64,000 nucleotides of DNA from Curtobacterium sp. MCLR17_032. GTDB taxonomy: Bacteria > Actinomycetota > Actinomycetes > Actinomycetales > Microbacteriaceae. The DNA is taken from positions 1,240,001 through 1,304,000 of the forward strand of contig NZ_CP126268.1 of the NCBI RefSeq assembly GCF_003234795.2, given 5' to 3'. The position numbers and the translations under genes were made by a program. The notes beneath the pieces are model-generated. The model was not told where the DNA came from and made no database searches. It saw nothing but the letters and a program-made list of their open reading frames with translations. Positions 1 to 64,000 of the stretch are shown here, in pieces (the first letter of the stretch is position 1; each line of letters opens with the position of its first letter).

Positions 1-575
1 CCGTGAAGGACCCGAACCAGGTCATCCAGCCGACGAACGTGCCGCTGCTCGACGTCATCCCCGCCAACATCGACCTGTCCGCGGCCGAGGTGCACCTGGT
101 CAACGAGGTCGCCCGCGAGCAGATCCTGGCGAGCGTGCTGCGGAAGGTGTCGAACGACTACGACGTCATCCTCATCGACTGCCAGCCGTCGCTCGGCCTG
201 CTCACCGTGAACGCCCTCACCGCGGCGCACGGCGTGCTCATCCCGCTCGAGTGCGAGTTCTTCGCCCTGCGCGGTGTCGCCCTGCTCATCGAGACGATCG
301 ACAAGGTGCGGGACCGGCTGAACCCGGCACTGCTGCTCGACGGCATCCTGCCGACCATGTACGACTCGCGGACCCTGCACTCGCGGGAGGTCATGGAGCG
401 CGTCGTCGAGACCTTCGGCGACCGGGTCCTCGACACCGTCATCGGGCGCACCGTGAAGTTCCCGGACGCGACCGTCTCGGCGCGACCGATCACGCAGACC
501 GCTCCGGACCACGCTGCGGCCCATGCCTACCGGCAGCTGGCCCGAGAGCTCGTCCAGCGTGGCGCCGTCGCCTGA
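1..575 (+). CDS. parA: ParA/Soj-family ATPase, C-terminal part (5' end outside window)
   Basis: About 190 C-terminal residues of a ParA-type ATPase. The segment DYDVILIDCQPSLGLLTVNA is the Walker B region (hhhIDCpPs) and ECEFFALRGVALLIETID is the following conserved block. The N-terminal Walker A lies before the window, so the GTG at position 3 is not the real start. It is the first gene of a conserved actinobacterial block with scpA and scpB, which links it to chromosome segregation. The scpA start lies inside its last codons, so the two are probably co-translated. Confidence 0.9.
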   Translation, partial: VKDPNQVIQPTNVPLLDVIPANIDLSAAEVHLVNEVAREQILASVLRKVSNDYDVILIDCQPSLGLLTVNALTAAHGVLIPLECEFFALRGVALLIETIDKVRDRLNPALLLDGILPTMYDSRTLHSREVMERVVETFGDRVLDTVIGRTVKFPDATVSARPITQTAPDHAAAHAYRQLARELVQRGAVA

Positions 576-1452
576 GGACCCGGCCACGAGCCTCCCGTCC
601 GCATCGGCCGGACACGCCGACAGCGCGACCGACGCGCCGGTCGGCACCACGACGGCACCCGGGTTCCGGGTCCGTCTCAGCAACTTCGACGGACCGTTCG
701 ACCTGCTGCTGTCGCTCATCGCGAAGCACGAGCTGGACATCACCGAGGTCGCCCTCAGCGTCGTCACCGGCGAGTTCATCGCGTACGTGCGGCAGGCCTC
801 GTCGAGTGAGGAACTCGACGAGGCGAGCGAGTTCCTGGTCGTCGCCGCGACCCTGCTCGACCTGAAGATCGTCGGTCTGCTGCCGCAGGGTGAACTCGTC
901 GACGCCGAGGACGTCGCCCTGCTCGAAGCCCGCGACCTGCTGTTCGCCCGACTGCTGCAGTACCGGGCGTTCAAGCAGGCGGCGGACTGGTTCGGCGACC
1001 GCTGGGGTGCCGAGTCGCGACGCCACGTCCGGAGCGTCCGGCTCGAGGAGCGGTTCCGCGCCCGGACGCCGGAACTCGTCTGGACGCTGTCCGTGCAGGA
1101 CTTCGCGGCGATGGCGGCGCTGGCCTTCGCACCGAGAGAGATCCCGACCGTCGGACTCGACCACCTGCACGCCCCCGCGATCAGCATCCGGGAGCAGGCG
1201 GCCATCGTGGTGTCGGTCCTCCGCACCCGCGCCGACGAGGGCACGCCGGACGTCACGTTCCGGGAACTCATCGCCGGGGTCGACCAGGCGGGTATCGTGG
1301 TGGCTCGTTTCCTCGCGATCCTGGAGCTGTACCGGAACGCCTCCATCTCGTTCGAACAACTCGAACCGCTCGGGGAACTGGTCCTCCGGTGGACCGCGCT
1401 CGACTGGACGGACGAGAGCCTCGCGAACCTGGGAGCCGACTATGACGGATGA
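559..1452 (+). CDS. scpA: Segregation and condensation protein A (ScpA)
   Basis: Kleisin subunit of the bacterial SMC condensin complex, which bridges SMC heads together with ScpB. The conserved N-terminal block VRLSNFDGPFDLLLSLIAKH and the EASEFLVVAATLLDLKIVGLLP block are typical of ScpA; about 297 aa is a normal length. I chose the GTG at 559 (17-nt overlap with parA); an ATG at 523 in the same frame is possible but would overlap by 53 nt. The first 35 residues are an Ala/Ser/Pro-rich leader of no clear function. scpB starts inside the last codons, as expected for partners. Confidence 0.93.
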   Translation: MAPSPEDPATSLPSASAGHADSATDAPVGTTTAPGFRVRLSNFDGPFDLLLSLIAKHELDITEVALSVVTGEFIAYVRQASSSEELDEASEFLVVAATLLDLKIVGLLPQGELVDAEDVALLEARDLLFARLLQYRAFKQAADWFGDRWGAESRRHVRSVRLEERFRARTPELVWTLSVQDFAAMAALAFAPREIPTVGLDHLHAPAISIREQAAIVVSVLRTRADEGTPDVTFRELIAGVDQAGIVVARFLAILELYRNASISFEQLEPLGELVLRWTALDWTDESLANLGADYDG

Positions 1453-2167
1453 CGTGCACGCGCACGGCGCTCGGTCGCGCGCCGGGGGATCCGCCGAGCC
1501 GGGCGGGGCGGACGAGATCGAGGACGCCCGTGCGCTCGAGGTCGAGCTGCGCGGCGCCGCAGCCGCCACGGACGCGCTCGCAGACCTGGCCGCCGACGTG
1601 CCCGTCGACCGGCAGCTCGAAGCGATCCTGATGATCGCCGACCAGCCGCAGTCCCTCGTGGCCCTCGCCGCCGCCGTCGGTGCACCGGTCCCCGACGTCC
1701 GGCAGGCCGTCGACCGCCTGGTCGCCGACTTCGACGGCACCGACGGCACCGTGCGGCGCGGCTTCGAACTCCGCGAGGTCGGCGGCGGTTGGCGCTTCTA
1801 CGTCCGTGCCGAGCTCGACGCCGTCGTCGAGCAGTTCGTCGAGGCGGAACGTCCGGCACGCCTGTCCCAGGCGGCCCTCGAGACCCTCGCCGTGGTCGCC
1901 TACAAGCAGCCGATCACCCGCTCCCAGATCGCCGCGATCCGGGCCGTCAACGTCGACGGCGTGGTCCGCACGCTCGTCGCGCGCGGCCTCATCGAGGAGT
2001 CGTTCACCGACTCCGAGACCGGCGCGATCAACTACGTCACCTCCGAGTTGCTGCTCCAGCAGCTCGGCATCAACTCGCTCGACGAGCTTCCGCTCATCTC
2101 GCCCCTCCTGGAGGACGGCGCGGACGGTTTCGGGCAGACCGGAAGGATCCCCGATGGCCGGGTTTGA
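1442..2167 (+). CDS. scpB: Segregation and condensation protein B (ScpB)
   Basis: Winged-helix partner of ScpA in the SMC complex, about 241 aa. Family signatures are [20 protein letters not shown] near the start and [20 protein letters not shown] plus [20 protein letters not shown] in the second winged helix. The ATG at 1442 overlaps the scpA stop by 11 nt, so I prefer it to any earlier in-frame start inside scpA. About 50 acidic, Ala-rich residues precede the first domain. Its end overlaps the rluB start by 14 nt. Confidence 0.93.
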
Positions 2168-4619
2168 CCAGAACGACCGTGCACGACGAGACGACGACCG
2201 CCGCGGCGGGTCCGGACGTCCGGGCGGTGACCGGCCGGGAGGCGCGGGTCGCCGCGACGACGCACCCCGCGGACGCGACGGGGCCGGCTCCGGCGGGTAC
2301 CGCGGACGCGACGACCGTGGCGCCCGTGCTGACCGTGGCGCCGGGGGCGACCGTGGTGGGTACCGCGGGGGAGACGACCGTTCCTCCGGCGGGTACCGCG
2401 GGCGCGACGACCGGGCCGGTGGCAGCGAGCGTGGTGGGTACCGCGGGCGTGACGAGCGTGGCGGCGACCGTCCCACGGGTGGGTTCCGTGGCCGCGATGA
2501 CCGTGGCGGGGACCGTCCGACGGGTGGGTTCCGTGGGCGTGACGAGCGTGGTGGTGACCGTCCGACCGGTGGGTACCGCGGGCGTGATGAGCGTGGCGGT
2601 GACCGTCCGACCGGTGGGTACCGTGGCGGCGACGACCGCAGCAGTGGTGGGTACCGCGGTCGTGACGACCGTTCCTCTGGTGGGTTCCGTGGCCGCGATG
2701 ACCGTGGTGGGGACCGTCCGACGGGTGGGTTCCGTGGGCGCGATGACCGTGGTGGGGACCGTCCGACGGGTGGGTTCCGTGGGCGCGATGACCGTGGCGG
2801 TGACCGTCCGACGGGTGGGTTCCGTGGGCGTGACGAGCGTGGCGGTGACCGTCCGACGGGTGGGTTCCGTGGCCGCGATGACCGTGGTGGGGACCGTCCG
2901 ACCGGTGGGTACCGCGGGCGTGACGAGCGCGGGGGAGACCGCCCGACCGGTGGGTACCGTGGCGGCGACGACCGCAGCAGTGGTGGGTACCGCGGTCGTG
3001 ACGACCGTTCCGCCGGTGGGTTCCGTGGCCGCGATGACCGTGGTGGGGACCGTCCGACCGGTGGGTTCCGTGGGCGTGACGACCGTGGTGGGGACCGTCC
3101 GACCGGTGGGTTCCGTGGGCGTGACGAGCGCGGCGGTGACCGTCCGACCGGCGGGTACCGCGGCGGCGACGACCGCAGCAGCGGTGGGTACCGCGGGCGG
3201 GACGACCGTCCCTCCGGCGGGTACCGCGGCAACGACGACCGCGCTGCCGGTGGGTACCGCGGACGTCCCGAGCGCGACACGCGCGGCGCCGACCGACGCA
3301 GCGACGACCGTGGCGGCTTCGTGAGCCGTGACGACGACCGCGGACGCTTCGTGCGCCGCGACGACGCCGGCGACCGCCGGACCGGTGACAGCCGGACCGG
3401 TGGACGCGACGACCGTGGTGGGTACCAGGGGCGTGACTCCCGCGGTGGCCGTGACGAGCAGCGTGGTGGGTACCAGGGACGCGACTCCCGCGGCGGCCGC
3501 GACGACCGCGGTGGCCGTGACGAGCAGCGCGGTGGGTACCGCGGGCGTGACGACCGCGGAGCCTCCCGTCGTCCGGACGACCGTGGCGCCGAGCGCGGTG
3601 CCGACCCCCGCCGCGAGGACCGTCGCAGCCCGGACGGTGCCCCGAGCAGCGTGTGGCACAACGGCCGCCGCTACGTCGGTGGCACGACCAGCCCGCGCAA
3701 CGACCCCGCACGCAAGCGGACGACGCCCCTCCCGGCCGGGGAGCGCGACGACGCCGGGCGGCCCGCCGAGGGCACACCCGAACGCCCGATCATCCCCGAC
3801 TGGGACCCGGCGGACGGGACGACGACCGCCGGGGGCGAGCCGGACCTCCAGGAAGGCGGTGAGCGCCTGCAGAAGGTGATCGCCGCTGCCGGTGTGGCGA
3901 GCCGTCGAGTCGCGGAGAACCTGATCTCCGAGGGCCGCGTGACCGTGAACGGCGAGGTCGCCGACATGCTCGGCCGTCGCGTCGACCCGGACACCGACGA
4001 GGTCGCGGTCGACGGGGTGCCGGTGCAGACCGACACCTCCCGGCGGTACGTGGTCCTCAACAAGCCGACCGGTGTGGTCTCGAGCATGCAGGACGAGCAC
4101 GACCGTCCCGACCTGTCGCAGTACGTCGAGCAGTTCGAGGAGCGGCTGTTCAACGTCGGCCGACTCGACTTCGACACCGCCGGGCTGCTCATCCTGACCA
4201 ACGACGGCGGGCTCGCCCACGTCCTGGCGCACCCGTCGTTCGGCGTGACGAAGACCTACGTCGCGAAGGTCGACGGCAACATGGTCCCCTCGACGCTGCA
4301 GATGCTGCTCGAGGGCATCGAGCTGGAGGACGGCCAGATCGCCGCCGACAAGGCGCGGCTGCTCGAGTCCTCGCGCGGGGAGTCGCTCGTCGAGATCACG
4401 CTGCACTCCGGCCGCAACCGGATCGTGCGCCGCATGCTCGAAGCGGTCGGACACCCGGTCCTCGAGCTCGTGCGCCGGTCGTTCGGACCGCTGCAGCTCG
4501 GCAGCCTGGCGCCGGGCGAGGTGCGCGAGTTGACCACGGTCGAGCTCGGCAAGCTGCTCGGCATCGCCCGGACCGCGGACACCCGCACCGGCGACGACGA
4601 CGCGGAGAGCACGGACTGA
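2154..4619 (+). CDS. rluB: RluB-type 23S rRNA pseudouridine synthase with long RGD/RGG-repeat N-terminus
   Basis: 821 aa. The C-terminal part (about residues 565-810) is a complete RsuA/RluB-family enzyme: an S4 RNA-binding domain ([20 protein letters not shown]) and the catalytic motif [18 protein letters not shown], with Asp672 as the expected nucleophile that converts uridine to pseudouridine in rRNA. The first 560 or so residues are low-complexity and built mainly from a degenerate 15-residue unit of the type [15 protein letters not shown], repeated about 20 times between 2340 and 3250. Such Arg/Gly/Asp tails can bind RNA or phase-separate; that role here is inference. GGAAGG lies just before the ATG, which overlaps scpB. 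Repeat copy number may vary or be misassembled. Confidence 0.9.
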
Positions 4620-4654
4620 CGAGCGGGTCGATCGTCGCGGTCTGACCGCGACAC

Positions 4655-4703
4655 GGACGGCGCCGGACCTGGTGGGGACTTCTCCACAGGCCCGGCGCCG
4701 TCC
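4655..4703 (+). terminator. Hairpin terminator between rluB and tyrA
   Basis: Perfect 12-bp inverted repeat (GGACGGCGCCGG / CCGGCGCCGTCC) around a 25-nt loop, 35 nt after the rluB stop and before tyrA. It lacks a clear T-tract, as is common in high-GC actinobacteria. It implies that tyrA-cmk-der have their own promoter. Confidence 0.5.
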
Positions 4704-4738
4704 TGCTGCCCGGCACCTGCGCTCGATAGGCTTGCCGG

Positions 4739-5878
4739 GTGACCGACGCCAGCACGACCGCGACCGACGGAGAACCGTCGCGCGCCGACATCGACCGCCG
4801 TGTGCGCGGACCGGTGCGGATCGTCGGGACCGGACTGCTCGGTGCCTCGATCGGCCTGGCCCTGCGTGACAAGGGGGTGGAGGTCGTCCTCGACGACGTC
4901 TCCCCGGCCGCGTTGGCGCTCGCCGTCGACTACGGCGCCGGACGACCGCCGGCAGCGGGGGACGAACCTGAACTGATCGTGGTCGCCGTGCCGCCGGACG
5001 TCACCGCGACGGTCGTGGAGCGTGAACTCCGCAACCACCCGAACGCCGTCGTCACCGACGTCGCCAGCGTCAAGTCCGGGCCGCTCGACCGCCTGCGTGC
5101 CGTCGGTGCGGACGTCTCGCGGTACATCGGTTCGCACCCGATGGCCGGCCGCGAACGCAGTGGTCCGACCGCCGCCCGTGCCGACCTGTTCATCGGTCGT
5201 CCCTGGGTCATCGCCGGCCACGACGACATCAGCCACCAGCGTGCCGCCGTGGTCGAACACCTGGCGCTCGACCTCGGAGCGACGGTCGTTCCGATGGACC
5301 CGGAGTCGCACGACCGGGCGGTCGCGGTCGTCTCCCACGCGCCGCAGCTGGTCGCGACGCTGATGGCCTCGCGCCTCCGCGACGCCCCCGGCGAAGCCCT
5401 CGGCCTGGCCGGCGGTGGTGTCCGCGACGTCACGCGCATCGCCGCGAGCGACCCGGGCCTGTGGGTGCAGATCATCGGTGCCAACGCGGAGCACATCCGC
5501 CCGGTGCTCGCCGACCTCCGTGACGAACTCGACCGGGTGCTCACCGCGCTCGCCGACCCCGCCGCGGCCGGGTCCCCGCGCGCCATCGCCGAGACGATGG
5601 CGTCGGGCAACCGCGGCGTCGAGCGACTGCCCGGCAAGCACGGGTCCACCGCACGTTTCGCCCAGGTCGTCGTCCTGATCGACGACCGACCCGGGCAGTT
5701 CGCCGAACTCCTCACCACCATCGGGGAACTCGGCATCAACCTCGAGGACCTGCGCCTCGAGCACTCGCCCGGAGCGCAGATCGGCATCGTCGAGGTGTCG
5801 GTCGTCCCGGAGCACGAACAGCGACTCGTCGAGGAACTCGAGGGTCGCGGATGGAGGATCGCAGCAGCATGGGCCTGA
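4739..5878 (+). CDS. tyrA: Prephenate dehydrogenase with C-terminal ACT domain
   Basis: Oxidative decarboxylation of prephenate to 4-hydroxyphenylpyruvate in tyrosine synthesis, NAD(P)-dependent. The Rossmann motif [13 protein letters not shown] is at residues 29-41, [12 protein letters not shown] is the substrate-binding block and [12 protein letters not shown] follows. The last 75 residues ([20 protein letters not shown] onward) form an ACT domain, the usual site of amino-acid feedback control. The start is GTG at 4739. 379 aa is a normal length for the ACT-bearing form. cmk overlaps its end. Confidence 0.9.
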
Positions 5879-6738
5879 ACGACAACGACACCACGCTCGA
5901 GTCCGGCGTCACCGGCGGCCCGGACGCCCCCGACTCCGGTCTGCCGACGCCGGCCGACCAGCCCGGACCCCTCGGCGGCGGCGACGTCACCGGCGGCCCG
6001 GGCGGACAGGGCGGCGGCGAACTCGGTTCGACGCGCGACCCGATGCCGGCCGGTCTGCCCGCCGGCGCCTTCGTGGCGAAGTTCGTCATCGCCGTCGACG
6101 GTCCCGCCGGCAGCGGCAAGTCCAGCGTGTCCCGTGCTGCCGCCCGCGCGCTCGGCTTCGGCTACCAGGACACCGGTGCCGCCTACCGCGCACTCGCCTG
6201 GCACGCACTGCAGCAGGACGTCGACCTGGACGACCCCGCCGCGGTCGTCGCCGCCTTCGACTCGTTCGACTACGCCATCGGTACCGACCCCGACGACTAC
6301 TTCGTGCGGGTCGGCGGTGTCGACGTGACGGACGCCATCCGCACCCCCGACGTCACCGCCGCGGTGGCGCACATCGCGAAGCTGCCGGAGGTCCGGGCCA
6401 AGCTCGTTTCGCTGTTCCGCCAGGTCATGCGGATGGCCGAGGGACAGGGCATCATCACCGAAGGGCGCGACATCACGACGGTGGTCGCACCTGACGCCGA
6501 AGTCCGGATCCTGTTGACGGCCGACGAATCCGTTAGGATGGCACGTCGGTCGGCAGAGGTCACGACCCAGTCGGCCGAAGAGACCTCGGCTGCCCTCGCC
6601 CGTCGGGACGCTGCCGATGCGAAGGTCGTCGACTTCATGAACGCCGCCGACGGCGTCACCACCCTCGACTCCACCGACCTCGACTTCGACCAGACCGTGC
6701 AGGCGGTGGTCGACCTGGCCCGCTCGGCCACGAACTGA
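5869..6738 (+). CDS. cmk: Cytidylate kinase
   Basis: Phosphorylates (d)CMP to (d)CDP in pyrimidine nucleotide metabolism. P-loop [20 protein letters not shown], acceptor-site region [16 protein letters not shown], and the [20 protein letters not shown] and RRDAADAKV blocks all match Cmk. An extra Gly/Pro-rich leader of about 65 residues precedes the kinase. I chose ATG 5869 because GGAGG at 5853-5857 sits 11 nt upstream; ATG 5851 in the same frame is the alternative. It overlaps the tyrA stop by 10 nt. Confidence 0.92.
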
Positions 6739-6810
6739 CAGCAACCCGGCCACACGGCCGCACCTGAACCACGAACACGCGGCCCACCGGCCGCCGGCAA
6801 GGAAACCACC

Positions 6811-8331
6811 ATGGCGCAGCTGGACGACCGAAGCGACGACGACTTCCCCGAGTACGACGACTCGCTCGGAGAGCGGCTCGCCGGCATCGACGACGCCGAA
6901 GCGGACCAGCGTGCAAGCGCGCTCCGCGTCGGTCTCGACGAGTACGACCTGGACGACGAGGACCTCGCGCTCCTCGAAGCCGGCAAGCTCGGCGTCGACG
7001 GGGTCGCGTACCTGTCGGCACTGCCGGTGCTCGCGATCGTCGGCCGCCCGAACGTCGGCAAGTCGCAGCTCGTGAACCGCATCCTCGGCCGCCGTGAAGC
7101 CGTCGTGCAGGACACCCCCGGTGTCACCCGCGACCGCGTCAGCTACAAGGCCGAGTGGAACGACAAGCGCTTCACCATCGTCGACACCGGTGGGTGGGAG
7201 CCCGATGCCAAGGGCATCAACGCCTCGGTCGCCGCCCAGGCCGAGGTCGCGATCGACCTCGCCGACGCGGTGCTGTTCGTCGTCGACGTCACGGTCGGCA
7301 TCACCGCCACCGACGAGCACGTCGTCAAGATGCTCCGCGGCACCGACCGTCCGGTCATCGTCGCGGCGAACAAGTCCGACGACGAGCGCCGCGACCTCGA
7401 GGCGTACTCGCTCTGGAACCTCGGTCTGGGCGAGCCGCACCCGGTGTCGGCCCTGCACGGCCGTGGCGTCGCGGACCTCCTCGACCTCATCATCTCGACG
7501 CTGCCGGACGTGTCCGCGGTCGCCAAGCAGGAGATCGGCGGCCCCCGTCGCGTCGCCATCCTCGGCCGACCGAACGTCGGCAAGAGCTCGCTGCTCAACA
7601 AGGCCGCCGGTGAAGAGCGCGTCGTGGTCAACGAGCTCGCGGGTACGACCCGTGACCCGGTGGACGAGCAGATCGAACTCGGCGGCAAGACCTGGCGCTT
7701 CGTCGACACCGCCGGCATCCGGAAGCGCGTGCACCTGCAGCAGGGTGCCGACTTCTACGCCTCGCTCCGCACCACCGCGGCACTTGAGAAGGCCGAGGTC
7801 GCGGTCGTCGTCCTCGACGTCACCGAGCCGGTGTCCGTGCAGGACCTCCGCATCATCGACCTGGTCCTCGAGTCCGGTCGTGCGCTGGTGCTGGCCTACA
7901 ACAAGTGGGACCTGTTGGACGACGAGCGCCGCCGCTACCTCGAGCGCGAGATCGAGCAGGACCTGGCGCACGTCGCCTGGGCCCCGCGCGTGAACATCTC
8001 CGCCCGCACCGGCCGTCACCTCGAGAAGCTCGTGCCCGCCCTCGAGACCGCCCTCGAGTCGTGGGACACCCGCATCCCGACCGGCAAGGTCAACGCCTTC
8101 GTCGCCGAACTGGTCCAGGAGCACCCGCACCCGGTCCGCGGCGGCAAGCAGCCCCGCATCCTGTTCGCCACGCAGGCGTCGAGCCAGCCGCCGACGTTCG
8201 TGCTCTTCACCTCGGCGTTCCTCGACCCGCAGTACCGCCGGTTCATCACCCGGCGTCTCCGCGAGGTGTGGGGCTTCGACGGCACGCCGATCGTGGTCAA
8301 CATGCGAGTGCGCGAGCGCCGGAAGCGCTGA
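6811..8331 (+). CDS. der: Ribosome biogenesis GTPase Der (EngA)
   Basis: Double-GTPase protein needed for 50S subunit maturation. Two G1 motifs are present (GRPNVGKSQ near residue 79 and GRPNVGKSS near 252), each with its own DTGGW/DTAGI switch and NKSD/NKWD specificity motif, followed by the KH-like C-terminal domain ending in [12 protein letters not shown]. The acidic N-terminal extension of about 70 residues is common in actinobacterial Der. AAGGAAA precedes the ATG. It follows cmk closely, as in other actinobacteria. Confidence 0.96.
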
Positions 8332-8337
8332 TCGGTC

Positions 8338-9081
8338 ATGTCCGCGCCACGAGGGGAGCGATCGACGTCACGACGTCGATGGCCCGTCGTGGCCGGGCTC
8401 GTGCTGCTCGTCGTGGTCGCCGTCGGTGCAGTTGCGCAATGGCACACCCCGGACGGCGCCCCGTCGGCCTCGGCGCCTGATCCGTCCTCGGACGCGGACG
8501 ATGCGGGGATCGGGGACGACGTTGGGATGTCGATCGGCCACGGGTTCATCCCGGACGAGCCGACACCGGACGCGACCGGCACCACGAGCGTGGTGGACGC
8601 CGCGACCGGGCTCCCGGTCGACGCGGCACAGGCCGTCGGTCCCTGGTGGCGACGCGCCCTGCCGATCGCGGGCGACCTCGTCCCGATCCGCGGCGAGGTC
8701 CGCGGGAACGTCCGGCTCGAGGTCGTCGGGGAGCAGGTCGTCCAGGTCGTCCTCACCGGCGTGCAGGTGACGGCGAGCCCCGATCCGACCGGGTCGACGA
8801 AGACCGGGTCAACCACGACCGGGTCGGCTGCCTCGACCCGCTCGCACATCGGCGCGGTGCGCGTCGAGCTGTCCTCGGGTGACGTGATCGGCACCGAACG
8901 GGCGCAGTGGACCGGCGCCGACGTCCCCGCCGACTTCGGCTCCTTCACCCCGGACGGCGAACACACCGTGCTCGTCATCGTCGACCCACAGGACCTGCCG
9001 CCCGTGGTGCACTCCGTGCTCCTCGTCGACGCCGACACCGGAGACCTGCTCGGCGGCGCCGAGCTGCTGCCCGTCTTCTGA
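8338..9081 (+). CDS. Membrane-anchored hypothetical protein
   Basis: 247 aa, beginning 6 nt after der. Residues 15-35 (WPVVAGLVLLVVVAVGAVAQ) form one membrane helix or uncleaved signal after an Arg-rich start, so the remainder is probably extracytoplasmic. The rest has a Thr/Gly/Ser-rich loop (about 150-165) and a beta-rich C-terminus. I recognise no family and no catalytic motif. Its position suggests it is carried on the der transcript. Confidence 0.7.
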   Translation: MSAPRGERSTSRRRWPVVAGLVLLVVVAVGAVAQWHTPDGAPSASAPDPSSDADDAGIGDDVGMSIGHGFIPDEPTPDATGTTSVVDAATGLPVDAAQAVGPWWRRALPIAGDLVPIRGEVRGNVRLEVVGEQVVQVVLTGVQVTASPDPTGSTKTGSTTTGSAASTRSHIGAVRVELSSGDVIGTERAQWTGADVPADFGSFTPDGEHTVLVIVDPQDLPPVVHSVLLVDADTGDLLGGAELLPVF

Positions 9082-9274
9082 CCGGGGTCGCGTGTCGGGG
9101 GAGGGCGTGCCTCCCGGCCGACCGGACCGGCGGCCGGGGAGACGGGCCGACGTCGGTCGTCGTGCCGGACCGGTGTCGTGCCGGACCGGCGTCGGGCCGG
9201 TGAACCGGCGGGACTCTCAGCCGTCCGGGAGGCCCGTGGCAGCGCCGCCCCGCTGGATACGGCACCATGGGACG

Positions 9275-9802
9275 GTGACGCAGCGACCCTCCGGCCTGGC
9301 AGCGACCGCTGACCGGGCGTGGAACCGGCTCCGCCTGGACCGCCTGGCCGGCGGCCGGCAGGGCGGCTACGTCATCCGCGAGGACATGCTCGCCCACCCC
9401 GACACGGTCCGCTCGTTCCGGTGGATCCGGTGGCTCCTCGTCGCCGAGACCGTCGTCGGCCTGACCGCGATCGTCGTCGCCGTGCTGCTGACCCGCGCCG
9501 GAGAGACGGTGCCGTGGGCGGTCTGGTTCCGAGCGACGGTCGTGTTGCTCATCACCCTGACGCTCTACGTGTTCGCGTGGCGGGCGCAGCTCGGCTACTA
9601 CTGGGCGTACCAGCGGCTGCGGCTGTTCAGCCGGATCTTCCCGATCGTGACGCTGGTGATCGCGGCGATCCCGGGCCTCTACCCGTTCTGGATGGTCATC
9701 GAGCAGATCGTGTTCTCGGTGCTGATGGTCGGGATCGGCGACGTGCTGACCAGCGACCAAATGCGGCTCACGTTCCCGAAGCCGGTGCGCCGGCAACCGT
9801 AG
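9275..9802 (+). CDS. Small integral membrane protein, unknown function
   Basis: 175 aa from GTG 9275. There are three to four hydrophobic stretches: LLVAETVVGLTAIVVAVLLT, VVLLITLTLYVFAW, and a C-terminal pair around IVTLVIAAIPGLYPF and FSVLMVGIGDVL. The DNA upstream in the same frame (from 9092) is open but has a non-membrane, Arg/Pro-rich composition, so I do not include it. No family recognised. Confidence 0.65.
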   Translation: MTQRPSGLAATADRAWNRLRLDRLAGGRQGGYVIREDMLAHPDTVRSFRWIRWLLVAETVVGLTAIVVAVLLTRAGETVPWAVWFRATVVLLITLTLYVFAWRAQLGYYWAYQRLRLFSRIFPIVTLVIAAIPGLYPFWMVIEQIVFSVLMVGIGDVLTSDQMRLTFPKPVRRQP

Positions 9803-9842
9803 GCCCCGGGCAGATGCAGCACCGAGGAGCATCGTGGGGTCC

Positions 9843-10718
9843 ATGACCACGACATCGCTCCCCGGCGGCACGTTCCGCCTCGCCGACGACCTCGAACTCA
9901 CCCGCGTCGGGTACGGCGCCATGCAGCTCGCCGGACCGAACGTGTTCGGTCCTCCCGCCGACCGCGACGAGGCGCTCCGGGTGCTCCGGACCGTTGTCGA
10001 ACTCGGCATCACCCACATCGACACCGCCGAGTTCTACGGCCCGCACGTCACGAACGAACTCATCCGCGAAGCGCTCGCGCCCTACGGGGACGACGTGCAC
10101 CTCGTGACGAAGGTCGGCTCCGTGCGGGACGCCAAGGGCAACTGGGTGCCTACCCGGCAGCCCGACGACCTGGTGGCGCAGGTGCACGAGAACCTCCGCA
10201 CCCTCGGGCTCGAGCAGCTCGAGGTCGTGAACATCCGGATGGGTGGGTTCGACGCCCCGCAGTCCGGCTCGATCGCCCCGCAGGTGGAGGCGCTCGCCCG
10301 CCTGCAGGAGGAAGGCCTCGTCCGCCACATCGGACTGTCGACCGTCAGCGCGGAGCAGCTCGACGAGGCGCAGAGCTACGTGCCGATCGTCTGCGTGCAG
10401 AACATGTACAACGTGGCCCGTCGGGAGGACGACGCCCTCGTCGACCTCACCGCGTCGCAGGGCATCGCGTACGTGCCGTACTTCCCGCTGGGTGGGTTCT
10501 CGCCGATCCAGTCCGGGGCGCTCGACCGGGTCGCGGAGCGCCTGGAGGTGTCGCGCCTGACGGTGGCGCTGTCCTGGCTGCTCCAGCGGTCCCCGAACAT
10601 GCTGCTGATCCCGGGGACGTCCTCGGTGGACCACCTGCGGGACAACGTGGCGTCGGCCGGGTTCGCGCTGCCGGACGACGCCGTCGCCGAACTCGACGCG
10701 ATCGGGTCGGCCGCCTGA
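9843..10718 (+). CDS. Aldo/keto reductase
   Basis: NAD(P)H-dependent aldo/keto reductase, about 291 aa, (beta/alpha)8 fold. The catalytic Asp/Tyr pair is in HIDTAEFYGPHVTNE, the catalytic Lys in LVTKVGSV, and the C-terminal cofactor region in LLIPGTSSVDHLRDN. The substrate is unknown. I use ATG 9843; GTG 9834 in frame is close to a GAGGAG and is an alternative start. Monocistronic, convergent with the RecQ gene. Confidence 0.88.
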   Translation: MTTTSLPGGTFRLADDLELTRVGYGAMQLAGPNVFGPPADRDEALRVLRTVVELGITHIDTAEFYGPHVTNELIREALAPYGDDVHLVTKVGSVRDAKGNWVPTRQPDDLVAQVHENLRTLGLEQLEVVNIRMGGFDAPQSGSIAPQVEALARLQEEGLVRHIGLSTVSAEQLDEAQSYVPIVCVQNMYNVARREDDALVDLTASQGIAYVPYFPLGGFSPIQSGALDRVAERLEVSRLTVALSWLLQRSPNMLLIPGTSSVDHLRDNVASAGFALPDDAVAELDAIGSAA

Positions 10719-10735
10719 GGCTCAGCCGCCGGCCG

Positions 10736-12877
10736 TCAGGCGACGGTGGCTAGGGCGAACGGCAACACGGCCGAGGCTCCGGCTCGTCGGAGTTCCCGTC
10801 CCGCCACCGTCATGGTCCACCGGCTGTCGACCAGGTCGTCGACGAGCAGGACCGGCCCCTCGTGCACCTGCAGTGCGGCCGCGAGTTCCGGTCCGACGAC
10901 GAAGGTGTCCCAGACGCCCGACAGCCGGTAGGCGCTGTTCGTCGCACCGTCGCCACGCGGTGTCCCACCGTCGCGGTCGAGGGTGCCGAGGTGCTGCAGC
11001 CGCCCGATCGAGGACAGCGCCTGGGCGAGCGACGCGACGAGCTGCGGCCGGGAGCGCGAGGACATCGCGACGACCCCGGTCGGCCGGGTCTCCCACGGCC
11101 AGTCCTTGAGCGCGCGGACGCAGCCGTCGACGAGTTCGCGGGACACCGGTGCGTCCGGGGTGGCGTTCGCGAACAGAGCGCGGAGCGGCCCACCCCAGCC
11201 GAGGTCGGTCAGTCGGGCGACGGCACGACCCGGGGCGACGAGTTCGCCGGCCGGGATCTTGCCCTTCACCGCGACGCCGAGCGACGCCATGCCCGAGGGC
11301 CACTGCGCACGCGGGGCGATCTCGACGCCGACCTGGTCGAGGGCGTTCGCGGCCCCCGTGCGGTCGGCGTCCGAGACGTCCGTCGGGTACCAGGCACCGG
11401 CGCAGTTGTCGCACCGCCCGCAGGGTTCGGCGGTCGGGTCGTCGAGGTCCTGCTGGAGCAACTGCATCCGGCACGCACTGGTCGACTCGTAGGTGAGCAT
11501 CGACGCGGCCTCGGCAGCGCGGGCAGCGGCGACCCGCTCGTAGCGTGCGGCGTCGTACTCCCATGGTCGACCGGTCGCGACCCAGCCGCCACCGACCCGA
11601 CGCACGGCGCCGTCGACGTCGAGCACCTTGAGGAGCAGTTCCAACGTCGACCGCTTGATGTCGACGAGCCCTTCGAGCGCGACGGTCGACATGGCGCTGT
11701 CGGTGGAGAGCGCTCCGAGCACGGCGGAGGCGCGGGACTCGGTCGGCATCGACGCGCTGGCGAAGTACTGCCAGATCTCCTGGTCCTCACGCCCCGGCAG
11801 CAGCAGCACGTCGGCGTTGTCGGTGGCACGCCCGGCACGACCGATCTGCTGGTAGTACGCGACGGGGGAGGACGGCGCGCCGATGTGGACGACGAAGCCA
11901 AGGTCGGGCTTGTCGAACCCCATGCCCAGCGCACTGGTCGCCACGAGCGCCTTCAGCTCGTTGTTCTTCAGCTGCCCTTCGAGCTGCTCGCGTTCGTCGT
12001 TGTCGGTCCGGCCGGTGTAGGCGCGGACGGCGTACCCGGATTCGCGGAGGAGCCGGGCGATGTCCTCGGCCGCCGAGACGGTGAGCGTGTAGATGATGCC
12101 GCTACCGGGCAGGTCGCCGAGGTGGGCGAGCAGCCAGCCGAGACGGGCGCGGGCGTCGGGCAGCGTCAGCACCCCGAGCCGCAGCGAGGCGCGGGCGAGC
12201 GAGCCGCGGATGGTGAACACCGGGTCCTCGGGCCCGGCGGTCAGCTGTTCGGCCACGTCCTCGACCACGCGCTCGTTCGCGGTGGCCGTGGTCGCGAGGA
12301 CGGGCACGCCGTGCGGCAGGGACCGGATGAGCTCGGCGAGACGTCGGTAGTCCGGCCGGAAGTCGTGGCCCCAGTCGGAGATGCAGTGGGCTTCGTCGAC
12401 GACGAGCATGCCCATCCGTCCGATCAGCGCCGGTAGCTGTTCGTCGCGGAACTTCGGGTTGTTCAGCCGCTCGGGGGAGACCAGCAGCACGTCGACCTCG
12501 TCACGGGCGAGGGCCGCCTGGGTCTCGGTCCACTCGTGGGCGTTCGCGGAGTTGATCGACACCGCTCGGACCCCGGCCCGGGCCGCGGCGGCGACCTGGT
12601 CGCGCATCAGGGCGAGCAGCGGCGACACCAGGACGGTCGGCCCACCGCCCCGACGACGGAGCAGCAGGGTGGCGAGGAAGTACACGGCGGACTTGCCCCA
12701 CCCGGTGCGCTGCACGACGAGCGCCCGCTGCCGGTGCTCGACCAGTGCGGAGATGGCTTCGAGCTGCCCGGGGTGGAAGACCGCGTCGACCCGACCCGTC
12801 AGCGCCTGCAGGGCCTCCTGCGCCTCGGCCGCGACGGCAGCGGACGGCGGGACGGGGGAGGCAGCAGGTGAACTCAT
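10736..12877 (-). CDS. recQ: RecQ-family ATP-dependent DNA helicase with PRTase-like C-terminus
   Basis: 713 aa. Helicase core: motif 0 FHPGQLEAI, Walker A RTGWGKSAVYF (residues 57-67), DEAHCISDWGHDFRPDYRRL (from 161), and motif VI YYQQIGRAGRA. A cysteine cluster (CRMQLL...CGRCDNC) is the RecQ zinc-binding site. There is no HRDC domain; instead the last 40 residues, with VLLVDDLVDSRWTM, read like the PRPP-binding loop of a phosphoribosyltransferase fold. RecQ helicases with such a tail occur in actinobacteria; what the tail does is unknown. Likely role: DNA repair or recombination. Confidence 0.88.
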   Translation of the reverse strand: MSSPAASPVPPSAAVAAEAQEALQALTGRVDAVFHPGQLEAISALVEHRQRALVVQRTGWGKSAVYFLATLLLRRRGGGPTVLVSPLLALMRDQVAAAARAGVRAVSINSANAHEWTETQAALARDEVDVLLVSPERLNNPKFRDEQLPALIGRMGMLVVDEAHCISDWGHDFRPDYRRLAELIRSLPHGVPVLATTATANERVVEDVAEQLTAGPEDPVFTIRGSLARASLRLGVLTLPDARARLGWLLAHLGDLPGSGIIYTLTVSAAEDIARLLRESGYAVRAYTGRTDNDEREQLEGQLKNNELKALVATSALGMGFDKPDLGFVVHIGAPSSPVAYYQQIGRAGRATDNADVLLLPGREDQEIWQYFASASMPTESRASAVLGALSTDSAMSTVALEGLVDIKRSTLELLLKVLDVDGAVRRVGGGWVATGRPWEYDAARYERVAAARAAEAASMLTYESTSACRMQLLQQDLDDPTAEPCGRCDNCAGAWYPTDVSDADRTGAANALDQVGVEIAPRAQWPSGMASLGVAVKGKIPAGELVAPGRAVARLTDLGWGGPLRALFANATPDAPVSRELVDGCVRALKDWPWETRPTGVVAMSSRSRPQLVASLAQALSSIGRLQHLGTLDRDGGTPRGDGATNSAYRLSGVWDTFVVGPELAAALQVHEGPVLLVDDLVDSRWTMTVAGRELRRAGASAVLPFALATVA

Positions 12878-12948
12878 GGCCCCATGCTGTCAGGACCGAC
12901 CGACGAACCCGGCCACGGGCCTCCCTGCTGTGGAGAACCCGCGCCCGC

Positions 12949-14424
12949 TCACTGGTAGGTGACCAGCGACGGCGTCGGCTGCACCTGGGACATGGTCTGC
13001 TCCGGCGTGAGCATCGGCGTGTCCTCGTCGTAGAAGTTCTTCCAACCCCAGTGCAGTCCGTCCGGGCCGCCGGCGTGCAGCGCCTTCCACGTCGCCTGCT
13101 TGTCCGGCTGCGACCCCTGCCCGTCGACGTGCACGAGCAGGTCGAGCTCCGGGTGGGACGCCAGCGAACCGCGATCGGACACCATCGAGGACCGGAACTG
13201 GTGCAGGACGAGTGCCTTCGGCGGCAGCCCCTCGCGTCGGACGAGCCCGGCGAGCCACTTCGACACGCCGTTCACCTCTGCGGCGCTGACCGTGCCGATC
13301 TGCTTGAGCGGAACCTGGTCCGGGCCGAGTCGCCACTCCGGGTCGAGCGCCAGCCACACGTCCGGACGCTGCAGCAGCGACTCGTACCGCTTCGCCTGCG
13401 ACAGGAAGTCGATGCGTCCGGGCTGCAGGTCGATGATCGTCGGCATGCCGGCCCGGTGCGCGGCATCGACGTACGGCTCGAGGGTCGAAACCGGGAGCTC
13501 GCGCGAGTAGTCGCCGTCGTCCCCGGCCTCGCCCGCCGCGACCGTCGCGATCACCTCGAACGCGGGCGTCACCGGCACGTCCGACAGCCCGCGGTACTCC
13601 GCCGCGAGTTTCCGGGCCCGCTCGACACTCGCGGCCGGGTTCTGCTCGCCGAGGACGCCGAGCACCGGAGCCCCGGGCGCGCCGTACAGGGCCGTGTACC
13701 GGTGTCCGTCGAACGGCCGCTGCCCACCCGAGCCGATCCGGTACCCCGTCTGTGCCGCCCGCACCACCCACTCCGGGTCCCCGAGGTCCGCGAAGGACGC
13801 CCCGAGCAGCAGCGTCGGATGGCCCGCAGCCCGGTGCATCGCCCGGACGACCGACCCCGATGCAGCCGGGTCCGACACGCCCGAGGGCATCTCCACCAGC
13901 TGAGCGCCGGCAGCCCGGGCGGTCGCCACCGCGGCAGCGTCGGCCGACCGATCCGCGACGAGCACGGTCTGCCGGGAGGCCCGCCCCGCCTCCGCCCGCT
14001 GGCCCGCCTCCGGTGCGTCCCGCTCCGGCGCCTTCGTGTCGAGGGTCACGCTCCCGACCGCCTGGTACCAGGACGCGCCGAGCCGATCGAGCTCACCGGT
14101 CACGGCCTTCGTCGACGCCGTCGAGCCGGAGTCGACGAGCAAGGCCGGCACGTGCGCGCGGACCGCGGCGCTCGCCGCCTTCCGCACGGCGTCGGCATCC
14201 CCGGCCGGTGCGACGACGGCACCGGGAGCGGACCGGAACAGGGCGCGACTCGCCCGGACCGACCGCTCTGCGGCCGACTCCTGCGCCACCATCGTCACGG
14301 CGTCCGACGCAGCGCGGGCCAGCGTCGGGCGCGGGGCCGGCGTGGCACCCGAACAGGCGGCCACCCCGAGCACGAGACCGGCCACAGCGAGTGCGAGCAG
14401 GGAACGGGCAAGACGAGAACGCAT
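12949..14424 (-). CDS. Secreted lipoprotein, unknown function
   Basis: 491 aa. The N-terminal signal ends in a lipobox (LGVAAC, Cys24), so it should be lipid-anchored outside the membrane. The middle has alternating Ala-rich alpha/beta segments (PALLVDSGSTASTKAV, QTVLVADRSADAA) that resemble cell-wall-binding repeat modules. The C-terminal half (PTIIDLQPGRIDFLSQAKRY, WLALDPEWRLG, ALVLHQFRSSMV) looks like a TIM-barrel hydrolase. I cannot name the substrate. Single gene, divergent from the next. Confidence 0.65.
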   Translation of the reverse strand: MRSRLARSLLALAVAGLVLGVAACSGATPAPRPTLARAASDAVTMVAQESAAERSVRASRALFRSAPGAVVAPAGDADAVRKAASAAVRAHVPALLVDSGSTASTKAVTGELDRLGASWYQAVGSVTLDTKAPERDAPEAGQRAEAGRASRQTVLVADRSADAAAVATARAAGAQLVEMPSGVSDPAASGSVVRAMHRAAGHPTLLLGASFADLGDPEWVVRAAQTGYRIGSGGQRPFDGHRYTALYGAPGAPVLGVLGEQNPAASVERARKLAAEYRGLSDVPVTPAFEVIATVAAGEAGDDGDYSRELPVSTLEPYVDAAHRAGMPTIIDLQPGRIDFLSQAKRYESLLQRPDVWLALDPEWRLGPDQVPLKQIGTVSAAEVNGVSKWLAGLVRREGLPPKALVLHQFRSSMVSDRGSLASHPELDLLVHVDGQGSQPDKQATWKALHAGGPDGLHWGWKNFYDEDTPMLTPEQTMSQVQPTPSLVTYQ

Positions 14425-14494
14425 CGGCCCACCCTAGGAGCCGAGCGGTCGTCACCCTGAGAACCGCATCCGTGCCGGCTCGTAGAACGGGAGC

Positions 14495-15331
14495 ATGCAC
14501 CGACAGGCCGACGACCGACCGCTCATCGGGCCGGTGGCGGCTCCCGACCTGCACTGCATGACCCTCAACCTGCGCCGGAGCGTGCCCCGACCCGCCGGGC
14601 ACCCGGACTCGTGGGAGCACCGCCGGGACGCCGTCGTCGCGCTCGTCGCCTCCGAAACGCCCACCGTCCTCGCCGTCCAGGAGGCCCTCCGCCCCCAGGC
14701 GATCGACCTCGCCACCGGCATCGGGTCGCGCTGGGAAGCCCTGTTGCTCGGACGCGATCGGTACGGCGACGGCGAGGCCGTCGGGCTCCTGGTCGACACC
14801 GAGCGCTGCTCCGTCGTCGAGCGCCGGTCCTGGGCGATGTCCCGCACACCGCTCCGCCCCGGCTCCCGCTCGTGGGCGACCGCGTTCCCCCGGCATGCCG
14901 TCGGCGCCGTCCTCGACGACCACGCCACCGGTCGTCGCTTCCTCGCACTCGCCACCCACCTCGACGTCGTATCGCCCTGGGCACGCCTCCGCTCGGCGCA
15001 GCTGCTCGGCCGGATCATCGCCCAGTCCGGCCTCCCCGCCGTCGTGATGGCGGACTGGAACGCGCCCGCCGGGTCGGCGCCCTGGCGCGCACTGGCGGAG
15101 GCGGGCGTCCCCGACACCTGGGGGCGGGCCTCCCGGCACGAGACGGCGGAACTCGGCACGTACGCCGCCTACCGGGAGCCGCGTGCCGACAAGCCGCGCA
15201 TCGACGGCGTGCTCGCCACCGAGGACGCCGTCGTGTCCCGCGTCGCCGTCTCCACCCGGCGACCCGGGGGAGTGTGGCCGTCCGACCACCTCGCCGTGCA
15301 CGCCGTGCTGTCTTTCGGGACCACCGCGTGA
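14495..15331 (+). CDS. Endonuclease/exonuclease/phosphatase (EEP) family protein
   Basis: 278 aa with the EEP superfamily motifs: CMTLNLRR at the start, VLAVQEAL (metal-binding Glu), LATHLDVVS, VVMADWNAP (catalytic Asp/Asn), RIDGVLAT, and the terminal SDHLAVHAVL (catalytic Asp-His). It may hydrolyse a phosphodiester in DNA, RNA, lipid or a sugar phosphate; the sequence does not decide. It overlaps the next gene by 4 nt (GTGA), so the two are probably co-translated. Confidence 0.8.
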   Translation: MHRQADDRPLIGPVAAPDLHCMTLNLRRSVPRPAGHPDSWEHRRDAVVALVASETPTVLAVQEALRPQAIDLATGIGSRWEALLLGRDRYGDGEAVGLLVDTERCSVVERRSWAMSRTPLRPGSRSWATAFPRHAVGAVLDDHATGRRFLALATHLDVVSPWARLRSAQLLGRIIAQSGLPAVVMADWNAPAGSAPWRALAEAGVPDTWGRASRHETAELGTYAAYREPRADKPRIDGVLATEDAVVSRVAVSTRRPGGVWPSDHLAVHAVLSFGTTA

Positions 15332-15930
15332 TCGCGACCCTGGGGACGACGTTCCTGCGTCGGCCGCACGGTGCCGTCTGGGCTGCCGACGTGCTGCGGG
15401 TCCTGACGCTCGTCAGCGTGCCCGTCGCCACGGCCGTGTGGGGCGGGGTGGCGTTCGCCGTGATGTCGCTCGCGCTGCTCGGCGCCGTCGTCCCGCGCAT
15501 GCTCGGGCTTCGACCGACGTTCGACACGGCCGTCGTGCTGCTCTGCCTGGTCGCCGCGTGGAGCAGTGCGCTCGACTGGTACACGACCGTGTTCCTCTGG
15601 GACAAGGTCGTCCACGTCATCCTGGTCGGACTGCTCGCGGCGCTGCTCGTCGTGATCGCCTCGGACCTCGGCGTCCTCGCGTCGGCCCCACGTGCCGGCG
15701 TGCTGCTCTCCGCCCTCGTCGCGCTCGCCGCCGGGATGGCGGTCGGGTCGGTGTGGGAGATCGGCGAGTGGCTCGGGCACAATTTCGTCGACGACACGAT
15801 CGTCGTCGGGTACGACGACACGATCGGGGACCTGGCAGCGGACGGGCTCGGGGCGCTGCTCGCCGGGTTCGCGCTGCCGTGGCTGTCGCGGGAGCGGCGG
15901 GTCGTCCAGCCGATGCACCTGCGGGGGTGA
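15328..15930 (+). CDS. Integral membrane protein (YjdF/DUF2238-like)
   Basis: 200 aa from a GTG that overlaps the EEP stop by 4 nt. Five or six hydrophobic helices; the loop GSVWEIGEWLGHNFVDDT and DDTIGDLAADGLGALLAGF resemble the WE-E and D-x-x-D motifs of the YjdF/DUF2238 membrane family. Function unknown. A short GC-rich stretch separates it from tRNA-Pro. Confidence 0.65.
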   Translation: MIATLGTTFLRRPHGAVWAADVLRVLTLVSVPVATAVWGGVAFAVMSLALLGAVVPRMLGLRPTFDTAVVLLCLVAAWSSALDWYTTVFLWDKVVHVILVGLLAALLVVIASDLGVLASAPRAGVLLSALVALAAGMAVGSVWEIGEWLGHNFVDDTIVVGYDDTIGDLAADGLGALLAGFALPWLSRERRVVQPMHLRG

Positions 15931-16068
15931 CGCGCCCGAGTCCGGTCCCGTGGCGCGGTGGGGCTCGCGCTTCCGCTATGCTTGACGGGCTGCTCCACGC
16001 TCGGTCGGGTGTGGGGCGGGGCTCGCGGTCTCCCTCGTGGAGACGGAGTCTGGGTCCTCAGGGGCTCG

Positions 16069-16141
<73 letters not shown>

Positions 16142-16142
<1 letters not shown>

Positions 16143-16147
16143 CCGAA
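16142..16147 (+). repeat. Left copy of the 6-bp direct repeat (ACCGAA) flanking the element
   Basis: ACCGAA directly abuts the left 17-bp terminal repeat; the identical hexamer abuts the right terminal repeat at 48767-48772. It is either a target duplication or the crossover spacer of a tyrosine-recombinase site. Confidence 0.75.
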
Positions 16148-16164
16148 GGGGTGTCTTAAGAACC
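16148..16164 (+). repeat. Left terminal inverted repeat (17 bp) of the element
   Basis: GGGGTGTCTTAAGAACC, perfect inverted match to 48750-48766. A partial direct copy, GTCTTAAGAACC, follows at once at 16165-16176, which suggests a pair of recombinase-binding sites at this end only. Confidence 0.8.
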
Positions 16165-16176
16165 GTCTTAAGAACC

Positions 16177-16230
16177 CAACAACGAAGAGAGGCCCGCAGC
16201 CATAAGGCTGCGGGCCTCTCTTCGTTGTTG
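16177..16230 (-). terminator. Strong hairpin terminator of the recombination operon
   Basis: A 25-bp perfect stem (arms 16177-16201 and 16206-16230) with the loop ATAA, just after the stop of the DDE-type gene read on the minus strand. It also separates tRNA-Pro transcription from the element. Confidence 0.75.
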
Positions 16231-16243
16231 TGGGTCTCCGGGC

Positions 16244-18328
16244 TCAGGCGGGCCTGGTTGCCGCCTTCGCTCGCTTCGACCGACTGGTCTTCGTGGCGGC
16301 TGCTCTCTCGGCGGCGACCTTCGCCGCCTTCTCCCGTCGAGCCTTGGCGCGCGCCTGGCGGACCTCGAGGTCCGGAACTCCACCCGGGAGAGTGCCTGTG
16401 TACTCGTTGAAGAACTTACGGTCTCTGCGCCGCTGGATCGGCGGTTTGCGAGGGGGACGGTTCTCGGCTGCTCGGCGGTCTTCGATCTCCTTTGCCTTGA
16501 GGAAGTCGCAGATCTGCTTGATGTTGAGCGCGACGAGCAGGAACGTCAGGAAGACGTAGCCGGATGCGAAGCCGCGAGACTGTCTGTTCAGGTGGTCGTG
16601 CAGAGACCCGTACTTCGGAGCCTTGAGCATCGAATTTCCGTTCTCGATGAGGTTGCGCGCGTAGCCGTGGAAGTCGGTCCACTCGCGGGACTTGTACCGC
16701 AGGGCTTGGGTGAGCGGCGGCAGGTGCTCCTTCGGGAACTTGACGGAGTCCTGACAGCAGATGAGGGGAAGGTCGTCGCCGACCGGGTAACCGGGTTCGC
16801 TTGGGTCCACCTCGTCCATCGTCAGCAGCTTTGCTTCGGATACCCGTGCTCGGGTCTTCTTGAGCGGGCACTTGATACGAGGGCTGTCGCCGGATGCGGG
16901 GCACATCATGGTGATGCTGCCGTCGGCGTTGGGACGTGACTTCGGTCGCACCTCCCACTTTTCCCGCTCGTCGACGCGCGCACGGTAGGTGACTTCATCG
17001 ATCTCGCCGTCCTTGACGTGCTTACTGGCCATCTGGAGCGACATGAGCATCGCTGGGCAGTAGGCAGCGCTTTCGATGAAGATCGCTCCGGCATACCCGC
17101 CTCGGGGACCGAGGCGGTCGTCACGCCATTCGGTGCTGGCCTCCCAGCCGAGCTTCCGGACCGGGTCGTAAAGCCGCTCTGGCTTTGCATTGGCGAAGTA
17201 CTCCATGTCGGCGTCCGCGATGCCAGGCAGGTGTCCGGCGCGGACGATCTGCTCGAGGACGAACGCGGCGGCTTCGACGTTGCCGCTGCCCGGGATGCTC
17301 AAGGTAGCGCCGAGGATGAGCTGTGGAGCCTTGCATCGGTCGTCCGTCTTGAGGAACACGCGGCGTGCGATCGTGGCGTTCCACCCCCAGAGGTAGTCCT
17401 CCTCAGTCTCGTACTGCGCCATCTGACCCGGGGGAGCGTCGATGCGCTTCGACGTCTCGGTGACCTTCCATGCCGCGAAGGGGGACACCGGGCCCGAGCG
17501 TGGCTTACCGGCGGCTGCCAGTACACGGTCCTTCTCGATGCGCTTGGCGATCTTGTCCTTGTTGTGCGACATGCCCGTGGTCAAGGGAGCACTCATGTGC
17601 GTGCCGTCGAAGCTGACGTCGACCTCCTTGCGCTCGGGCGCGTTGCGGATGGCGCGCGGCTGGAGGTAGAACGACATGGTGAGGAATCGAGTCATGAACT
17701 CGGCAAGGCGCGCCTTGCCGATGGCTTCCCGCTCCTCATCGAGGTTCTCCATGGTTGCGGCGTTCTCCTCGACTGTCTTCGCCGTGTAGCGGTCTTCTCC
17801 GAGGTGAGGGTCGACGATTGAGATGAAGCGGCGGTGGGCGTTGCCGACGTTTTGCTGCCAGTTCTCGACCTTCATGAGCGACTTCTTGCTGTTCGGCTTG
17901 GGCAGGCCGAGCTCTTCGCGGGCTCCGTCGGTGAGCATGCCGTAGAAGACAGACCCGATTTGGAGGATGAGTTGCGGCTGACCCGCAGTGGTCACGAGCA
18001 TCCACCCGATGAGCAGGTTCTCGACGGAGATGAGTGCGGGAGCGCCTCCGTTCGACTGCCGGAAGCCCTCTTCATGGCGCCAGATGGCGTAGGCGTCCAT
18101 GACCCCGGTGGCCCTGAGGCGCGCCTTGGCGAGCTTGACGGTCTTCCGGTTGAAGACGGAGAAGCCGGAGCGGGTGTCTGCGATCTCGTTGTCGCGGAGG
18201 CGGATCTTCGAGAACGCTTTTTCCTTCGCGATGTCGTAGACCGAGCTTTCCTGCACCGACGCGCTCTTGCGTCCGTCCGTCTCGAAGAACCGCATCGCCT
18301 CGCCGTTGCTGATGCCGTGGCCGCTCAT
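16244..18328 (-). CDS. Large DDE-transposase-like protein, third gene of the recombination module
   Basis: 694 aa. It looks like a DDE recombinase of a type frequent in actinobacterial mobile elements: VDVSFDGTHMSAP (first Asp near 241), GIADADMEYF (second Asp, 373 or 375), GGYAGAIFIESAAYCPAM, a Cys pair region MMCPASGDSP, and ARNLIENGNSMLK (Glu near 563) followed by a helical segment and a Lys/Arg-rich tail. The triad assignment is mine, by eye. Its ATG overlaps the stop of the preceding recombinase gene by 4 nt (ATGA), so translation is coupled. Role: probably DNA cutting or joining for the element. Confidence 0.7.
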   Translation of the reverse strand: MSGHGISNGEAMRFFETDGRKSASVQESSVYDIAKEKAFSKIRLRDNEIADTRSGFSVFNRKTVKLAKARLRATGVMDAYAIWRHEEGFRQSNGGAPALISVENLLIGWMLVTTAGQPQLILQIGSVFYGMLTDGAREELGLPKPNSKKSLMKVENWQQNVGNAHRRFISIVDPHLGEDRYTAKTVEENAATMENLDEEREAIGKARLAEFMTRFLTMSFYLQPRAIRNAPERKEVDVSFDGTHMSAPLTTGMSHNKDKIAKRIEKDRVLAAAGKPRSGPVSPFAAWKVTETSKRIDAPPGQMAQYETEEDYLWGWNATIARRVFLKTDDRCKAPQLILGATLSIPGSGNVEAAAFVLEQIVRAGHLPGIADADMEYFANAKPERLYDPVRKLGWEASTEWRDDRLGPRGGYAGAIFIESAAYCPAMLMSLQMASKHVKDGEIDEVTYRARVDEREKWEVRPKSRPNADGSITMMCPASGDSPRIKCPLKKTRARVSEAKLLTMDEVDPSEPGYPVGDDLPLICCQDSVKFPKEHLPPLTQALRYKSREWTDFHGYARNLIENGNSMLKAPKYGSLHDHLNRQSRGFASGYVFLTFLLVALNIKQICDFLKAKEIEDRRAAENRPPRKPPIQRRRDRKFFNEYTGTLPGGVPDLEVRQARAKARREKAAKVAAERAAATKTSRSKRAKAATRPA

Positions 18329-19314
18329 CGGGTGGCTCCCGCGACGCCCGTGATGGTGTCGAGGTAGTCGTTGATGTTCGTCGAGGAGGCGTGAGCGTAG
18401 TAGTCGGTGACGGAGGCGAGTGCGGTGAAGCCGGCGACTTCTGCGATGACGTCGAGCGGAACGTTTGCGTTCAGGAGGCTGACGATCCATCCGGAGCGGA
18501 GACGCGTCGGGGTCAGCCGAACTGGTCCCGGGTGCGCGCTGATGAACGACTGGATCGGACGCGGTGCGTACTCCTCGAACTCGTAGCCGTGGAAGAGGAG
18601 GTCCTCGTCAGTAGTGAGCGCCTGGCCGAGCGTGCGGATCCACTTCGCGCTCACCGGGACGCTGCGCTCAGAAGCGCCGCGCACGGTGACCCAACGCCGG
18701 TCGCCGTCGACGACGATGTCGCTAGTGCGCACAGCGATGATCTCGGCCGGGGTGAGCCCGGCCCCGGCACCGAGCGCGAGGAGGGCCGCGCCGTTGCGTC
18801 GCGCCTGCGCGGTGGATAGGGCGATCTGCCACGAGTGCAGCTGGGCCATCTCTGCGCTTGTGTAGGGCGCCAAACGCTGTGATGGGGGCGGGGCCAGGCG
18901 GCTGGTGCGTTCTCCGGTGAGGCGGGTGGTAACCGCGCCGAGGTGTCGAGTGATGTCGAAGCGGTACACGTCGGAGTGGCTCTGAAGGACAGTGTTGACG
19001 TAGAGCGAGATGGTCGAGTCGCGGAAGACGCGCTCGGCGGTGAGGTCGCAGCCGGTGTGCATCCAACGCCACGACACCAACCCCGCCACCATGGAGAGCA
19101 GCCGGCGTGTGTTCGAGTACGAGGTCGGCGCCATGGCGCGGACGACCTCGCGGACGAGCGGCCCCGTGGTTGCGTAAGCGGCGCGGTTGATGATGGGCAC
19201 GTAGTTCTCGATGGCGTCGTCGATCTTCTTCGCCGTGGACGAGTTGATCGGGCGGGCGTGCGGCTTCGGTCGAGAAGAGCGCGAAGTCGGGGTTTCGGTC
19301 GTGTTCTTGATCAC
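18325..19314 (-). CDS. Tyrosine-recombinase-like protein with degenerate catalytic residues (second of module)
   Basis: 329 aa. C-terminal half has the tyrosine-recombinase layout: GAGLTPAEIIAVRTSDI (box I), TRLRSGWIVSLLNANVPLDV (box II), AGFTALASVTDYYAH with a candidate Tyr. The conserved box I Arg (GLR) is replaced by Thr, the HxLR His by Thr and the LGH His by Phe; the box II Arg and the Tyr remain. The N-terminal half is the DNA-binding core domain type. It may bind the ends rather than cut, or belong to a family with altered residues. Confidence 0.75.
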   Translation of the reverse strand: MIKNTTETPTSRSSRPKPHARPINSSTAKKIDDAIENYVPIINRAAYATTGPLVREVVRAMAPTSYSNTRRLLSMVAGLVSWRWMHTGCDLTAERVFRDSTISLYVNTVLQSHSDVYRFDITRHLGAVTTRLTGERTSRLAPPPSQRLAPYTSAEMAQLHSWQIALSTAQARRNGAALLALGAGAGLTPAEIIAVRTSDIVVDGDRRWVTVRGASERSVPVSAKWIRTLGQALTTDEDLLFHGYEFEEYAPRPIQSFISAHPGPVRLTPTRLRSGWIVSLLNANVPLDVIAEVAGFTALASVTDYYAHASSTNINDYLDTITGVAGATR

Positions 19315-19413
19315 GAGGGGCCCTATGCGGGCCGGTTCGGACCAGCTGGGACCTTCGGAAGTCGGCCCACCGGAGCGGCCCGAGCTGGGCCCACTCGGAA
19401 GGGCACTGTTGCG

Positions 19414-20274
19414 CTAAAGCAAGGGGAGGAACACCCGGTAGCGGTCGAGTGAGGCGTACGTCTGAACGCCCGATTCCAACAGCAATGTGTCGACGGGCGT
19501 GTTCTTGGCGAGTCGTTCGCACAGCCATGTGGAGCGCATCCTTGCGGGCCGGATGTCGAGGTCGGTAGCGGTCCGGCGGACGAATTCGGCGACTTGGCCA
19601 GAGGCCGCCGAGTGCCGTCCGACGCGGAACAGCCAGTCGTCGTGGTCGAGAGTGTCGATGGCTCGACGGAGGACCGGCTGCCAATCGTCCTCCACGGGGA
19701 CCGTTCGCCGGCGGGCATCCCGCACTCGAACGGTGCTGCCATCGAGTGTGACGTCTCGGTGCCGCACGGCGAGCAGTTCACGCGTCGGAAGGCCCGCGCC
19801 GAGTCCAAGAGCGAGCAGAACGCTCGCATCGCGCCGAGCAGTAGCGGTCCCGCGGGTCCTGGCCCAGGAGTACAGCTCCGCACGCTGCTTGGCGTCGTAG
19901 GGAGGGGTCGGTGTTGACCTGCCGATGCCGTGTAGTGGCGTCGTCGGTATCTCGGTGACCACGACTTCGCTGACGCGGAGCAGCTTGCCACGCACCGTAT
20001 TCTTCGTCCCTCGGCTCATCCCTGGCATGCCATTGATGACGAAGCTCTCGATGCGGCTGCGACGGAACATCTTCTGCCGGTCCAGGTCGAGCGCCTTTGT
20101 CTGCCAACACCACAGCACGAAGGGCGTGAGGAACGGATACAGCGACCGAGACTCGACACCGAGCTCAGCGCTGACGTCGTCCACAAGCGCGGTGAGAAAT
20201 GGCCCGATCCGATCCCACCATGGCAGCGCGAGCAGCGGTGTGTAGGTCGGGGACGAGGAGGAGTCCGAAGTCAC
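19414..20274 (-). CDS. Tyrosine-recombinase-like protein with degenerate catalytic residues (first of module)
   Basis: 286 aa from GTG 20274, chosen because GGAAGGG lies 9 nt upstream. Related in layout to the next gene: GLGAGLPTRELLAVRHRDV (box I, GLR Arg replaced by Pro), ARMRSTWLCERLAKNTPVDT (box II Arg kept, His lost) and YASLDRYRVF with the candidate Tyr. Residues are thus partly lost, as in its partner. It heads the leftward operon; a 99-nt gap separates it from the second gene. It is divergent from the 20443 gene. Confidence 0.75.
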   Translation of the reverse strand: MTSDSSSSPTYTPLLALPWWDRIGPFLTALVDDVSAELGVESRSLYPFLTPFVLWCWQTKALDLDRQKMFRRSRIESFVINGMPGMSRGTKNTVRGKLLRVSEVVVTEIPTTPLHGIGRSTPTPPYDAKQRAELYSWARTRGTATARRDASVLLALGLGAGLPTRELLAVRHRDVTLDGSTVRVRDARRRTVPVEDDWQPVLRRAIDTLDHDDWLFRVGRHSAASGQVAEFVRRTATDLDIRPARMRSTWLCERLAKNTPVDTLLLESGVQTYASLDRYRVFLPLL

Positions 20275-20442
20275 GACGTGCAGCCCTTCCGTAATGCGAC
20301 CTGCGGAACGGTAGCGATCTCGACGACGGAAGTCGTCCTGTTTCTGGCCTCGGATCGGCGTCTGGCGGGGTGGCAACACGAACCGCTATCCGTCCGCGCA
20401 TAGGCGTCCCGAGGCCGACATCCGGCCTCGGGAAGGAACCCC

Positions 20443-21012
20443 GTGCCGGAAGACAGCATCGCCCTCAAGCACTTGCACTCACGCTGGGAGGCCATCGCCG
20501 CACGCCCCGCTGTCGAACTCTCGGCAGACGAGCGGCGCAGCGTGGAGTTCTATCTCGCCGATGTTCAGAGCCAAACCAGCGTTGAGCCGCATGTGCAACG
20601 GTGGCTCAGGATGGTTCACGAACTCGACCAGTTCGTGCGTACGCACAGCCGACTTCCACTGGCTAGCGCAGCGCGCCCTCGACCTCGAACACGCGAGCAG
20701 CGACTGGTCGATCAACTCGCGTACCAGCGGCGCCCATCCACGCACACGGCGTTGGTCGAGTATCAGCGAGCACGCCTCGAGGCGCTGCCGGGCTTCCAAT
20801 GGGAGCCGCAGGATGATCGCTGGGGTGCCTGGCTCGCGCAGCATCAAGCGTTCTGGAATCGTGAGCAGCGGCCGCCACGTCGACGAGCGACCGACGCTCA
20901 AGAGGCGAGCATCGCACGCTGGGTCGCGCATCAGCGGGCATTGGAGCGAGCAGGCACCCTCCCCGCGGACCGCCGTGCACGCCTCCTCGCGGCATCGTTC
21001 AGAGTGTTGTAG
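20443..21012 (+). CDS. Small protein with helicase-associated (HA)-like repeats
   Basis: 189 aa from GTG 20443 with GGAAGGAA upstream. Repeating Trp/Arg-rich helical units (VHELDQFVRTHSRLPLAS, RWGAWLAQHQAFWNREQRPP, IARWVAHQRALERAGTLPAD) resemble the helicase-associated domain found at the C-terminus of some mobile-element helicases, but no helicase is attached. Such units probably bind DNA. It is divergent from the recombinase operon, so it might regulate or assist it; that is inference. Confidence 0.6.
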   Translation: MPEDSIALKHLHSRWEAIAARPAVELSADERRSVEFYLADVQSQTSVEPHVQRWLRMVHELDQFVRTHSRLPLASAARPRPRTREQRLVDQLAYQRRPSTHTALVEYQRARLEALPGFQWEPQDDRWGAWLAQHQAFWNREQRPPRRRATDAQEASIARWVAHQRALERAGTLPADRRARLLAASFRVL

Positions 21013-21427
21013 ACCGAGTCCGGAGGGAATCGCGGACGAGCTCAATGCTTTCGCGGCGTGAGTCAGGAAGGACCGCGCACTGTGTTGGGCTGCCTGTCCG
21101 GATAGCGCCCGGTCAGCGCGACGATCAGCGGACTAGGTAAGTGATACGACTCTCGCACCTCGTCTCCCGCTGCACGAAGTGTCCGATGCCGAGTTCGGTC
21201 GGCGACCGGCTAACGGATGCCCGCTAAGCAGGGATCGCTCCTGGCGCTGGCGCTGGCGCTGGCGCTGGCGCTGGCGCTGGCGCTGGCGCTGGCGCTATCC
21301 GCTTTGCAGGCCAGTGACCTCGCCGCCTCGAGGACTGAGGTAGAGGCATCACCGATGCATCGGTGGCCCCATGGATGTGCTTCAGTGTGCCGCCATGGAT
21401 GTCCGTGGTCACGGGTAGCGTCCGACC
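21013..21427. other. Intergenic region with palindrome-like repeat and microsatellite
   Basis: No convincing gene. It holds a partial copy of the CGGCTAACGGA repeat (21206-21217) and the hexanucleotide microsatellite at 21241-21294. A short open frame running through the microsatellite (21217-21480) encodes Leu-Ala repeats and overlaps the next gene, so I reject it. Confidence 0.5.
21241..21294 (+). repeat. Microsatellite (CTGGCG)9
   Basis: Nine perfect tandem copies of CTGGCG, 134 nt before the AbiTii gene. Such tracts change length by slippage and can alter spacing of promoter elements. Confidence 0.95.
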
Positions 21428-22363
21428 ATGACCGAACCTCTTCTTCGCGCCCTCCGCGAAGTGATGCTCGACGAGACTGAGCCCTTGGCCGGTCTGCTGC
21501 GAAAGTGTCTCCTGCTTGGTGCCGAGACTGGGTCGGAGTCTTTGAGGACGTGGGCGCGAGCTGAGCTCAAGGGCTACCCGCCCGAGGGTGACGACGTTCC
21601 GGCTTACCGAAAGCTCCACGGAGTGCCAATGGTCATGGATTCGATGAGTGGAAACACTTGGGCAAAAGGGCAGAATCTAGCCCGCCTTCAAGTCCCGGCA
21701 AAGGCTCGAGAATACGTCCCGGAGTTCATCTCGTTCGTGCAGCCGGTTGAGGAGTTGGCGCAGCTTGCGCAGCAAAAGCATCTCAACTTTGGACACGCAG
21801 GTCTCGCGATGGCGCAGACTGTATGGAACAGCGAACTCGGGCCGTATCAAAGTGTCGTTTCGCTTGCGTTTGTAGTCCCTGGCTCTTTCTTGCGTGGGAT
21901 TTTGGCGCAGGTGCGCACGAATCTTGTCGATATGATCGCTGACCTCACAGCGAGCACTCCCTTAACGGAGTTGCCTGGGCGAGCAAGTGTGGACGCCGCG
22001 GTGAGAGAGCATGTGGGTGATGTCTACAACACCACAGTTCTTCAGCCAAGCGGCCCAACGGCGATCGGGCGGGAGTCGTCGGCCAACGCAGGTCTGAGCA
22101 TCGCGGATGCGGTAGCCCTGCTCAAGGAGGTAGCCAAGGCCGCAAACCAGTTGGAGCAGTCACAGCAAGCTGATGTCCAAGCTGCTGTGCGAGACCTCGA
22201 GGCCGCGATGACCACGGAGGGAGCTGAGTCGGGTGAAGTCTTGCGGCGCACCGGGAAGCTCCGGAGTTTGACCGAGAAGCTTGGTGGTACCGCTTTGACG
22301 GCAGCAACGAGCAGCGCCGTGTCCGCGATCACCGAACTTGCTCTGCAAGGCGCATTCGGCTGA
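21428..22363 (+). CDS. AbiTii-domain protein, probable abortive-infection factor
   Basis: 311 aa. Residues 1-75 (ETEPLAGLLRKCLLLGAETG, LRTWARAELKGYPPEGDDVP, YRKLHGVPMVM) match the AbiTii N-terminal domain seen in phage-defence proteins. The middle is a mixed alpha/beta region, and the C-terminal 100 residues are Ala-rich helices that could form a coiled coil. I see no nuclease motif. Monocistronic, between a microsatellite and an IS30-family copy. Confidence 0.75.
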   Translation: MTEPLLRALREVMLDETEPLAGLLRKCLLLGAETGSESLRTWARAELKGYPPEGDDVPAYRKLHGVPMVMDSMSGNTWAKGQNLARLQVPAKAREYVPEFISFVQPVEELAQLAQQKHLNFGHAGLAMAQTVWNSELGPYQSVVSLAFVVPGSFLRGILAQVRTNLVDMIADLTASTPLTELPGRASVDAAVREHVGDVYNTTVLQPSGPTAIGRESSANAGLSIADAVALLKEVAKAANQLEQSQQADVQAAVRDLEAAMTTEGAESGEVLRRTGKLRSLTEKLGGTALTAATSSAVSAITELALQGAFG

Positions 22364-22402
22364 TAGGGGCCACCCAGGCCGGCGTGAGAGGCGCCGTTAC
22401 CG

Positions 22403-22474
22403 GCGCCAACGAAAGTGGGGCACAGCGCCCCCGACCGTGCGCCAACGAAAGCGGGGCACAGCGCCCCCGATCGT
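22403..22474 (+). repeat. Two tandem copies of a 36-bp repeat
   Basis: Copies 22403-22438 and 22439-22474 differ at two positions; each holds a GGGGC-ACA-GCGCCCC type hairpin. They lie between the AbiTii stop and the IS30 end; they could act as a terminator or be an insertion target. Confidence 0.8.
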
Positions 22475-22494
22475 CCGGTTGTCGATCGGCGGTT

Positions 22495-23691
22495 TCAAGG
22501 GGTCGTTGCAACGGGTGGTTGTTTCGGTTCTGACAGTAGCTGCTCGAATGCTTCTGCCGGGGTCCGGTAGTCCAGCGTCTTGCGGGGTCGTCCGTTGAGT
22601 TCCGTGGCGACTTCGAGGAGACGTTCCGGGCTGTGGATGCTGAGGTCGGTGGACTTCGGGAAGTACTGCCGGAGCAGGCCGTTGGTGTTCTCGTTCGAGC
22701 CGCGCTGCCAGGGCTTGTGCGGGTCGCAGAAGTAGATCGCCAAGTCGGTGGCGAGGGTGATGTCTTTGTGCCGGGCAAGCTCCGTGCCCTGGTCCCACGT
22801 CAACGACCGACAGAGATGCACGGGCAGGGTCTGGATGGTGGGGATCCGCGCGTCGCGGACGGCGTCGGCGCTGTGCCCGTTGGGTAGGTGCAGCAGCATC
22901 ACGTAGCGGGTGGTGCGTTCGACGAGAGTGCCGATAGCACTGCGCGCGTTCGTACCGACGATCTGGTCTCCTTCCCAGTGACCGGGAACGGCCCGGTCAT
23001 CAGCTTCGGCGGGGCGTTCACTGATCAGGATCATGTCGCGGATCTTCGACCACGACGCCCGCCTGGGCTCACCACGATGCCGGCGGATGGCACGGCCGGT
23101 GCGGAGATGTGTGTGCAGGTCAGCGCGCAGGTGGCCGCGGCCCTGGACGAACAGGGACTGGTAGATCGTCTCGTAGGACACGTGCATCTCCGGCCGGTTC
23201 GGGAAGGACCGGGCCAGGTCATCACGGATCTGCTCCGGGGACCAGTTCCGCACCAACCGCAGCTCGACCTGCAGGGCGAGCTCGACCCGGTCGAGCTTCC
23301 GCGGTTTGGGCCGGCTCGCTCGGACGCGGCACCGCTTCTCGGCCGCGTATGGCCGGTAATCACCATTGCGGGAGCTGTTCCGGGCGAGCTCTCGACTGAT
23401 CGTTGATGGCGCCCGCCCGAGTTCTGCTGCGATCCGGCGAATACCGACGCCAGCCAGCCGCAGGTCGGCGATCCGGAGCCGTTCCTCCTCGCTCAAGTAC
23501 CGGCCGGATCGAGGTGTTCGCTCGAACGGGTTCTTCCCGCGAGCGGCTTTGAACCATCGGTAACCCTGACGTGGATGCACCCCGACAGCATCGCAAGCAG
23601 CGGGGCTGCTCATGCCCTGTCCGAGTAGCTCCCAGAATCGCGCCTCCCGGGCACGCTGCTCCGGCCTGGATCCCATCTGCAACACTCCCAA
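22495..23691 (-). CDS. IS30-family transposase
   Basis: 398 aa. N-terminal helix-turn-helix (SAFE-type IS30 layout: EERLRIADLRLAGVGIRRIA, STISRELARNSSRNGDYRPY), then the DDE domain with GHWEGDQIVG (Asp), LTWDQGTEL (Asp) and NENTNGLLRQYFPK (Glu). A full-length ORF that runs through the left terminal repeat. It moves only its own IS. Confidence 0.92.
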   Translation of the reverse strand: MGVLQMGSRPEQRAREARFWELLGQGMSSPAACDAVGVHPRQGYRWFKAARGKNPFERTPRSGRYLSEEERLRIADLRLAGVGIRRIAAELGRAPSTISRELARNSSRNGDYRPYAAEKRCRVRASRPKPRKLDRVELALQVELRLVRNWSPEQIRDDLARSFPNRPEMHVSYETIYQSLFVQGRGHLRADLHTHLRTGRAIRRHRGEPRRASWSKIRDMILISERPAEADDRAVPGHWEGDQIVGTNARSAIGTLVERTTRYVMLLHLPNGHSADAVRDARIPTIQTLPVHLCRSLTWDQGTELARHKDITLATDLAIYFCDPHKPWQRGSNENTNGLLRQYFPKSTDLSIHSPERLLEVATELNGRPRKTLDYRTPAEAFEQLLSEPKQPPVATTP

Positions 23692-23713
23692 TCACGGTGG
23701 TGTTGCAACGACC
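22501..23713 (-). mobile_element. IS30-family insertion sequence
   Basis: 1.2-kb unit with 12-bp inverted ends (GGTCGTTGCAAC at 22501-22512, complement at 23702-23713) around one transposase gene. No clear target duplication is visible. It looks intact, so it may be a later arrival within the larger element. Confidence 0.8.
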
Positions 23714-23825
23714 AGCTGAACCCAAGATCGGCTATCGGACGCTCGGTGCCTCCGCGACAACACCAAACCGTGGAGAGGCCGAGTACGTCGGGAGAGGATC
23801 ACGGTGTGAACTTTTCTTCCGCTCG

Positions 23826-24431
23826 ATGCGGATACAAGGTGTGAGCACAGATAGTGAGCTGATCCGGCTGTCGCTGGACCAACCGTCCGCGTTCGGGGAG
23901 CTGTACGCCCGACACGCACGCGCCGTGTACCGCTACGCGGCAAGCCGCGTCGGAGCCGAGGGTGCAGAGGACGTGTTGTCGAACACGTTCCTCGCGGCCT
24001 TCGAGCGCCGCAAGCGCTTCGACACGACCGTCGCGTCCGCGCTGCCGTGGCTGCTCGGATTCGCCACTATCGCGATCCGGCAACACCGCAGACAGGAACA
24101 CCGCCACCTGAGTGAATCCGTCGACGAAGACGCGCTCGCACTGGTCGGCGTCGATGACGTCGCCCAGCACGCAGCCGCCCTCATCGAGGTCATGCGAGCG
24201 GTCGCGCGACTGTCGCCACGAGACCGCGACGCGTTGCTGCTGCACACGTCCGCGGACCTCAGCTACGAGGACGTCGCCGCGGCGCTTCACGTCCCCGTCG
24301 GCACAGTCCGATCACGCATCAACCGGGCGCGAACGCAGCTTCGGACCGCAACAGGCAGGGGCGCAGCCCCGGAACAGGAACGAACCAATGGACGAACTGC
24401 AACTGCTCCGATCGGGGACTGTCATGTCTGA
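23826..24431 (+). CDS. ECF-like sigma-70 family RNA polymerase sigma factor
   Basis: 201 aa. Region 2 (SAFGELYARHARAVYRYAASR, AEDVLSNTFLAAFERRKRFD) and region 4 (LSPRDRDALLLHTSADLSYE, DVAAALHVPVGTVRSRINRA) are both present. It should direct RNA polymerase to a small regulon. The start could also be GTG 23841. The next gene overlaps it by 44 nt, the usual pairing with a membrane or anti-sigma partner. Confidence 0.85.
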   Translation: MRIQGVSTDSELIRLSLDQPSAFGELYARHARAVYRYAASRVGAEGAEDVLSNTFLAAFERRKRFDTTVASALPWLLGFATIAIRQHRRQEHRHLSESVDEDALALVGVDDVAQHAAALIEVMRAVARLSPRDRDALLLHTSADLSYEDVAAALHVPVGTVRSRINRARTQLRTATGRGAAPEQERTNGRTATAPIGDCHV

Positions 24432-24852
24432 GCCAGATGCGGCAACCCTCGACCGCGGCCGACGATCGCTCGACGACCGGATCGCCGGGCGCGGTCGCTT
24501 CTCCTCGCTGCGCAAGCGGCGGATCGGACGTGTTTCGATCGGCATCGGCGCTGGAGCGCTCGTCGTCGGTGCTCTCACCGGAGCCGCCTACGTGACCTTC
24601 GGCCCGTCGAAGCTGCCGTACGACCTGCAGACCGCGGTGCCGTACCAGCACGCGTTCGTCGAGTGCATGGCAGACGACGGCTGGACCGACGTCGCGGCCT
24701 CATCTCCCGAGGGCGAGAACTGGGTCCGCATCCGGTTCCCGGACAACACCGAGGCGAACCAAAAGGCTGTGGATGACATCGGCGCTTGCCGTGCGTCCGT
24801 GGCGAAGAAGAACGGCGTGAGCGTCGCGGTCGTCACCGGCAGCGACGAATGA
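24388..24852 (+). CDS. Single-pass membrane protein paired with the sigma factor
   Basis: 154 aa. A cytoplasmic N-terminus of about 50 residues with Arg-rich segment, one transmembrane helix (IGIGAGALVVGALTGAAYVTF) and a short outside domain with two Cys (VECMADDGW and IGACRASVA) that could form a disulfide. It has no classical zinc anti-sigma motif. Overlap with the sigma gene suggests it controls or senses for that factor; this is inference. Confidence 0.6.
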   Translation: MDELQLLRSGTVMSEPDAATLDRGRRSLDDRIAGRGRFSSLRKRRIGRVSIGIGAGALVVGALTGAAYVTFGPSKLPYDLQTAVPYQHAFVECMADDGWTDVAASSPEGENWVRIRFPDNTEANQKAVDDIGACRASVAKKNGVSVAVVTGSDE

Positions 24853-25020
24853 CCACCACGCCGCGGGAGACGATCAGACCCGATGCGCTGAGTCTTCCTC
24901 CAACGCAGCCAATCGACATCACGCCATGGGTGACGGAAGCTGGCGTCAACCAATCTGCATGACGAACGTGAGCGGAGTTGCCCCGAAGGGCGGCTCCGCT
25001 CTCGTCCGTGTGGCCGGCTA

Positions 25021-25039
25021 CCGATCGGCTAACGAGACG
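25021..25039 (+). repeat. Repeat copy A of the CGATCGGCTAACG family
   Basis: CCGATCGGCTAACGAGACG at the 3' end of the methyltransferase gene. Related copies lie at 25968, 26354 and, partially, 21206 and 26699; each interval in 25.0-26.7 kb contains one gene. Confidence 0.6.
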
Positions 25040-25870
25040 AGTTGTGCTGCTTTCGCGCAGCGAGGGAGAACATCATCGGTACGCGTTCGTTGCCGTCGGC
25101 AAGCGCGTAACCAGCTGGCGTCTTGACGAGATTGGGAATGGGCTCCCATGGCATGGCGGTGTATTCGTGGAAGGCCTCGATTTGAAGCCCCGCAGCCAGA
25201 ATGGAGGTGAAGATGTCGTCCAGGGAGTGCGGCCACTCGTACGTGGTTCGGTTCGTGAGAAGGGTGTCGCTCGCGTACGTGGTCCCGGAGTCGAATCGTT
25301 GGGCTTCGCCCGCTCTAAAGTATGGCTCGGTGACGACGAGGGCGTTGTCTTCTCGGTCGTATTGGAGGGTCATGACCATGGGGTGTGCCTCATAGAGGAA
25401 GAACAGCCCGCCCGGTTTAAGGAGCCGTTCGACCGCGCGCGCCCACGTGGCGAGGTCCGGAAGCCACGCGAGGACCCCGACGGTCGTGTAGACAACGTCG
25501 AATTGCCGGCCGAGCTGATCGGGGGCGTCTTCGTTGGATGTTTGGACGAAGGACGCATCGACGCCGGCCCGAGCAGCAAGCGAGGTGGCTGTAGCGATCG
25601 CGTCACCGGATAAGTCGGTGCCGACGACTCGTGCCCCGAGCCTGGCGAGACTGATCGAGTCAACCCCGATGTGGCATTGAAGGTGCACGACGTCGAGCCC
25701 GGTGAGAGACCTGTCCGGGAGGTGGGGGGGGGCATGACCTTGGCTTCGAACATGACCCGGTTGGCGGAGGGGTCGTCGGCGAACTCAACCGCCTTGTAGG
25801 CGATGAGGTGATCTGAAACTCGTTCGTCCCAGTTAGCCCGGTTGGTCTCGATCTGGTCATGAGTGGACAC
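25029..25870 (-). pseudogene. SAM-dependent methyltransferase, frameshifted at a G9 tract
   Basis: Two frames give one class I methyltransferase: an N-terminal piece starting at 25870 (MSTHDQIETNRANWDERVSD, EFADDPSANRVMFEAKVM) and a C-terminal piece ending at 25029 (HLQCHIGVDSISLARLGARV, VVGTDLSGDAI, LLKPGGLFFLYEAHPM). The break is at nine consecutive G (C on the coding strand) at 25724-25732. One base added or removed would restore about 280 aa. It may be a dead gene, a phase-variable gene or a sequencing error. Confidence 0.75.
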
Positions 25871-25967
25871 GGCAACCCCCTAGTGAATGAGCAAAGCCGA
25901 CCAACTTCGCAGAACGCTCCGCGGGCCGCAACACGTGCACGGGCGAGGAACGGAAGGTCCGTCCCGG

Positions 25968-25988
25968 TAGCCGATCGGCTAACGGACG
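25968..25988 (+). repeat. Repeat copy B with perfect 14-bp palindrome
   Basis: Contains TAGCCGATCGGCTA, a perfect palindrome, followed by ACGGACG; an outer GTCCGT upstream pairs with ACGGAC. It lies between the methyltransferase start and the 26017 gene. Confidence 0.7.
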
Positions 25989-26016
25989 GTGAAGTGGTTG
26001 GAGATACGGTGCCAAC

Positions 26017-26358
26017 GTGACCTTAGAAGAACTGCGCGAGCTGACCGTGCTCGATGCCGCATTCATCATTCAAGTACGCCGTATGCGCGTTCGCATCGAG
26101 GAGGTCTTCCCGTCCCTGACGGTCGAGAAGAATGCTCAGATACAGAAGTGTGTCAGTGAGTTCGAAAGCGCTACGTTCCGGTGGGGTGCGGAGACCATGG
26201 ACATCTTCTTCCGGCCCGATCTCAACGACGAGTCGCGTGATCGCGCGTTCAAGCAGCTAGGAGAACGTCAGAATCGGGAGTACGAGGAGCGTTGGAGTGA
26301 CTTCTCGGAGGACAGCCGCAGAGCGGGAGAGAATCGAGGGCAATTCCTCAACCGGTAG
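26017..26358 (+). CDS. Hypothetical protein
   Basis: 113 aa from GTG 26017. Highly charged and helical (VRRMRVRIEEVFPSLTVEKN, AFKQLGERQNREYEERWSDF) with no membrane segment or recognised motif. It is bracketed by palindromic repeats at 25968 and 26354. Codon use is less GC-biased than the core genes, in keeping with transfer. Confidence 0.5.
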   Translation: MTLEELRELTVLDAAFIIQVRRMRVRIEEVFPSLTVEKNAQIQKCVSEFESATFRWGAETMDIFFRPDLNDESRDRAFKQLGERQNREYEERWSDFSEDSRRAGENRGQFLNR

Positions 26359-26375
26359 CCCATCGGCTAACGGAC
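26354..26375 (+). repeat. Repeat copy C of the palindromic family
   Basis: GGTAGCCCATCGGCTAACGG overlaps the stop codon of the 26017 gene; one centre base differs from copy B. It separates two small genes of opposite strand. Confidence 0.65.
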
Positions 26376-26383
26376 GCCAAGAG

Positions 26384-26698
26384 TCAAGTGCCTGTGTAGT
26401 GAATCTCGACCTTGCCACCGAGCTCCCTGGTAACGTGTTCGCTCAAGCGTTGACCCTCGGCGTACCACTCCGCTTCGCGTTCCTTTGAGACGAGCCACGG
26501 CTGATTCATTCGCGCATGGTCGAGGTAGTAGTCGGTCCAAGTACGGAGCTTCGTGGTGAGCCCGGGCGAGAGCCCGAGCGATGACGGGGTGAGCATGCCG
26601 CCATCCCAGAGCGGCCACTGGGCTTCGTAGTCGCAGAACATGTTGATGCGACGGCGCTCCGGATCGACCATGCCGACAACGTAGCCGCGTACTGTCAC
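26384..26698 (-). CDS. Hypothetical protein
   Basis: 104 aa from GTG 26698 (an internal ATG at 26671 is possible). Rich in Trp/Tyr (FCDYEAQWPLWDGGMLTPSS, LRTWTDYYLDHARMNQPWLV), acidic C-terminus. No family recognised. It is bracketed by repeat copies at 26354 and a partial one at 26699-26710. Confidence 0.5.
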   Translation of the reverse strand: MTVRGYVVGMVDPERRRINMFCDYEAQWPLWDGGMLTPSSLGLSPGLTTKLRTWTDYYLDHARMNQPWLVSKEREAEWYAEGQRLSEHVTRELGGKVEIHYTGT

Positions 26699-26932
26699 GG
26701 ATCGGCTACTGAGATAGTCGCTGGTGTTTTGGCAGCAGTCGGAGCTACCACCTCGCCCTCGCCAGTGAGCGCTTGTACCCGCTGCCGACAGGTGGCCCCT
26801 CGCAAGGCTTCACGGCGTTCACGAAGCAGGAGCACCACCGTTCGATCCCGTCGCCCTGGTCCTGTCAGAAGGATCAGCGCTTCCAGCCGGGCACCCCGAA
26901 TGTTCGTGGGTGTCCGGACTACCGTGCGGGCC

Positions 26933-27175
26933 ATGCGCCGCTTTTCGCGCCGACCACTGACCGTCGGGATCATGATGCTGATCTGTGCGGGACTGTTGTT
27001 CGCGCACCCGGCGCAATCTGTCCGCTTCATCACTGGCGGTGCCATTCTCTGCGTCACGGCGGCTGCGGCGTTCTACTTGTCCTGGGCAATCCCGCGGTGG
27101 AGGCTCACCCGTATAGCGCGACGGTCGCTCTCAGAGGAAGACGGCCGGAAGCCCAACGAAGAAGCTCACGACTGA
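26933..27175 (+). CDS. Small two-helix membrane protein
   Basis: 80 aa from ATG 26933 (ATG 26900 in frame is an alternative). Two hydrophobic helices, LTVGIMMLICAGLLFAHPA and FITGGAILCVTAAAAFYLSW, then a charged tail. The earlier in-frame sequence is Arg/Ser-rich and not protein-like. No family recognised. Confidence 0.45.
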   Translation: MRRFSRRPLTVGIMMLICAGLLFAHPAQSVRFITGGAILCVTAAAAFYLSWAIPRWRLTRIARRSLSEEDGRKPNEEAHD

Positions 27176-27609
27176 CACGCTCTCAGACGTCGGGCGTTCC
27201 GAGCTTCGCTCGCCGGACCGAGATCTTGCTCCCTGGCGGTGGAACACGTACGTGGTGGGATGGGCTATCGAGACGGGGATTCGACGTTCAGGCAGAGGCG
27301 AGAGTCGTTGCCGTTTGCGCTGCGCCGACCCAGTCAATGTGAGCCTCTTTGGCGGCGGCATCGAGGACGCCCCGTCCGCGGACGGCTCGCTCGGTACCGG
27401 TGTGGAGCGAGCTGCCCTTGGTCTAGTCGAATCAAGGTTCGGGCCTTCAGCTCGAACTTAGCCGCTACCGGTGCAATTCGATCTACCCCGCTGCCCACCA
27501 TTTTGAGGACGACCCGGCCGACACGAACCGACGCCCGCGCTTCGGAGTCATTCTTCAAGGTACGTCAACTTCGACCATCAGGCCGTCCAGATGGCCGTTC
27601 TCCGGGCTC
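27176..27609. other. 434-nt region without a supported gene
   Basis: Open frames here (for example 27239-27694 and 27334-27558) have random Arg/Ser/Pro composition and no start context. I see no repeat or RNA structure. Confidence 0.5.
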
Positions 27610-28452
27610 CTATAAGTTCTCGCCCGGATCGTCGCGCAGCCGAGCGATGAGAGATAGGGCGGTGTCTCGCAGTTGGTTCGCCAATTCCACGTAGTTGCGA
27701 GCCGCCCCGGAAGTCGGAACAGCTTCACCGTGAGCTACGTGATTCCGCAGCGCGAGGAGATTGTGCACCGCCTCGTAGTACTTGCTGGAGATTACTTCGT
27801 TCTTTCGAAGCTGGTCTAGAACCACACGCGGATTCTTGCTCGGTCGGCCGGGGCCTGCCGTAGCGGCCCGAAGATCAAACAGTACCTGCGTTAGCGCCGT
27901 CCACGACATCATGATCGCTCCGGACGGGTCTCGGCTGGGATCGGGCACATATGGTTCAGCAATAGGTCTTTCTAGACCGGTGCCGGGCTCGTCAACCGGG
28001 TCAGTGGGGTCGCCGCGGGTGCCGGCGCTATACGCGGTGCCGCTAGCAGGGTCGTCGCTGTTCCTCTGCGTGGGAGAAGGGCTAGTACTAACGCTGTCGT
28101 CAAGAGGGGTAGCAGGGTCAGCGAGGGTCTTACCGCCATCGCTGGCACCAAGGCTGGGCGCTGGTCCGCCACCAGGCGCGTCTTGGCCGATCCTGCGTAA
28201 GCGCCAGCGCCAGCGCCGGCCCCAACCCCACCCCCAGCCGCGTCTTTCTGCACGCTCGCCATCAAGAATCGACTTTTCGGTGTCCTCCAAAAGCTCCTGA
28301 AACTCGAGTTCACCTCCAAATCCCTTTGCGGTTTTGATGCGATCAACCAATTTGCGCAGAGGCTTCAAAAAGATGAGCACGATCACAAGCGCCACCACGG
28401 GCCACGAAAGAACTTGTTCGGTCATGCCTAGCGCAAACTCTTGCCAACCCAT
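27610..28452 (-). CDS. Membrane-anchored protein with C-terminal HEPN/DUF4145-like domain
   Basis: 280 aa. One membrane helix near the start (VLSWPVVALVIVLIFLKPL), then a charged helix, an odd Trp/Arg run (GWGWGWGRRWRWRLRR, near residues 71-86), a Pro/Ser/Asp-rich linker, and a C-terminal helical domain with LLALRNHVAHGE. The RN-x3-H there (about 236-241) matches the RNase-type HEPN signature, though DUF4145-like domains carry similar motifs without known activity. In a defence island this could be an RNA-targeting effector; that is inference. Confidence 0.55.
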   Translation of the reverse strand: MGWQEFALGMTEQVLSWPVVALVIVLIFLKPLRKLVDRIKTAKGFGGELEFQELLEDTEKSILDGERAERRGWGWGWGRRWRWRLRRIGQDAPGGGPAPSLGASDGGKTLADPATPLDDSVSTSPSPTQRNSDDPASGTAYSAGTRGDPTDPVDEPGTGLERPIAEPYVPDPSRDPSGAIMMSWTALTQVLFDLRAATAGPGRPSKNPRVVLDQLRKNEVISSKYYEAVHNLLALRNHVAHGEAVPTSGAARNYVELANQLRDTALSLIARLRDDPGENL

Positions 28453-28733
28453 CCCCTGATCATGGCAGAAAGGGGGCTTGCTGGCCAACCCCCAGTAGTG
28501 GCCCCAACTGAGACGACGACAGCAGAGCGCCACCCGTCCGGCTACAAGCACCCAACGCCATCACCGGGTCAAGCGCCTGAAGTGAGGTTGCGATCCACGG
28601 CGTTTGTCCCTATCTGCATACGAATGTGGTCCGTCGAAACCACGAATTTGACGAGCTCACAACCGGTGGTACGGCGAGCCTTCCTCCGAGCTCGTTTCAG
28701 ACACCGGAGAAGCGCCTGTACGCTTGAGCCAGG

Positions 28734-29192
28734 ATGACTGAGCGAATCGACGACAATCAGCCCGGCGCTCCGATGGACCTCGCTGCGACGGAGACGACCC
28801 TCGACGAGTTCGACAGGATCTTCGCAGAAGAAGAGGCCGAGGAGCGCGTGGCCAACGCCATCAGCAAGGATCCCTGGGCATTGCCGTTTGAGGACCTCGA
28901 GATCATGCAAGCCATGTGGCGCGGCGTGAACGACACGACCCGGCGAGTGGTCATCGGTCTGTTCGAGAACTTCCAGGCAGCGGGCTACCAAGCACCGCAG
29001 TCATTCGCGACCCTCGATGGGTCCATGCTCGTCGCCTTCGACAAAGCAACTCAGACGGACGATCGCCGCGTGGTGTTCAACGTCAGTCCTGCTGGCGCAA
29101 TCTACGACTACAGGGCATCCGACGGCGCTGGAGCTGCGGTCTCCGAGGAGGCGCTCAACGCTCGGGCAACGGCTGTCATGTCACTCACATGA
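28734..29192 (+). CDS. Hypothetical protein
   Basis: 152 aa, acidic. Residues 1-75 are helical (LDEFDRIFAEEEAEERVANA, EDLEIMQAMWRGVNDTTRRV), the rest mixed (SMLVAFDKATQTDDRRVVFN). No membrane segment, no known motif. It stands alone, divergent from the 27610 gene, with a 281-nt gap that I see nothing in. Confidence 0.5.
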   Translation: MTERIDDNQPGAPMDLAATETTLDEFDRIFAEEEAEERVANAISKDPWALPFEDLEIMQAMWRGVNDTTRRVVIGLFENFQAAGYQAPQSFATLDGSMLVAFDKATQTDDRRVVFNVSPAGAIYDYRASDGAGAAVSEEALNARATAVMSLT

Positions 29193-29657
29193 CAGGGCTC
29201 CGGTCGTCGGGTTCATCCGGGGAGGCATCTTCACCACCGGTCCGCGCGAAGATCGCGCCTGCGGGGCCCGCACGACTGGGTCGTCGCAATCATCCACTTG
29301 GCTTGGCTGCGGGTCGGCCCCCGCGATGGTGCCTGCTGCGGTTGCGAACCACCGCCGGCTTCCTGGAAAGACCATCGCACAAGGTGCATCGGATCAGCGC
29401 TACACCCGATATATGACAGTCTCCCTGATCGATGCCCTTCGCGATGAAAGGCGATGTGCGCCCGCACTCACCGCCGAGCACGAATCACCGTCACGTTGAG
29501 GCGATTCGCTGCCCCATGCCCGAGTCAATTGACTCTGCCATGAACAGGCCTCACATTGCCCATCGCGGATGACTGAGCCGCAACGACCGCAGCCGAGCGC
29601 ATGAGCAGCTCTCTCGTTCGGGCTACGCTGTTGCCGATCGAGAACACGGGGGACGAG
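29193..29657. other. 465-nt region without a supported gene
   Basis: Several overlapping open frames on both strands, all of random composition. I find no RNA gene or repeat here. Confidence 0.5.
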
Positions 29658-30515
29658 ATGATCACCTTTACTGACTTCCTGCCAGTACCTGACCCATCGC
29701 GGACGAAGGTGAAGTTCAACATGCGGGCCGGAGTCGGCGGTTCGGCTGCATGGGACCTCTTGCTGGATGACGAGGAAGGCTGGCTCGATCTCAACCGATA
29801 CCGCGATCGGGGACCCAGCAACACCTATGGCAACGCGAAGTACGTTCTCACTTTCGCCCAGCTTCCCTCTCATGGTCCGCAGTACTTCGTGTTCGGTGGC
29901 TTCTACGAGGTGACCGCGCTGGAGCCAACGGTCTATGAAGGGACTGGCTACGCGCTGCGCCCCATGCCGCAACACGCGGAGTACATCAAGCGGCTCGTGA
30001 TTCGCCTTGCGAAGCCGATCGGCCGTGACGTCTATCTACGTCGTTACGAGTCGCTGCAGGACGGTCCGCTGAACCCGGAAGTGTTCGAGCTCTCACCTCA
30101 AGTAAAGCTCGGCGGTTTCCCCGGGTACCAGCACGTGCTCCTCTCACATGCCAGCATGCAGCGCATCATCTCCTACGGAGAGCCGAGCTGGCGAGAGGCG
30201 CTATCGAGCGTGAAGGGTGTCTACGTCATCACCGACGCCGCGACGGGCAAGCTTTACGTCGGCTCGGCGTCAGCGGAAAGCGACGGCCTGTGGGGTCGAT
30301 GGTCCGACTATGCGAATGTCCGAAACCTGACCGGCGGCAACAAGGAATTCGAAGCGCTTCGACGGACGCTTGGCGACGACTACATCGTCGCGAACTTCCA
30401 GTACACGATCCTGGAAGTGTTCGACCCGAAGACCCGGCCGGAACTGATTCTGCAACGGGAGAACTTCTGGAAGAAAGCGCTTGTGAGTCGTCATCACGGG
30501 ATGAACCACAACTGA
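29658..30515 (+). CDS. GIY-YIG nuclease family protein
   Basis: 285 aa from ATG 29658, preferred because GGGGGA lies 4 nt upstream (ATG 29601 is an alternative). The C-terminal third carries the GIY-YIG core: KGVYVITDAATGKLYVGSAS near residue 187, then LWGRWSDYANV and a late Glu (LQRENFWKKAL). The N-terminal 180 residues form an unknown beta-rich domain, perhaps for target recognition. Stand-alone GIY-YIG proteins of this layout occur in defence islands and mobile elements. Confidence 0.75.
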   Translation: MITFTDFLPVPDPSRTKVKFNMRAGVGGSAAWDLLLDDEEGWLDLNRYRDRGPSNTYGNAKYVLTFAQLPSHGPQYFVFGGFYEVTALEPTVYEGTGYALRPMPQHAEYIKRLVIRLAKPIGRDVYLRRYESLQDGPLNPEVFELSPQVKLGGFPGYQHVLLSHASMQRIISYGEPSWREALSSVKGVYVITDAATGKLYVGSASAESDGLWGRWSDYANVRNLTGGNKEFEALRRTLGDDYIVANFQYTILEVFDPKTRPELILQRENFWKKALVSRHHGMNHN

Positions 30516-30609
30516 GCTTCCTAATCGTCGCGCGGCTACGCCCTGACCGTTTAGGCGACGCCGACGCGACGATCTTCGGGACTGCTGCAGGTTCGGTTGA
30601 CTCGTTCGT

Positions 30610-31050
30610 TTAGGCCGCGAGTGCGACCTGTGGGTTGATGATCGTCTCGTACTCGATCGGGGTCAACTTCCCGAGACCGCGTTGGCGTCGTTTCCGGTGG
30701 TAGGTCGCTGCGATCCAGGTGATGATCGCCAGTCGGAGCTCTTCGCGTGTCGCCCAGCGTTGCCGATTGAGGACGTTCTTCTGCAGCAGGGCGAAGACCG
30801 ATTCCATGGCCGCGTTGTCCGCGCAGGCGCCGACTCGGCCCATTGATCCGAGCAGCCCGGCGTCGCCGAGCGCGCGGACGAACTTCTTCGACCGGAAGTG
30901 GCTGCCGCGGTCCGAGTGGGCGACCGTCCCTGCCGGGTTGCGGCTATGCACCGCCATCTGCAGAGCCGCGACGGCAAGCGAGGACCGCATCCGATCGCCG
31001 ATCGAGTAGCCCACGATCCTGCGTGAGCAGGCGTCCTTGACCGCGCAGGA
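30610..31050 (-). pseudogene. IS3-family transposase, C-terminal fragment
   Basis: Only the end of the rve integrase domain remains: VGYSIGDRMRSSLAVAALQM, HSDRGSHFRSKKF (second Asp), DNAAMESVFALLQKNVLNRQ (Glu) and the C-terminal LTPIEYETIINP. The N-terminal HTH part and first Asp are gone; the sequence is cut near 31050 against an AraC remnant. Not functional. Confidence 0.85.
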
Positions 31051-31068
31051 GGGTGTGCGCCAACTCGC

Positions 31069-31311
31069 CTACCTCCGACGCAGCGTCTCGCTCGGCAGCT
31101 CGCCGAACCGCTTCACATAGGCGGACGAGAACCGCCCGGCCTGCGCGAAGCCCCACTGGCGTGCGACCCCGGCGACGGTCGTCTCGCTGACCGAGTGGTT
31201 CCGGAGTTCGGTCCGCACCCGGTCGAACCGGATGGTGTTCGCAGCTTCCGGCAACGGCTTTCCCCTGCGAACGATCCGGACCACAGAGCTTGGGCGCGGG
31301 GTCAGGAGCAA
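31069..31311 (-). pseudogene. AraC-family regulator, C-terminal remnant
   Basis: TTVAGVARQWGFAQAGRFSS followed by AYVKRFGELPSETLRRR is the second helix-turn-helix of an AraC/XylS regulator. The effector domain and first helix-turn-helix are missing. It abuts the IS3 fragment, so a deletion probably joined them. Confidence 0.75.
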
Positions 31312-31399
31312 GAGAAGCTACCGGCCGTGTCTCATGTTCGTTATGTGATGAGGCGGAATTGAAGCACCTCCCGGCGTCGGGGTGCGGTTGACTGACCGC

Positions 31400-33454
31400 A
31401 TGAGCCAGGACCCAATCTGGAGTGATGACGCTCTCCACACCTCGAACATCCCGGGACGCGAGCAGTTTGCAGTCGCCCTGGCGGCTCGCATCGATCAGAC
31501 TCCGCTGGAGCACAATTCGACCGTATTCGGGCTCGTTGGCGCCTGGGGAACCGGTAAGACAACGCTTCTGTCCGAGATCCGAACGCACCTTCAAGCGGCG
31601 GACTGGCAGATCGTTGACTTCAGTCCGTGGTCAGCGGGAGACGTGGGGTCGATCACGAGCGAGTTCGCTGTCGCCCTTGCAAGCGCTTTCCCCGACAAGT
31701 CCGGGGGCAAGTTACGGGAGGCGATTCTGAAGTACGCGCGCTTCGGCACGCCAGCGCTGGCGCTCATCCCCTTCGCGGGAGCAACGGTATCGGGGCTGGC
31801 AGACGCTGCGCTCAGTGAACTCGGTACTCGGCCGCCATGGCAGGTCACCTTCGATGACCTGAGCAAGCAGATCGCGCAGCAGGGGAGTCGAGTCCTCATG
31901 GTCGTCGATGATGTCGACCGTCTGGACCACGACGAACTCCGCTCCTTGCTCCGTGTTGTTCGTCTCCTCGGCCGATTCAGGAACGTGCACTACCTGCTTG
32001 CTTACGACCAGATCACCATCGACCACAAGCTCCGTGCGAGCAACGCCGACGGCGGCACCTCCGAGTTCATGGAGAAGATCGTTCAGCATCCGTTTGAAGT
32101 CCCACCAGCACCCCTGGTGACCCGACGAAACTGGTGCAGAGCCCTTGTTGAGGAGCACGGAGGCGACATCCCCGCCGGCCTCTTGGATAGTGGCGGTCTT
32201 GAGCCGAGGGAGGACCTCGTTCGTCTTCTCGCTGACGGTATAGAGACGCCACGATCCGTCCTGCGACTAGGGGAACAATTGCAAGGGCTCGCCCCTCTGC
32301 TAGCGAATGCTGAGATCGACCCGCTGGATTTCATCGCGTTGACCTGGCTGCGTATCTCTCAACACGCGGTTTGGAACGATGTCCGCACCCGACCTGAGCG
32401 GTACCTCCATTGGACACAAGATGACACCAATGATCTGCCTGATCCGCGGCTTGAGCACCTCCCGGAACTGGTAGTGCGGGGACAGGTCCCAGTCGTAAGT
32501 CGAATCCTGCAGTTCCTCTTTGAGAGGATGACAATGCCTCGGTCCGCCCAGCGGAAATGGCGGCTCCATAACGAACGCTACTTCCATCGCTACTTTGTCG
32601 TTGGGCTTACCGAGGCGGACGTCAGCGAGCGCCTCGTGGACGCAGCGCTGGAAGCAGCGATCGAAGGCCGCCCCGACGATCCTGCGCTCGACGAGCTCCG
32701 AGGGATCGTACTCGGGCCTGACGGCGAACGTGGCACTCTTGCGATGGATCTCGCGCAAGCTGCCAGGAGCGGCGCGGCGCGTTCCTCCCGGCTGCTCGTC
32801 GACTTCCTTCGGGATATCCGGAACGAACTCGAAGACCTCGGTGAAGACAGGGCGGGGCGGACGGCGGCCGTGGACCGCTGGCTCGTACACGAAGCGGAGG
32901 TCGCAATCTCCTCACACACTTTCACGCCTGACGAGATTGTGGAGAAGTTCGGCTATAACCTGCTCGTGCGAGCAGGTTATGCGGCGCGACGAAACCATCG
33001 AACCGACTTCTCCAGCTTCCGTGCCCCATATGACCGCGCCATCAGGAAGTGGGTTGAACGGCAGAGAACCATCGGTGGCTTTGCGTCAAGTAACGGTGAC
33101 GAGCTTCCAACGATGACGGCGTTCGCGGTGGCGCTCCTGGGTGCTGAATCGCGGGGGTTCCTCGGCGAAACGGTTCGGACTATCGACGACCTTCTCGCTC
33201 TTACTGGCCGATTCGTGACCTACAGCTATTGGGTCGGCAGCGGCTCCCACTATGAGTTGACGTTCAGGCGAGACGAATTCGTCTACGCGGTCGGTGACGC
33301 TCTCCAGAACTTCGTCCCCGATCTGCTTCCATCCGTTCCCGACATCCCGGATTACGACCATGACGACCTTGCCGAACCAAACCTCACGGTCGACGAGCGT
33401 CGTGACTTCGCGATTCGCCGATTACGCGAAGTGCTGGCGCCAGCTGAGGAATGA
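31400..33454 (+). CDS. KAP-family P-loop NTPase
   Basis: 684 aa. Walker A GLVGAWGTGKTTLLSE (about 44-59), a hydrophobic insertion between the motifs (FGTPALALIPFAGATVSGLA, about 115-134), Walker B SRVLMVVDDVDRLDHDELRS (from 163) and FEVPPAP-type sensor region; this arrangement defines KAP NTPases, which often sit on the inner membrane face. The C-terminal 400 residues are an unknown helical domain. KAP NTPases are recurrent in phage-defence loci. Here it is a single gene. Confidence 0.82.
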   Translation: MSQDPIWSDDALHTSNIPGREQFAVALAARIDQTPLEHNSTVFGLVGAWGTGKTTLLSEIRTHLQAADWQIVDFSPWSAGDVGSITSEFAVALASAFPDKSGGKLREAILKYARFGTPALALIPFAGATVSGLADAALSELGTRPPWQVTFDDLSKQIAQQGSRVLMVVDDVDRLDHDELRSLLRVVRLLGRFRNVHYLLAYDQITIDHKLRASNADGGTSEFMEKIVQHPFEVPPAPLVTRRNWCRALVEEHGGDIPAGLLDSGGLEPREDLVRLLADGIETPRSVLRLGEQLQGLAPLLANAEIDPLDFIALTWLRISQHAVWNDVRTRPERYLHWTQDDTNDLPDPRLEHLPELVVRGQVPVVSRILQFLFERMTMPRSAQRKWRLHNERYFHRYFVVGLTEADVSERLVDAALEAAIEGRPDDPALDELRGIVLGPDGERGTLAMDLAQAARSGAARSSRLLVDFLRDIRNELEDLGEDRAGRTAAVDRWLVHEAEVAISSHTFTPDEIVEKFGYNLLVRAGYAARRNHRTDFSSFRAPYDRAIRKWVERQRTIGGFASSNGDELPTMTAFAVALLGAESRGFLGETVRTIDDLLALTGRFVTYSYWVGSGSHYELTFRRDEFVYAVGDALQNFVPDLLPSVPDIPDYDHDDLAEPNLTVDERRDFAIRRLREVLAPAEE

Positions 33455-33712
33455 TGGCTGCCGGGGAGTTGTGAGCGGGTGGCGGAGCCGCTCTTAGTGG
33501 CCGACAGGCTGCCAAGGCAAGGCCGATCGTTGTTGGGTCGTCGCTACGAAGAGCCTCCAACCACTGCTGATCGACGTCCGCCATCCGGTCGTTCACCGGC
33601 CAGCGGTGGTCCGTCAGCTTTGCCCCGCGCCGTCGCGTCGCAGATACCCCGTCCGGATTGTTTCTCACCGGGCTGCCCTAAACGGACGCCGCGAAGCCCG
33701 GAAGCCGAGCGC
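33455..33712. other. Intergenic region between convergent genes
   Basis: No gene. Near 33673 is CCCTAAACGGACGCC, a weak relative of the 26-kb palindromic repeat tail. Nothing else seen. Confidence 0.4.
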
Positions 33713-34741
33713 TCAGCTTGGCAGGTTGTGTCGGAGGTCGTGGCCGGTGTCGGCGGCGAACTGCAGCCGGTCGCGTACTTCTTGCAGCGATGCCGCGTCG
33801 TCGTCGTTGCGGAAGTCAGCGCGGAGGAGCGTGTTCGCGGTGATGATGTCGTCGGTGCGGTCCGTGTAGCCGGCGGCTGCTGCGGTGAGGAAGATCGTCT
33901 GGTCCGCGGGCCGGATGAGTTCGGTGCCGGCGAAGCCGACGGTGTCGGGTTCGAAGCCGAGCGCGGCCATGTCGACTTCTTGCTCCGTGAATGCGACGAG
34001 TCGGTACGGCATCTCACGTTTGCTGATGGCGGGGTAGCCGGGCCGGTCCGAGATGGCGCGGCCGGAGATGCGGCAGCCAGCGCCGATGAGCCGTTCCGCC
34101 TGTTCGATGAGCGGCAGGTCGGACGTCCACCGGGTCCGCACACCGCCAGGTCCGGGGTAGCAGGCGATGGCGAAGTCGATCAGCCCGCCGACCTCTTGTG
34201 ACTCCCATCCAATTTCGGTCCGGTGCACGCGTTTCCCGAGGCGCGCGAGCCCGTCGTCCACCTGCCCAGCAGTCAGCCCGGACTGCACGAGCTTGTCGAA
34301 GCTGGCGCCGTTGACGGCGAGCATGCGCGCGACGGCAAATGTGACGTAGATGGGTGCGGCGTCCTTCCATCGTTCCTTCGTGCCGAGGGCTTGTCTGCCG
34401 TCAATCCAGACGCGGCGCCGGTCAACATCGACCAACAACACCGTCACGGTCTGTTCCGCGAGCACGATCTGCGTCGTAGTGACAGTCCGCGGCGCCAGCA
34501 GGAGCAGTTCCGCATCAGTCGGGTCATCGTCGCGGGGTCGCTGGGTGAGGGTTGGTAAGCGTGCTCGGCGGCCGTCGGCGAGGCGGATCGTGTCGTGCGA
34601 CTCCACGACCGCGCGAAGCCCAGCGAGCTTGAGTACGGCGAGCGTGTTGGTGAGGTCGGTGGTGTCGCCGAGCCCGTACGGCATCGTGATTTGCGGCCGG
34701 TCGGCGTAGGCGGCGTTGACCCATTCGAGCCCAGTCATCAT
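33713..34741 (-). CDS. Unknown protein, paralogue of the 36162 gene
   Basis: 342 aa. Shares with the 36162-37196 protein the blocks MPYGLGDTTDLTNTLAVLKL near the start (LPFGLGWTIDITQTLVTLAA in the other), an RRVWIDGRQ segment, EIGWESQEVGG, ACYPGPGGVRTRW and the C-terminal QEVRDRLQFAADTGHDLRHN. No membrane helix or known catalytic motif. Two ATGs (34741, 34738) overlap the previous stop, so translation is coupled. Last gene of the leftward operon. Confidence 0.6.
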   Translation of the reverse strand: MMTGLEWVNAAYADRPQITMPYGLGDTTDLTNTLAVLKLAGLRAVVESHDTIRLADGRRARLPTLTQRPRDDDPTDAELLLLAPRTVTTTQIVLAEQTVTVLLVDVDRRRVWIDGRQALGTKERWKDAAPIYVTFAVARMLAVNGASFDKLVQSGLTAGQVDDGLARLGKRVHRTEIGWESQEVGGLIDFAIACYPGPGGVRTRWTSDLPLIEQAERLIGAGCRISGRAISDRPGYPAISKREMPYRLVAFTEQEVDMAALGFEPDTVGFAGTELIRPADQTIFLTAAAAGYTDRTDDIITANTLLRADFRNDDDAASLQEVRDRLQFAADTGHDLRHNLPS

Positions 34742-34986
34742 CAGCTGCGCTCGTCTGGGGTGTCGGGTCGGGTGATGGCGATAGGCCAGCGGGTTTTTTC
34801 GAGGAACGGTTCCCATCCGGTGCGGGTGTCGCCGTGGGCTGGTTCGCAGATGGTGCCGGTCTCGGTGCCGCGGATGATGACCTGCCGCAGCACCGTGCTG
34901 GACGGGTCGCGGAAGAACACGTGCCCGTGGACGCCGGTGGCGTCGTAGGCGATGTTGAGGAGGAACAGGTCGGGGCGGCTGCTCAT
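34741..34986 (-). CDS. Small unknown protein, paralogous to 35887 gene and to N-terminus of 34983 gene
   Basis: 81 aa. The first 40 residues (LFLLNIAYDATGVHGHVFFR) match LLSLTLAYDDTRFFGSVMFT of the 35887 protein and LVSMHLSNDRILWGHVLLED of the 34983 protein, so this is a repeated beta-rich domain. ATG 34986 overlaps the previous stop as ATGA; the stop overlaps the next start as TGATG. Confidence 0.6.
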   Translation of the reverse strand: MSSRPDLFLLNIAYDATGVHGHVFFRDPSSTVLRQVIIRGTETGTICEPAHGDTRTGWEPFLEKTRWPIAITRPDTPDERS

Positions 34987-35846
34987 GGCCGCCACCGTCG
35001 TCCGCGGAACAGGGCGATGATCGTCGTCAGCGGCCGGCCTTCCCGCATCCAGTCCAGCGGTGTCAGGACTCGGTCCTCGACGGCGAGGAACTCGAGGGGT
35101 GTGGTCATGAACTCCGTCATCGCGGCCGCGTCGAGGAGCGGCTGCGGGGCTGCCGCGTAGAGGACGTCGAGGCCGGGCAGCAGAGACGCCGGGTCGCCGA
35201 ACTCGGGGAGGGCGGGCTTCACGAGTTGCCAGTCCGGGATGCGTTCTTCACCGTCGAGGTCGAAGCTCGTCAGCCGGCACGACTCAAACAGCTCACCAAC
35301 CTCGTCGATGCTGATCTGCAGGGCCGCAGCGACTTCCGCCTCGGTGAGGGTCGTGTTGAGCAGGTTCCGGCGGATTCGGGCCTGCGTGGCCCGCCACCAG
35401 TCCTCAGGAACGTCCGCCGGACCGACGGCGGAGTGGTCAGGTTGGCGGGGGATCTGTCGGCCTTCGTCGGCGTACGCGGACAGTTGCTCGCGGGTGACTT
35501 CACCTCGGGCGTACATCCACAGCTGCGACTGCCACGGCATGTCGTCCGGGAACCCTTCCAAGTAGCCGGAGTGGATCACCGCCCGGACGGCCTTCTCTCG
35601 CTTCGCGATTTCGGAGGCGGGGATGAGGAGGGTCTGCACGATGCGATTCACCTCTCGCACCGCCGGCACAGACAGGTCCGACAGGACCGTGTTGTGCCTG
35701 TCGTAGAGCTCGTACCCGGGCTCGACGTCGATGGGGCGGACGAGGATCTGCGCCAGGTGCGCGTCCGGGTTGTCGGTGTCCTCGAGGAGCACATGCCCCC
35801 AGAGGATCCGGTCGTTGGACAGGTGCATGGACACCAGACGCATCAT
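34983..35846 (-). CDS. Unknown protein with small beta domain plus HTH/Xre-MbcA-like C-terminus
   Basis: 287 aa from ATG 35846 (a TTG at 35852 is possible). Residues 1-40 are the beta-rich domain shared with two neighbours. The centre has a helix-turn-helix-like stretch (LTEAEVAAALQISIDEVGEL). The end (LLPGLDVLYAAAPQPLLDAA, TPLDWMREGRPLTTIIALFR) recalls the toxin-binding domain of Xre/MbcA/ParS antitoxins, with the usual P-x-x-W/x-L-x-x-G pattern. It may be the operon's DNA-binding regulator; inference only. Confidence 0.55.
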   Translation of the reverse strand: MMRLVSMHLSNDRILWGHVLLEDTDNPDAHLAQILVRPIDVEPGYELYDRHNTVLSDLSVPAVREVNRIVQTLLIPASEIAKREKAVRAVIHSGYLEGFPDDMPWQSQLWMYARGEVTREQLSAYADEGRQIPRQPDHSAVGPADVPEDWWRATQARIRRNLLNTTLTEAEVAAALQISIDEVGELFESCRLTSFDLDGEERIPDWQLVKPALPEFGDPASLLPGLDVLYAAAPQPLLDAAAMTEFMTTPLEFLAVEDRVLTPLDWMREGRPLTTIIALFRGRRWRP

Positions 35847-35886
35847 CGGCAACTATCTCCAAGGGGTGGGCGTGAGCAGAGCGGGG

Positions 35887-36162
35887 TTAGGGCTGCGGGA
35901 AGTCGGCCGGAGTGCGGCCGATGCGGTCGGGTGTGTAGCGGAGGACGAACCGCATGATGCGGGCCGCTTCGACCATCGGCGGAGCCGTCGGGTCCTGCGC
36001 CGTCGGGTCGACGTTGGTCAGGCGGAACCAGGGCGGTTCGCCGGTGTGGTCGATGAGAACCGTGGCCGGCTTGTCGTCGGGATGGTTCGGGTCGGTGAAC
36101 ATGACGGAGCCGAAGAACCGGGTGTCGTCGTAGGCCAACGTCAACGACAGCAGCTGCAGCAT
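35887..36162 (-). CDS. Small unknown protein, beta-rich domain family
   Basis: 91 aa: LLSLTLAYDDTRFFGSVMFT followed by PNHPDDKPATVLIDHTGEPP. It is the free-standing version of the domain found in the two genes after it. Start and previous stop overlap by 1 nt (TGATG at 36162). Confidence 0.55.
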   Translation of the reverse strand: MLQLLSLTLAYDDTRFFGSVMFTDPNHPDDKPATVLIDHTGEPPWFRLTNVDPTAQDPTAPPMVEAARIMRFVLRYTPDRIGRTPADFPQP

Positions 36163-37196
36163 CAGCCCACCCCGCCCTCACCGCTGCCGTTGCTGGGGTG
36201 CCAGCGGAGGTCGTGGGCGAGGTCGGACTGGGAGTGCAGCAGCTGCCGGAGCGCGTTGACCGCATCCGTGTTCACGTCCGCGTAGCTGTCGGCGTAGATG
36301 ACATGCGCGGTGATGAAGTTGTCCGTGCAGCAACCCTCCGCGCTGGCGAGGACGGTGGTGTCCTGTGGAATGACGACCGACACTGTCGCGTCATTCACGG
36401 TGGCGGGCTCGTAGCCGAGCGTGTGCATGTCGGGGTGCTGGGCGAAGAACGCCGTCAGCCGGTTCGGCGGGACGAAGACGCCGGACTGCTGCGCCGCCCA
36501 CCGATCCGACATCACCCCGCCGAGCCTGATGAGCTGGTCGGCTTGCTCGTCGATGGTGGTGTCGCGGCGCCAGCAGGTGCGGACCCCGCCGGCACCCGGA
36601 TACGCCGCCAACGCCCAGTCACACAGGACAGGCCGGTCGGCTGCTTCCCACCCGATAGGCGTGTGAAAGACGTGCGTCCCGAGAGCAGGCATCGCGGCAC
36701 GCACGTCGTCGGCTGGGATGCCGATGCGGTCCGCGATGGAGTGCGTGCCGCCGCCGTGCAGGGCGATGGTGCGGGCGATGGCGAACACGGTCCGCCACCC
36801 TGGGGTCGCGTCCCGCTCCATGGACGAACCGTGCACTTGCCGACCGTCTGCCCAGACGCGTTGCCGTTTCCCGTTCACGACCACCAGGTCCGGGTACCGG
36901 CGAGCGAGCGAGAGCGCACCGCCTTCCGACCCGCCGGGTAGGACGATGAGGTCCTCGGTCCGTTCGGCTGGGGTGCCGTCGTCGTTGATCGTCGCGGTCG
37001 GGTTCGGGGTGGACAGGAACCCGGACCGTCCGTCCTCGAACCGGAGCCGGTCGAACGCCTCCACCTTCGCCGGCATGCCCGCCGCCGCGAGGGTGACCAA
37101 CGTTTGCGTGATGTCGATCGTCCACCCGAGCCCGAACGGCAACGACAGGATCGTCTGCTGGTCCCGGATGTCCTGCACCCACTGCCGGTCGCTCAT
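36162..37196 (-). CDS. Unknown protein, paralogue of the 33713 gene
   Basis: 344 aa; clear paralogue of the 33713 protein (LPFGLGWTIDITQTLVTLAA; RQRVWADGRQVH; PIGWEAADRPVLCDWALAAY; GAGGVRTCW; LRQLLHSQSDLAHDLRWHP). The shared WEx and YPG-GGVRT-W blocks are the best candidates for a functional site, but no known family came to mind. Overlaps its neighbours on both sides by 1 nt, so the operon is tightly coupled. Confidence 0.6.
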   Translation of the reverse strand: MSDRQWVQDIRDQQTILSLPFGLGWTIDITQTLVTLAAAGMPAKVEAFDRLRFEDGRSGFLSTPNPTATINDDGTPAERTEDLIVLPGGSEGGALSLARRYPDLVVVNGKRQRVWADGRQVHGSSMERDATPGWRTVFAIARTIALHGGGTHSIADRIGIPADDVRAAMPALGTHVFHTPIGWEAADRPVLCDWALAAYPGAGGVRTCWRRDTTIDEQADQLIRLGGVMSDRWAAQQSGVFVPPNRLTAFFAQHPDMHTLGYEPATVNDATVSVVIPQDTTVLASAEGCCTDNFITAHVIYADSYADVNTDAVNALRQLLHSQSDLAHDLRWHPSNGSGEGGVG

Positions 37197-37816
37197 CAGT
37201 CATGTCCCTCGTCCGCCTTGGACGAGCGGTGCGACTGACGGCCGGTCAGCCGCGGGTCGTCTTCGGAGAGCCGCTCGAGCCCGAGTCCGGACGCGTCGAG
37301 GATGGCGTTCTCGGACTCCGTCGTGGCGACGAACGACCCGATCTGCGCGTTGACCGCGACAAGCGTTCCGATCCGACTCCGCGCATCGAGGACGACCGCG
37401 GCGACCTCCTCGTCACCGCAGTCGGAGGTCAGTTCCGGCTTCGACGGGTGCAGGGCGGGGAACTCGAGCTGCTGGACCGGCGGATGCCACTTCACACCGA
37501 TGCGGAGCACGCGGCCGTCGGCGTCGTTGCGGTAGAACATGGACCCGAACGGGTGACCCATGTCGAGGGTGAGGTCGGCGCCGTACAGGATCCAGCCATC
37601 AGCAGCGTATGTCGGATTCCACCGCTGGACGGTGAGAGCGCCGATGCCCATCTTGATGCCTGGGATGAGCGCTTGGCCCTCCTGAACGTCGGCGTAGAGC
37701 GCGGCCAGGTCCGGGGGACTCTCGTCGCGCAGGTCCGATAACGGGATGCGGGCCATACCGCGGATGGCGGCGAGTTGACGCACACGGCGCAGCGGATCGT
37801 CCTCGGCGTTCGGCAT
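37196..37816 (-). CDS. Unknown protein, first of the tightly coupled operon
   Basis: 206 aa from ATG 37816. The centre has GWILYGADLTLDMGHPFGSM followed by a Phe-Tyr-Arg-Asn segment, a distant echo of the beta-rich domain in the following genes. The C-terminus is Asp/Arg/Ser-rich. No membrane helix. The stop overlaps the next start (TGATG). Confidence 0.5.
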   Translation of the reverse strand: MPNAEDDPLRRVRQLAAIRGMARIPLSDLRDESPPDLAALYADVQEGQALIPGIKMGIGALTVQRWNPTYAADGWILYGADLTLDMGHPFGSMFYRNDADGRVLRIGVKWHPPVQQLEFPALHPSKPELTSDCGDEEVAAVVLDARSRIGTLVAVNAQIGSFVATTESENAILDASGLGLERLSEDDPRLTGRQSHRSSKADEGHD

Positions 37817-37973
37817 GCGACTCCTCCTCACTCGCCCACCTCGGCGATCAGCAGGCGCTGCCGCTTCGACGCCAGTAGCGGCGTTGATGTTCGTGTGGAC
37901 GACTTCGACGGTAGGGACGATGCGTCCGTGAGAGCCAGGGGATTGAGCTGCTCGAGACCAGGAACAGGAGAAC

Positions 37974-38567
37974 TCAGACAGCGTCAAATGACGCTGCTGC
38001 TTCGCGCTCCAGGCGCTTCTTCTCGTTCCGTCGCTCGGTAGCGGCGTGCTTCTTGTCGAGAGCGATGCGGCGTGGGTCACCGAACTGGCCGGCGTTGTCG
38101 ACGCGGCGGAGGGACTCTGCTCGCGCCCTGGCTCCGCACTTCCCACACTGCTCACCGGCTAGGTGGTTCTTTGGCATGACGTTGAAGGGACCGTGCTCGA
38201 AGCAGCGGATGCTGATGCTGGTCCTCTGGTCGATGAAGTTCACGTTCCGGTAGTCGTACCGGGACCCGTGAACCTCGAGCGCGCGGTCGAGGAAGAGCTG
38301 CAGGCGGCGCGCGGCCGGTCCGCGACGCGTGGAGCAGGAGTGGCAGCCCTGCCCAGGAATCACCCTGCCCTTCACGGTCTTGGCCTTGTGGTCCTGCGGC
38401 GCCATTCGGAAGATGCCGTGCTCCGGGCAGATGATCCGCACTCGCGTTTTGACGTTGACGAACTCGTCGGGCAGAAGCGAGTAGTCGTAGCGGCCGCCGT
38501 GCTCAGCGTCCGCGGCGGCGATGAACGCGTCGCAGCGGGCCAGCCGGGTGGCAGTGATGTAGTCCAC
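37974..38567 (-). CDS. Tandem zinc-ribbon-like protein (DUF723-type repeats)
   Basis: 197 aa. Two copies of a repeat often found next to endonuclease domains in phages and mobile elements: HGGRYDYSLLPDEFVNVKTR plus CPEHGIFRMAPQDHKAK and CHSC in the first; HGSRYDYRNVNFIDQRTSIS plus CFEHGPFNVMPKNHLAG and CGKC in the second. Each has a Cys-x2-His plus Cys-x2-Cys arrangement that could bind zinc. No nuclease domain is attached. It reads in the same direction as the 37816 operon, 157 nt upstream. Confidence 0.65.
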   Translation of the reverse strand: MDYITATRLARCDAFIAAADAEHGGRYDYSLLPDEFVNVKTRVRIICPEHGIFRMAPQDHKAKTVKGRVIPGQGCHSCSTRRGPAARRLQLFLDRALEVHGSRYDYRNVNFIDQRTSISIRCFEHGPFNVMPKNHLAGEQCGKCGARARAESLRRVDNAGQFGDPRRIALDKKHAATERRNEKKRLEREAAASFDAV

Positions 38568-38740
38568 GAGGAACTCCTTGTGATGGGGGAGTTGCGTCTA
38601 TGCCGCCGCCGAAGGTCATGACGGCCGGGGAGACCGTCCGCCGCGCCTGCGGTCGCAGGGCCGGCTGCGGCTCATTCCTTTCGCTCGACGGGAGAAGACG
38701 AGGAAGCCCAGATCAGCGCGCTGTATTAGGGATCCGAGAT

Positions 38741-38752
38741 CTGTGATCACAG
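38741..38752. promoter_or_regulatory. 12-bp palindrome between divergent operons
   Basis: CTGTGATCACAG is a perfect palindrome in the 264-nt gap between the leftward 38567 gene and the rightward 38832 gene. It is a candidate operator for a dimeric repressor. Confidence 0.4.
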
Positions 38753-38831
38753 CTCCCGGTCGGCAGCGTGCAAAGAGGAGGGCGAGCACCACGAACCGGT
38801 GCCTGCAACCTCCTCATGAAAGGGCCGCACC

Positions 38832-39338
38832 ATGGCTTCCCACCAGAACCGCAACCTGAACGAGCGCCGCCGCGAGATGCAGATCGTCCTCGACTGGCTC
38901 AACCTCAACGGCCGCGGCATCGACAAGCTCTACGACCACCTCCTCGCAGGGCCGGGCGGCAAGCGGCAGTTCCGAGCCCTCTACCGCGTCGAACCGTTTT
39001 TGGACGACCCGGACGTGTTCGCGTTCCAGATCGCCACCATCCGCAAGCTCCGCACCGACGCAGACTTCCAGCGCTGCGCAGAGCAGCACTTCCTCCTCCA
39101 GTACGAGCAGGACGAAGCCGAAGCCGCCGCGCAGGCCGGCCTCGACGACGACTGCGCTGAGCTCCGCCGACAGCACTGGGGCGACGACCCGACCATCGTC
39201 GAGGCGGGACGGCGGCTGCTTTCGCTCCTGCGCGCCGGGGTCGCCACCCGCGAGCAGTACCGGGCCGCCGAGGACCAGTGGGGAACCACTTGGAAGGACC
39301 TCACCACCTTCCGCGCACACCCCTCCGCAGACGCCTGA
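38832..39338 (+). CDS. Unknown protein, paralogue of the 39690 gene
   Basis: 168 aa. Shares with the 39690 protein the patterns KRQFRALYRVEPFLDDPDVF, LRRQHWGDDP and LLRAGVATREQYRAAEDQWG then TTWKDLTTF. Helical, charged, no membrane segment, no known motif. GAAAGGGCC precedes the ATG. Role unknown; position suggests membership of the same accessory module as the leftward operon. Confidence 0.55.
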   Translation: MASHQNRNLNERRREMQIVLDWLNLNGRGIDKLYDHLLAGPGGKRQFRALYRVEPFLDDPDVFAFQIATIRKLRTDADFQRCAEQHFLLQYEQDEAEAAAQAGLDDDCAELRRQHWGDDPTIVEAGRRLLSLLRAGVATREQYRAAEDQWGTTWKDLTTFRAHPSADA

Positions 39339-39689
39339 TCGCGAAACGCCCAGCTGGCCCGGACGAGCCGGCATAGAGACCACGAAGCCAGCTACACGGC
39401 AGGCAAGCACCACACCGCAGCACACGTCACGACGAGACCACACCCCTAACCCGGTCCTCGGACAGCACGCGGGACGGCGCTCGTCCGCCAGCTAGGACGA
39501 CTTCACTCCCAGCCGGTCGGACACGTCCGGCATAGAGACACCAAGCCCAACGGAACGGGCGAGCACGAGCGCCGTCCACGCACCGCATTAGATCCACGTT
39601 GAGAGGTCGCCGGTACGGGACACCAGTCGTGCTCGCCCACCACCACGGCAAGCCCCACACACCAGCCACAAACCAGAAGGAGAAAGACC
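39339..39689. other. Intergenic region with a repeated CCGGCATAGAGAC motif
   Basis: No gene. CCGGCATAGAGAC occurs at 39368-39380 and again at 39527-39539, 159 nt apart and in the same orientation, each followed by CACGAAGC- or CACCAAGC-like sequence. It looks like a duplicated leader or regulatory segment before the 39690 paralogue. Confidence 0.45.
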
Positions 39690-40394
39690 ATGGCCGTCAT
39701 CACCGACTGCACCAACCGCCGAGCACACCGCCACACCCTCCCCGAGCTCCGCCCCCTCGACGCACACGCCGACACGATTCCGCGGAACCTCATCAAGAAG
39801 TACATCGAGCTCCACGAACAGCCCGACGCCCGCAAGCAGTACCGCGCTGCAACGAAGAACACTGCGGCAGTCGGCGACCTCTTCGCCTTTGTCCGCTCCT
39901 ACCGCCCGATCCCGCTTCCGGTCCCGAGTGCTGCCTCATTCCGGTGGACCATGGCGCGTCTCGAACCGCTGTTCAAGGTCCACGAAGCACGCACCGCTGC
40001 AGCGAACTTCGCCCTGGAAGCCGACGAACTCGAGGTTGCCCAGCAGCTCGGCATCACAGTGGGCGCCCTCCGCGACCAGCACTGGCACGCCACCAGCGAC
40101 GCTGGTACCCGGGCCGAGAAGCGCCAGACGCTCGCTCAACTCCGGGCGGGACTGCTTACCGGCGGCTCGCTGGAACTCGCGATCCGACGCTGGGGAACCA
40201 CCGCTTGGGAGGACCTCGCCACGTTCCGCGAGCCCGACGCACCTGAGCCCACCCGTCCGCGCAACCGGAACGGGGCACCCGACTACCGGCGCTTTCCAAG
40301 GGCCGGCGTGGAGAGCGAGGTCCTCACCATCGGCTGGCCCTGCACCCCGGCCATGTCCGAGCGCTCCGAGTCGCCCGCCCGCACCGCCCGCTAG
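39690..40394 (+). CDS. Unknown protein, paralogue of the 38832 gene
   Basis: 234 aa, with AGGAGAAAGACC just before ATG 39690. Shared blocks with the 38832 protein include RKQYRAATKNTAAVGDLFAF, LRDQHWHATSD and QLRAGLLTGGSLELAIRRWG followed by TTAWEDLATF. The C-terminal 50 residues are Arg/Pro-rich and unique. No family recognised. Confidence 0.55.
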   Translation: MAVITDCTNRRAHRHTLPELRPLDAHADTIPRNLIKKYIELHEQPDARKQYRAATKNTAAVGDLFAFVRSYRPIPLPVPSAASFRWTMARLEPLFKVHEARTAAANFALEADELEVAQQLGITVGALRDQHWHATSDAGTRAEKRQTLAQLRAGLLTGGSLELAIRRWGTTAWEDLATFREPDAPEPTRPRNRNGAPDYRRFPRAGVESEVLTIGWPCTPAMSERSESPARTAR

Positions 40395-40436
40395 TCATAC
40401 CCACCGTCCACACCAGAGCACCCCGAAGGAACAGCC

Positions 40437-40843
40437 ATGAACAACGACAACGCCGAGACCCCCAGCACAGCCCTGAGGCGGGGGTCGCTACCACGAAGTC
40501 CCGCAAGCTGAACCAGAGCCACGGCGCAGCGGCCCGCTCGCAGACCATCAGCGAGAAGATCCTGACCACCCTTGCCGAGTGGTGCCGAGCCGACCACACC
40601 GCGCGACGCTTGGAGGTCGTCGTCGCCGCAACACGATCGCTCGCACTCCAGCGACACGGCCGCTTCTAGGCTCCTGGAACGCCCAGCCGCCCCGCCGTCG
40701 CCTTCGACGCCACCCACGTCATGCGGGCCGACCAGGTCAACCCGCGCCGTCACCAGGTCAAGCAGTACCGCGACGGGAAGTTCCTAAGCTTCGGCGCGGA
40801 CCACGGGGTCGCCCGGTGCCGGCTCCGGACCAGCGCCTTGTAG
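40437..40843 (+). pseudogene. Broken hypothetical gene (frameshift plus internal stop)
   Basis: ATG 40437 with GAAGGA upstream opens a frame that ends after about 24 codons. A shift near the G5 run at 40481-40490 gives a plausible helical protein (TKSRKLNQSHGAAARSQTIS, LTTLAEWCRADHTARRLEVV) to TAG 40668, and the same frame continues past that stop (VAFDATHVMRADQVNPRRHQ) to TAG 40843. Two lesions suggest decay rather than one error. Confidence 0.5.
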
Positions 40844-40858
40844 TCGATCCAGACCGAA

Positions 40859-40897
40859 CACGACGAAGCCCTCCCGAACCGGGAGGGCTTCGTTGTG
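40859..40897 (+). terminator. Strong hairpin terminator
   Basis: 18-bp stem with one G-T wobble, arms 40859-40876 and 40880-40897 with loop AAC, at the end of the 38832-40843 transcription unit. Confidence 0.75.
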
Positions 40898-41082
40898 CTC
40901 CCCACCTGTCCACGCCTCGCTGCCTCCACCTGACAGCAGAACCAGGCTCCTGCGACCATTACGAGAGGTGAGTTCGAGCGTCCGCATCGGGTCGACAGAC
41001 GATCTGAGCAACTTTCGAACTTGTGCGAACGTGTACCGCCTGTCGCGCACCGGCCGAGGCGCACGTCCGTGACAATGACGAC

Positions 41083-41331
41083 ATGACTGCCGTGCACTCC
41101 GCTCACCCGAGAGATATGTCAGAGCGCCGCACAGCGAGCGGTGGGTCCATCGCTCAGGTCGTGGCCGCGTCCTTTGCCGGAATGGCCATCCGTGACGCCA
41201 GCGACCACATTGTGGAACCGTGCTCCAGCGGTGCGGCATTCTCCAACACACCGACCACATCGCAGTGGTCTGTCGTGCATGCCGGCGACTACCGCGATTG
41301 GACCCAGGATTGTTCGGCGGTGGTCCTGTGA
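41083..41331 (+). CDS. Small unknown protein translationally coupled to hamA
   Basis: 82 aa from ATG 41083. Ser/Ala/Thr-rich (RRTASGGSIAQVVAASFAGM, SSGAAFSNTPTTSQWSVVHA); no membrane helix is certain. Its TGA overlaps the GTG of hamA by 4 nt (GTGA), which argues that it is translated and belongs to the Hachiman operon. It is not part of the described two-gene system. It could also be a leader needed only for coupling. Confidence 0.5.
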   Translation: MTAVHSAHPRDMSERRTASGGSIAQVVAASFAGMAIRDASDHIVEPCSSGAAFSNTPTTSQWSVVHAGDYRDWTQDCSAVVL

Positions 41332-42356
41332 GCAACGCCGTGCTTCCGCTCTCGCTAATGGACCGAGAGCGATTCTTGGCGCTCTTTTACCCGCCCGAGC
41401 GTGTCGATGTCCATACCAAGACAGTCCTTCACCTACACGTCCTGCGCGTCGATGGTGGCGACTTCGCGATCAAGCCTCTGTTCAAAGAGCTGGTGAACAA
41501 CAGCATCAGCTATGTGCTGTCGCGGCAGAATCTCGGAAAAATGACCAGTGACCTGAGCCGGATGGGCGAGTTTTTTCGTAAGGCCCAACTGCAGTTTAAG
41601 GCCCCGGATTCGAATGCGGGTGAGGGAGGTGAGCTTCTCCTGTACTCCTTTCTCGAAGGGCACCTCGGAGCGCCCAAGATCCTCTCGAAAATGGAACTCA
41701 AGACGTCTGCGGAGCACTACGTGCACGGCACTGACGGTGTCCACCTGCTCAAGATTGCCGAAGGCGAGTATCAGCTGATCTTTGGTGAATCGAAGATGTA
41801 CGGCGATGCCACGGGTCATGTCGGGTCGAGCGCTAAGCGCGGCGTCCAGGCCGCTTTCGCCTCTATGGGTAAGGTTCAAGAGGACGACTTTGACTTCGAC
41901 ACGTGGCTTGTCGAGTCCGAGCTGCTGAAGGAGAGCCTCGACCCGGCGAAAGTTGAGCTTCTTGCGACGATTCTGCTTCCGCCTGCCTCGGGTGGTGCGG
42001 AGATCACGAAGTCCAACGCCTTCGGCGTCTTCATCGGCTTCGAGCTTGACGTCACGGAGTATCCGTTCGCTGACCACACTGCCGCCGAGATAGAGGAACA
42101 CCTCCGGAGCATCGCCCTCTCGGCGATCACCGATCAGGTCGACACAATCAAGGCTGAGATCCAGAATCGCGGCCTCGGCGGCTACCAGTTCCACATCTAC
42201 GCCGCACCGTTCCTCAAGCGAAACGTCAACGGCACTGTGCGTGGCATCGAGGATATCCGTATCGACTTGGCATCGGAGCTGAGCGGGAAGAACCTCCGTC
42301 CGCCTAAGACGAAGACAGGGACGAAGACGAAGACGAAGGCGAAGAGGACGAATTGA
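41328..42356 (+). CDS. hamA: HamA, DUF1837 nuclease subunit of Hachiman defence system
   Basis: 342 aa from GTG 41328 (an ATG lies at 41358). Signature of HamA/DUF1837, a PD-(D/E)xK-type nuclease: GEGGELLLYSFLEGHL (Glu102), HGTDGVHLLKI (Asp136) and QLIFGESKMYG (Glu154-x-Lys156). A Lys/Thr-rich tail (KTKTGTKTKTKAKRTN) ends the protein. Hachiman is a described anti-phage system in which HamA is held in check by the HamB helicase and degrades DNA on activation. The stop overlaps the hamB TTG by 4 nt. Confidence 0.88.
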   Translation: MSNAVLPLSLMDRERFLALFYPPERVDVHTKTVLHLHVLRVDGGDFAIKPLFKELVNNSISYVLSRQNLGKMTSDLSRMGEFFRKAQLQFKAPDSNAGEGGELLLYSFLEGHLGAPKILSKMELKTSAEHYVHGTDGVHLLKIAEGEYQLIFGESKMYGDATGHVGSSAKRGVQAAFASMGKVQEDDFDFDTWLVESELLKESLDPAKVELLATILLPPASGGAEITKSNAFGVFIGFELDVTEYPFADHTAAEIEEHLRSIALSAITDQVDTIKAEIQNRGLGGYQFHIYAAPFLKRNVNGTVRGIEDIRIDLASELSGKNLRPPKTKTGTKTKTKAKRTN

Positions 42357-45016
42357 CCGGGCGTACTGCCGCTGACGTGCTCAGCGAAATGATCGTCGCT
42401 CGCCCCGACTTTCAAACGGTGTTCGGCAACCTCGAGCGATCCGTCGCTACCTCGTTCCTTTCGAACGACGCATCCAATGCGCTCGACGTGACTGCGTCGA
42501 AGCACCTGCTCCGGTACGCCGATGTGCTGTCGCACTCCAACGACCCGCGTCACCGCGAGCTCGCGTATACGACGATCGCGCTTCTTCGGGAGTACGACGC
42601 TGCGGTCGGGCTCGGGGACGAGCTCAGCGACCGAGTTCTCGCCATCGCCGAGGCGGTCCTGGTACAGCTCGGCAACTTCCCCGGGATCAGCACGCTCCAG
42701 AAAGGCGTTGGCAGCCGATACGCTTTGCCGCTGTCGCGCGGCACGCTGCGCATTGCAAAGGAAGTCCTGCAGCGCACTAACAAGGGTGATGCCATTCTGA
42801 CGGACACGCAGTACGCGATCACGGAGAAGATGCGAGGTGAGGATTACTTCAGCTTCTCGGGCCCCACCTCGCTTGGAAAGTCCTTCATCATCAAGGACGC
42901 GCTCTACGACATCGTGCGTCGCGACGAACTCAACGACCACTGCGTCGTCGTTCTCGTCCCGACCAAGGCGCTGATAGGGCAGACGGCGGCCGACCTTCGG
43001 CGGCTGCTTGCGGAGGTGCCGGAGGTCAACGTCGCGACCTACCCCTCGCTCCCGAAGCTACTGCGCCAAAAGTATCGGCGCACGATCTTCGTGCTCACGC
43101 CCGAGCGTCTGCTGCGCTACCTCGCCAACCCGGTCCGAGACATCGACTACCTTGTGGTCGACGAAGCGCAAAAGGTCATCGCGAAGAACGATGCTCGAAG
43201 CTCGCTGTACTACCACGCAATCGTCGAAGCAACGCGGCGCTTCGCTACCAAGCTGCTGTTCGCATCCCCGAGCATTGAGAACCCGGAGCTGTTTCTTGAG
43301 CTGTTCGGGAAGGCGTCCAACGGTGCTCTCACGGTACGCGAACGCACCGTAGCTCAGCAGCGCTACTTCGTCGACCTGGTCGCAAAGAAGCAGTACTACT
43401 TTTCTGGTCTGGACGCCACATCGCAGGAGATGGAACAAGCGCCGACTGAGACAAACGTGGTCGACCTGGTGCTAACGCGCAGCGGCGACCGCAAAGCCAT
43501 CATCTACATCAACGGATCGCTCAAATCTGCCGAGTTCGCGATGCGTCTCGCCGCGAAGCGTCCCGTCGTGGCCAACGACAAGGTGGACGAGTTGATCAAG
43601 CACGTACGCGACTACGTGCACAAGGACTACTTCCTCGGGAGCACCCTCAGCCGGGGTGTCGCGTTCCACCATGGAAAGATGCCACAGGAGGTGCGCGAGC
43701 GCGTCGAAGAGGAGTTCTCCGACCCCGAGTCGCCGATTCAGTTTGTGGTCTGCACATCGACTCTGCTTGAGGGGGTCAATCTGCCTGCGAAGAACATCTT
43801 CGTGCTGAGCGACAAGCACGGGAACAGCTCGTTCACCAAGATCGACTTCGAGAACCTAGCCGGACGTGCCGGCCGCCTCACCTACGACTTCTCCGGCAAC
43901 GTGGTCTGCGTGCGAGAGGAGGCCAACCGATGGGCCGACACGACTCGCGCACTCATCCCTCGCGCCGAGCCGGCGAAGGCAGAGAGCTTCCTCGTGAGCC
44001 CGCCGAGCAATCGGAAGAAGGACTACACCGACATCGCGCGCATTCTTCGTGGAGAAGCTCTCCCCGGAACGCCGTCTGTCGACCAGCAGCGAAGCGTCGA
44101 ACAGTACGCATCGATTCTGACGCTTCACCAAATCGACAACCAGCAGACGCCGCTGCGCAGTCACTTCCTCGACAAGGTGCAGGGCGGTCGTGACCTCCTG
44201 AAGAAGGCTGCCGCATCAGTGGTCGTGCCGGCCGATGTCCTACGACGATCGCCGAACATCTTGTCGGAGTATCAAGGCAAGGTCTGGCTGGAGCTCACCG
44301 AGGACGCGGCTGAGCCTCTCGTGGCGGATGACGCAGACCTCGACGATGTTCAGACATTCCTCAAAGCCCTTCGTCGCCTTAGCGGGTTGTACGGCTGGCG
44401 TCACACTGAGGTGTCGGGTACCGACCCGCTCATGCCGAGGAATGCGGACGCCGAGGGCTGGGACCGTCGTTTGTACTACTGGGCGCTGCTCATGCGGGGC
44501 TGGGTACGCGGCGATCCGATTAGCCGGGTGATCTCGAGCTCCATCGCCTACTACTCGCGCACCGGATGGATCACCTACCGGGACTATTCGCGGGAGGAAA
44601 GCCTGGTTCGCGAGCCCTTCGACCGGAATTCCGCCAAGCACATCAATCTCATCATCGAGTGGACGCTTCGCGACATCGAAGGTGGCCTTCGTTTCCGCAT
44701 CATTGGCTACCTCCAGAACTTCTTCGACGTGAGCGTTGCAGCGCAGGGTCGTGCGTCATCTGGGCTCAATGTGGCGACTCTCGTTGAGTACGGCACGGCC
44801 GATCCGCGCGCCGTACAATTGCAGGAGGTTGGGTTCGGTAGGCCCGTGGCAGCGGAGTTGCTGACGGACCATTTGGACGCACTGTCCTTCTCGGCTGTCG
44901 ACGAGCTCGAGGGCTTCGATCATGAGAAGGTTCTTACGAGTACTGAGCTATCCGATGAGGCGCGCGCCGAGATCGAGAACATCATGGTGAAAATTGACGT
45001 CGAGGTTGCAGGCTGA
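42353..45016 (+). CDS. hamB: HamB, helicase subunit of Hachiman defence system
   Basis: 887 aa from a TTG that overlaps hamA. Superfamily 2 helicase: Walker A SGPTSLGKSFIIKD (169-182), VLVPTKALIGQTAADL, DEAQ box DYLVVDEAQKVIAKND (from 265), AFHHGKMPQEVRERVEEEF, CTSTLLEGVNLPAKNIFVLS and motif VI NLAGRAGRL. The N-terminal 150 residues and the C-terminal 300 are helical domains without known motifs. In the described system HamB senses DNA damage or loading and releases HamA. Confidence 0.88.
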   Translation: MTGRTAADVLSEMIVARPDFQTVFGNLERSVATSFLSNDASNALDVTASKHLLRYADVLSHSNDPRHRELAYTTIALLREYDAAVGLGDELSDRVLAIAEAVLVQLGNFPGISTLQKGVGSRYALPLSRGTLRIAKEVLQRTNKGDAILTDTQYAITEKMRGEDYFSFSGPTSLGKSFIIKDALYDIVRRDELNDHCVVVLVPTKALIGQTAADLRRLLAEVPEVNVATYPSLPKLLRQKYRRTIFVLTPERLLRYLANPVRDIDYLVVDEAQKVIAKNDARSSLYYHAIVEATRRFATKLLFASPSIENPELFLELFGKASNGALTVRERTVAQQRYFVDLVAKKQYYFSGLDATSQEMEQAPTETNVVDLVLTRSGDRKAIIYINGSLKSAEFAMRLAAKRPVVANDKVDELIKHVRDYVHKDYFLGSTLSRGVAFHHGKMPQEVRERVEEEFSDPESPIQFVVCTSTLLEGVNLPAKNIFVLSDKHGNSSFTKIDFENLAGRAGRLTYDFSGNVVCVREEANRWADTTRALIPRAEPAKAESFLVSPPSNRKKDYTDIARILRGEALPGTPSVDQQRSVEQYASILTLHQIDNQQTPLRSHFLDKVQGGRDLLKKAAASVVVPADVLRRSPNILSEYQGKVWLELTEDAAEPLVADDADLDDVQTFLKALRRLSGLYGWRHTEVSGTDPLMPRNADAEGWDRRLYYWALLMRGWVRGDPISRVISSSIAYYSRTGWITYRDYSREESLVREPFDRNSAKHINLIIEWTLRDIEGGLRFRIIGYLQNFFDVSVAAQGRASSGLNVATLVEYGTADPRAVQLQEVGFGRPVAAELLTDHLDALSFSAVDELEGFDHEKVLTSTELSDEARAEIENIMVKIDVEVAG

Positions 45017-45018
45017 AA

Positions 45019-46071
45019 GTGAAAGCCCTTCGTCTGCTACTTGGGGCGGTGTCTGCCGCCTTAGTGGTGGTCTCGGCTTGGCTCGTATTCGCGTCTGCCC
45101 GATCCGGAGGCGTGCGCGTCGACGGATCGATCTGGGAGGCGCTGAGTGGTGTCGGCACGGTGGGTGCAACCGTCGTAGCAGTGTGGCTCGCCGGTCGATC
45201 CCTGCGCCAAGAGCGAGGCAGCATCGCGCGTCTTGTCTCTGCATGGGTGACCGTGGACTTCCGAGTCAACGACGACCGCAGGACCTACCGGCGCGTGACG
45301 ACGCTTCACGTGGGCAACGAAAGCAATGAGTCGGTGTTCGAAGCGTTCGTGAATGTCATCGTCGGGGCGGAGCGCATCTCGCTCGGGAGCCTCAGCTCTC
45401 CGCGTCCGATCGCGGTGCTGCCTCCACGGTCGGTTCGGGAGTACGACATCTCAGGCGCAATCACCGGTCAACTTGACGTGAGCGATCCACGAGCAGAGCT
45501 TTCCTTCACTGCGCCGAACGATACGAAGTGGCTGCGGACGGCCGAAGGGAATCTCGAAGAAGCCTCTAACCAAGGCACGAGCTGGAAGCCAATGCCTGTC
45601 GCAACCCCAGCTCAGATCGGCAAGGAGGACCCGACCAACCCGAAGATGCCCGTGTTTGCGTTCTTGAGTGCCGTATGGGAAGCCGCGGACGCCGAAGCAG
45701 AGGGACGCGCGTCAGATCCAGCCTTGGATCCTTTCGGTGCGGTCGCGAGCTTCGCAGAAGGCTGGGAAGGGGCGGACTGGGCGGATATCGGACGGCAGTT
45801 GCCTCCATTCGCGCCGACCACCTTCGTGGACTATCGCACGGAACATGTGGCCTACGTCAAGCTGGTTGGCGATCCGGAGGCTCAAGGTTCCGTTGTCGAA
45901 GGACCTGATCCAATCTGGGTCAAAGAAGTACGATTCGTGACTCTAGTGCTCGACCGATCTGTCGGCTGGCGAGTGTTCGGAGTCGGCGTGCCCGTGGAGC
46001 CTGAGGAGATTCAGTTCCCCGAGGATGCGCTGAGGCTGCCGGCGAAATCTGAAGGCGGTCTCACGGCCTGA
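45019..46071 (+). CDS. Membrane protein encoded directly after hamB
   Basis: 350 aa from GTG 45019, only 2 nt after the hamB stop. Two N-terminal helices (LLLGAVSAALVVVSAWLVFA and VGTVGATVVAVWLAGRSL) put about 280 residues in the cytoplasm: a beta-rich domain (RRVTTLHVGNESNESVFEAF) and an acidic C-terminus. Spacing implies co-expression with Hachiman. Canonical Hachiman has no such gene, so this may be an added effector or regulator, or just a passenger. Confidence 0.6.
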   Translation: MKALRLLLGAVSAALVVVSAWLVFASARSGGVRVDGSIWEALSGVGTVGATVVAVWLAGRSLRQERGSIARLVSAWVTVDFRVNDDRRTYRRVTTLHVGNESNESVFEAFVNVIVGAERISLGSLSSPRPIAVLPPRSVREYDISGAITGQLDVSDPRAELSFTAPNDTKWLRTAEGNLEEASNQGTSWKPMPVATPAQIGKEDPTNPKMPVFAFLSAVWEAADAEAEGRASDPALDPFGAVASFAEGWEGADWADIGRQLPPFAPTTFVDYRTEHVAYVKLVGDPEAQGSVVEGPDPIWVKEVRFVTLVLDRSVGWRVFGVGVPVEPEEIQFPEDALRLPAKSEGGLTA

Positions 46072-46262
46072 TGCACGATAGGCGTCGTGAGCGGAGCGGA
46101 GCGGGGTGCGGATGTGACCGAGCGGCGTACTCGCTTGCGGGTAGTCGTCGACCTCATGCCGACGCTAGTGAGGCGCCGCTGTTGATTGGGCTCGAGGGAC
46201 GTTGCTCCGCCGGGAGAGCGCGCCGGGCGTGCGTGGCGGAGATGCTCCGGCATGATTGAGCG

Positions 46263-47600
46263 ATGATCACCGTCATTCCGGACACCAATGCTCTCTTCGG
46301 GACTCGGTGGATGACGACGGGTGGAGGTGTCACGCTCGCGGCACATGCTGCCAACGGCGCTTGCCTAGTCGTCTTGCCGGAGGTCGTCGTGGACGAACTC
46401 GAGCGGAGGCACAGCGATCGCTTCCTTGATGAGCGCAAGTCGGCACGTGCAGCTCTGCGCTCGATCAAGAAGTCCATCGACATGGCCTCTATCGAGCACG
46501 AGTTCGATAGCCGTGTCGACGAGGTCGGAAGAGAGCGGGGGGCGCTGCTGGCCCGTTCCGGAATCGAACTCGCGCGGACCCCGGACAGCGGGGTGCGTGC
46601 CCTTGTGAAGCGTGACCTTGCGCGTCGTCATCCGTTTCTCGAGACCGAACAAGACGACAAGCCCAAGTCCTTCGGATTCCGGGACGCAGTGATCTGGGAG
46701 ACGATCCTCGTCTTCCTGCAGACCGACGACGAGAAGCGCGTTATTCACTTCGTCACGAAGGACCGAGGGTTTATCGGCAAGGCTGCCGGGAAGCCGGCCC
46801 TCCACCCGCACCTGCTCGAAGATCTCGACAGGCTGGGCATCGAGGGCAGCCGGGTGGTGTTGGTCGGCACTCTGGAGAATGTCGTCGCGGTCATTGAAGC
46901 TGCGCTTGCCGAGGCCGAGGCCGAGGCTGCCGAGACCGCAGCGAACTCCGCCGCGCCGACTGAACTGGCGCTCCTTACGGCCGCCAGTGCTCGCAGTCGA
47001 GCGACCGATGCAGCTCGCCGTGTCGGCTTGGTGCGCGTTGCCACTGATGCACTCGAGTCGCTCGTCGGGAAGGACATCACCGAGCAGATCAGCTACGGAG
47101 GTGAGTATCAAAACCCTGACTTTGCGGACTTGGACTACCCCTCGGCGCTTGAAACTGGTCACATCGTGGCAGTTGACCTTGAGACAGAGATCTCGTTCGA
47201 GCCGCCGAACGGCGACATTGTCACGGCCCGTGCGGATCTCGTTCTCTCGATTGATGGCGTTGTATCGAAGGGCGACTACTTCGGCGACGAGGAGGACGAT
47301 CTTTGGCTCGTGGGTGAGCTCAACGACTACTACTTCGAGGTGTCAACTGAGATACGTGTCCAGGCGGTGATGCAGATCGACACCGAACAGGGAACCGGCC
47401 ATCACGAAGACGTCGAGATCGCCCTCACGAACAATCGCAATCCGCCACCTCCAACCGACCCCACCAGCGCGACGCTCGATTTTGTTCTCGACTCGAGCGC
47501 GTCGGAGAGCACTTCTGACGTTCGGGAGGTCGAGCCCGATCCAGACCCTGGAAGCACAGAGTTGGACCCGGACCCCGGAGACCCTGGTGACACTGTCTGA
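46263..47600 (+). CDS. PIN-domain ribonuclease-like protein (DUF4935-type)
   Basis: 445 aa. PIN fold with the first acidic residue in VIPDTNALFG, then LVVLPEVVVDELERR (second), FRDAVIWETILVFL (third) and VIHFVTKDRGFI (fourth); all four catalytic acids appear present. The centre is Glu/Ala-rich; the C-terminal half is beta-rich and the end is an Asp/Pro-rich tail (PDPDPGSTELDPDPG). PIN enzymes cut RNA; the target is unknown. The next gene overlaps it by 14 nt. Confidence 0.75.
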   Translation: MITVIPDTNALFGTRWMTTGGGVTLAAHAANGACLVVLPEVVVDELERRHSDRFLDERKSARAALRSIKKSIDMASIEHEFDSRVDEVGRERGALLARSGIELARTPDSGVRALVKRDLARRHPFLETEQDDKPKSFGFRDAVIWETILVFLQTDDEKRVIHFVTKDRGFIGKAAGKPALHPHLLEDLDRLGIEGSRVVLVGTLENVVAVIEAALAEAEAEAAETAANSAAPTELALLTAASARSRATDAARRVGLVRVATDALESLVGKDITEQISYGGEYQNPDFADLDYPSALETGHIVAVDLETEISFEPPNGDIVTARADLVLSIDGVVSKGDYFGDEEDDLWLVGELNDYYFEVSTEIRVQAVMQIDTEQGTGHHEDVEIALTNNRNPPPPTDPTSATLDFVLDSSASESTSDVREVEPDPDPGSTELDPDPGDPGDTV

Positions 47601-48228
47601 CCTCGCTGCGGATGCGATCGCCGCTCTGACCGACACCCGCTGGTCGGTCACCGATGCGCCGGCTCACGTGCCAGCGAGACCGGGTCTCTACGCGATCTTC
47701 GGCGACGAGCGGGCGCACCGAGAGCTGGGCCTCCTCGAGGACGCCGGGGCCCGCAGTGCGCCGGACCTCCCGCTCTACGTTGGCAAGGCCGAGGCGAGCT
47801 TCGTAGAGCGCGATTTGAAAGACCACTTCGCTGCGGTGCCGGGCAGCACAGCGCGCACGGGCGGGTCCACTGTGCGGAGGTCGTTCGCTGCGCTGCTGCG
47901 CGGCCGGCTCGACTTGCACGGTGTGCCGCGGAACCGGGAGATCCCGGGGTACTTCTCGATGTACTCGCTGGCAGGCGACGGTGACGCGCAGCTCACGACG
48001 TGGATGCACGCGCGCCTCTCGCTCGCCGTCTGGGCGGCACCGGTGCAGATGAGCGTGAAGCTCGTCGATGTCGAGACTCAGCTCATCCAGCATTTCACGC
48101 CGGTGATCAACATCGACAGGAATCCTCGGAAGCTCGCGCGGCTCGGGGTAGCGCGCAAGGCGATGAGTGCCGAGGCGAAGGCGTGGCGGCCGGCACAGGC
48201 CGCTCGCGAAGCGGAGCGTGGCCAATAA
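47587..48228 (+). CDS. GIY-YIG-like protein coupled to the PIN gene
   Basis: 213 aa from GTG 47587, with GGAG 6 nt upstream. Core signature: ARPGLYAIFGDERAHRELG near residue 31 and LPLYVGKAEASFVERDLKDH near 61, i.e. the GLY...YVG pair of GIY-YIG nucleases, plus a late VETQLIQHFTPVINIDRN with the expected Glu. It overlaps the PIN gene, so the two probably act together. Different in sequence from the GIY-YIG protein at 29658. Confidence 0.7.
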   Translation: MTLSDLAADAIAALTDTRWSVTDAPAHVPARPGLYAIFGDERAHRELGLLEDAGARSAPDLPLYVGKAEASFVERDLKDHFAAVPGSTARTGGSTVRRSFAALLRGRLDLHGVPRNREIPGYFSMYSLAGDGDAQLTTWMHARLSLAVWAAPVQMSVKLVDVETQLIQHFTPVINIDRNPRKLARLGVARKAMSAEAKAWRPAQAAREAERGQ

Positions 48229-48749
48229 ACGGCTCTGCGGGGACGCCGAGCGTGAGCGGCTCCACGCGGCGCTCCTCGCCGAGGAGGTCGTCTTGCGCGA
48301 TCGCTGAGGCGAAGACGATCCTTCCGTCGACTAGGGGACTGCTCGCGGTGACCGCGGCGCGGGTCATCTCCACCTCGAAGCGGCGGAGCTGGACGGCTGA
48401 CCTGCGTCAGGTGGCTACGGCGTCGCTCACGCACGAGGGGTCATAAGGCACGATCCGGATCACGTCGGCTTCCCACGTTGAGGTGTTCAGCGCGAAATGC
48501 GACGCGGCGAGTGATCTGGTGAACGTGCTCCGCACACAGCAGGCCGTTGTGTCAGAAGCGTCTTCGTGACGGATCCCACGAAGGGGTACTCGCAGATCGG
48601 GTCAACGCACAAGAACGGCGACCGGAGAAACACCTGATCAGAGGCCCGTCATCCGGGCCTCGGTTCCCGTCGGAGGATAGGCCGATGCCCGTCGCGGGAT
48701 ACAGCCTTGTCTTGTGCCTTCGACGGCCGCATCGTCTCAGGGATCCGGA
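48229..48749. other. Right end of the element, no intact gene
   Basis: Short open frames only. On the minus strand around 48480-48610 two frames together suggest a decayed Cys/His zinc-binding segment (HNGLLCAEHVHQITRR), too short to name. An 8-bp hairpin (48641-48661) could end transcription. The left-end module has no counterpart here. Confidence 0.45.
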
Positions 48750-48766
48750 GGTTCTTAAGACACCCC
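48750..48766 (-). repeat. Right terminal inverted repeat (17 bp) of the element
   Basis: GGTTCTTAAGACACCCC, exact complement of 16148-16164. Unlike the left end, no second copy lies inside it. Confidence 0.8.
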
Positions 48767-48772
48767 ACCGAA
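48767..48772 (+). repeat. Right copy of the 6-bp direct repeat (ACCGAA)
   Basis: Identical to 16142-16147 and in the same orientation, immediately outside the right terminal repeat. Confidence 0.75.
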
Positions 48773-48807
48773 AAGCCCCGGTGGAACGCAGATTCCATCG
48801 GGGCTTT
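48772..48807 (+). terminator. Terminator of tRNA-Pro, displaced by the element
   Basis: 15-bp stem with one G-T wobble (arms 48772-48786 and 48793-48807), ending in CTTT and T-rich sequence. No gene precedes it on this side; joined to tRNA-Pro it would form a normal tRNA terminator 6 nt after the 3' end. Confidence 0.8.
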
Positions 48808-48922
48808 CTTCCTTGGTCGCATGGAATGCCCTCCAAGTCCCCTCCGCCACACGGCAAAAGATGAAGCGGTGTCGCTTGTTCTCTGGGTACGATCCGAGCA
48901 ACCACCCTGGAGGAGCGACCAG

Positions 48923-49753
48923 ATGACCACGCCCGAACCCACGCCCGAGCCGACGCCGATGCCGTCGTCGCCGAAGCCTAAGCAGACGCGTCTATCGCAG
49001 ACGGACGTTCCGAGCTACTCGTTGGACCAGGCGCTGCGGGTCGTCCAGGCGATTGCAGACAACTACGCCTACAGCCCCACGCGTCCCATCCACGTTGCGA
49101 GTGCGATGAACATGACACCTTCGTCGGGTGGGTTCCGGGGGATGACAGGAGCGGCGGTCGCATACGGACTTACCACGGGGGCGTCGAACGCTCCCGAGAT
49201 CGGTCTAACTCCTGTTGGGTTGCGGATCGTTCGACCAACGTCAGAGGGTGACGACCTCGCTGCGAAGCGTGAAGCCGTTCTCAAGCCACGTGTTATCGGT
49301 GAGTTTCTCAGGCAGTACGACAACGCAGCTCTTCCCTCGGATGCGATCGCTCGCAATGTCCTTCTTGAGATGGGTGTGCCTGGGGACAAGGTTGAGTCCG
49401 TCCTGACTCTCATTGTGGACAGTGCAGCGGCCGTCGGATTCCTCCACGACAATAAGGGCAAGAACTACGTAGATTTATCGGGGACCGTCTCAAAGCAGCC
49501 CGATCCATCGAATTCGCACCAGGGCTCGACTTCTCAGCCTGTGTCCCCTATCGTGCAGTCGCCCTCCCCAGTAAGCGCCCCTGTTGCTCCTCTTGTCGCT
49601 TCGCCTACAGTGACGCTGTCGCCAGGAGTTCACATCAACATTGAGATCCACATAGCCGCAGATGCAACGAGTACCACCGTCGAAGATATCTTCAAGAATA
49701 TGCGTCGGTACGTGCTCAAGCCCGATACTGAGCAGGAAGATGAGCGCGACTAG
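48923..49753 (+). CDS. DUF5343-like winged-helix protein
   Basis: 276 aa from ATG 48923 with GGAGGAG upstream. Residues 25-165 (ALRVVQAIADNYAYSPTRPI, SSGGFRGMTGAAVAYGLTTG, LTPVGLRIVRP, LLEMGVPGDKVESVLTLIVD) look like a paired winged-helix unit of DUF5343 type. A Ser/Pro/Val linker follows, then a short beta/helix end (VHINIEIHIAADATSTTVED) that may mediate oligomerisation. It overlaps the next gene by 14 nt. Perhaps a DNA-sensing partner in a small defence pair; inference. Confidence 0.6.
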   Translation: MTTPEPTPEPTPMPSSPKPKQTRLSQTDVPSYSLDQALRVVQAIADNYAYSPTRPIHVASAMNMTPSSGGFRGMTGAAVAYGLTTGASNAPEIGLTPVGLRIVRPTSEGDDLAAKREAVLKPRVIGEFLRQYDNAALPSDAIARNVLLEMGVPGDKVESVLTLIVDSAAAVGFLHDNKGKNYVDLSGTVSKQPDPSNSHQGSTSQPVSPIVQSPSPVSAPVAPLVASPTVTLSPGVHINIEIHIAADATSTTVEDIFKNMRRYVLKPDTEQEDERD

Positions 49754-50318
49754 CGGCGAGCCGTCGCCAGACTATCTGCGGCGTTTACGCGAGTTTCAGA
49801 TACAGGTCCGACAACGATCTAGAACGAATACTGTCGTTGTACCTGCGCGCGCTCCATTCTCTGGCCGCGACGCAGTGGTGATGGAGAGGCTGAGGCGTCT
49901 GTCCGAGTCGCTCGCGCAATCTCTGGAGCAGTCCCTTCGGGACTTGAATGACCCGACGCGGCTCAGCTATATAGGTCCAGCCGGCGAGCTGCGCGAGGTC
50001 ATGCGTGCCGCAATACAGCAGCTGGCTCCCGACGAGGAAATACGTAAGCAGCCGTGGTACAAGGGCGTTCCCGCGCCAAGCGGGAAATCAATGAATCCTA
50101 GTCAGGCTGAGCGAGCCAGATATGCTGCCCAGGTGCGCGGCGGCAATTCCCAACAAGTCAAGGAACTAGACGGAATAGTCGAAGCCTCCATTGGCCGTAT
50201 CAGTCGTGACACCTACACAGTCAGCAGCAAATCGTTCCATTCTGGTGCAGCCCAAGAGCAGGTCAGGAAGCTCACCGGATGGATCTTTGCGATACTCGAC
50301 GAGGTCTTGCCTGAGTAG
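49740..50318 (+). CDS. Possible pPIWI-associating-nuclease-like protein
   Basis: 192 aa from ATG 49740 inside the previous gene. AGELREVMRAAIQQLAPDEE, the WYK segment, QAERARYAAQVRGGNSQQVK and the C-terminal LTGWIFAILDEVLPE resemble the family called predicted pPIWI-associating nuclease. No Argonaute-like gene is nearby. I hold the family name loosely; the pairing with a winged-helix protein is certain. Confidence 0.5.
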   Translation: MSATSGEPSPDYLRRLREFQIQVRQRSRTNTVVVPARAPFSGRDAVVMERLRRLSESLAQSLEQSLRDLNDPTRLSYIGPAGELREVMRAAIQQLAPDEEIRKQPWYKGVPAPSGKSMNPSQAERARYAAQVRGGNSQQVKELDGIVEASIGRISRDTYTVSSKSFHSGAAQEQVRKLTGWIFAILDEVLPE

Positions 50319-50806
50319 GGGCATCGTTATCTGTTTGCGCGGGCGTCCACGCGCTGGTGCCCCTGGGTTACATGTGACCGTGAAACGAATGCCGCCGCCA
50401 CGAAGGCGAAGCTGCGCGTCCCAGTCACATGCTCCACCGTATTGCCCCCTGCCGATGAGCGCATTGCGTTGTCGGTGAACGACTCGCCGCAACGAACCTG
50501 AGGTGCCATCTCCGCATTGAACGGTAGCGCCGGCAAGCAACTCGTCCTCGCTAAACTGCAACTCGGGGAGGCTTTGCGGCGGCCGTTGACCCTGGAGGTC
50601 ATCCGTGGTTGGAGGTACTCGTGTCCGACTGGTCATGTCTTGCCGGTGGACCTCGTCATCCTGCCTGCATTTCTGCGGGTGGCGTCCACGAACTCGCTCG
50701 ACATCAACGCGTAAGCGGCGCCGGCTGCTGCGATTGCGCAAGGGGTGTCGGCGTGCAGAAGGCCGGCGAAGTGTTCTCCGCCGGCCTTCTGGGTTCAGAT
50801 GCCGAG
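50319..50806. other. 488-nt region without a supported gene
   Basis: A minus-strand frame over about 50340-50640 is open but has no start context or recognisable domain. A 13-bp hairpin (arms 50756-50768 and 50779-50791) lies just after the stop of the next minus-strand gene and is its likely terminator. Confidence 0.5.
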
Positions 50807-51364
50807 TCAGCCCTTCAGGGCGTCTTCGAGTGTGAGGGAGGCGGGGAGATCGTCGCCTTCGTCGCTGGGAACCTTGGTGAACAGGGTGCTCTCGGTGACG
50901 GCAGCGTTCCGTGCGGCGGTGTTCTGCTTGGTCTCGTAGACACCTGCTGTGCCGCCGGTGACGGAGAACTGGCTGGCGAGGTCGCCGTCGAGCCCCGACG
51001 GCGACAGGTACAGCAGGTACGTCTTGCCTTGCTCGAGCATCGCGCCGGGACCGGGGTTCCCGGCGCTGCCGTGCTGGCGAACGACGAGGGTTGATCCTGC
51101 GGGGTGGCTGGCGTCGGTCTTCGCGGTTGCGCTCACTTCCACGGTGGAGAGGGTGAACTCGCTGCCGCCGGGGATGTCGTTGGCAGTCTTCTGGTCCTGG
51201 ACGATGCCGCTGAGCACGATGCTGCTGTCGGCTGCGAGGGCGGGTACGGAGTCGTACAGTTCGACTCGGGAGCCAGCGGAGTGCGGCGAGGAGCATCCGG
51301 TGAGGGCGATGGCGCTGAGGGTGAGGACGCCTGCTGCTGCGGCGACGGTGATGGTGCGGTTCAT
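50807..51364 (-). CDS. Secreted lipoprotein, unknown function
   Basis: 185 aa from ATG 51364. Signal TITVAAAAGVLTLSAIALTG ends at a lipobox Cys (LTGC). The mature part is a small beta-rich domain (STLVVRQHGSAGN, GKTYLLYLSPSGLDG, ASQFSVTGGTAGVYE) with a Thr/Ala-rich end. No family recognised. It lies downstream of the bacteriocin-like cluster on the same strand and may belong to it. Confidence 0.65.
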   Translation of the reverse strand: MNRTITVAAAAGVLTLSAIALTGCSSPHSAGSRVELYDSVPALAADSSIVLSGIVQDQKTANDIPGGSEFTLSTVEVSATAKTDASHPAGSTLVVRQHGSAGNPGPGAMLEQGKTYLLYLSPSGLDGDLASQFSVTGGTAGVYETKQNTAARNAAVTESTLFTKVPSDEGDDLPASLTLEDALKG

Positions 51365-51375
51365 GGCCTGGTCCC

Positions 51376-51513
51376 TCAGCACATCTTGTTGATGCCGGCG
51401 CCTTCGTCGGAGGTGAGGTTTCTCCCTCCAACGTTGTGTGCGGCGGTCGCCGGGTCGTAAATGACGCGGGCGGTGACGTGAGCGAGTCCGAGTCCCTTGC
51501 CGAGTTCGTGGAG
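51376..51513 (-). pseudogene. Matrixin-like metalloprotease, C-terminal remnant
   Basis: About 44 codons: HELGKGLGLAHVTARVIYDP, then ATAAHNVGGRNLTSDEGAG and a stop. This is the zinc-binding HExxHxxGxxH site of a matrixin or related protease with the second His changed to Lys, and a stop codon lies just upstream in the same frame. Dead gene. Confidence 0.6.
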
Positions 51514-51561
51514 TCAGATGACCTTGATGTTCGCGGTGGTCTTCCCGAGGCGTCGCGACGA

Positions 51562-51605
51562 GGAAGAACCCCGAGACTGTGCGACAGCAGCCTCGGGGCT
51601 CTTCC
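51562..51605. terminator. Bidirectional hairpin
   Basis: 14-bp stem with one mismatch, arms 51562-51575 and 51592-51605, between the protease remnant and the 51610 gene. Confidence 0.5.
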
Positions 51606-51609
51606 GGTG

Positions 51610-51861
51610 TCAGCGGTGCGATCGCGCGCCCTGGTGCACACCGGCTCGTGTCTCGTTGTGCTGGCGGCGTTGGGCGAGGAGTCCGTCGATGGCGGCCACC
51701 ACGGCGACGATGAGCAGCAGCCAGCCGATGAACGCTGGGTCCTGCACGCCGATGAGATACGTGACGCCGATGAGAGCAGTCACGACCGCGGCGACGTAGG
51801 CGCGGAGATGCCGCTCTTGATGCCAGGGGCGGTGGGGCTTGTTCAGTGGTTCGCTGCGCAT
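51610..51861 (-). CDS. Small two-helix membrane protein
   Basis: 83 aa from ATG 51861, overlapping the previous gene by 19 nt. Two helices, YVAAVVTALIGVTYLIGV and FIGWLLLIVAVVAAIDGLLA, with basic ends. Its size, place and coupling to the Cys-rich secreted protein make it a candidate immunity protein; that is inference. Confidence 0.6.
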   Translation of the reverse strand: MRSEPLNKPHRPWHQERHLRAYVAAVVTALIGVTYLIGVQDPAFIGWLLLIVAVVAAIDGLLAQRRQHNETRAGVHQGARSHR

Positions 51862-52586
51862 GTGTTGGTCCACTTCTTGCAGTTCTTCACGTAGCAGGAG
51901 GTGCAGACGATACTCGCGCAGAGGAATCCTGCGACCGGGCTGCCGTAGAACGCGACGACGCAGCCGCCGCAGCAGGAGCCGAAGCCGGCGAGATCAATGC
52001 TGGTGCAGAGCCGGACGGCGTAGGTGCCGACGGGACACTTCAGCTTCATCACTGCGTCGGTGCCGGCGGCAGCGGTGACTGATTTCAGCGTGGAGGCGCT
52101 TCCGCCGGTGCCGACGAGGGTCGCGGCGTCCTTCGTGATGTCGTACATGGCGGTGGCGGACCGTCCGACGGATCCGTCGGCTAGGTGCTCTTGCCAGTTG
52201 AGGACGGCGCGGGTGTCGCTGAGGTTGGTACCGGTGACGGTGATCGTCCGACCGTCCTTGTACTTACGGATGGCGGACTTCGCGATGGTGCCGCTCTTGG
52301 CGGAGTCGATGTGCTTCGCGGCGAACGGTGCGAGGGCTGAGCTTGCGGTGAGTGCGGCGGCGCTGCGACGTGCTGTCGTGTCGTCGAGTTCTGTGGTGGA
52401 CTGCGCTTCCTGGAGGTACCACTCGTCGTCGTTGACAGTGGTGAGGCCCCGCGCAGTCCTGGTTTCGGCGTTGGCGAGCTCCGGGAACATCGTTGACAGT
52501 GCTCCGACGGCGACTGCTGCGAGCCCACCCCCAATCAGTTGCCGACGTCCGAACCCCTGCTTCTTCTTGTCGTCAGACATGGACAT
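51843..52586 (-). CDS. Tat-exported Cys-rich protein, bacteriocin-like (halocin C8-like C-terminus)
   Basis: 247 aa from ATG 52586 with GGGGAA upstream. Twin-arginine signal GFGRRQLIGGGLAAVAVGAL (Arg14-Arg15) ending near ELANA. A polar propeptide-like region follows, then the last 68 residues hold ten Cys (FGSCCGGCVVAFYGS, LCASIVCTSCYVKNC) among Gly and hydrophobic residues. This is the layout of halocin C8-type precursors, where a C-terminal Cys-rich peptide is released. Folded export by Tat fits disulfide-rich cargo. Function is inferred, not shown. Confidence 0.6.
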   Translation of the reverse strand: MSMSDDKKKQGFGRRQLIGGGLAAVAVGALSTMFPELANAETRTARGLTTVNDDEWYLQEAQSTTELDDTTARRSAAALTASSALAPFAAKHIDSAKSGTIAKSAIRKYKDGRTITVTGTNLSDTRAVLNWQEHLADGSVGRSATAMYDITKDAATLVGTGGSASTLKSVTAAAGTDAVMKLKCPVGTYAVRLCTSIDLAGFGSCCGGCVVAFYGSPVAGFLCASIVCTSCYVKNCKKWTNTCAANH

Positions 52587-53100
52587 GCGATTCCCCTTCA
52601 ATCGGTGTTGCGGTCGTGCGGTAGCGCATCGCGACCCCCGCGATGGCTGCCAGGACGGTTGCTGCGGCGAGTGCCCAGTAGTTGGACGGAGTCGCGGTTG
52701 GTGAGAGTGCGGCTGCTGCGGCGGTGATGGCGATGAGTGTGACGTTCCGGACGATGAGCGCGGGTCGGACTTCGCTTGCGGAGAGCGTTCCGTGACAGCC
52801 GCAGGAGGTGTGGATGCCGCGGCGGAGGACACTGGCGAGCGCGGCGGTGTACGTGGCGAGGAGGACGATGACAGCGACGGCTCCCGTGCGGGGGTTCTGC
52901 CCGCTGATGAGGAGAGCTCCGGCGCCGACTTCTGTGGCGGCGAGGAGGAGCGCCGCGGGTCGCTCGAGCGACGTCGGGAGGAGCTGGTAGGCGTGGACGG
53001 TGCCTGCGGTGGTGTTGAGTCCGTCGCGGACTTTCACGACGCCGCTGATGAGCATGTAGGCGCCGATGAGAAGGAGTGCGCAGTACGTGACGACGGTCAT
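52573..53100 (-). CDS. MauE/DoxX-family redox-associated membrane protein
   Basis: 175 aa from ATG 53100 (GGAG 7 nt upstream). Four or five helices (LLLIGAYMLISGVVKVRDGL, ALLLAATEVGAGALLISG, VAVIVLLATYTAALASVL, IAITAAAAALSP) and the motif HTSCGCHGTLS, the Cys-x-Cys site of MauE-type proteins that support disulfide formation in partner proteins. It overlaps the Cys-rich gene by 14 nt, so it is likely to oxidise that product. Confidence 0.7.
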   Translation of the reverse strand: MTVVTYCALLLIGAYMLISGVVKVRDGLNTTAGTVHAYQLLPTSLERPAALLLAATEVGAGALLISGQNPRTGAVAVIVLLATYTAALASVLRRGIHTSCGCHGTLSASEVRPALIVRNVTLIAITAAAAALSPTATPSNYWALAAATVLAAIAGVAMRYRTTATPIEGESHVHV

Positions 53101-53401
53101 GTTTCGCTCCACTCTGAGTGATGCGGAAACGGTAAATCAGGTCGCTCTCCTCACGCAAGACCTTTCGGTCTACCCCGCTCTGAGGGTCGGTTCAGTGACG
53201 CGTCAGCAGCCCTGGGGGATCTTCACTGGCACAGGAGATGGCGTGATCCGCCGACCGCCGACCGCCGACCGCCGACCCCGACCCTCGACCCCCGCCCCGA
53301 TCCGCAACTGCGGGATGCCGTGCCGCCACCTGGCCACCCGGCCACCCGGCCACCCGGCCACCCGGCCACCCGGCCACCCGGCCGCCCGGCGACGAGCGCG
53401 G
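53101..53401. other. Intergenic region with octanucleotide repeats
   Basis: No gene. It contains three copies of GACCGCC (53253-53273) and seven of GGCCACCC (53332-53387, the last with one change). Confidence 0.6.
53332..53387 (+). repeat. Tandem octamer (GGCCACCC)7
   Basis: Six perfect copies and one variant, just after the stop of the 53402 lipoprotein gene. A related array, (GACCACCC)5, lies at 63127-63166 after the MATE gene. Confidence 0.9.
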
Positions 53402-53875
53402 TCAGCGTCGCGCGAAGACGAAGTCCGGTTCCGGTTTGTCCGTAGTCCCCGAGTAGAAGCCGAGGGAGAAGGACTTCGCGGAGAAGCCGTCGAAGTCCCG
53501 GTATGCGACGCTGAAGAGTTGCCCGTCGCTGTCGAGCTCGAGCATTCCCTGCTCTTCGTCGAGCACCGACCACGTGCCGCTAGCTGAGATCGAGCTGGAA
53601 CCCGGGTTCGACAGACATGCCTCGAGCTCGGGGCCACCAGATGACTTGTTGCAGACGAGGGCGGCGGGGAAGTTGCGCGCCTTGAACTTCCCGTTCTCGG
53701 ACAGGACGAGAGCCGCGGTTGCGGCGCCGGATTCCTTGATCCACGTCCCGGGAAGTCGCTCCTCGAATGCCCGGTGGGTCGGGCTGCTCCCGAACGGTGC
53801 TCCACTGCAAGCGGTCAGGAGTACTGAGGTCAGTGCGATCGTCAGAACTGTCAAGCCTTTCCTGCGGATCAGCAC
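53402..53875 (-). CDS. Small lipoprotein, unknown function
   Basis: 157 aa from GTG 53875, with AGGAG upstream. Signal LTVLTIALTSVLLTAC ends at a lipobox Cys. The mature domain (RLPGTWIKESGAATAALVLS, ARNFPAALVCN, ASGTWSVLDEEQGMLELDSD) has the repeated GTW pattern of lipocalin-like extracellular folds. The in-frame stretch before 53875 is Arg/Pro-rich and not a signal, so I exclude it. Confidence 0.65.
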   Translation of the reverse strand: MLIRRKGLTVLTIALTSVLLTACSGAPFGSSPTHRAFEERLPGTWIKESGAATAALVLSENGKFKARNFPAALVCNKSSGGPELEACLSNPGSSSISASGTWSVLDEEQGMLELDSDGQLFSVAYRDFDGFSAKSFSLGFYSGTTDKPEPDFVFARR

Positions 53876-54067
53876 TGCACCGTCTCCTTCCGGACGAACT
53901 CTTCTGTGACGCGTGACATCGGTCCGCCCTCGCCAGCAGCACCTCTGAGCCATTGTGATCGAAACCCTTGAACCGCGGGGGAGGCCCAAGCGCGGTCCCG
54001 CATCGAGGCTGCGGGCATCGCTGTCCGCTGCGGCTTCGGAACGCAGCCGCTGACGGACGGGAGGCCT

Positions 54068-54083
54068 GGTGCCAGCTGGCACC
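54068..54083. promoter_or_regulatory. 16-bp perfect palindrome upstream of the BKACE gene
   Basis: GGTGCCAGCTGGCACC, centred about 95 nt before ATG 54171. Candidate operator. Confidence 0.4.
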
Positions 54084-54170
54084 GTCCCTCCAGGCCGGGC
54101 CGTCACCCCGCTGGCGCGGTGCGCCGGTACCGGAGACGGGCGGGGCAGTCGAACCGGTCCGGCGGCGGTG

Positions 54171-54941
54171 ATGAACGAGTGTCGTAACTTCACTGTCATG
54201 ACTCATCTGCAAGCAGCCGTCAACGGTGATGTCGACCATCCTGCGATGCCGAAGACCGCCGAGGAGATCGCAGCAGACGCGGCGGCCTGTGTCGAGGCCG
54301 GGGCGACTCTGCTGCACCTGCATGCGTTCGACGAGCATGGTGAGGAGACTCTCGAAGCTGGGCCGGTGGGCCGTATGCTCACGGCGGTCCGCGCGGCGTG
54401 TCCGGGCGTCCCGATCAACGTGACGACCTTCGCTTCGATCGTCTCCGACCCCGTTCATCGTCTTCGCCTCGTCGACGGATGGACGGTGCTGCCGGATCTC
54501 ATCGCTGCGAATCAGGGGGAGGAGGGCATCGACGATGTGAGCGCTCTTCTCTCAGCACGAGGCGTCGGGATCGAAGCGTGTGTCCTGAGCGTCGACGATG
54601 TCCGCACGTTCGTGCGCCGCGGGTCCTGGTCGCGCTTCGCCCGGCTGGTGGTCGAACCGCTGGAACCCGTCCCGGAAGACGCGGTGGCCCTCGCAGAAGA
54701 GATGGAATCCGGCCTCCGACCGGCAGGAGTGCGCCTGCCCGAGCTGCATCACGGTGTCGGAGCAGCGTCCTGGACGATCATGCGACGTGCGGTCAGCAAC
54801 GGGCACAGCATCAGGACCGGGCTCGAGGACACTCTCGTGCTCGAGGATGGTTCACCGGCGGTGTCCAACGCGCAGCTCGTCGCCGCCGCGTCCGCGATCG
54901 TCCACGGATCGGAGAGGGAGCGGAGCGAACTGAGTCGGTGA
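54171..54941 (+). CDS. BKACE (beta-keto acid cleavage enzyme, DUF849) family protein
   Basis: 256 aa. TIM-barrel enzyme family that splits beta-keto acids with acetyl-CoA. Signatures: LQAAVNGDVDHPAMPKTAEE, CVEAGATLLHLHAFDEHGEE (zinc-binding His pair), GVPINVTTFASI, and GLEDTLVLEDGSPAVSNAQL near the end. The exact substrate is unknown. No CoA-transferase partner is adjacent, and the next gene is an unrelated transporter. Confidence 0.75.
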   Translation: MNECRNFTVMTHLQAAVNGDVDHPAMPKTAEEIAADAAACVEAGATLLHLHAFDEHGEETLEAGPVGRMLTAVRAACPGVPINVTTFASIVSDPVHRLRLVDGWTVLPDLIAANQGEEGIDDVSALLSARGVGIEACVLSVDDVRTFVRRGSWSRFARLVVEPLEPVPEDAVALAEEMESGLRPAGVRLPELHHGVGAASWTIMRRAVSNGHSIRTGLEDTLVLEDGSPAVSNAQLVAAASAIVHGSERERSELSR

Positions 54942-55037
54942 GGTTCGAGAGTCTCTGGGGGGCTGACTTCGGCCGTCCATCACGCTGAGCGGGCGGCTGT
55001 CCGCGGCCGCTGCCGCTGGCGCTCATAGAATCGCAAA

Positions 55038-56258
55038 ATGCCCGACCCTCGCCGTCTTCCGCTGTGGGCGGGACGGACGGCCGCGCTGCTGGGGATCGTG
55101 CTCGTTGCCTTCTCCCTGCGTCAGGCGGTCGCCGCGGTGTCGCCGATCCTCGGCGACATCCGGACGGACATCCCGCTCTCCGACCTCGATGTCGGCTGGC
55201 TCGGGACCCTGCCGCCCCTCCTGTTCGCGGCCTCCGGGTTCATCGCGCCGCGGATCGCCCGAAGACTCGGTCTCGATCGCGGCATCGTCGTTGCATCGCT
55301 GCTCATGACCGCTGGTCACCTCCTTCGAGCGTTCGCTCCGGGGATCGCGGTCCTGATCATCGGCAGCATCCTCGCTTTCGCCGGCACGGGGATCGGGAAC
55401 GTACTCCTGCCCTCGATCGTCCGTCGGTACTTCCCGGACCGGGTTGCGCTGCTGACCGCGATGTACGCCTGCGTCGTCGGCGTGAGCACGGCCGTACCCG
55501 CCGCCCTCGCAGCGCCCTTGGCGGAGCAGGCCGGCTGGCGGTTCTCCCTCGGCATCTGGTCCCTGACCTCGGTCGGCGCGCTCGTCCCGTGGGTCGTCGT
55601 CATCGTGCGAGAACGACGCCAGCGAGCGGCGGACCCGGTCACCGTTGACGTCGCGTCCCCATCGGTCGTCATCGGCCTGTGGCGGTCTCGTGTGGCCCTG
55701 TAGATCACGTTGGCGTTCTCGACCAGCACGATCCTGACCTACGCCAGCTTCGCGTGGCTGCCGGACATGCTCGGGGATCTGGCGGGCACGACGCCCACCG
55801 AGGGTGGGGTCCTGCTCGCTGTCACCGGCCTCGTCAGCGTGCCCGGCGCGCTCCTCGCACCGCTCCTCGTCGCACGGTTCCGCAACGTCGGCTGGCTGAT
55901 CGCGGTCGGCGTCGTCAGCTTCGTGCTCGGCTACCTCGGCCTGCTCGTCGTGCCCACACCGCTGACGCTGCTCTGGGTCCTGCTCGTCGGCCTGGGATCG
56001 ATCCTCTTCCCGGTCTGCCTCGTCCTCATCAACGCCCGCACCGGCACCGCGGCGGGCACCGTCGCACTCAGTGGCTTCGCCCAGGGCATCGCGTACGCGC
56101 TCGGTGCCCTCGGCCCGCTGCTCGTCGGGCTCCTCCACGACGTCTCGGGTACGTGGACCCTGCCACTGCTGTTCCTGATCGCGATCGCCCTGCTCGCCAT
56201 CGTCCCGGCGATCACCCTCGCCAGACCGGGGCTCGTGGAGGATGAGCTCGCCCGGTAG
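55038..56258 (+). pseudogene. CynX/NimT-type MFS transporter with an in-frame TAG
   Basis: Reads as one 12-helix major facilitator of about 406 codons (LRQAVAAVSPILGDIRTDIP, GWLGTLPPLLFAASG, WRFSLGIWSLTSVGALVPWV, VLINARTGTAAGTVALSGFA) except for a TAG at 55701-55703 between helices 6 and 7, in the sequence VAL-stop-ITLAFS. A C-to-T change of a CAG (Gln) codon would explain it. Either inactive or a sequencing error. Confidence 0.75.
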
Positions 56259-56325
56259 CGCAGACCGCGCGCATCATCCACGCGGAGAACGTCTCCGAAG
56301 GGTGGAGTCGCGCTCTCTCGGAGGG

Positions 56326-56835
56326 TCAGACCGTGGCAGGCACAGACGCTGGCTGGAGGGTGAACGCGCGCCGGCGCACGATGTACTCCTGCACGGCGAT
56401 CATCACAGCGACGACGACGAGCACCTGGCCGAAGCCGGACGCGCTCTGGTAGCCGTGGTACCCGGCGAAGACGGTGAGGCCCACCTTCGATGCGACCAAT
56501 GCGATGAACAACCCGACGGTCAATGCGGTGCCCTGGCTCATCCGATGCCCGTCCGCGTCGATCCAGACACGGGTGAGGTAGCCACGCGCCAGGCCCACGA
56601 TCAAGCTGAGCACGGCTCCGGACCCGAGGAGCAGCCACGCGGCGGCTCCGGTCGGCACTGCAAGACCGCCCGTCACGGCTCCGATGGCTGCGTAGACGAT
56701 TGCGATCAGGAACACGCCCATTCCCCTCTTCACCTCGCTCCGCTGGGTCTGCTTGTAGACGGAGAAAGCCATGAGGGCGATGACGACGACGATCTCGACG
56801 ATCTCGACGATCTCGACGATCTGTGTTCTTTCCAT
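56326..56835 (-). CDS. Multi-pass membrane protein
   Basis: 169 aa from ATG 56835. Begins with a repeat-coded helix (IVEIVEIVEIVVVIALMAFS) and has four more helices (FLIAIVYAAIGAVTGGLAVP, WLLLGSGAVLSLIVGLARGY, LTVGLFIALVASKVGLTVFA, FGQVLVVVAVMIAVQEYIV). No family firmly recognised. Upstream, outside the gene, is the tandem 12-mer GTGGTGAGGCGG (three copies, 56881-56916). Confidence 0.65.
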   Translation of the reverse strand: MERTQIVEIVEIVEIVVVIALMAFSVYKQTQRSEVKRGMGVFLIAIVYAAIGAVTGGLAVPTGAAAWLLLGSGAVLSLIVGLARGYLTRVWIDADGHRMSQGTALTVGLFIALVASKVGLTVFAGYHGYQSASGFGQVLVVVAVMIAVQEYIVRRRAFTLQPASVPATV

Positions 56836-57009
56836 GCTTCGATGCTCGTCTTCGACTGCGCCTGGCTCCACCATCCCAGGGTGGTGAGGCGGGTGGTGAG
56901 GCGGGTGGTGAGGCGGGTGGCTCCGGCGCTCGCAGGCGCAGCGTTGCGACGTACCGATGCACCCCATCAGCATGATCCGCGACGGATCCCGCCAACGGAG
57001 CACGCGCGG

Positions 57010-57621
57010 TCAGCTCGTGTGGGCGACCTTGTGCAGGACGTCGAGCGCGGCATCGATGGCGGCTTCGAGCGGCCAGGATGCCTTCTCCGGCTGGCTCAAG
57101 ATGAGCCCCCCTTGGAGGGCGGCGAGGATGGCGACGGCGATCCGTTGCGGGTCGGCAGCGGAGTCGACCTCGCCGGCGCTCTGCATCTTGGCGACCCCCG
57201 AGGCGAGCGACAGCCGCCAGTTCGTCATGCTGTCCGTGATGATCTGAGCCAGTTCGGGATCCGTCATGGCTGCCTGCGTCGCCATCGAACCGATCGGGCA
57301 GGCCCACCGGCCGAGACCGATGTAGTAGTCGACCAGGGCATCGCGCCAGGCGTGCCACGACTCCCAGCTCGAGAGGTCGTCGATGTGCGGCTGCTGCGCT
57401 GTGAGAAGTTCGCCACCCTCCCAGACGGCGACTTCACGGACGAGTTCGGCTTTGCCACCGGGGAAGTAGTGGAAGAGCTGGCTCTTGCTCGTGAGCGTCG
57501 CCGCACGGACGGTGTCGAGAGTGGTGCCGCCGATGCCGGAAGCGAGGATCTCGCGACCGGTCGCCTCGATGATGCGCTGGCGAGTGGCTCGACCGCGTTC
57601 CGTCATGTTCGCCCCGTGCAT
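57010..57621 (-). CDS. TetR/AcrR-family transcriptional regulator
   Basis: 203 aa from ATG 57621 (57606 is an alternative). N-terminal helix-turn-helix: ATRQRIIEATGREILASGIG, TTLDTVRAATLTSKSQLFHY and FPGGKAELV. The ligand domain is unassigned. It is divergent from the SDR gene at 57676, with repeated GGAC-N8-GTCC boxes between, so it probably represses both. Confidence 0.85.
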   Translation of the reverse strand: MHGANMTERGRATRQRIIEATGREILASGIGGTTLDTVRAATLTSKSQLFHYFPGGKAELVREVAVWEGGELLTAQQPHIDDLSSWESWHAWRDALVDYYIGLGRWACPIGSMATQAAMTDPELAQIITDSMTNWRLSLASGVAKMQSAGEVDSAADPQRIAVAILAALQGGLILSQPEKASWPLEAAIDAALDVLHKVAHTS

Positions 57622-57639
57622 GGGTTCAGCGTACCTCGC

Positions 57640-57685
57640 TGGACCAAGGAGTCCAGTCCATGGTAGGACTGGACCATGCAGTCCA
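57640..57685. promoter_or_regulatory. Paired palindromic operators for the TetR regulator
   Basis: TGGACCAAGGAGTCCA (57640-57655) and TGGACCATGCAGTCCA (57670-57685) are dyads 30 nt apart; a third overlapping dyad, GTCCAGTCC/GGACTGGAC, joins them. The second covers the SDR start codon. Confidence 0.6.
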
Positions 57686-58473
57686 ACGAAGAAGAACTCA
57701 CCTCTCTCCGATCCGATGACCGGCTCTCCGGTCAGACCGCCCTCGTCACCGGCTCGAGCAGCGGTATCGGGGAGGCGATCGCCCGGGTACTCGCCGCGTC
57801 CGGTGCCCATGTGATCGTCAACGGTCGCGATGCCGAGCGCACGCAGGCCGTCGTCGCGACGATCGAACGGGCGGGCGGCAAGGCCTCACCGCTCGTCGCT
57901 GATCTCGGGACATCGGCCTCCGACGTCCGCCGGTTCGCCGGCGAAGCCGCGGCCCTCGCCGGCGGCCAGATCGACATCCTGGTGAACAACGCCGGGATCT
58001 ACCCGGCGACCGCGACCGCCGATCTCACCGAGGACGACCTCGACGCGGTCCTCAGCATCAACATCCGCACCCCGCACGTGCTCGTGGCGGCCCTCGCGCC
58101 GGCCATGGCGGAGCGCGGCCGCGGATCGATCGTCAACATCGGATCGTGGATGGCCCGAGTCGGCCTGCCCTTCGGGGCCATGTACACCGCGTCGAAGGCG
58201 GCGCTCGAGCAGATGACGCGCACTTGGGCGGCCGAGTACGGGCCTCGAGGGGTCCACGTGAACACGGTGGCGCCCGGAGCCACGAGCACTCCAGGCAACG
58301 CTGAGAGCGAGGACGTGCTGGCGGCGATGACTGCGGTGACCGTCGCCGGTCGCCCGGTACGTCCCGTCGATGTCGCCTACGCCGTCCGGTTCGCTGTCTC
58401 GGACGAGGCCTCGTTCCTCCACGGCTCGACCATCGACGTCGACGGTGGAATCGCCTCCACGCGGCTCGGCTGA
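57676..58473 (+). CDS. SDR-family oxidoreductase
   Basis: 265 aa short-chain dehydrogenase. Cofactor motif ALVTGSSSGIGEAI, NNAGIYP, active-site Ser in NIGSWMARV, and YTASKAALE (Tyr-x3-Lys), ending in the VDGGIASTRLG typical of the family. Substrate unknown. Under the TetR operator; its stop overlaps the next start (TGATG). Confidence 0.88.
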   Translation: MQSNEEELTSLRSDDRLSGQTALVTGSSSGIGEAIARVLAASGAHVIVNGRDAERTQAVVATIERAGGKASPLVADLGTSASDVRRFAGEAAALAGGQIDILVNNAGIYPATATADLTEDDLDAVLSINIRTPHVLVAALAPAMAERGRGSIVNIGSWMARVGLPFGAMYTASKAALEQMTRTWAAEYGPRGVHVNTVAPGATSTPGNAESEDVLAAMTAVTVAGRPVRPVDVAYAVRFAVSDEASFLHGSTIDVDGGIASTRLG

Positions 58474-59405
58474 TGTCGGATCTGCGAGGACCGTTCGGTG
58501 CCGAGTCGACCGCCCTCGAGGTCGTCGACGGAATCGACCTCCGCAACAGGACCGCGGTCGTCACCGGTGCGGGATCGGGTATCGGTGTCGAAACGGCCCG
58601 TGCCTTGGCTGCCGCGGGCGCAGCGGTCACCCTCGCTGTCCGCGATGTCACGACGGGGAACCGTGTCGCGGCGGACATCCGTGCGAGCACCGGGAACGAT
58701 GCCGTCCATGCGGCGTTCGTCGACCTGGCAGACGTCGGATCCATCCGGTCCTTCACCGACTCGTGGTCGGGGCCGCTCCACCTGCTGGTGAACAACGCGG
58801 GCGTCATGGACCTGCCCGAGCAACGCACTCCGGATGGCTGGGAGATGCATTTCGCTGTCAACCACCTCGGCCACTTCGCGCTCGCACGAGGTCTGCACGC
58901 AGCGATGCGGTCGGCGGGCAGCGCCAGGATCGTGTCGCTGAGTTCGAGCGGGCACGCATCCTCGGGGATCCGCTTCGACGACCTGTTCTTCGACAGCGAC
59001 CCCTACGACCCGGGGCTCGCCTACGGGCAGTCGAAGACGGCCAACGTGCTCTTCGCCCTGGAGGCGACCCGTCGGTGGGAGGACGACGGGATCGCAGGGT
59101 CAGCGGTCATGCCCGGCGGCATCTGGACCAACCTGCAACGTCACTGGGACCCGGCCGTGCTCGCCGAGATGCGGCGGCGGTACCCCACCAAGACCGTCGA
59201 GCAAGGTGCTGCGACCAGCGTCTTCGTCGCAACACGGGCGGAGCTCGGGGTCGGGACTCCCGGTTACTACGAGGACTGCCACCCGGCGGAGGTCGTGGCG
59301 GCGATCCAGGGAGGCGTCCACGGGGTCCTCCCGCACGCGCTGGATCCTGCCGCGGCGGATCGGCTGTGGGAGGTGTCGGAACGGCTGCTGGCACAGTCAC
59401 GGTAG
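58473..59405 (+). CDS. SDR-family oxidoreductase (retinol-dehydrogenase-like)
   Basis: 310 aa. AVVTGAGSGIGVETARALAA, NNAGVMDLPEQRT, FAVNHLGHFAL, LSSSGHASS (Ser) and AYGQSKTANVLFAL (Tyr-x3-Lys). Larger than its neighbour and of the class close to WW-domain/retinol-type SDRs. Coupled to the previous gene, so both probably act in one TetR-controlled step on a small carbonyl or alcohol. Confidence 0.88.
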   Translation: MSDLRGPFGAESTALEVVDGIDLRNRTAVVTGAGSGIGVETARALAAAGAAVTLAVRDVTTGNRVAADIRASTGNDAVHAAFVDLADVGSIRSFTDSWSGPLHLLVNNAGVMDLPEQRTPDGWEMHFAVNHLGHFALARGLHAAMRSAGSARIVSLSSSGHASSGIRFDDLFFDSDPYDPGLAYGQSKTANVLFALEATRRWEDDGIAGSAVMPGGIWTNLQRHWDPAVLAEMRRRYPTKTVEQGAATSVFVATRAELGVGTPGYYEDCHPAEVVAAIQGGVHGVLPHALDPAAADRLWEVSERLLAQSR

Positions 59406-59434
59406 CCGCCGAGGGACCGACTCTCGAGACGGTT

Positions 59435-60235
59435 CTACCGGAGGTGTTGCTGCAGGAAGTCGTACGTCCGACGGAGCGCGTCCGTGCGGGTGCACATCTC
59501 CGAGAAGTCGTGGTGACCGCCATCGACCAGCATCAGCTCGTGTGGGACACCCTGCTCGGTGAGGGTCTTCGCGAGGGAGATGCTCTGCTCGACCGGGACG
59601 GTCGTGTCCGCCGTTCCGTGGAGCAGGAACGTGGGCGGGGAGTCCGAGCGGATGTGATCGGACGGGGTGAACCACTGGTCCACGGGGCCGAGCGCCGTCA
59701 GGAGTGGAGAGCCGGGTTCTCGGAACTCGGGGGACCGGAGCGGGTCGTGGATGCCGTACCAGCTGGCCACTGCGCGGACGGGTTCCGCCTCGTCTGGCGC
59801 GGACGCGCCCGTGATGGTGGCGATGGTCGCGCCGGCCGAGTTGCCCCAGAGCGCGACCGCGGTCGGGTCGAGGTTGAACTGGGCCGCATGGCTCCGGAGG
59901 TAGCGGAGCGCTTCTCGGACGTCGTCGACCGGTGCCGGGAACCGTGCGAGGTTGCTGGTTCGGTACTCGACGCTGGCGACCGCGATGCCGCGTTCAGCGA
60001 GGGGGACCAGCGCAGGGAGGTACCGAGTGCGGTGCACGTTGCGGAACCCGCCGCCCTTGATGAACACCACGAGGGGCGTCGGTGTCGACGACCGGGGCTT
60101 CAGGAAGTCGAAGTGCAGCTGCTGACCGCCGGGCAGCAGCTGCCCGTCGCGGAACTGCGCGTACACGAGATCCGGGTACTGCTCGACGAAGTGGTGTGAC
60201 GCCGGACCGAGTGGGACCGTTGAGGAATGGGTCAT
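59435..60235 (-). CDS. Alpha/beta-hydrolase, esterase/lipase type
   Basis: 266 aa. Oxyanion-loop motif VFIKGGGFRN (HGGGF-like), nucleophile elbow ALWGNSAGATIAT (Ser), FLLHGTADTTVP (Asp) and VDGGHHDFSEM (His): a complete hormone-sensitive-lipase-type triad. Probably cytoplasmic. It is convergent with the SDR operon; the substrate is unknown. Confidence 0.85.
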   Translation of the reverse strand: MTHSSTVPLGPASHHFVEQYPDLVYAQFRDGQLLPGGQQLHFDFLKPRSSTPTPLVVFIKGGGFRNVHRTRYLPALVPLAERGIAVASVEYRTSNLARFPAPVDDVREALRYLRSHAAQFNLDPTAVALWGNSAGATIATITGASAPDEAEPVRAVASWYGIHDPLRSPEFREPGSPLLTALGPVDQWFTPSDHIRSDSPPTFLLHGTADTTVPVEQSISLAKTLTEQGVPHELMLVDGGHHDFSEMCTRTDALRRTYDFLQQHLR

Positions 60236-60365
60236 GGCTGCTTCCGAACGTTGCGGTGACGGCTCAGAGGGTAGCTCCGGTCTGGTGCAGATGTTGCGCG
60301 CCGGGCATCATCCACCTCACTCTTGTCGCGGGCAGCCGATGATCGGTGGCCCGCGAGGGGGAACC

Positions 60366-60812
60366 ATGTCCGTACTACCCGTCCACGAGCTGATGCCTCG
60401 AGTCGCCGCGCTCAACGCCCCGGGAGCCCCGTACGTCTTCGAGATCGACGGGACGACGATCACCGGCCGCTGGGCCTTCGACGACCCGGCGCTCGCCGAG
60501 GTGCTGGGGGACGGAGGGGCGTCACCGAACTTCCGGTACGTCGTCACGCTCGATCCGTCGCGCGGGACGTTCCGCTGCTCGGAGCGCGACGCGGGCTACA
60601 ACAACGGAGCGTTCCGCGCCTACCGCGGGTACAGCCGGAACTACAACATGGACCTGCTGACCATCATCGTCGCGTTGGTCCGCCGGGCGGAACGCACACT
60701 TCGCACCGGCAGCGCCACCCCGCCGCACCGGTTCCGGCAGGAGGAACTCAAGGCACCGCTCCGGTCCGTGCTCGAGGGGAGCGGCTGGCGGCGGCGTGGC
60801 TTGATCCGCTGA
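60366..60812 (+). CDS. Hypothetical protein
   Basis: 148 aa from ATG 60366 with GGGGGAACC upstream. Beta-rich N-terminal half (YVFEIDGTTITGRWAFDDPA, FRYVVTLDPSRGTFRCSERD) and a basic helical end. Looks like a small folded cytoplasmic protein; no family recognised. Confidence 0.6.
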   Translation: MSVLPVHELMPRVAALNAPGAPYVFEIDGTTITGRWAFDDPALAEVLGDGGASPNFRYVVTLDPSRGTFRCSERDAGYNNGAFRAYRGYSRNYNMDLLTIIVALVRRAERTLRTGSATPPHRFRQEELKAPLRSVLEGSGWRRRGLIR

Positions 60813-60938
60813 CGCCAGGGCAACGGGCAAGGCGGAGACAGAAGCGCCTCGCTGGGGTCTGTCGGGCCACCCCGGTCGCGGAGACCTGCCCTCAGGTGCT
60901 ACCGCTCGGACAGTCGGCGTCCCCGTCCGCCGACGAGG

Positions 60939-61091
60939 TCACGGCCGGTACTCGTCGCGCCGCTTCGGCGCGGGCCGACCCGGGTGCTGCGGCGGCACGA
61001 CTCCACCAGAGAAGACGGCACCGATCACCCCGCCGAGTGTCCGCAGCGTCACGAGCACGAAGTGTCCGATCGCGCCGAGTACTCGTGGCAT
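60939..61091 (-). CDS. Very small membrane protein
   Basis: 50 aa from ATG 61091. One hydrophobic stretch (GHFVLVTLRTLGGVIGAVFS) and a Pro/Arg-rich end. Divergent from the 61211 gene. Could be spurious. Confidence 0.35.
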   Translation of the reverse strand: MPRVLGAIGHFVLVTLRTLGGVIGAVFSGGVVPPQHPGRPAPKRRDEYRP

Positions 61092-61210
61092 GGTCGCTCC
61101 CTCCGTTGCCCGACGTGCGGTCAGCGGCAGCCTACGGCGACAGCGGTGTCGAAGCGAGGGCGTGATCGGCATCACGAGCGCAGGCGGGCGGTGCGCACTA
61201 GGTTGCTGCC

Positions 61211-61795
61211 ATGGGGACTCGTCGTGGACCGGTGCTCGCCTTGCTCGTGGTCATCGCGATGAGCGTCGCGGGGTGCACCGGAGAGCACGACGGGCTCAGC
61301 GGCCAGTACCGGAACGGCGACACGAAGAACTACATCTCCGGCAACGGCGCAGTCACCGAGTTCCGGGCAGCGGACCGCGGGCCGGCCGTCGACTTCTCGG
61401 CGCGGGACCTGGACGGGCACGTCGTCCGGGCCGACGAGCACCGAGGCCACGCCGTCGTCGTCAACTTCTGGTTCGCCGCCTGCGCGCCCTGCCGACTCGA
61501 GGCTGCTGACCTCGAAGCCGTGAGTCACCAGCAGGGTGCCCGCGCGACCTTCCTCGGGGTCGACGTCCGTGACTCGGCGGGGACGGCCCGCGCGTTCATC
61601 CAGAGTCACGACGTGTCCTACACGACGCTGATCGATGAGGACGCCGCCGTGCAGCTGGCCTTCGCGGGGGAGAACGCGCCCAACGCCACGCCGTCGACGA
61701 TCGTGCTGGACAAGCAGGGCCGCGTCAGCGCACGGATCCTGGGTCCGGTCGATCGCAGCGTCCTGACGACACTCGTGGACGAGGCCAACGAGTGA
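61211..61795 (+). CDS. TlpA-like thioredoxin-fold lipoprotein
   Basis: 194 aa. Lipoprotein signal ending in VAGC (Cys22), then a thioredoxin-fold domain: VVVNFWFAACAPCRLEAADL carries the CxxC (CAPC) redox site, with the usual Trp replaced by Ala, and TPSTIVLDKQGRV is the cis-Pro region. Extracytoplasmic thiol reductant or cytochrome/c-type maturation role, by family. Overlaps the next gene by 4 nt. Confidence 0.85.
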   Translation: MGTRRGPVLALLVVIAMSVAGCTGEHDGLSGQYRNGDTKNYISGNGAVTEFRAADRGPAVDFSARDLDGHVVRADEHRGHAVVVNFWFAACAPCRLEAADLEAVSHQQGARATFLGVDVRDSAGTARAFIQSHDVSYTTLIDEDAAVQLAFAGENAPNATPSTIVLDKQGRVSARILGPVDRSVLTTLVDEANE

Positions 61796-62313
61796 CGTCT
61801 CCGAGCGACAACGACCCTCTCGACGCTCCTCGACCGCGGCGATCAGACGGAGCCCCCGAGGCCGGGAGTCGCTTCGCTGGAGCCAGCGCCACGAGGGACG
61901 CGACGGAATCGGAGACGCCCGCGGGATCAGGTGTTCGGCACCGAGTAGTGCTCTCCGCCGTGGTCGTCCTCGGTGGCGCGGTCTCCGCGGTCGGGATGTA
62001 CAGCCTCGGCCTGTTCCGGTCCCGCTCCTTCAGTTGGGACCTGCTGGTCACCGTCTCGGCGCTCGCGATCCCGGTGGGAGTCGCCGTCGCAGCCATCGTC
62101 GCCCGTGTCGGCGTGCTCGTCAGGAACCGAGCCGATCTGCACCTCGCGGCACATCCGGTGCGCCGGGCATCGATGGTGGTCGGGGTCCTGGCGTTCGTCG
62201 CTGCGTCGGTCGGCGGTCTGCTGCTGACTGCGGGCGGGTGGCAGATGGACCTGATCGGGGCTGTCGTGTGCGCTTGTCTCGCCGGTGGCTGTGCGGCTCT
62301 GGTCCTCCGCTGA
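61792..62313 (+). CDS. Hypothetical membrane protein
   Basis: 173 aa from GTG 61792. An Asp/Arg-rich N-terminus of 50 residues, then four helices (VVLSAVVVLGGAVSAVGMYS, LLVTVSALAIPVGVAVAAIV, MVVGVLAFVAASVGGLLLTA, LIGAVVCACLAGGCAALVL). Coupled to the TlpA-like gene; may help it, unproven. Confidence 0.6.
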   Translation: MTSPSDNDPLDAPRPRRSDGAPEAGSRFAGASATRDATESETPAGSGVRHRVVLSAVVVLGGAVSAVGMYSLGLFRSRSFSWDLLVTVSALAIPVGVAVAAIVARVGVLVRNRADLHLAAHPVRRASMVVGVLAFVAASVGGLLLTAGGWQMDLIGAVVCACLAGGCAALVLR

Positions 62314-62352
62314 CCCGAGGCGGACACGACGGTCGTCTGGCATCGTCGAGGG

Positions 62353-62952
62353 ATGCGACCGTCGACGATCCTGCTCGCCACGTTCACCGCCCTCTTCGGC
62401 GTGGCGACGATCGTCCTGGCGCTCCTCGTCGGCACCGGGGACATGGAGGTGCTGTTCCAGGTGCTCCGGCTCGGCGGCCTCGTCACGGTCGGGTTCGCGG
62501 CCGGTCTCGTCATCACGGTGACGAACCGCCGACGACGGGAGCGCCTGCAGCAGAAGAGTGTCGCCAGTCCGGGTACGTTCTTCGTGAACGCGCACCCCAC
62601 GGACACCACCTACGGCGAGCTCGACGCGTGGCGTCCGGCGCTCCGGGTGTTCTTCCCGTGCGACCTCGGCTTCGACCGGAACGGCATCACGGCCTGGCCG
62701 GACGAGGGCAGCGGGCCAGCGATCCCGATCGCCACGCGGCAGGAGGTCACCGGCTTCGACGTGTTCGACGAACCGACTCCGCGAGGTGTCGCCTTCCGGT
62801 GGGGCATCGCCGTCTCCCTCACCCCGAGGGAGGCCGGCCCGGCGACGGTGCACCTCTGGATGTCCGACGAGCAGCCGCACCAGGACGAGTACGCGATGCG
62901 GCGGACGATCATGAAGATCGAGAAGGCCCTCGGCCCGAAGACGACCGCCTGA
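62353..62952 (+). CDS. Membrane-anchored hypothetical protein
   Basis: 199 aa. Two N-terminal helices (TILLATFTALFGVATIVLAL and LGGLVTVGFAAGLVITV), an Arg-rich stop-transfer, and a soluble domain of 130 residues (TRQEVTGFDVFDEPTPRGVA, RWGIAVSLTPREAGPATVHL). No family recognised. Confidence 0.55.
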   Translation: MRPSTILLATFTALFGVATIVLALLVGTGDMEVLFQVLRLGGLVTVGFAAGLVITVTNRRRRERLQQKSVASPGTFFVNAHPTDTTYGELDAWRPALRVFFPCDLGFDRNGITAWPDEGSGPAIPIATRQEVTGFDVFDEPTPRGVAFRWGIAVSLTPREAGPATVHLWMSDEQPHQDEYAMRRTIMKIEKALGPKTTA

Positions 62953-63126
62953 CGTCCGCGTGCTCGATCGCGCGTGAAGGTCGCGTCGATCCCGTCACGG
63001 ATGCGCGGTCCAGGGACCCGATTGCGTGGCGGACGAAGTCCCCGGGCGGCGCGACCAGACCGGCTCGGCCGGGACGGGCCTCCCGGCAAACCGCAGTCGG
63101 CTGCGGCGGACCGCAGCCGACCACCT

Positions 63127-63166
63127 GACCACCCGACCACCCGACCACCCGACCACCCGACCACCC
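63127..63166 (+). repeat. Tandem octamer (GACCACCC)5
   Basis: Five perfect copies just downstream of the MATE gene stop, between two convergent genes. Close relative of the (GGCCACCC)7 array at 53332. Confidence 0.9.
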
Positions 63167-63170
63167 ACAC

Positions 63171-64000
63171 TCACCCCGCCTCGGCGAGCACCGCCTCCGC
63201 CCGCTCCGCGCTGCCGGCGTCCATCCCGCGGTCGATGCGCCCGCGGGCGGCGAGCCAGACGACGACCCCGGCGACGAACACGAGCACCTCGGTGACGGTG
63301 AGCGCCCAGATGATGCCCGCGAGCCCGAACCAGAGGTTCCCGAGCAGGACGATCGGGATGAACAGCACTCCCTGCGCCAGGGACATCGCGATCGCCGGGG
63401 TGGCCAGCCCCGCGGCTTGGAACAGCGAGGTGAACAGCCCGGTGAACCCGTTCACCACCGTGGCGACCAGCTGGGCGACCAGGATCGTCAGCCCGATCGC
63501 CAGCACCGAGTGGTCCGAGGAGAAGACTGTGAAGACCTGCTGTCGGAAGACGAACACGGTGCCGGAGAACAGCAGCACGATCGCCCCGACCGTCAGCGCC
63601 GATGCCCGCAGTGCGGAGCGCAGCCGCTCCCGGTCGCCCTTGCCGTACGCGTAGGCCAGCAGCGGCAGCACACCGATCGTGACGCCCATCACCAGGAACT
63701 CCGGCACCTGGGCGATGCGGACGGCGACGCCCATCGCGGCCAGCGGGTCGTCGCCGTACTGCGCGGCCAGGTTGTTGAGCACCAGGGTCGTGACGATGAG
63801 GAACCCGGCCTGCAGCAGCTCGCTGACGCCGATGCCGAACACCGGCCCGAGGACCGAGCGGCGCAGCGTGAACCAGCGCAGCGACAGGCTGACGTTCTCG
63901 CTGTGCGTCCCGAGCCAGCGCACCCAGTAGACGATGCTGACCAGGTTGGCGAGTCCCACCGCGAGTGCGGCCCCGGCGACGCCCCAGTGCAGCACCAGGA
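63171..64000 (-). CDS. MATE-family efflux transporter, C-terminal part (5' end outside window)
   Basis: About 276 residues with eight or so helices; ALAVGLANLVSIVYWVRW, the GIGVSELLQAGFLIVTTLVL block, MGVTIGVLPLLAYAYGKGDR and GLFTSLFQAAGLATPAIAMS match the second half of MATE exporters (Na+ or H+ driven drug extrusion). The frame is open to the window edge, so the start lies beyond it. Confidence 0.85.
   Translation of the reverse strand, partial: LVLHWGVAGAALAVGLANLVSIVYWVRWLGTHSENVSLSLRWFTLRRSVLGPVFGIGVSELLQAGFLIVTTLVLNNLAAQYGDDPLAAMGVAVRIAQVPEFLVMGVTIGVLPLLAYAYGKGDRERLRSALRASALTVGAIVLLFSGTVFVFRQQVFTVFSSDHSVLAIGLTILVAQLVATVVNGFTGLFTSLFQAAGLATPAIAMSLAQGVLFIPIVLLGNLWFGLAGIIWALTVTEVLVFVAGVVVWLAARGRIDRGMDAGSAERAEAVLAEAG

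Follow-up and report, generated by a model that had tools for sequence, protein, structure and literature searches.

The window analysed here, a 64-kb stretch of Curtobacterium sp. MCLR17_032 DNA, holds a 32.6-kb block with defence genes among its cargo, seated exactly at the 3′ end of a tRNA-Pro gene, which raises the question of what kind of machinery placed it there. A sequence-only reading had proposed an element with perfect 17-bp inverted ends and a 6-bp direct repeat, inserted at tRNA-Pro, and our analysis upheld the element, its ends, the hexamer and the insertion point (Table 1). The end sequence GGGGTGTCTTAAGAACC occurred exactly and in opposite orientation at the two boundaries; a search of all 64 kb that allowed three mismatches found no further copy (0.08 expected). 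ACCGAA lay directly outside both ends, and taking out the element together with one hexamer rejoined tRNA-Pro, ACCGAA and the terminator. As we read the acceptor stem as ending at 16141, ACCGAA begins on the discriminator base; the tRNA sequence preceding the hexamer had no second copy at the right end of the element. The ends are further marked by CTTAAG, whose three occurrences in the window all fall there, and by the 12-mer GTCTTAAGAACC, present as a tandem pair on the left and as one copy on the right. Hairpins resembling the one inside the left end were seen by eye in relatives; this hairpin probably replaces the displaced terminator of the tRNA.

Table 1. Positions of the element, its module genes and its cargo within the window.
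Feature	Coordinates	Strand	Basis
tRNA-Pro(ggg), target	16069..16144	+	ARAGORN and sequence; discriminator base read at 16142
ACCGAA, left copy of target site duplication, from discriminator base	16142..16147	.	sequence; variation in relatives
Left terminal inverted repeat, 17 bp	16148..16164	+	sequence and pattern search
Tandem pair of 12-bp GTCTTAAGAACC motifs, left end	16153..16176	+	sequence
Terminator-like hairpin directly inside left end	16177..16230	.	-54.8 kcal/mol, z -11.3
C, 694-aa DDE transposase, Tn5-like fold	16244..18328	-	fold comparison, catalytic columns
B, 329-aa tyrosine-recombinase-fold protein, incomplete catalytic set	18325..19314	-	fold match, catalytic columns
A, 321-aa tyrosine-recombinase-fold protein, incomplete catalytic set	19414..20379	-	fold match, catalytic columns
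AbiTii-domain protein, cargo	21428..22363	+	domain and PADLOC searches
Nested transposase, rve core and HTH	22495..23691	-	domain search
Sigma-70-like factor, regions 2 and 4, cargo	23571..24431	+	domain search; actual start may be later
GIY-YIG protein, PADLOC UzuA match, cargo	29601..30515	+	domain and PADLOC searches
KAP P-loop NTPase, PADLOC PifA match, cargo	31382..33454	+	domain and PADLOC searches
Hachiman HamA, cargo	41220..42356	+	domain and PADLOC searches
Hachiman HamB helicase, cargo	42353..45016	+	domain and PADLOC searches
PIN-domain protein, cargo	46263..47600	+	domain search
GIY-YIG catalytic-domain protein, cargo, close to right end	47482..48228	+	domain search
Right terminal inverted repeat, 17 bp	48750..48766	-	sequence and pattern search
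ACCGAA, right copy of target site duplication	48767..48772	.	sequence
Terminator-like hairpin, directly after tRNA in empty-site genomes	48773..48811	+	sequence comparison

The empty site, which the same reading had suggested seeking in relatives, was found in 13 of 66 genomes of the genus. A pattern of the joined tRNA-Pro and terminator (up to three mismatches) matched in 16 of these genomes. Thirteen matches consisted, by sequence, of tRNA-Pro followed by ACCGnn and the terminator hairpin, and ARAGORN called tRNA-Pro in all nine of the loci submitted to it; the other three (L098, L101, L106) were unrelated sequence.

The start codon of C, the module gene adjoining the tRNA, overlaps the stop codon of B (ATGA). 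As a sequence search of the PDB with the C profile gave nothing meaningful, C was assigned by fold comparison: its predicted model matched Tn5 transposase, top-ranked by Foldseek with an E-value of only 1.1e-3 when taken alone. C has the features of an RNase H-fold transposase with D, D and E (D255, D388 and E576 in the window protein, counted on the frame 16244-18370), and these residues were retained in 17 of 18 copies. The NCBIfam IS1182 model matched four of the 18 C proteins at E≤1 (best 1.6e-6), the C of the window not being among them, and a protein-database search with the C profile, in which 7,995 candidates were scored, yielded nine proteins, the names shown being ‘hypothetical protein’. 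A and B keep the tyrosine-recombinase fold and the second arginine (Arg II). The full set of Arg I, His II, Arg II, His/Trp III and Tyr was found in none of 19 A and none of 19 B proteins, and both histidines were absent from all 38. The nucleophile column was a tyrosine in 4/19 A and 11/19 B, including both proteins of the window, and Arg I was retained in six of the 19 B, so that some residual activity of A or B is possible. The A and B columns were anchored on XerC-like, XerA and XerD alignments, with unreliable placement of the lysine column; all counts refer to the family sample, while distant relatives were inspected by eye only. Because the DDE residues are conserved in C and the catalytic set is complete in no A or B, C most likely carries out the chemistry.

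Homologs of C were present in 55 of 299 family genomes and, by profile, in 20 of 396 phylum genomes, the source genome being counted in each; we take the two samples to represent Microbacteriaceae and Actinomycetota, respectively. Among the best 30 family loci, window included, 27 had an intact tRNA gene with its 3′ end towards C. At L007 only the 3′ part of a tRNA-Pro gene was present, judged by eye to span some 38 nt, L017 was truncated by a contig end and no tRNA was found at L026. Apart from the window, 14 of 22 phylum loci showed a tRNA or tmRNA at the corresponding place; L126 resembled a tandem junction, L132 carried a T-arm-like sequence without an ARAGORN call, and six of the 22 had no tRNA found by a scan that left out L134-L136. 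The targets in the loci read comprised tRNAs for Pro, Ser, Leu, Met, Ala, Gln, Gly and Tyr and one tmRNA, all in one orientation relative to C. Inspection by eye of the 27 family loci whose tRNA is intact showed the element starting with GGG at a distance of about 5-7 nt from the discriminator base in all but L029 (26 loci). The module recurred beside similar ends in many genomes, with the same orientation and exact repeats. At the tmRNA 3′ end (L118, genome G648) a spacing of 6 nt from the acceptor end was likewise seen by eye. The source genome itself carries a second, distant module at tRNA-Gln(ttg) with two A/B-like ORFs and C (L137, C1:715900-735899).

Six Streptomyces plasmid records also matched C. 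The two examined, both linear plasmids (L157, L158), carry an HTH gene, and one A/B-like gene precedes C; one of the two lies near type I-E cas genes. No tRNA was found within the 14.9 kb read in either, which indicates that tRNA targeting is not universal, and the family may be wider, with members that use other targets. A phage origin was rejected, as the C of the window as query found no homolog among 50,697 phage records at E≤1e-5.

To characterise the insertions, 29 elements were compared, namely 20 from the family, the window, the second copy of its genome at tRNA-Gln and seven from the phylum, by searching 14.7 to 60 kb of downstream sequence for an inverted end with the repeat of that element behind it. 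Both ends could be placed in 17 elements (5.5 to 49.7 kb long), in each of which the two repeat copies were identical, so that terminal inverted repeats accompany a short duplication of a variable target in 17/29. Sixteen different repeat sequences were found, ACCGAA occurring twice, and their length was 6 bp in twelve elements, 5 bp in three and 7 bp in two. The null comparisons cover the 6-bp and 5-bp cases. With up to five of 17 mismatches, 6-bp repeats were found in 12/29 elements versus 4/725 with the hexamers of other elements, three of the twelve (G182, G241, G212) resting on ends with five mismatches; with up to seven mismatches the values were 13/29 and 35/725. Among 187 inverted-end-like sites the own hexamer came next in 13 (two of them in G035) versus 0.046 expected. 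The 5-bp repeats of G080, G608 and G539 were found with up to four mismatches (null 0/522); with up to five, 4/29 stood against 5/522. The 7-bp repeats belong to G190, with a perfect 16-bp end, and G734, with four mismatches. In 12/29 elements the right end was not placed (G239, G091, G218, G150, G031, G087, G139, the second copy in the source genome, G464, G475, G602 and G577); G218 showed its own 6-mer only at eight mismatches and G150 its own 5-mer at five, where the null is 5/522, and for G239, G464, G602 and G577 the search was limited to 15-40 kb. Since the repeat sequence depends on the target but is the same at both ends of an element, these results fit a target duplication. They support, at the level of sequence comparison, an insertion that is exact, oriented and target-duplicating, occurs at the discriminator base and costs the tRNA none of its sequence, its 3′ end being kept. 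In G035 and G006 a right end was followed by the repeat and another left end, and in G084 a third copy adjoins a right end bearing the same repeat, which indicates that sites already occupied are open to new elements. These arrays and the tRNA fragment of G084 suggest that the signal for targeting lies towards the 3′ end of the tRNA gene.

We therefore consider it likely that these elements form a family of cargo-bearing DDE transposons whose insertion point in tRNA genes, and in at least one tmRNA gene, is precisely fixed. In the proposed mechanism, C would cut the element ends and join them to the target, while A and B, having lost their own chemistry, would place C at the tRNA end by binding the ends of the element, the T-arm and acceptor end of the tRNA gene, or both. 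The comparison supports the duplication of 5-7 bp of target sequence, the position of the C gene next to the tRNA and the formation of tandem arrays when further elements enter occupied sites. On balance we lean, with some reserve, towards the broader view of a Tn7-independent class of target-selected transposons across Actinomycetota, in which a dead recombinase pair reads the T-arm and acceptor end of a tRNA or tmRNA gene and guides a DDE transposase of Tn5-like type to the discriminator base, so that defence islands arrive with the tRNA unbroken.

A tree of C was calculated for 30 of 46 loci, 16 with short matches being dropped, among them the window entry L001 (a split match, with L002 beside it). 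Pro elements grouped together with Met inside their clade, most Ser elements grouped with Ala inside, and Leu elements fell into more than one group, one of them next to Gln. As one clade of C mostly corresponds to one isotype, the module probably carries the choice of target. This agreement would also suit a self-sufficient, site-specific C that reads the tRNA end by itself and leaves end pairing, regulation or immunity to A and B. Such a C would resemble Dada, eukaryotic DDE transposons which insert at set positions in the genes of tRNAs and other small RNAs with 6-7 bp duplications and are thought to recognise their target by the transposase (Kojima and Jurka 2013, PMC3706591). We nevertheless regard a self-sufficient C as rather unlikely: at least one A/B-like gene accompanied C in 19 of 21 elements and in both Streptomyces relatives examined, and this association argues for a core role of A and B. 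Moreover, TnsF of the Tn7-like Tn6022, an inactivated tyrosine recombinase, was shown experimentally to select targets (Faure et al. 2023, PMC10293859).

For the hexamer the sequence-only reading had offered two explanations, a target duplication made by the DDE protein and the 6-bp spacer of a tyrosine-recombinase core site; only the former is favoured by our data. According to the latter, active A and B would excise a circle and integrate it by crossover in the 6-bp core, with C as passenger or helper. A and B do have the fold, the ends flanking the hexamer face each other like arm sites, the nucleophile tyrosine and Arg I persist in part of the proteins, and tRNA 3′ ends are classic integrase sites. 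The loss of the catalytic set, including both histidines, from A and B, a repeat that varies in sequence and length with the target, and the retained DDE residues of C disfavour a recombinase core, as does the lack of a second copy of the tRNA sequence preceding the hexamer, and we judge this explanation improbable. An ordinary genomic island with ends and hexamer arising by chance or left by a lost, unrelated integrase would agree with tRNA ends being island hotspots and with the lower GC content that continues beyond the right end to about 54 kb, but is hardly credible given the empty sites and the recurrence of module, similar ends, orientation and exact repeats across genomes at eight tRNA types and a tmRNA. 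A serine integrase was rejected, as the element contained no Resolvase match. A Tn7-like transposon was likewise rejected for want of a TniB match in the element; the single genome match of this model lay outside it, at 179 kb (the control matched in 13 of 14 genomes). A TniQ/TnsD search gave no match in the genome and none in the control genomes either.

To our knowledge, dedicated target selectors among the DDE transposons of bacteria are a feature mainly of the Tn7 group, where an ATPase connects selector and transposase. A literature search, with preprints absent from its scope and subscription papers sparse, found no description of the A/B/C system, and the transposon family is apparently undescribed. 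Within that scope, TnsF of Tn6022 is the closest precedent in mechanism and Dada the closest in target. Tn6022 combines TnsA, TnsB, TnsC and TniQ with TnsF, which bears N-terminal zinc fingers, and targets comM (PMC10293859). Like it, the present elements appear as DDE transposons with a target site duplication, a fixed site and an inactivated tyrosine-recombinase-domain protein, for which a targeting role would here fall to A and B; unlike it, they have a Tn5-like C, two recombinase-like proteins, no TniB match and tRNA or tmRNA targets. With Dada they share a DDE transposon family on RNA genes and the size of the duplication (here 5-7 bp), and different Dada families likewise use different RNA genes; Dada elements differ in that they are eukaryotic, show a distant similarity to hAT, P, MuDR and IS256, insert inside the target sequence and, in the account as accessible, have no recombinase-like partner (PMC3706591).

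The IS1182 matches and the fit of the C model to Tn5 suggest a possible tie of C to IS1182 and the IS4 group, but C comes with A and B as partners, with cargo of tens of kb and with a precise choice of tRNA sites, which are not usual features of these insertion sequences. Tn554-like and recombinase-in-trio elements contain neighbouring genes of the tyrosine-recombinase family plus a third gene, the recombinases being active; here, catalytic residues are missing from A and B, and a DDE transposase takes the third place. Tyrosine-integrase islands at tRNA genes carry variable cargo and duplicate part of the tRNA 3′ end. The present elements share the insertion at this end and the variable cargo, but repeat no more than the 5-7 bp that run outward from the discriminator base. 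Compared with the Tn7 group, a different transposase here seems to reach a fixed, conserved and non-disruptive site with just two recombinase-like partners. If so, recombinases would have been turned into target selectors by a second route, the build-up of defence genes at tRNA ends in these bacteria would be easier to explain, and related modules with differing tRNA targets would provide a series for dissecting how targets are read.

The element is, as judged by its domain and PADLOC matches, a carrier of predicted phage defence genes; the annotation (Pfam, NCBIfam, PADLOC) left out short ORFs. A methyltransferase is also among the cargo, and the nested transposase is presumably IS30-like by resemblance. 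At 34983-35852 a cargo protein shows a match to a VbhA antitoxin-like domain that stays below the Pfam cut-off (E 6.6e-5); uncharacterised minus-strand genes adjoin it. Directly after HamB, a 350-aa protein (45019-46071) without matches in the three collections may be a further Hachiman partner. Immediately beyond the right end of the element, a gene at 49662-50318 encodes a predicted pPIWI-associating nuclease domain (pP_pnuc_1, E 3.1e-9). Together with the GC content that remains lower to about 54 kb, this gene suggests that older islands may have been acquired at the site.
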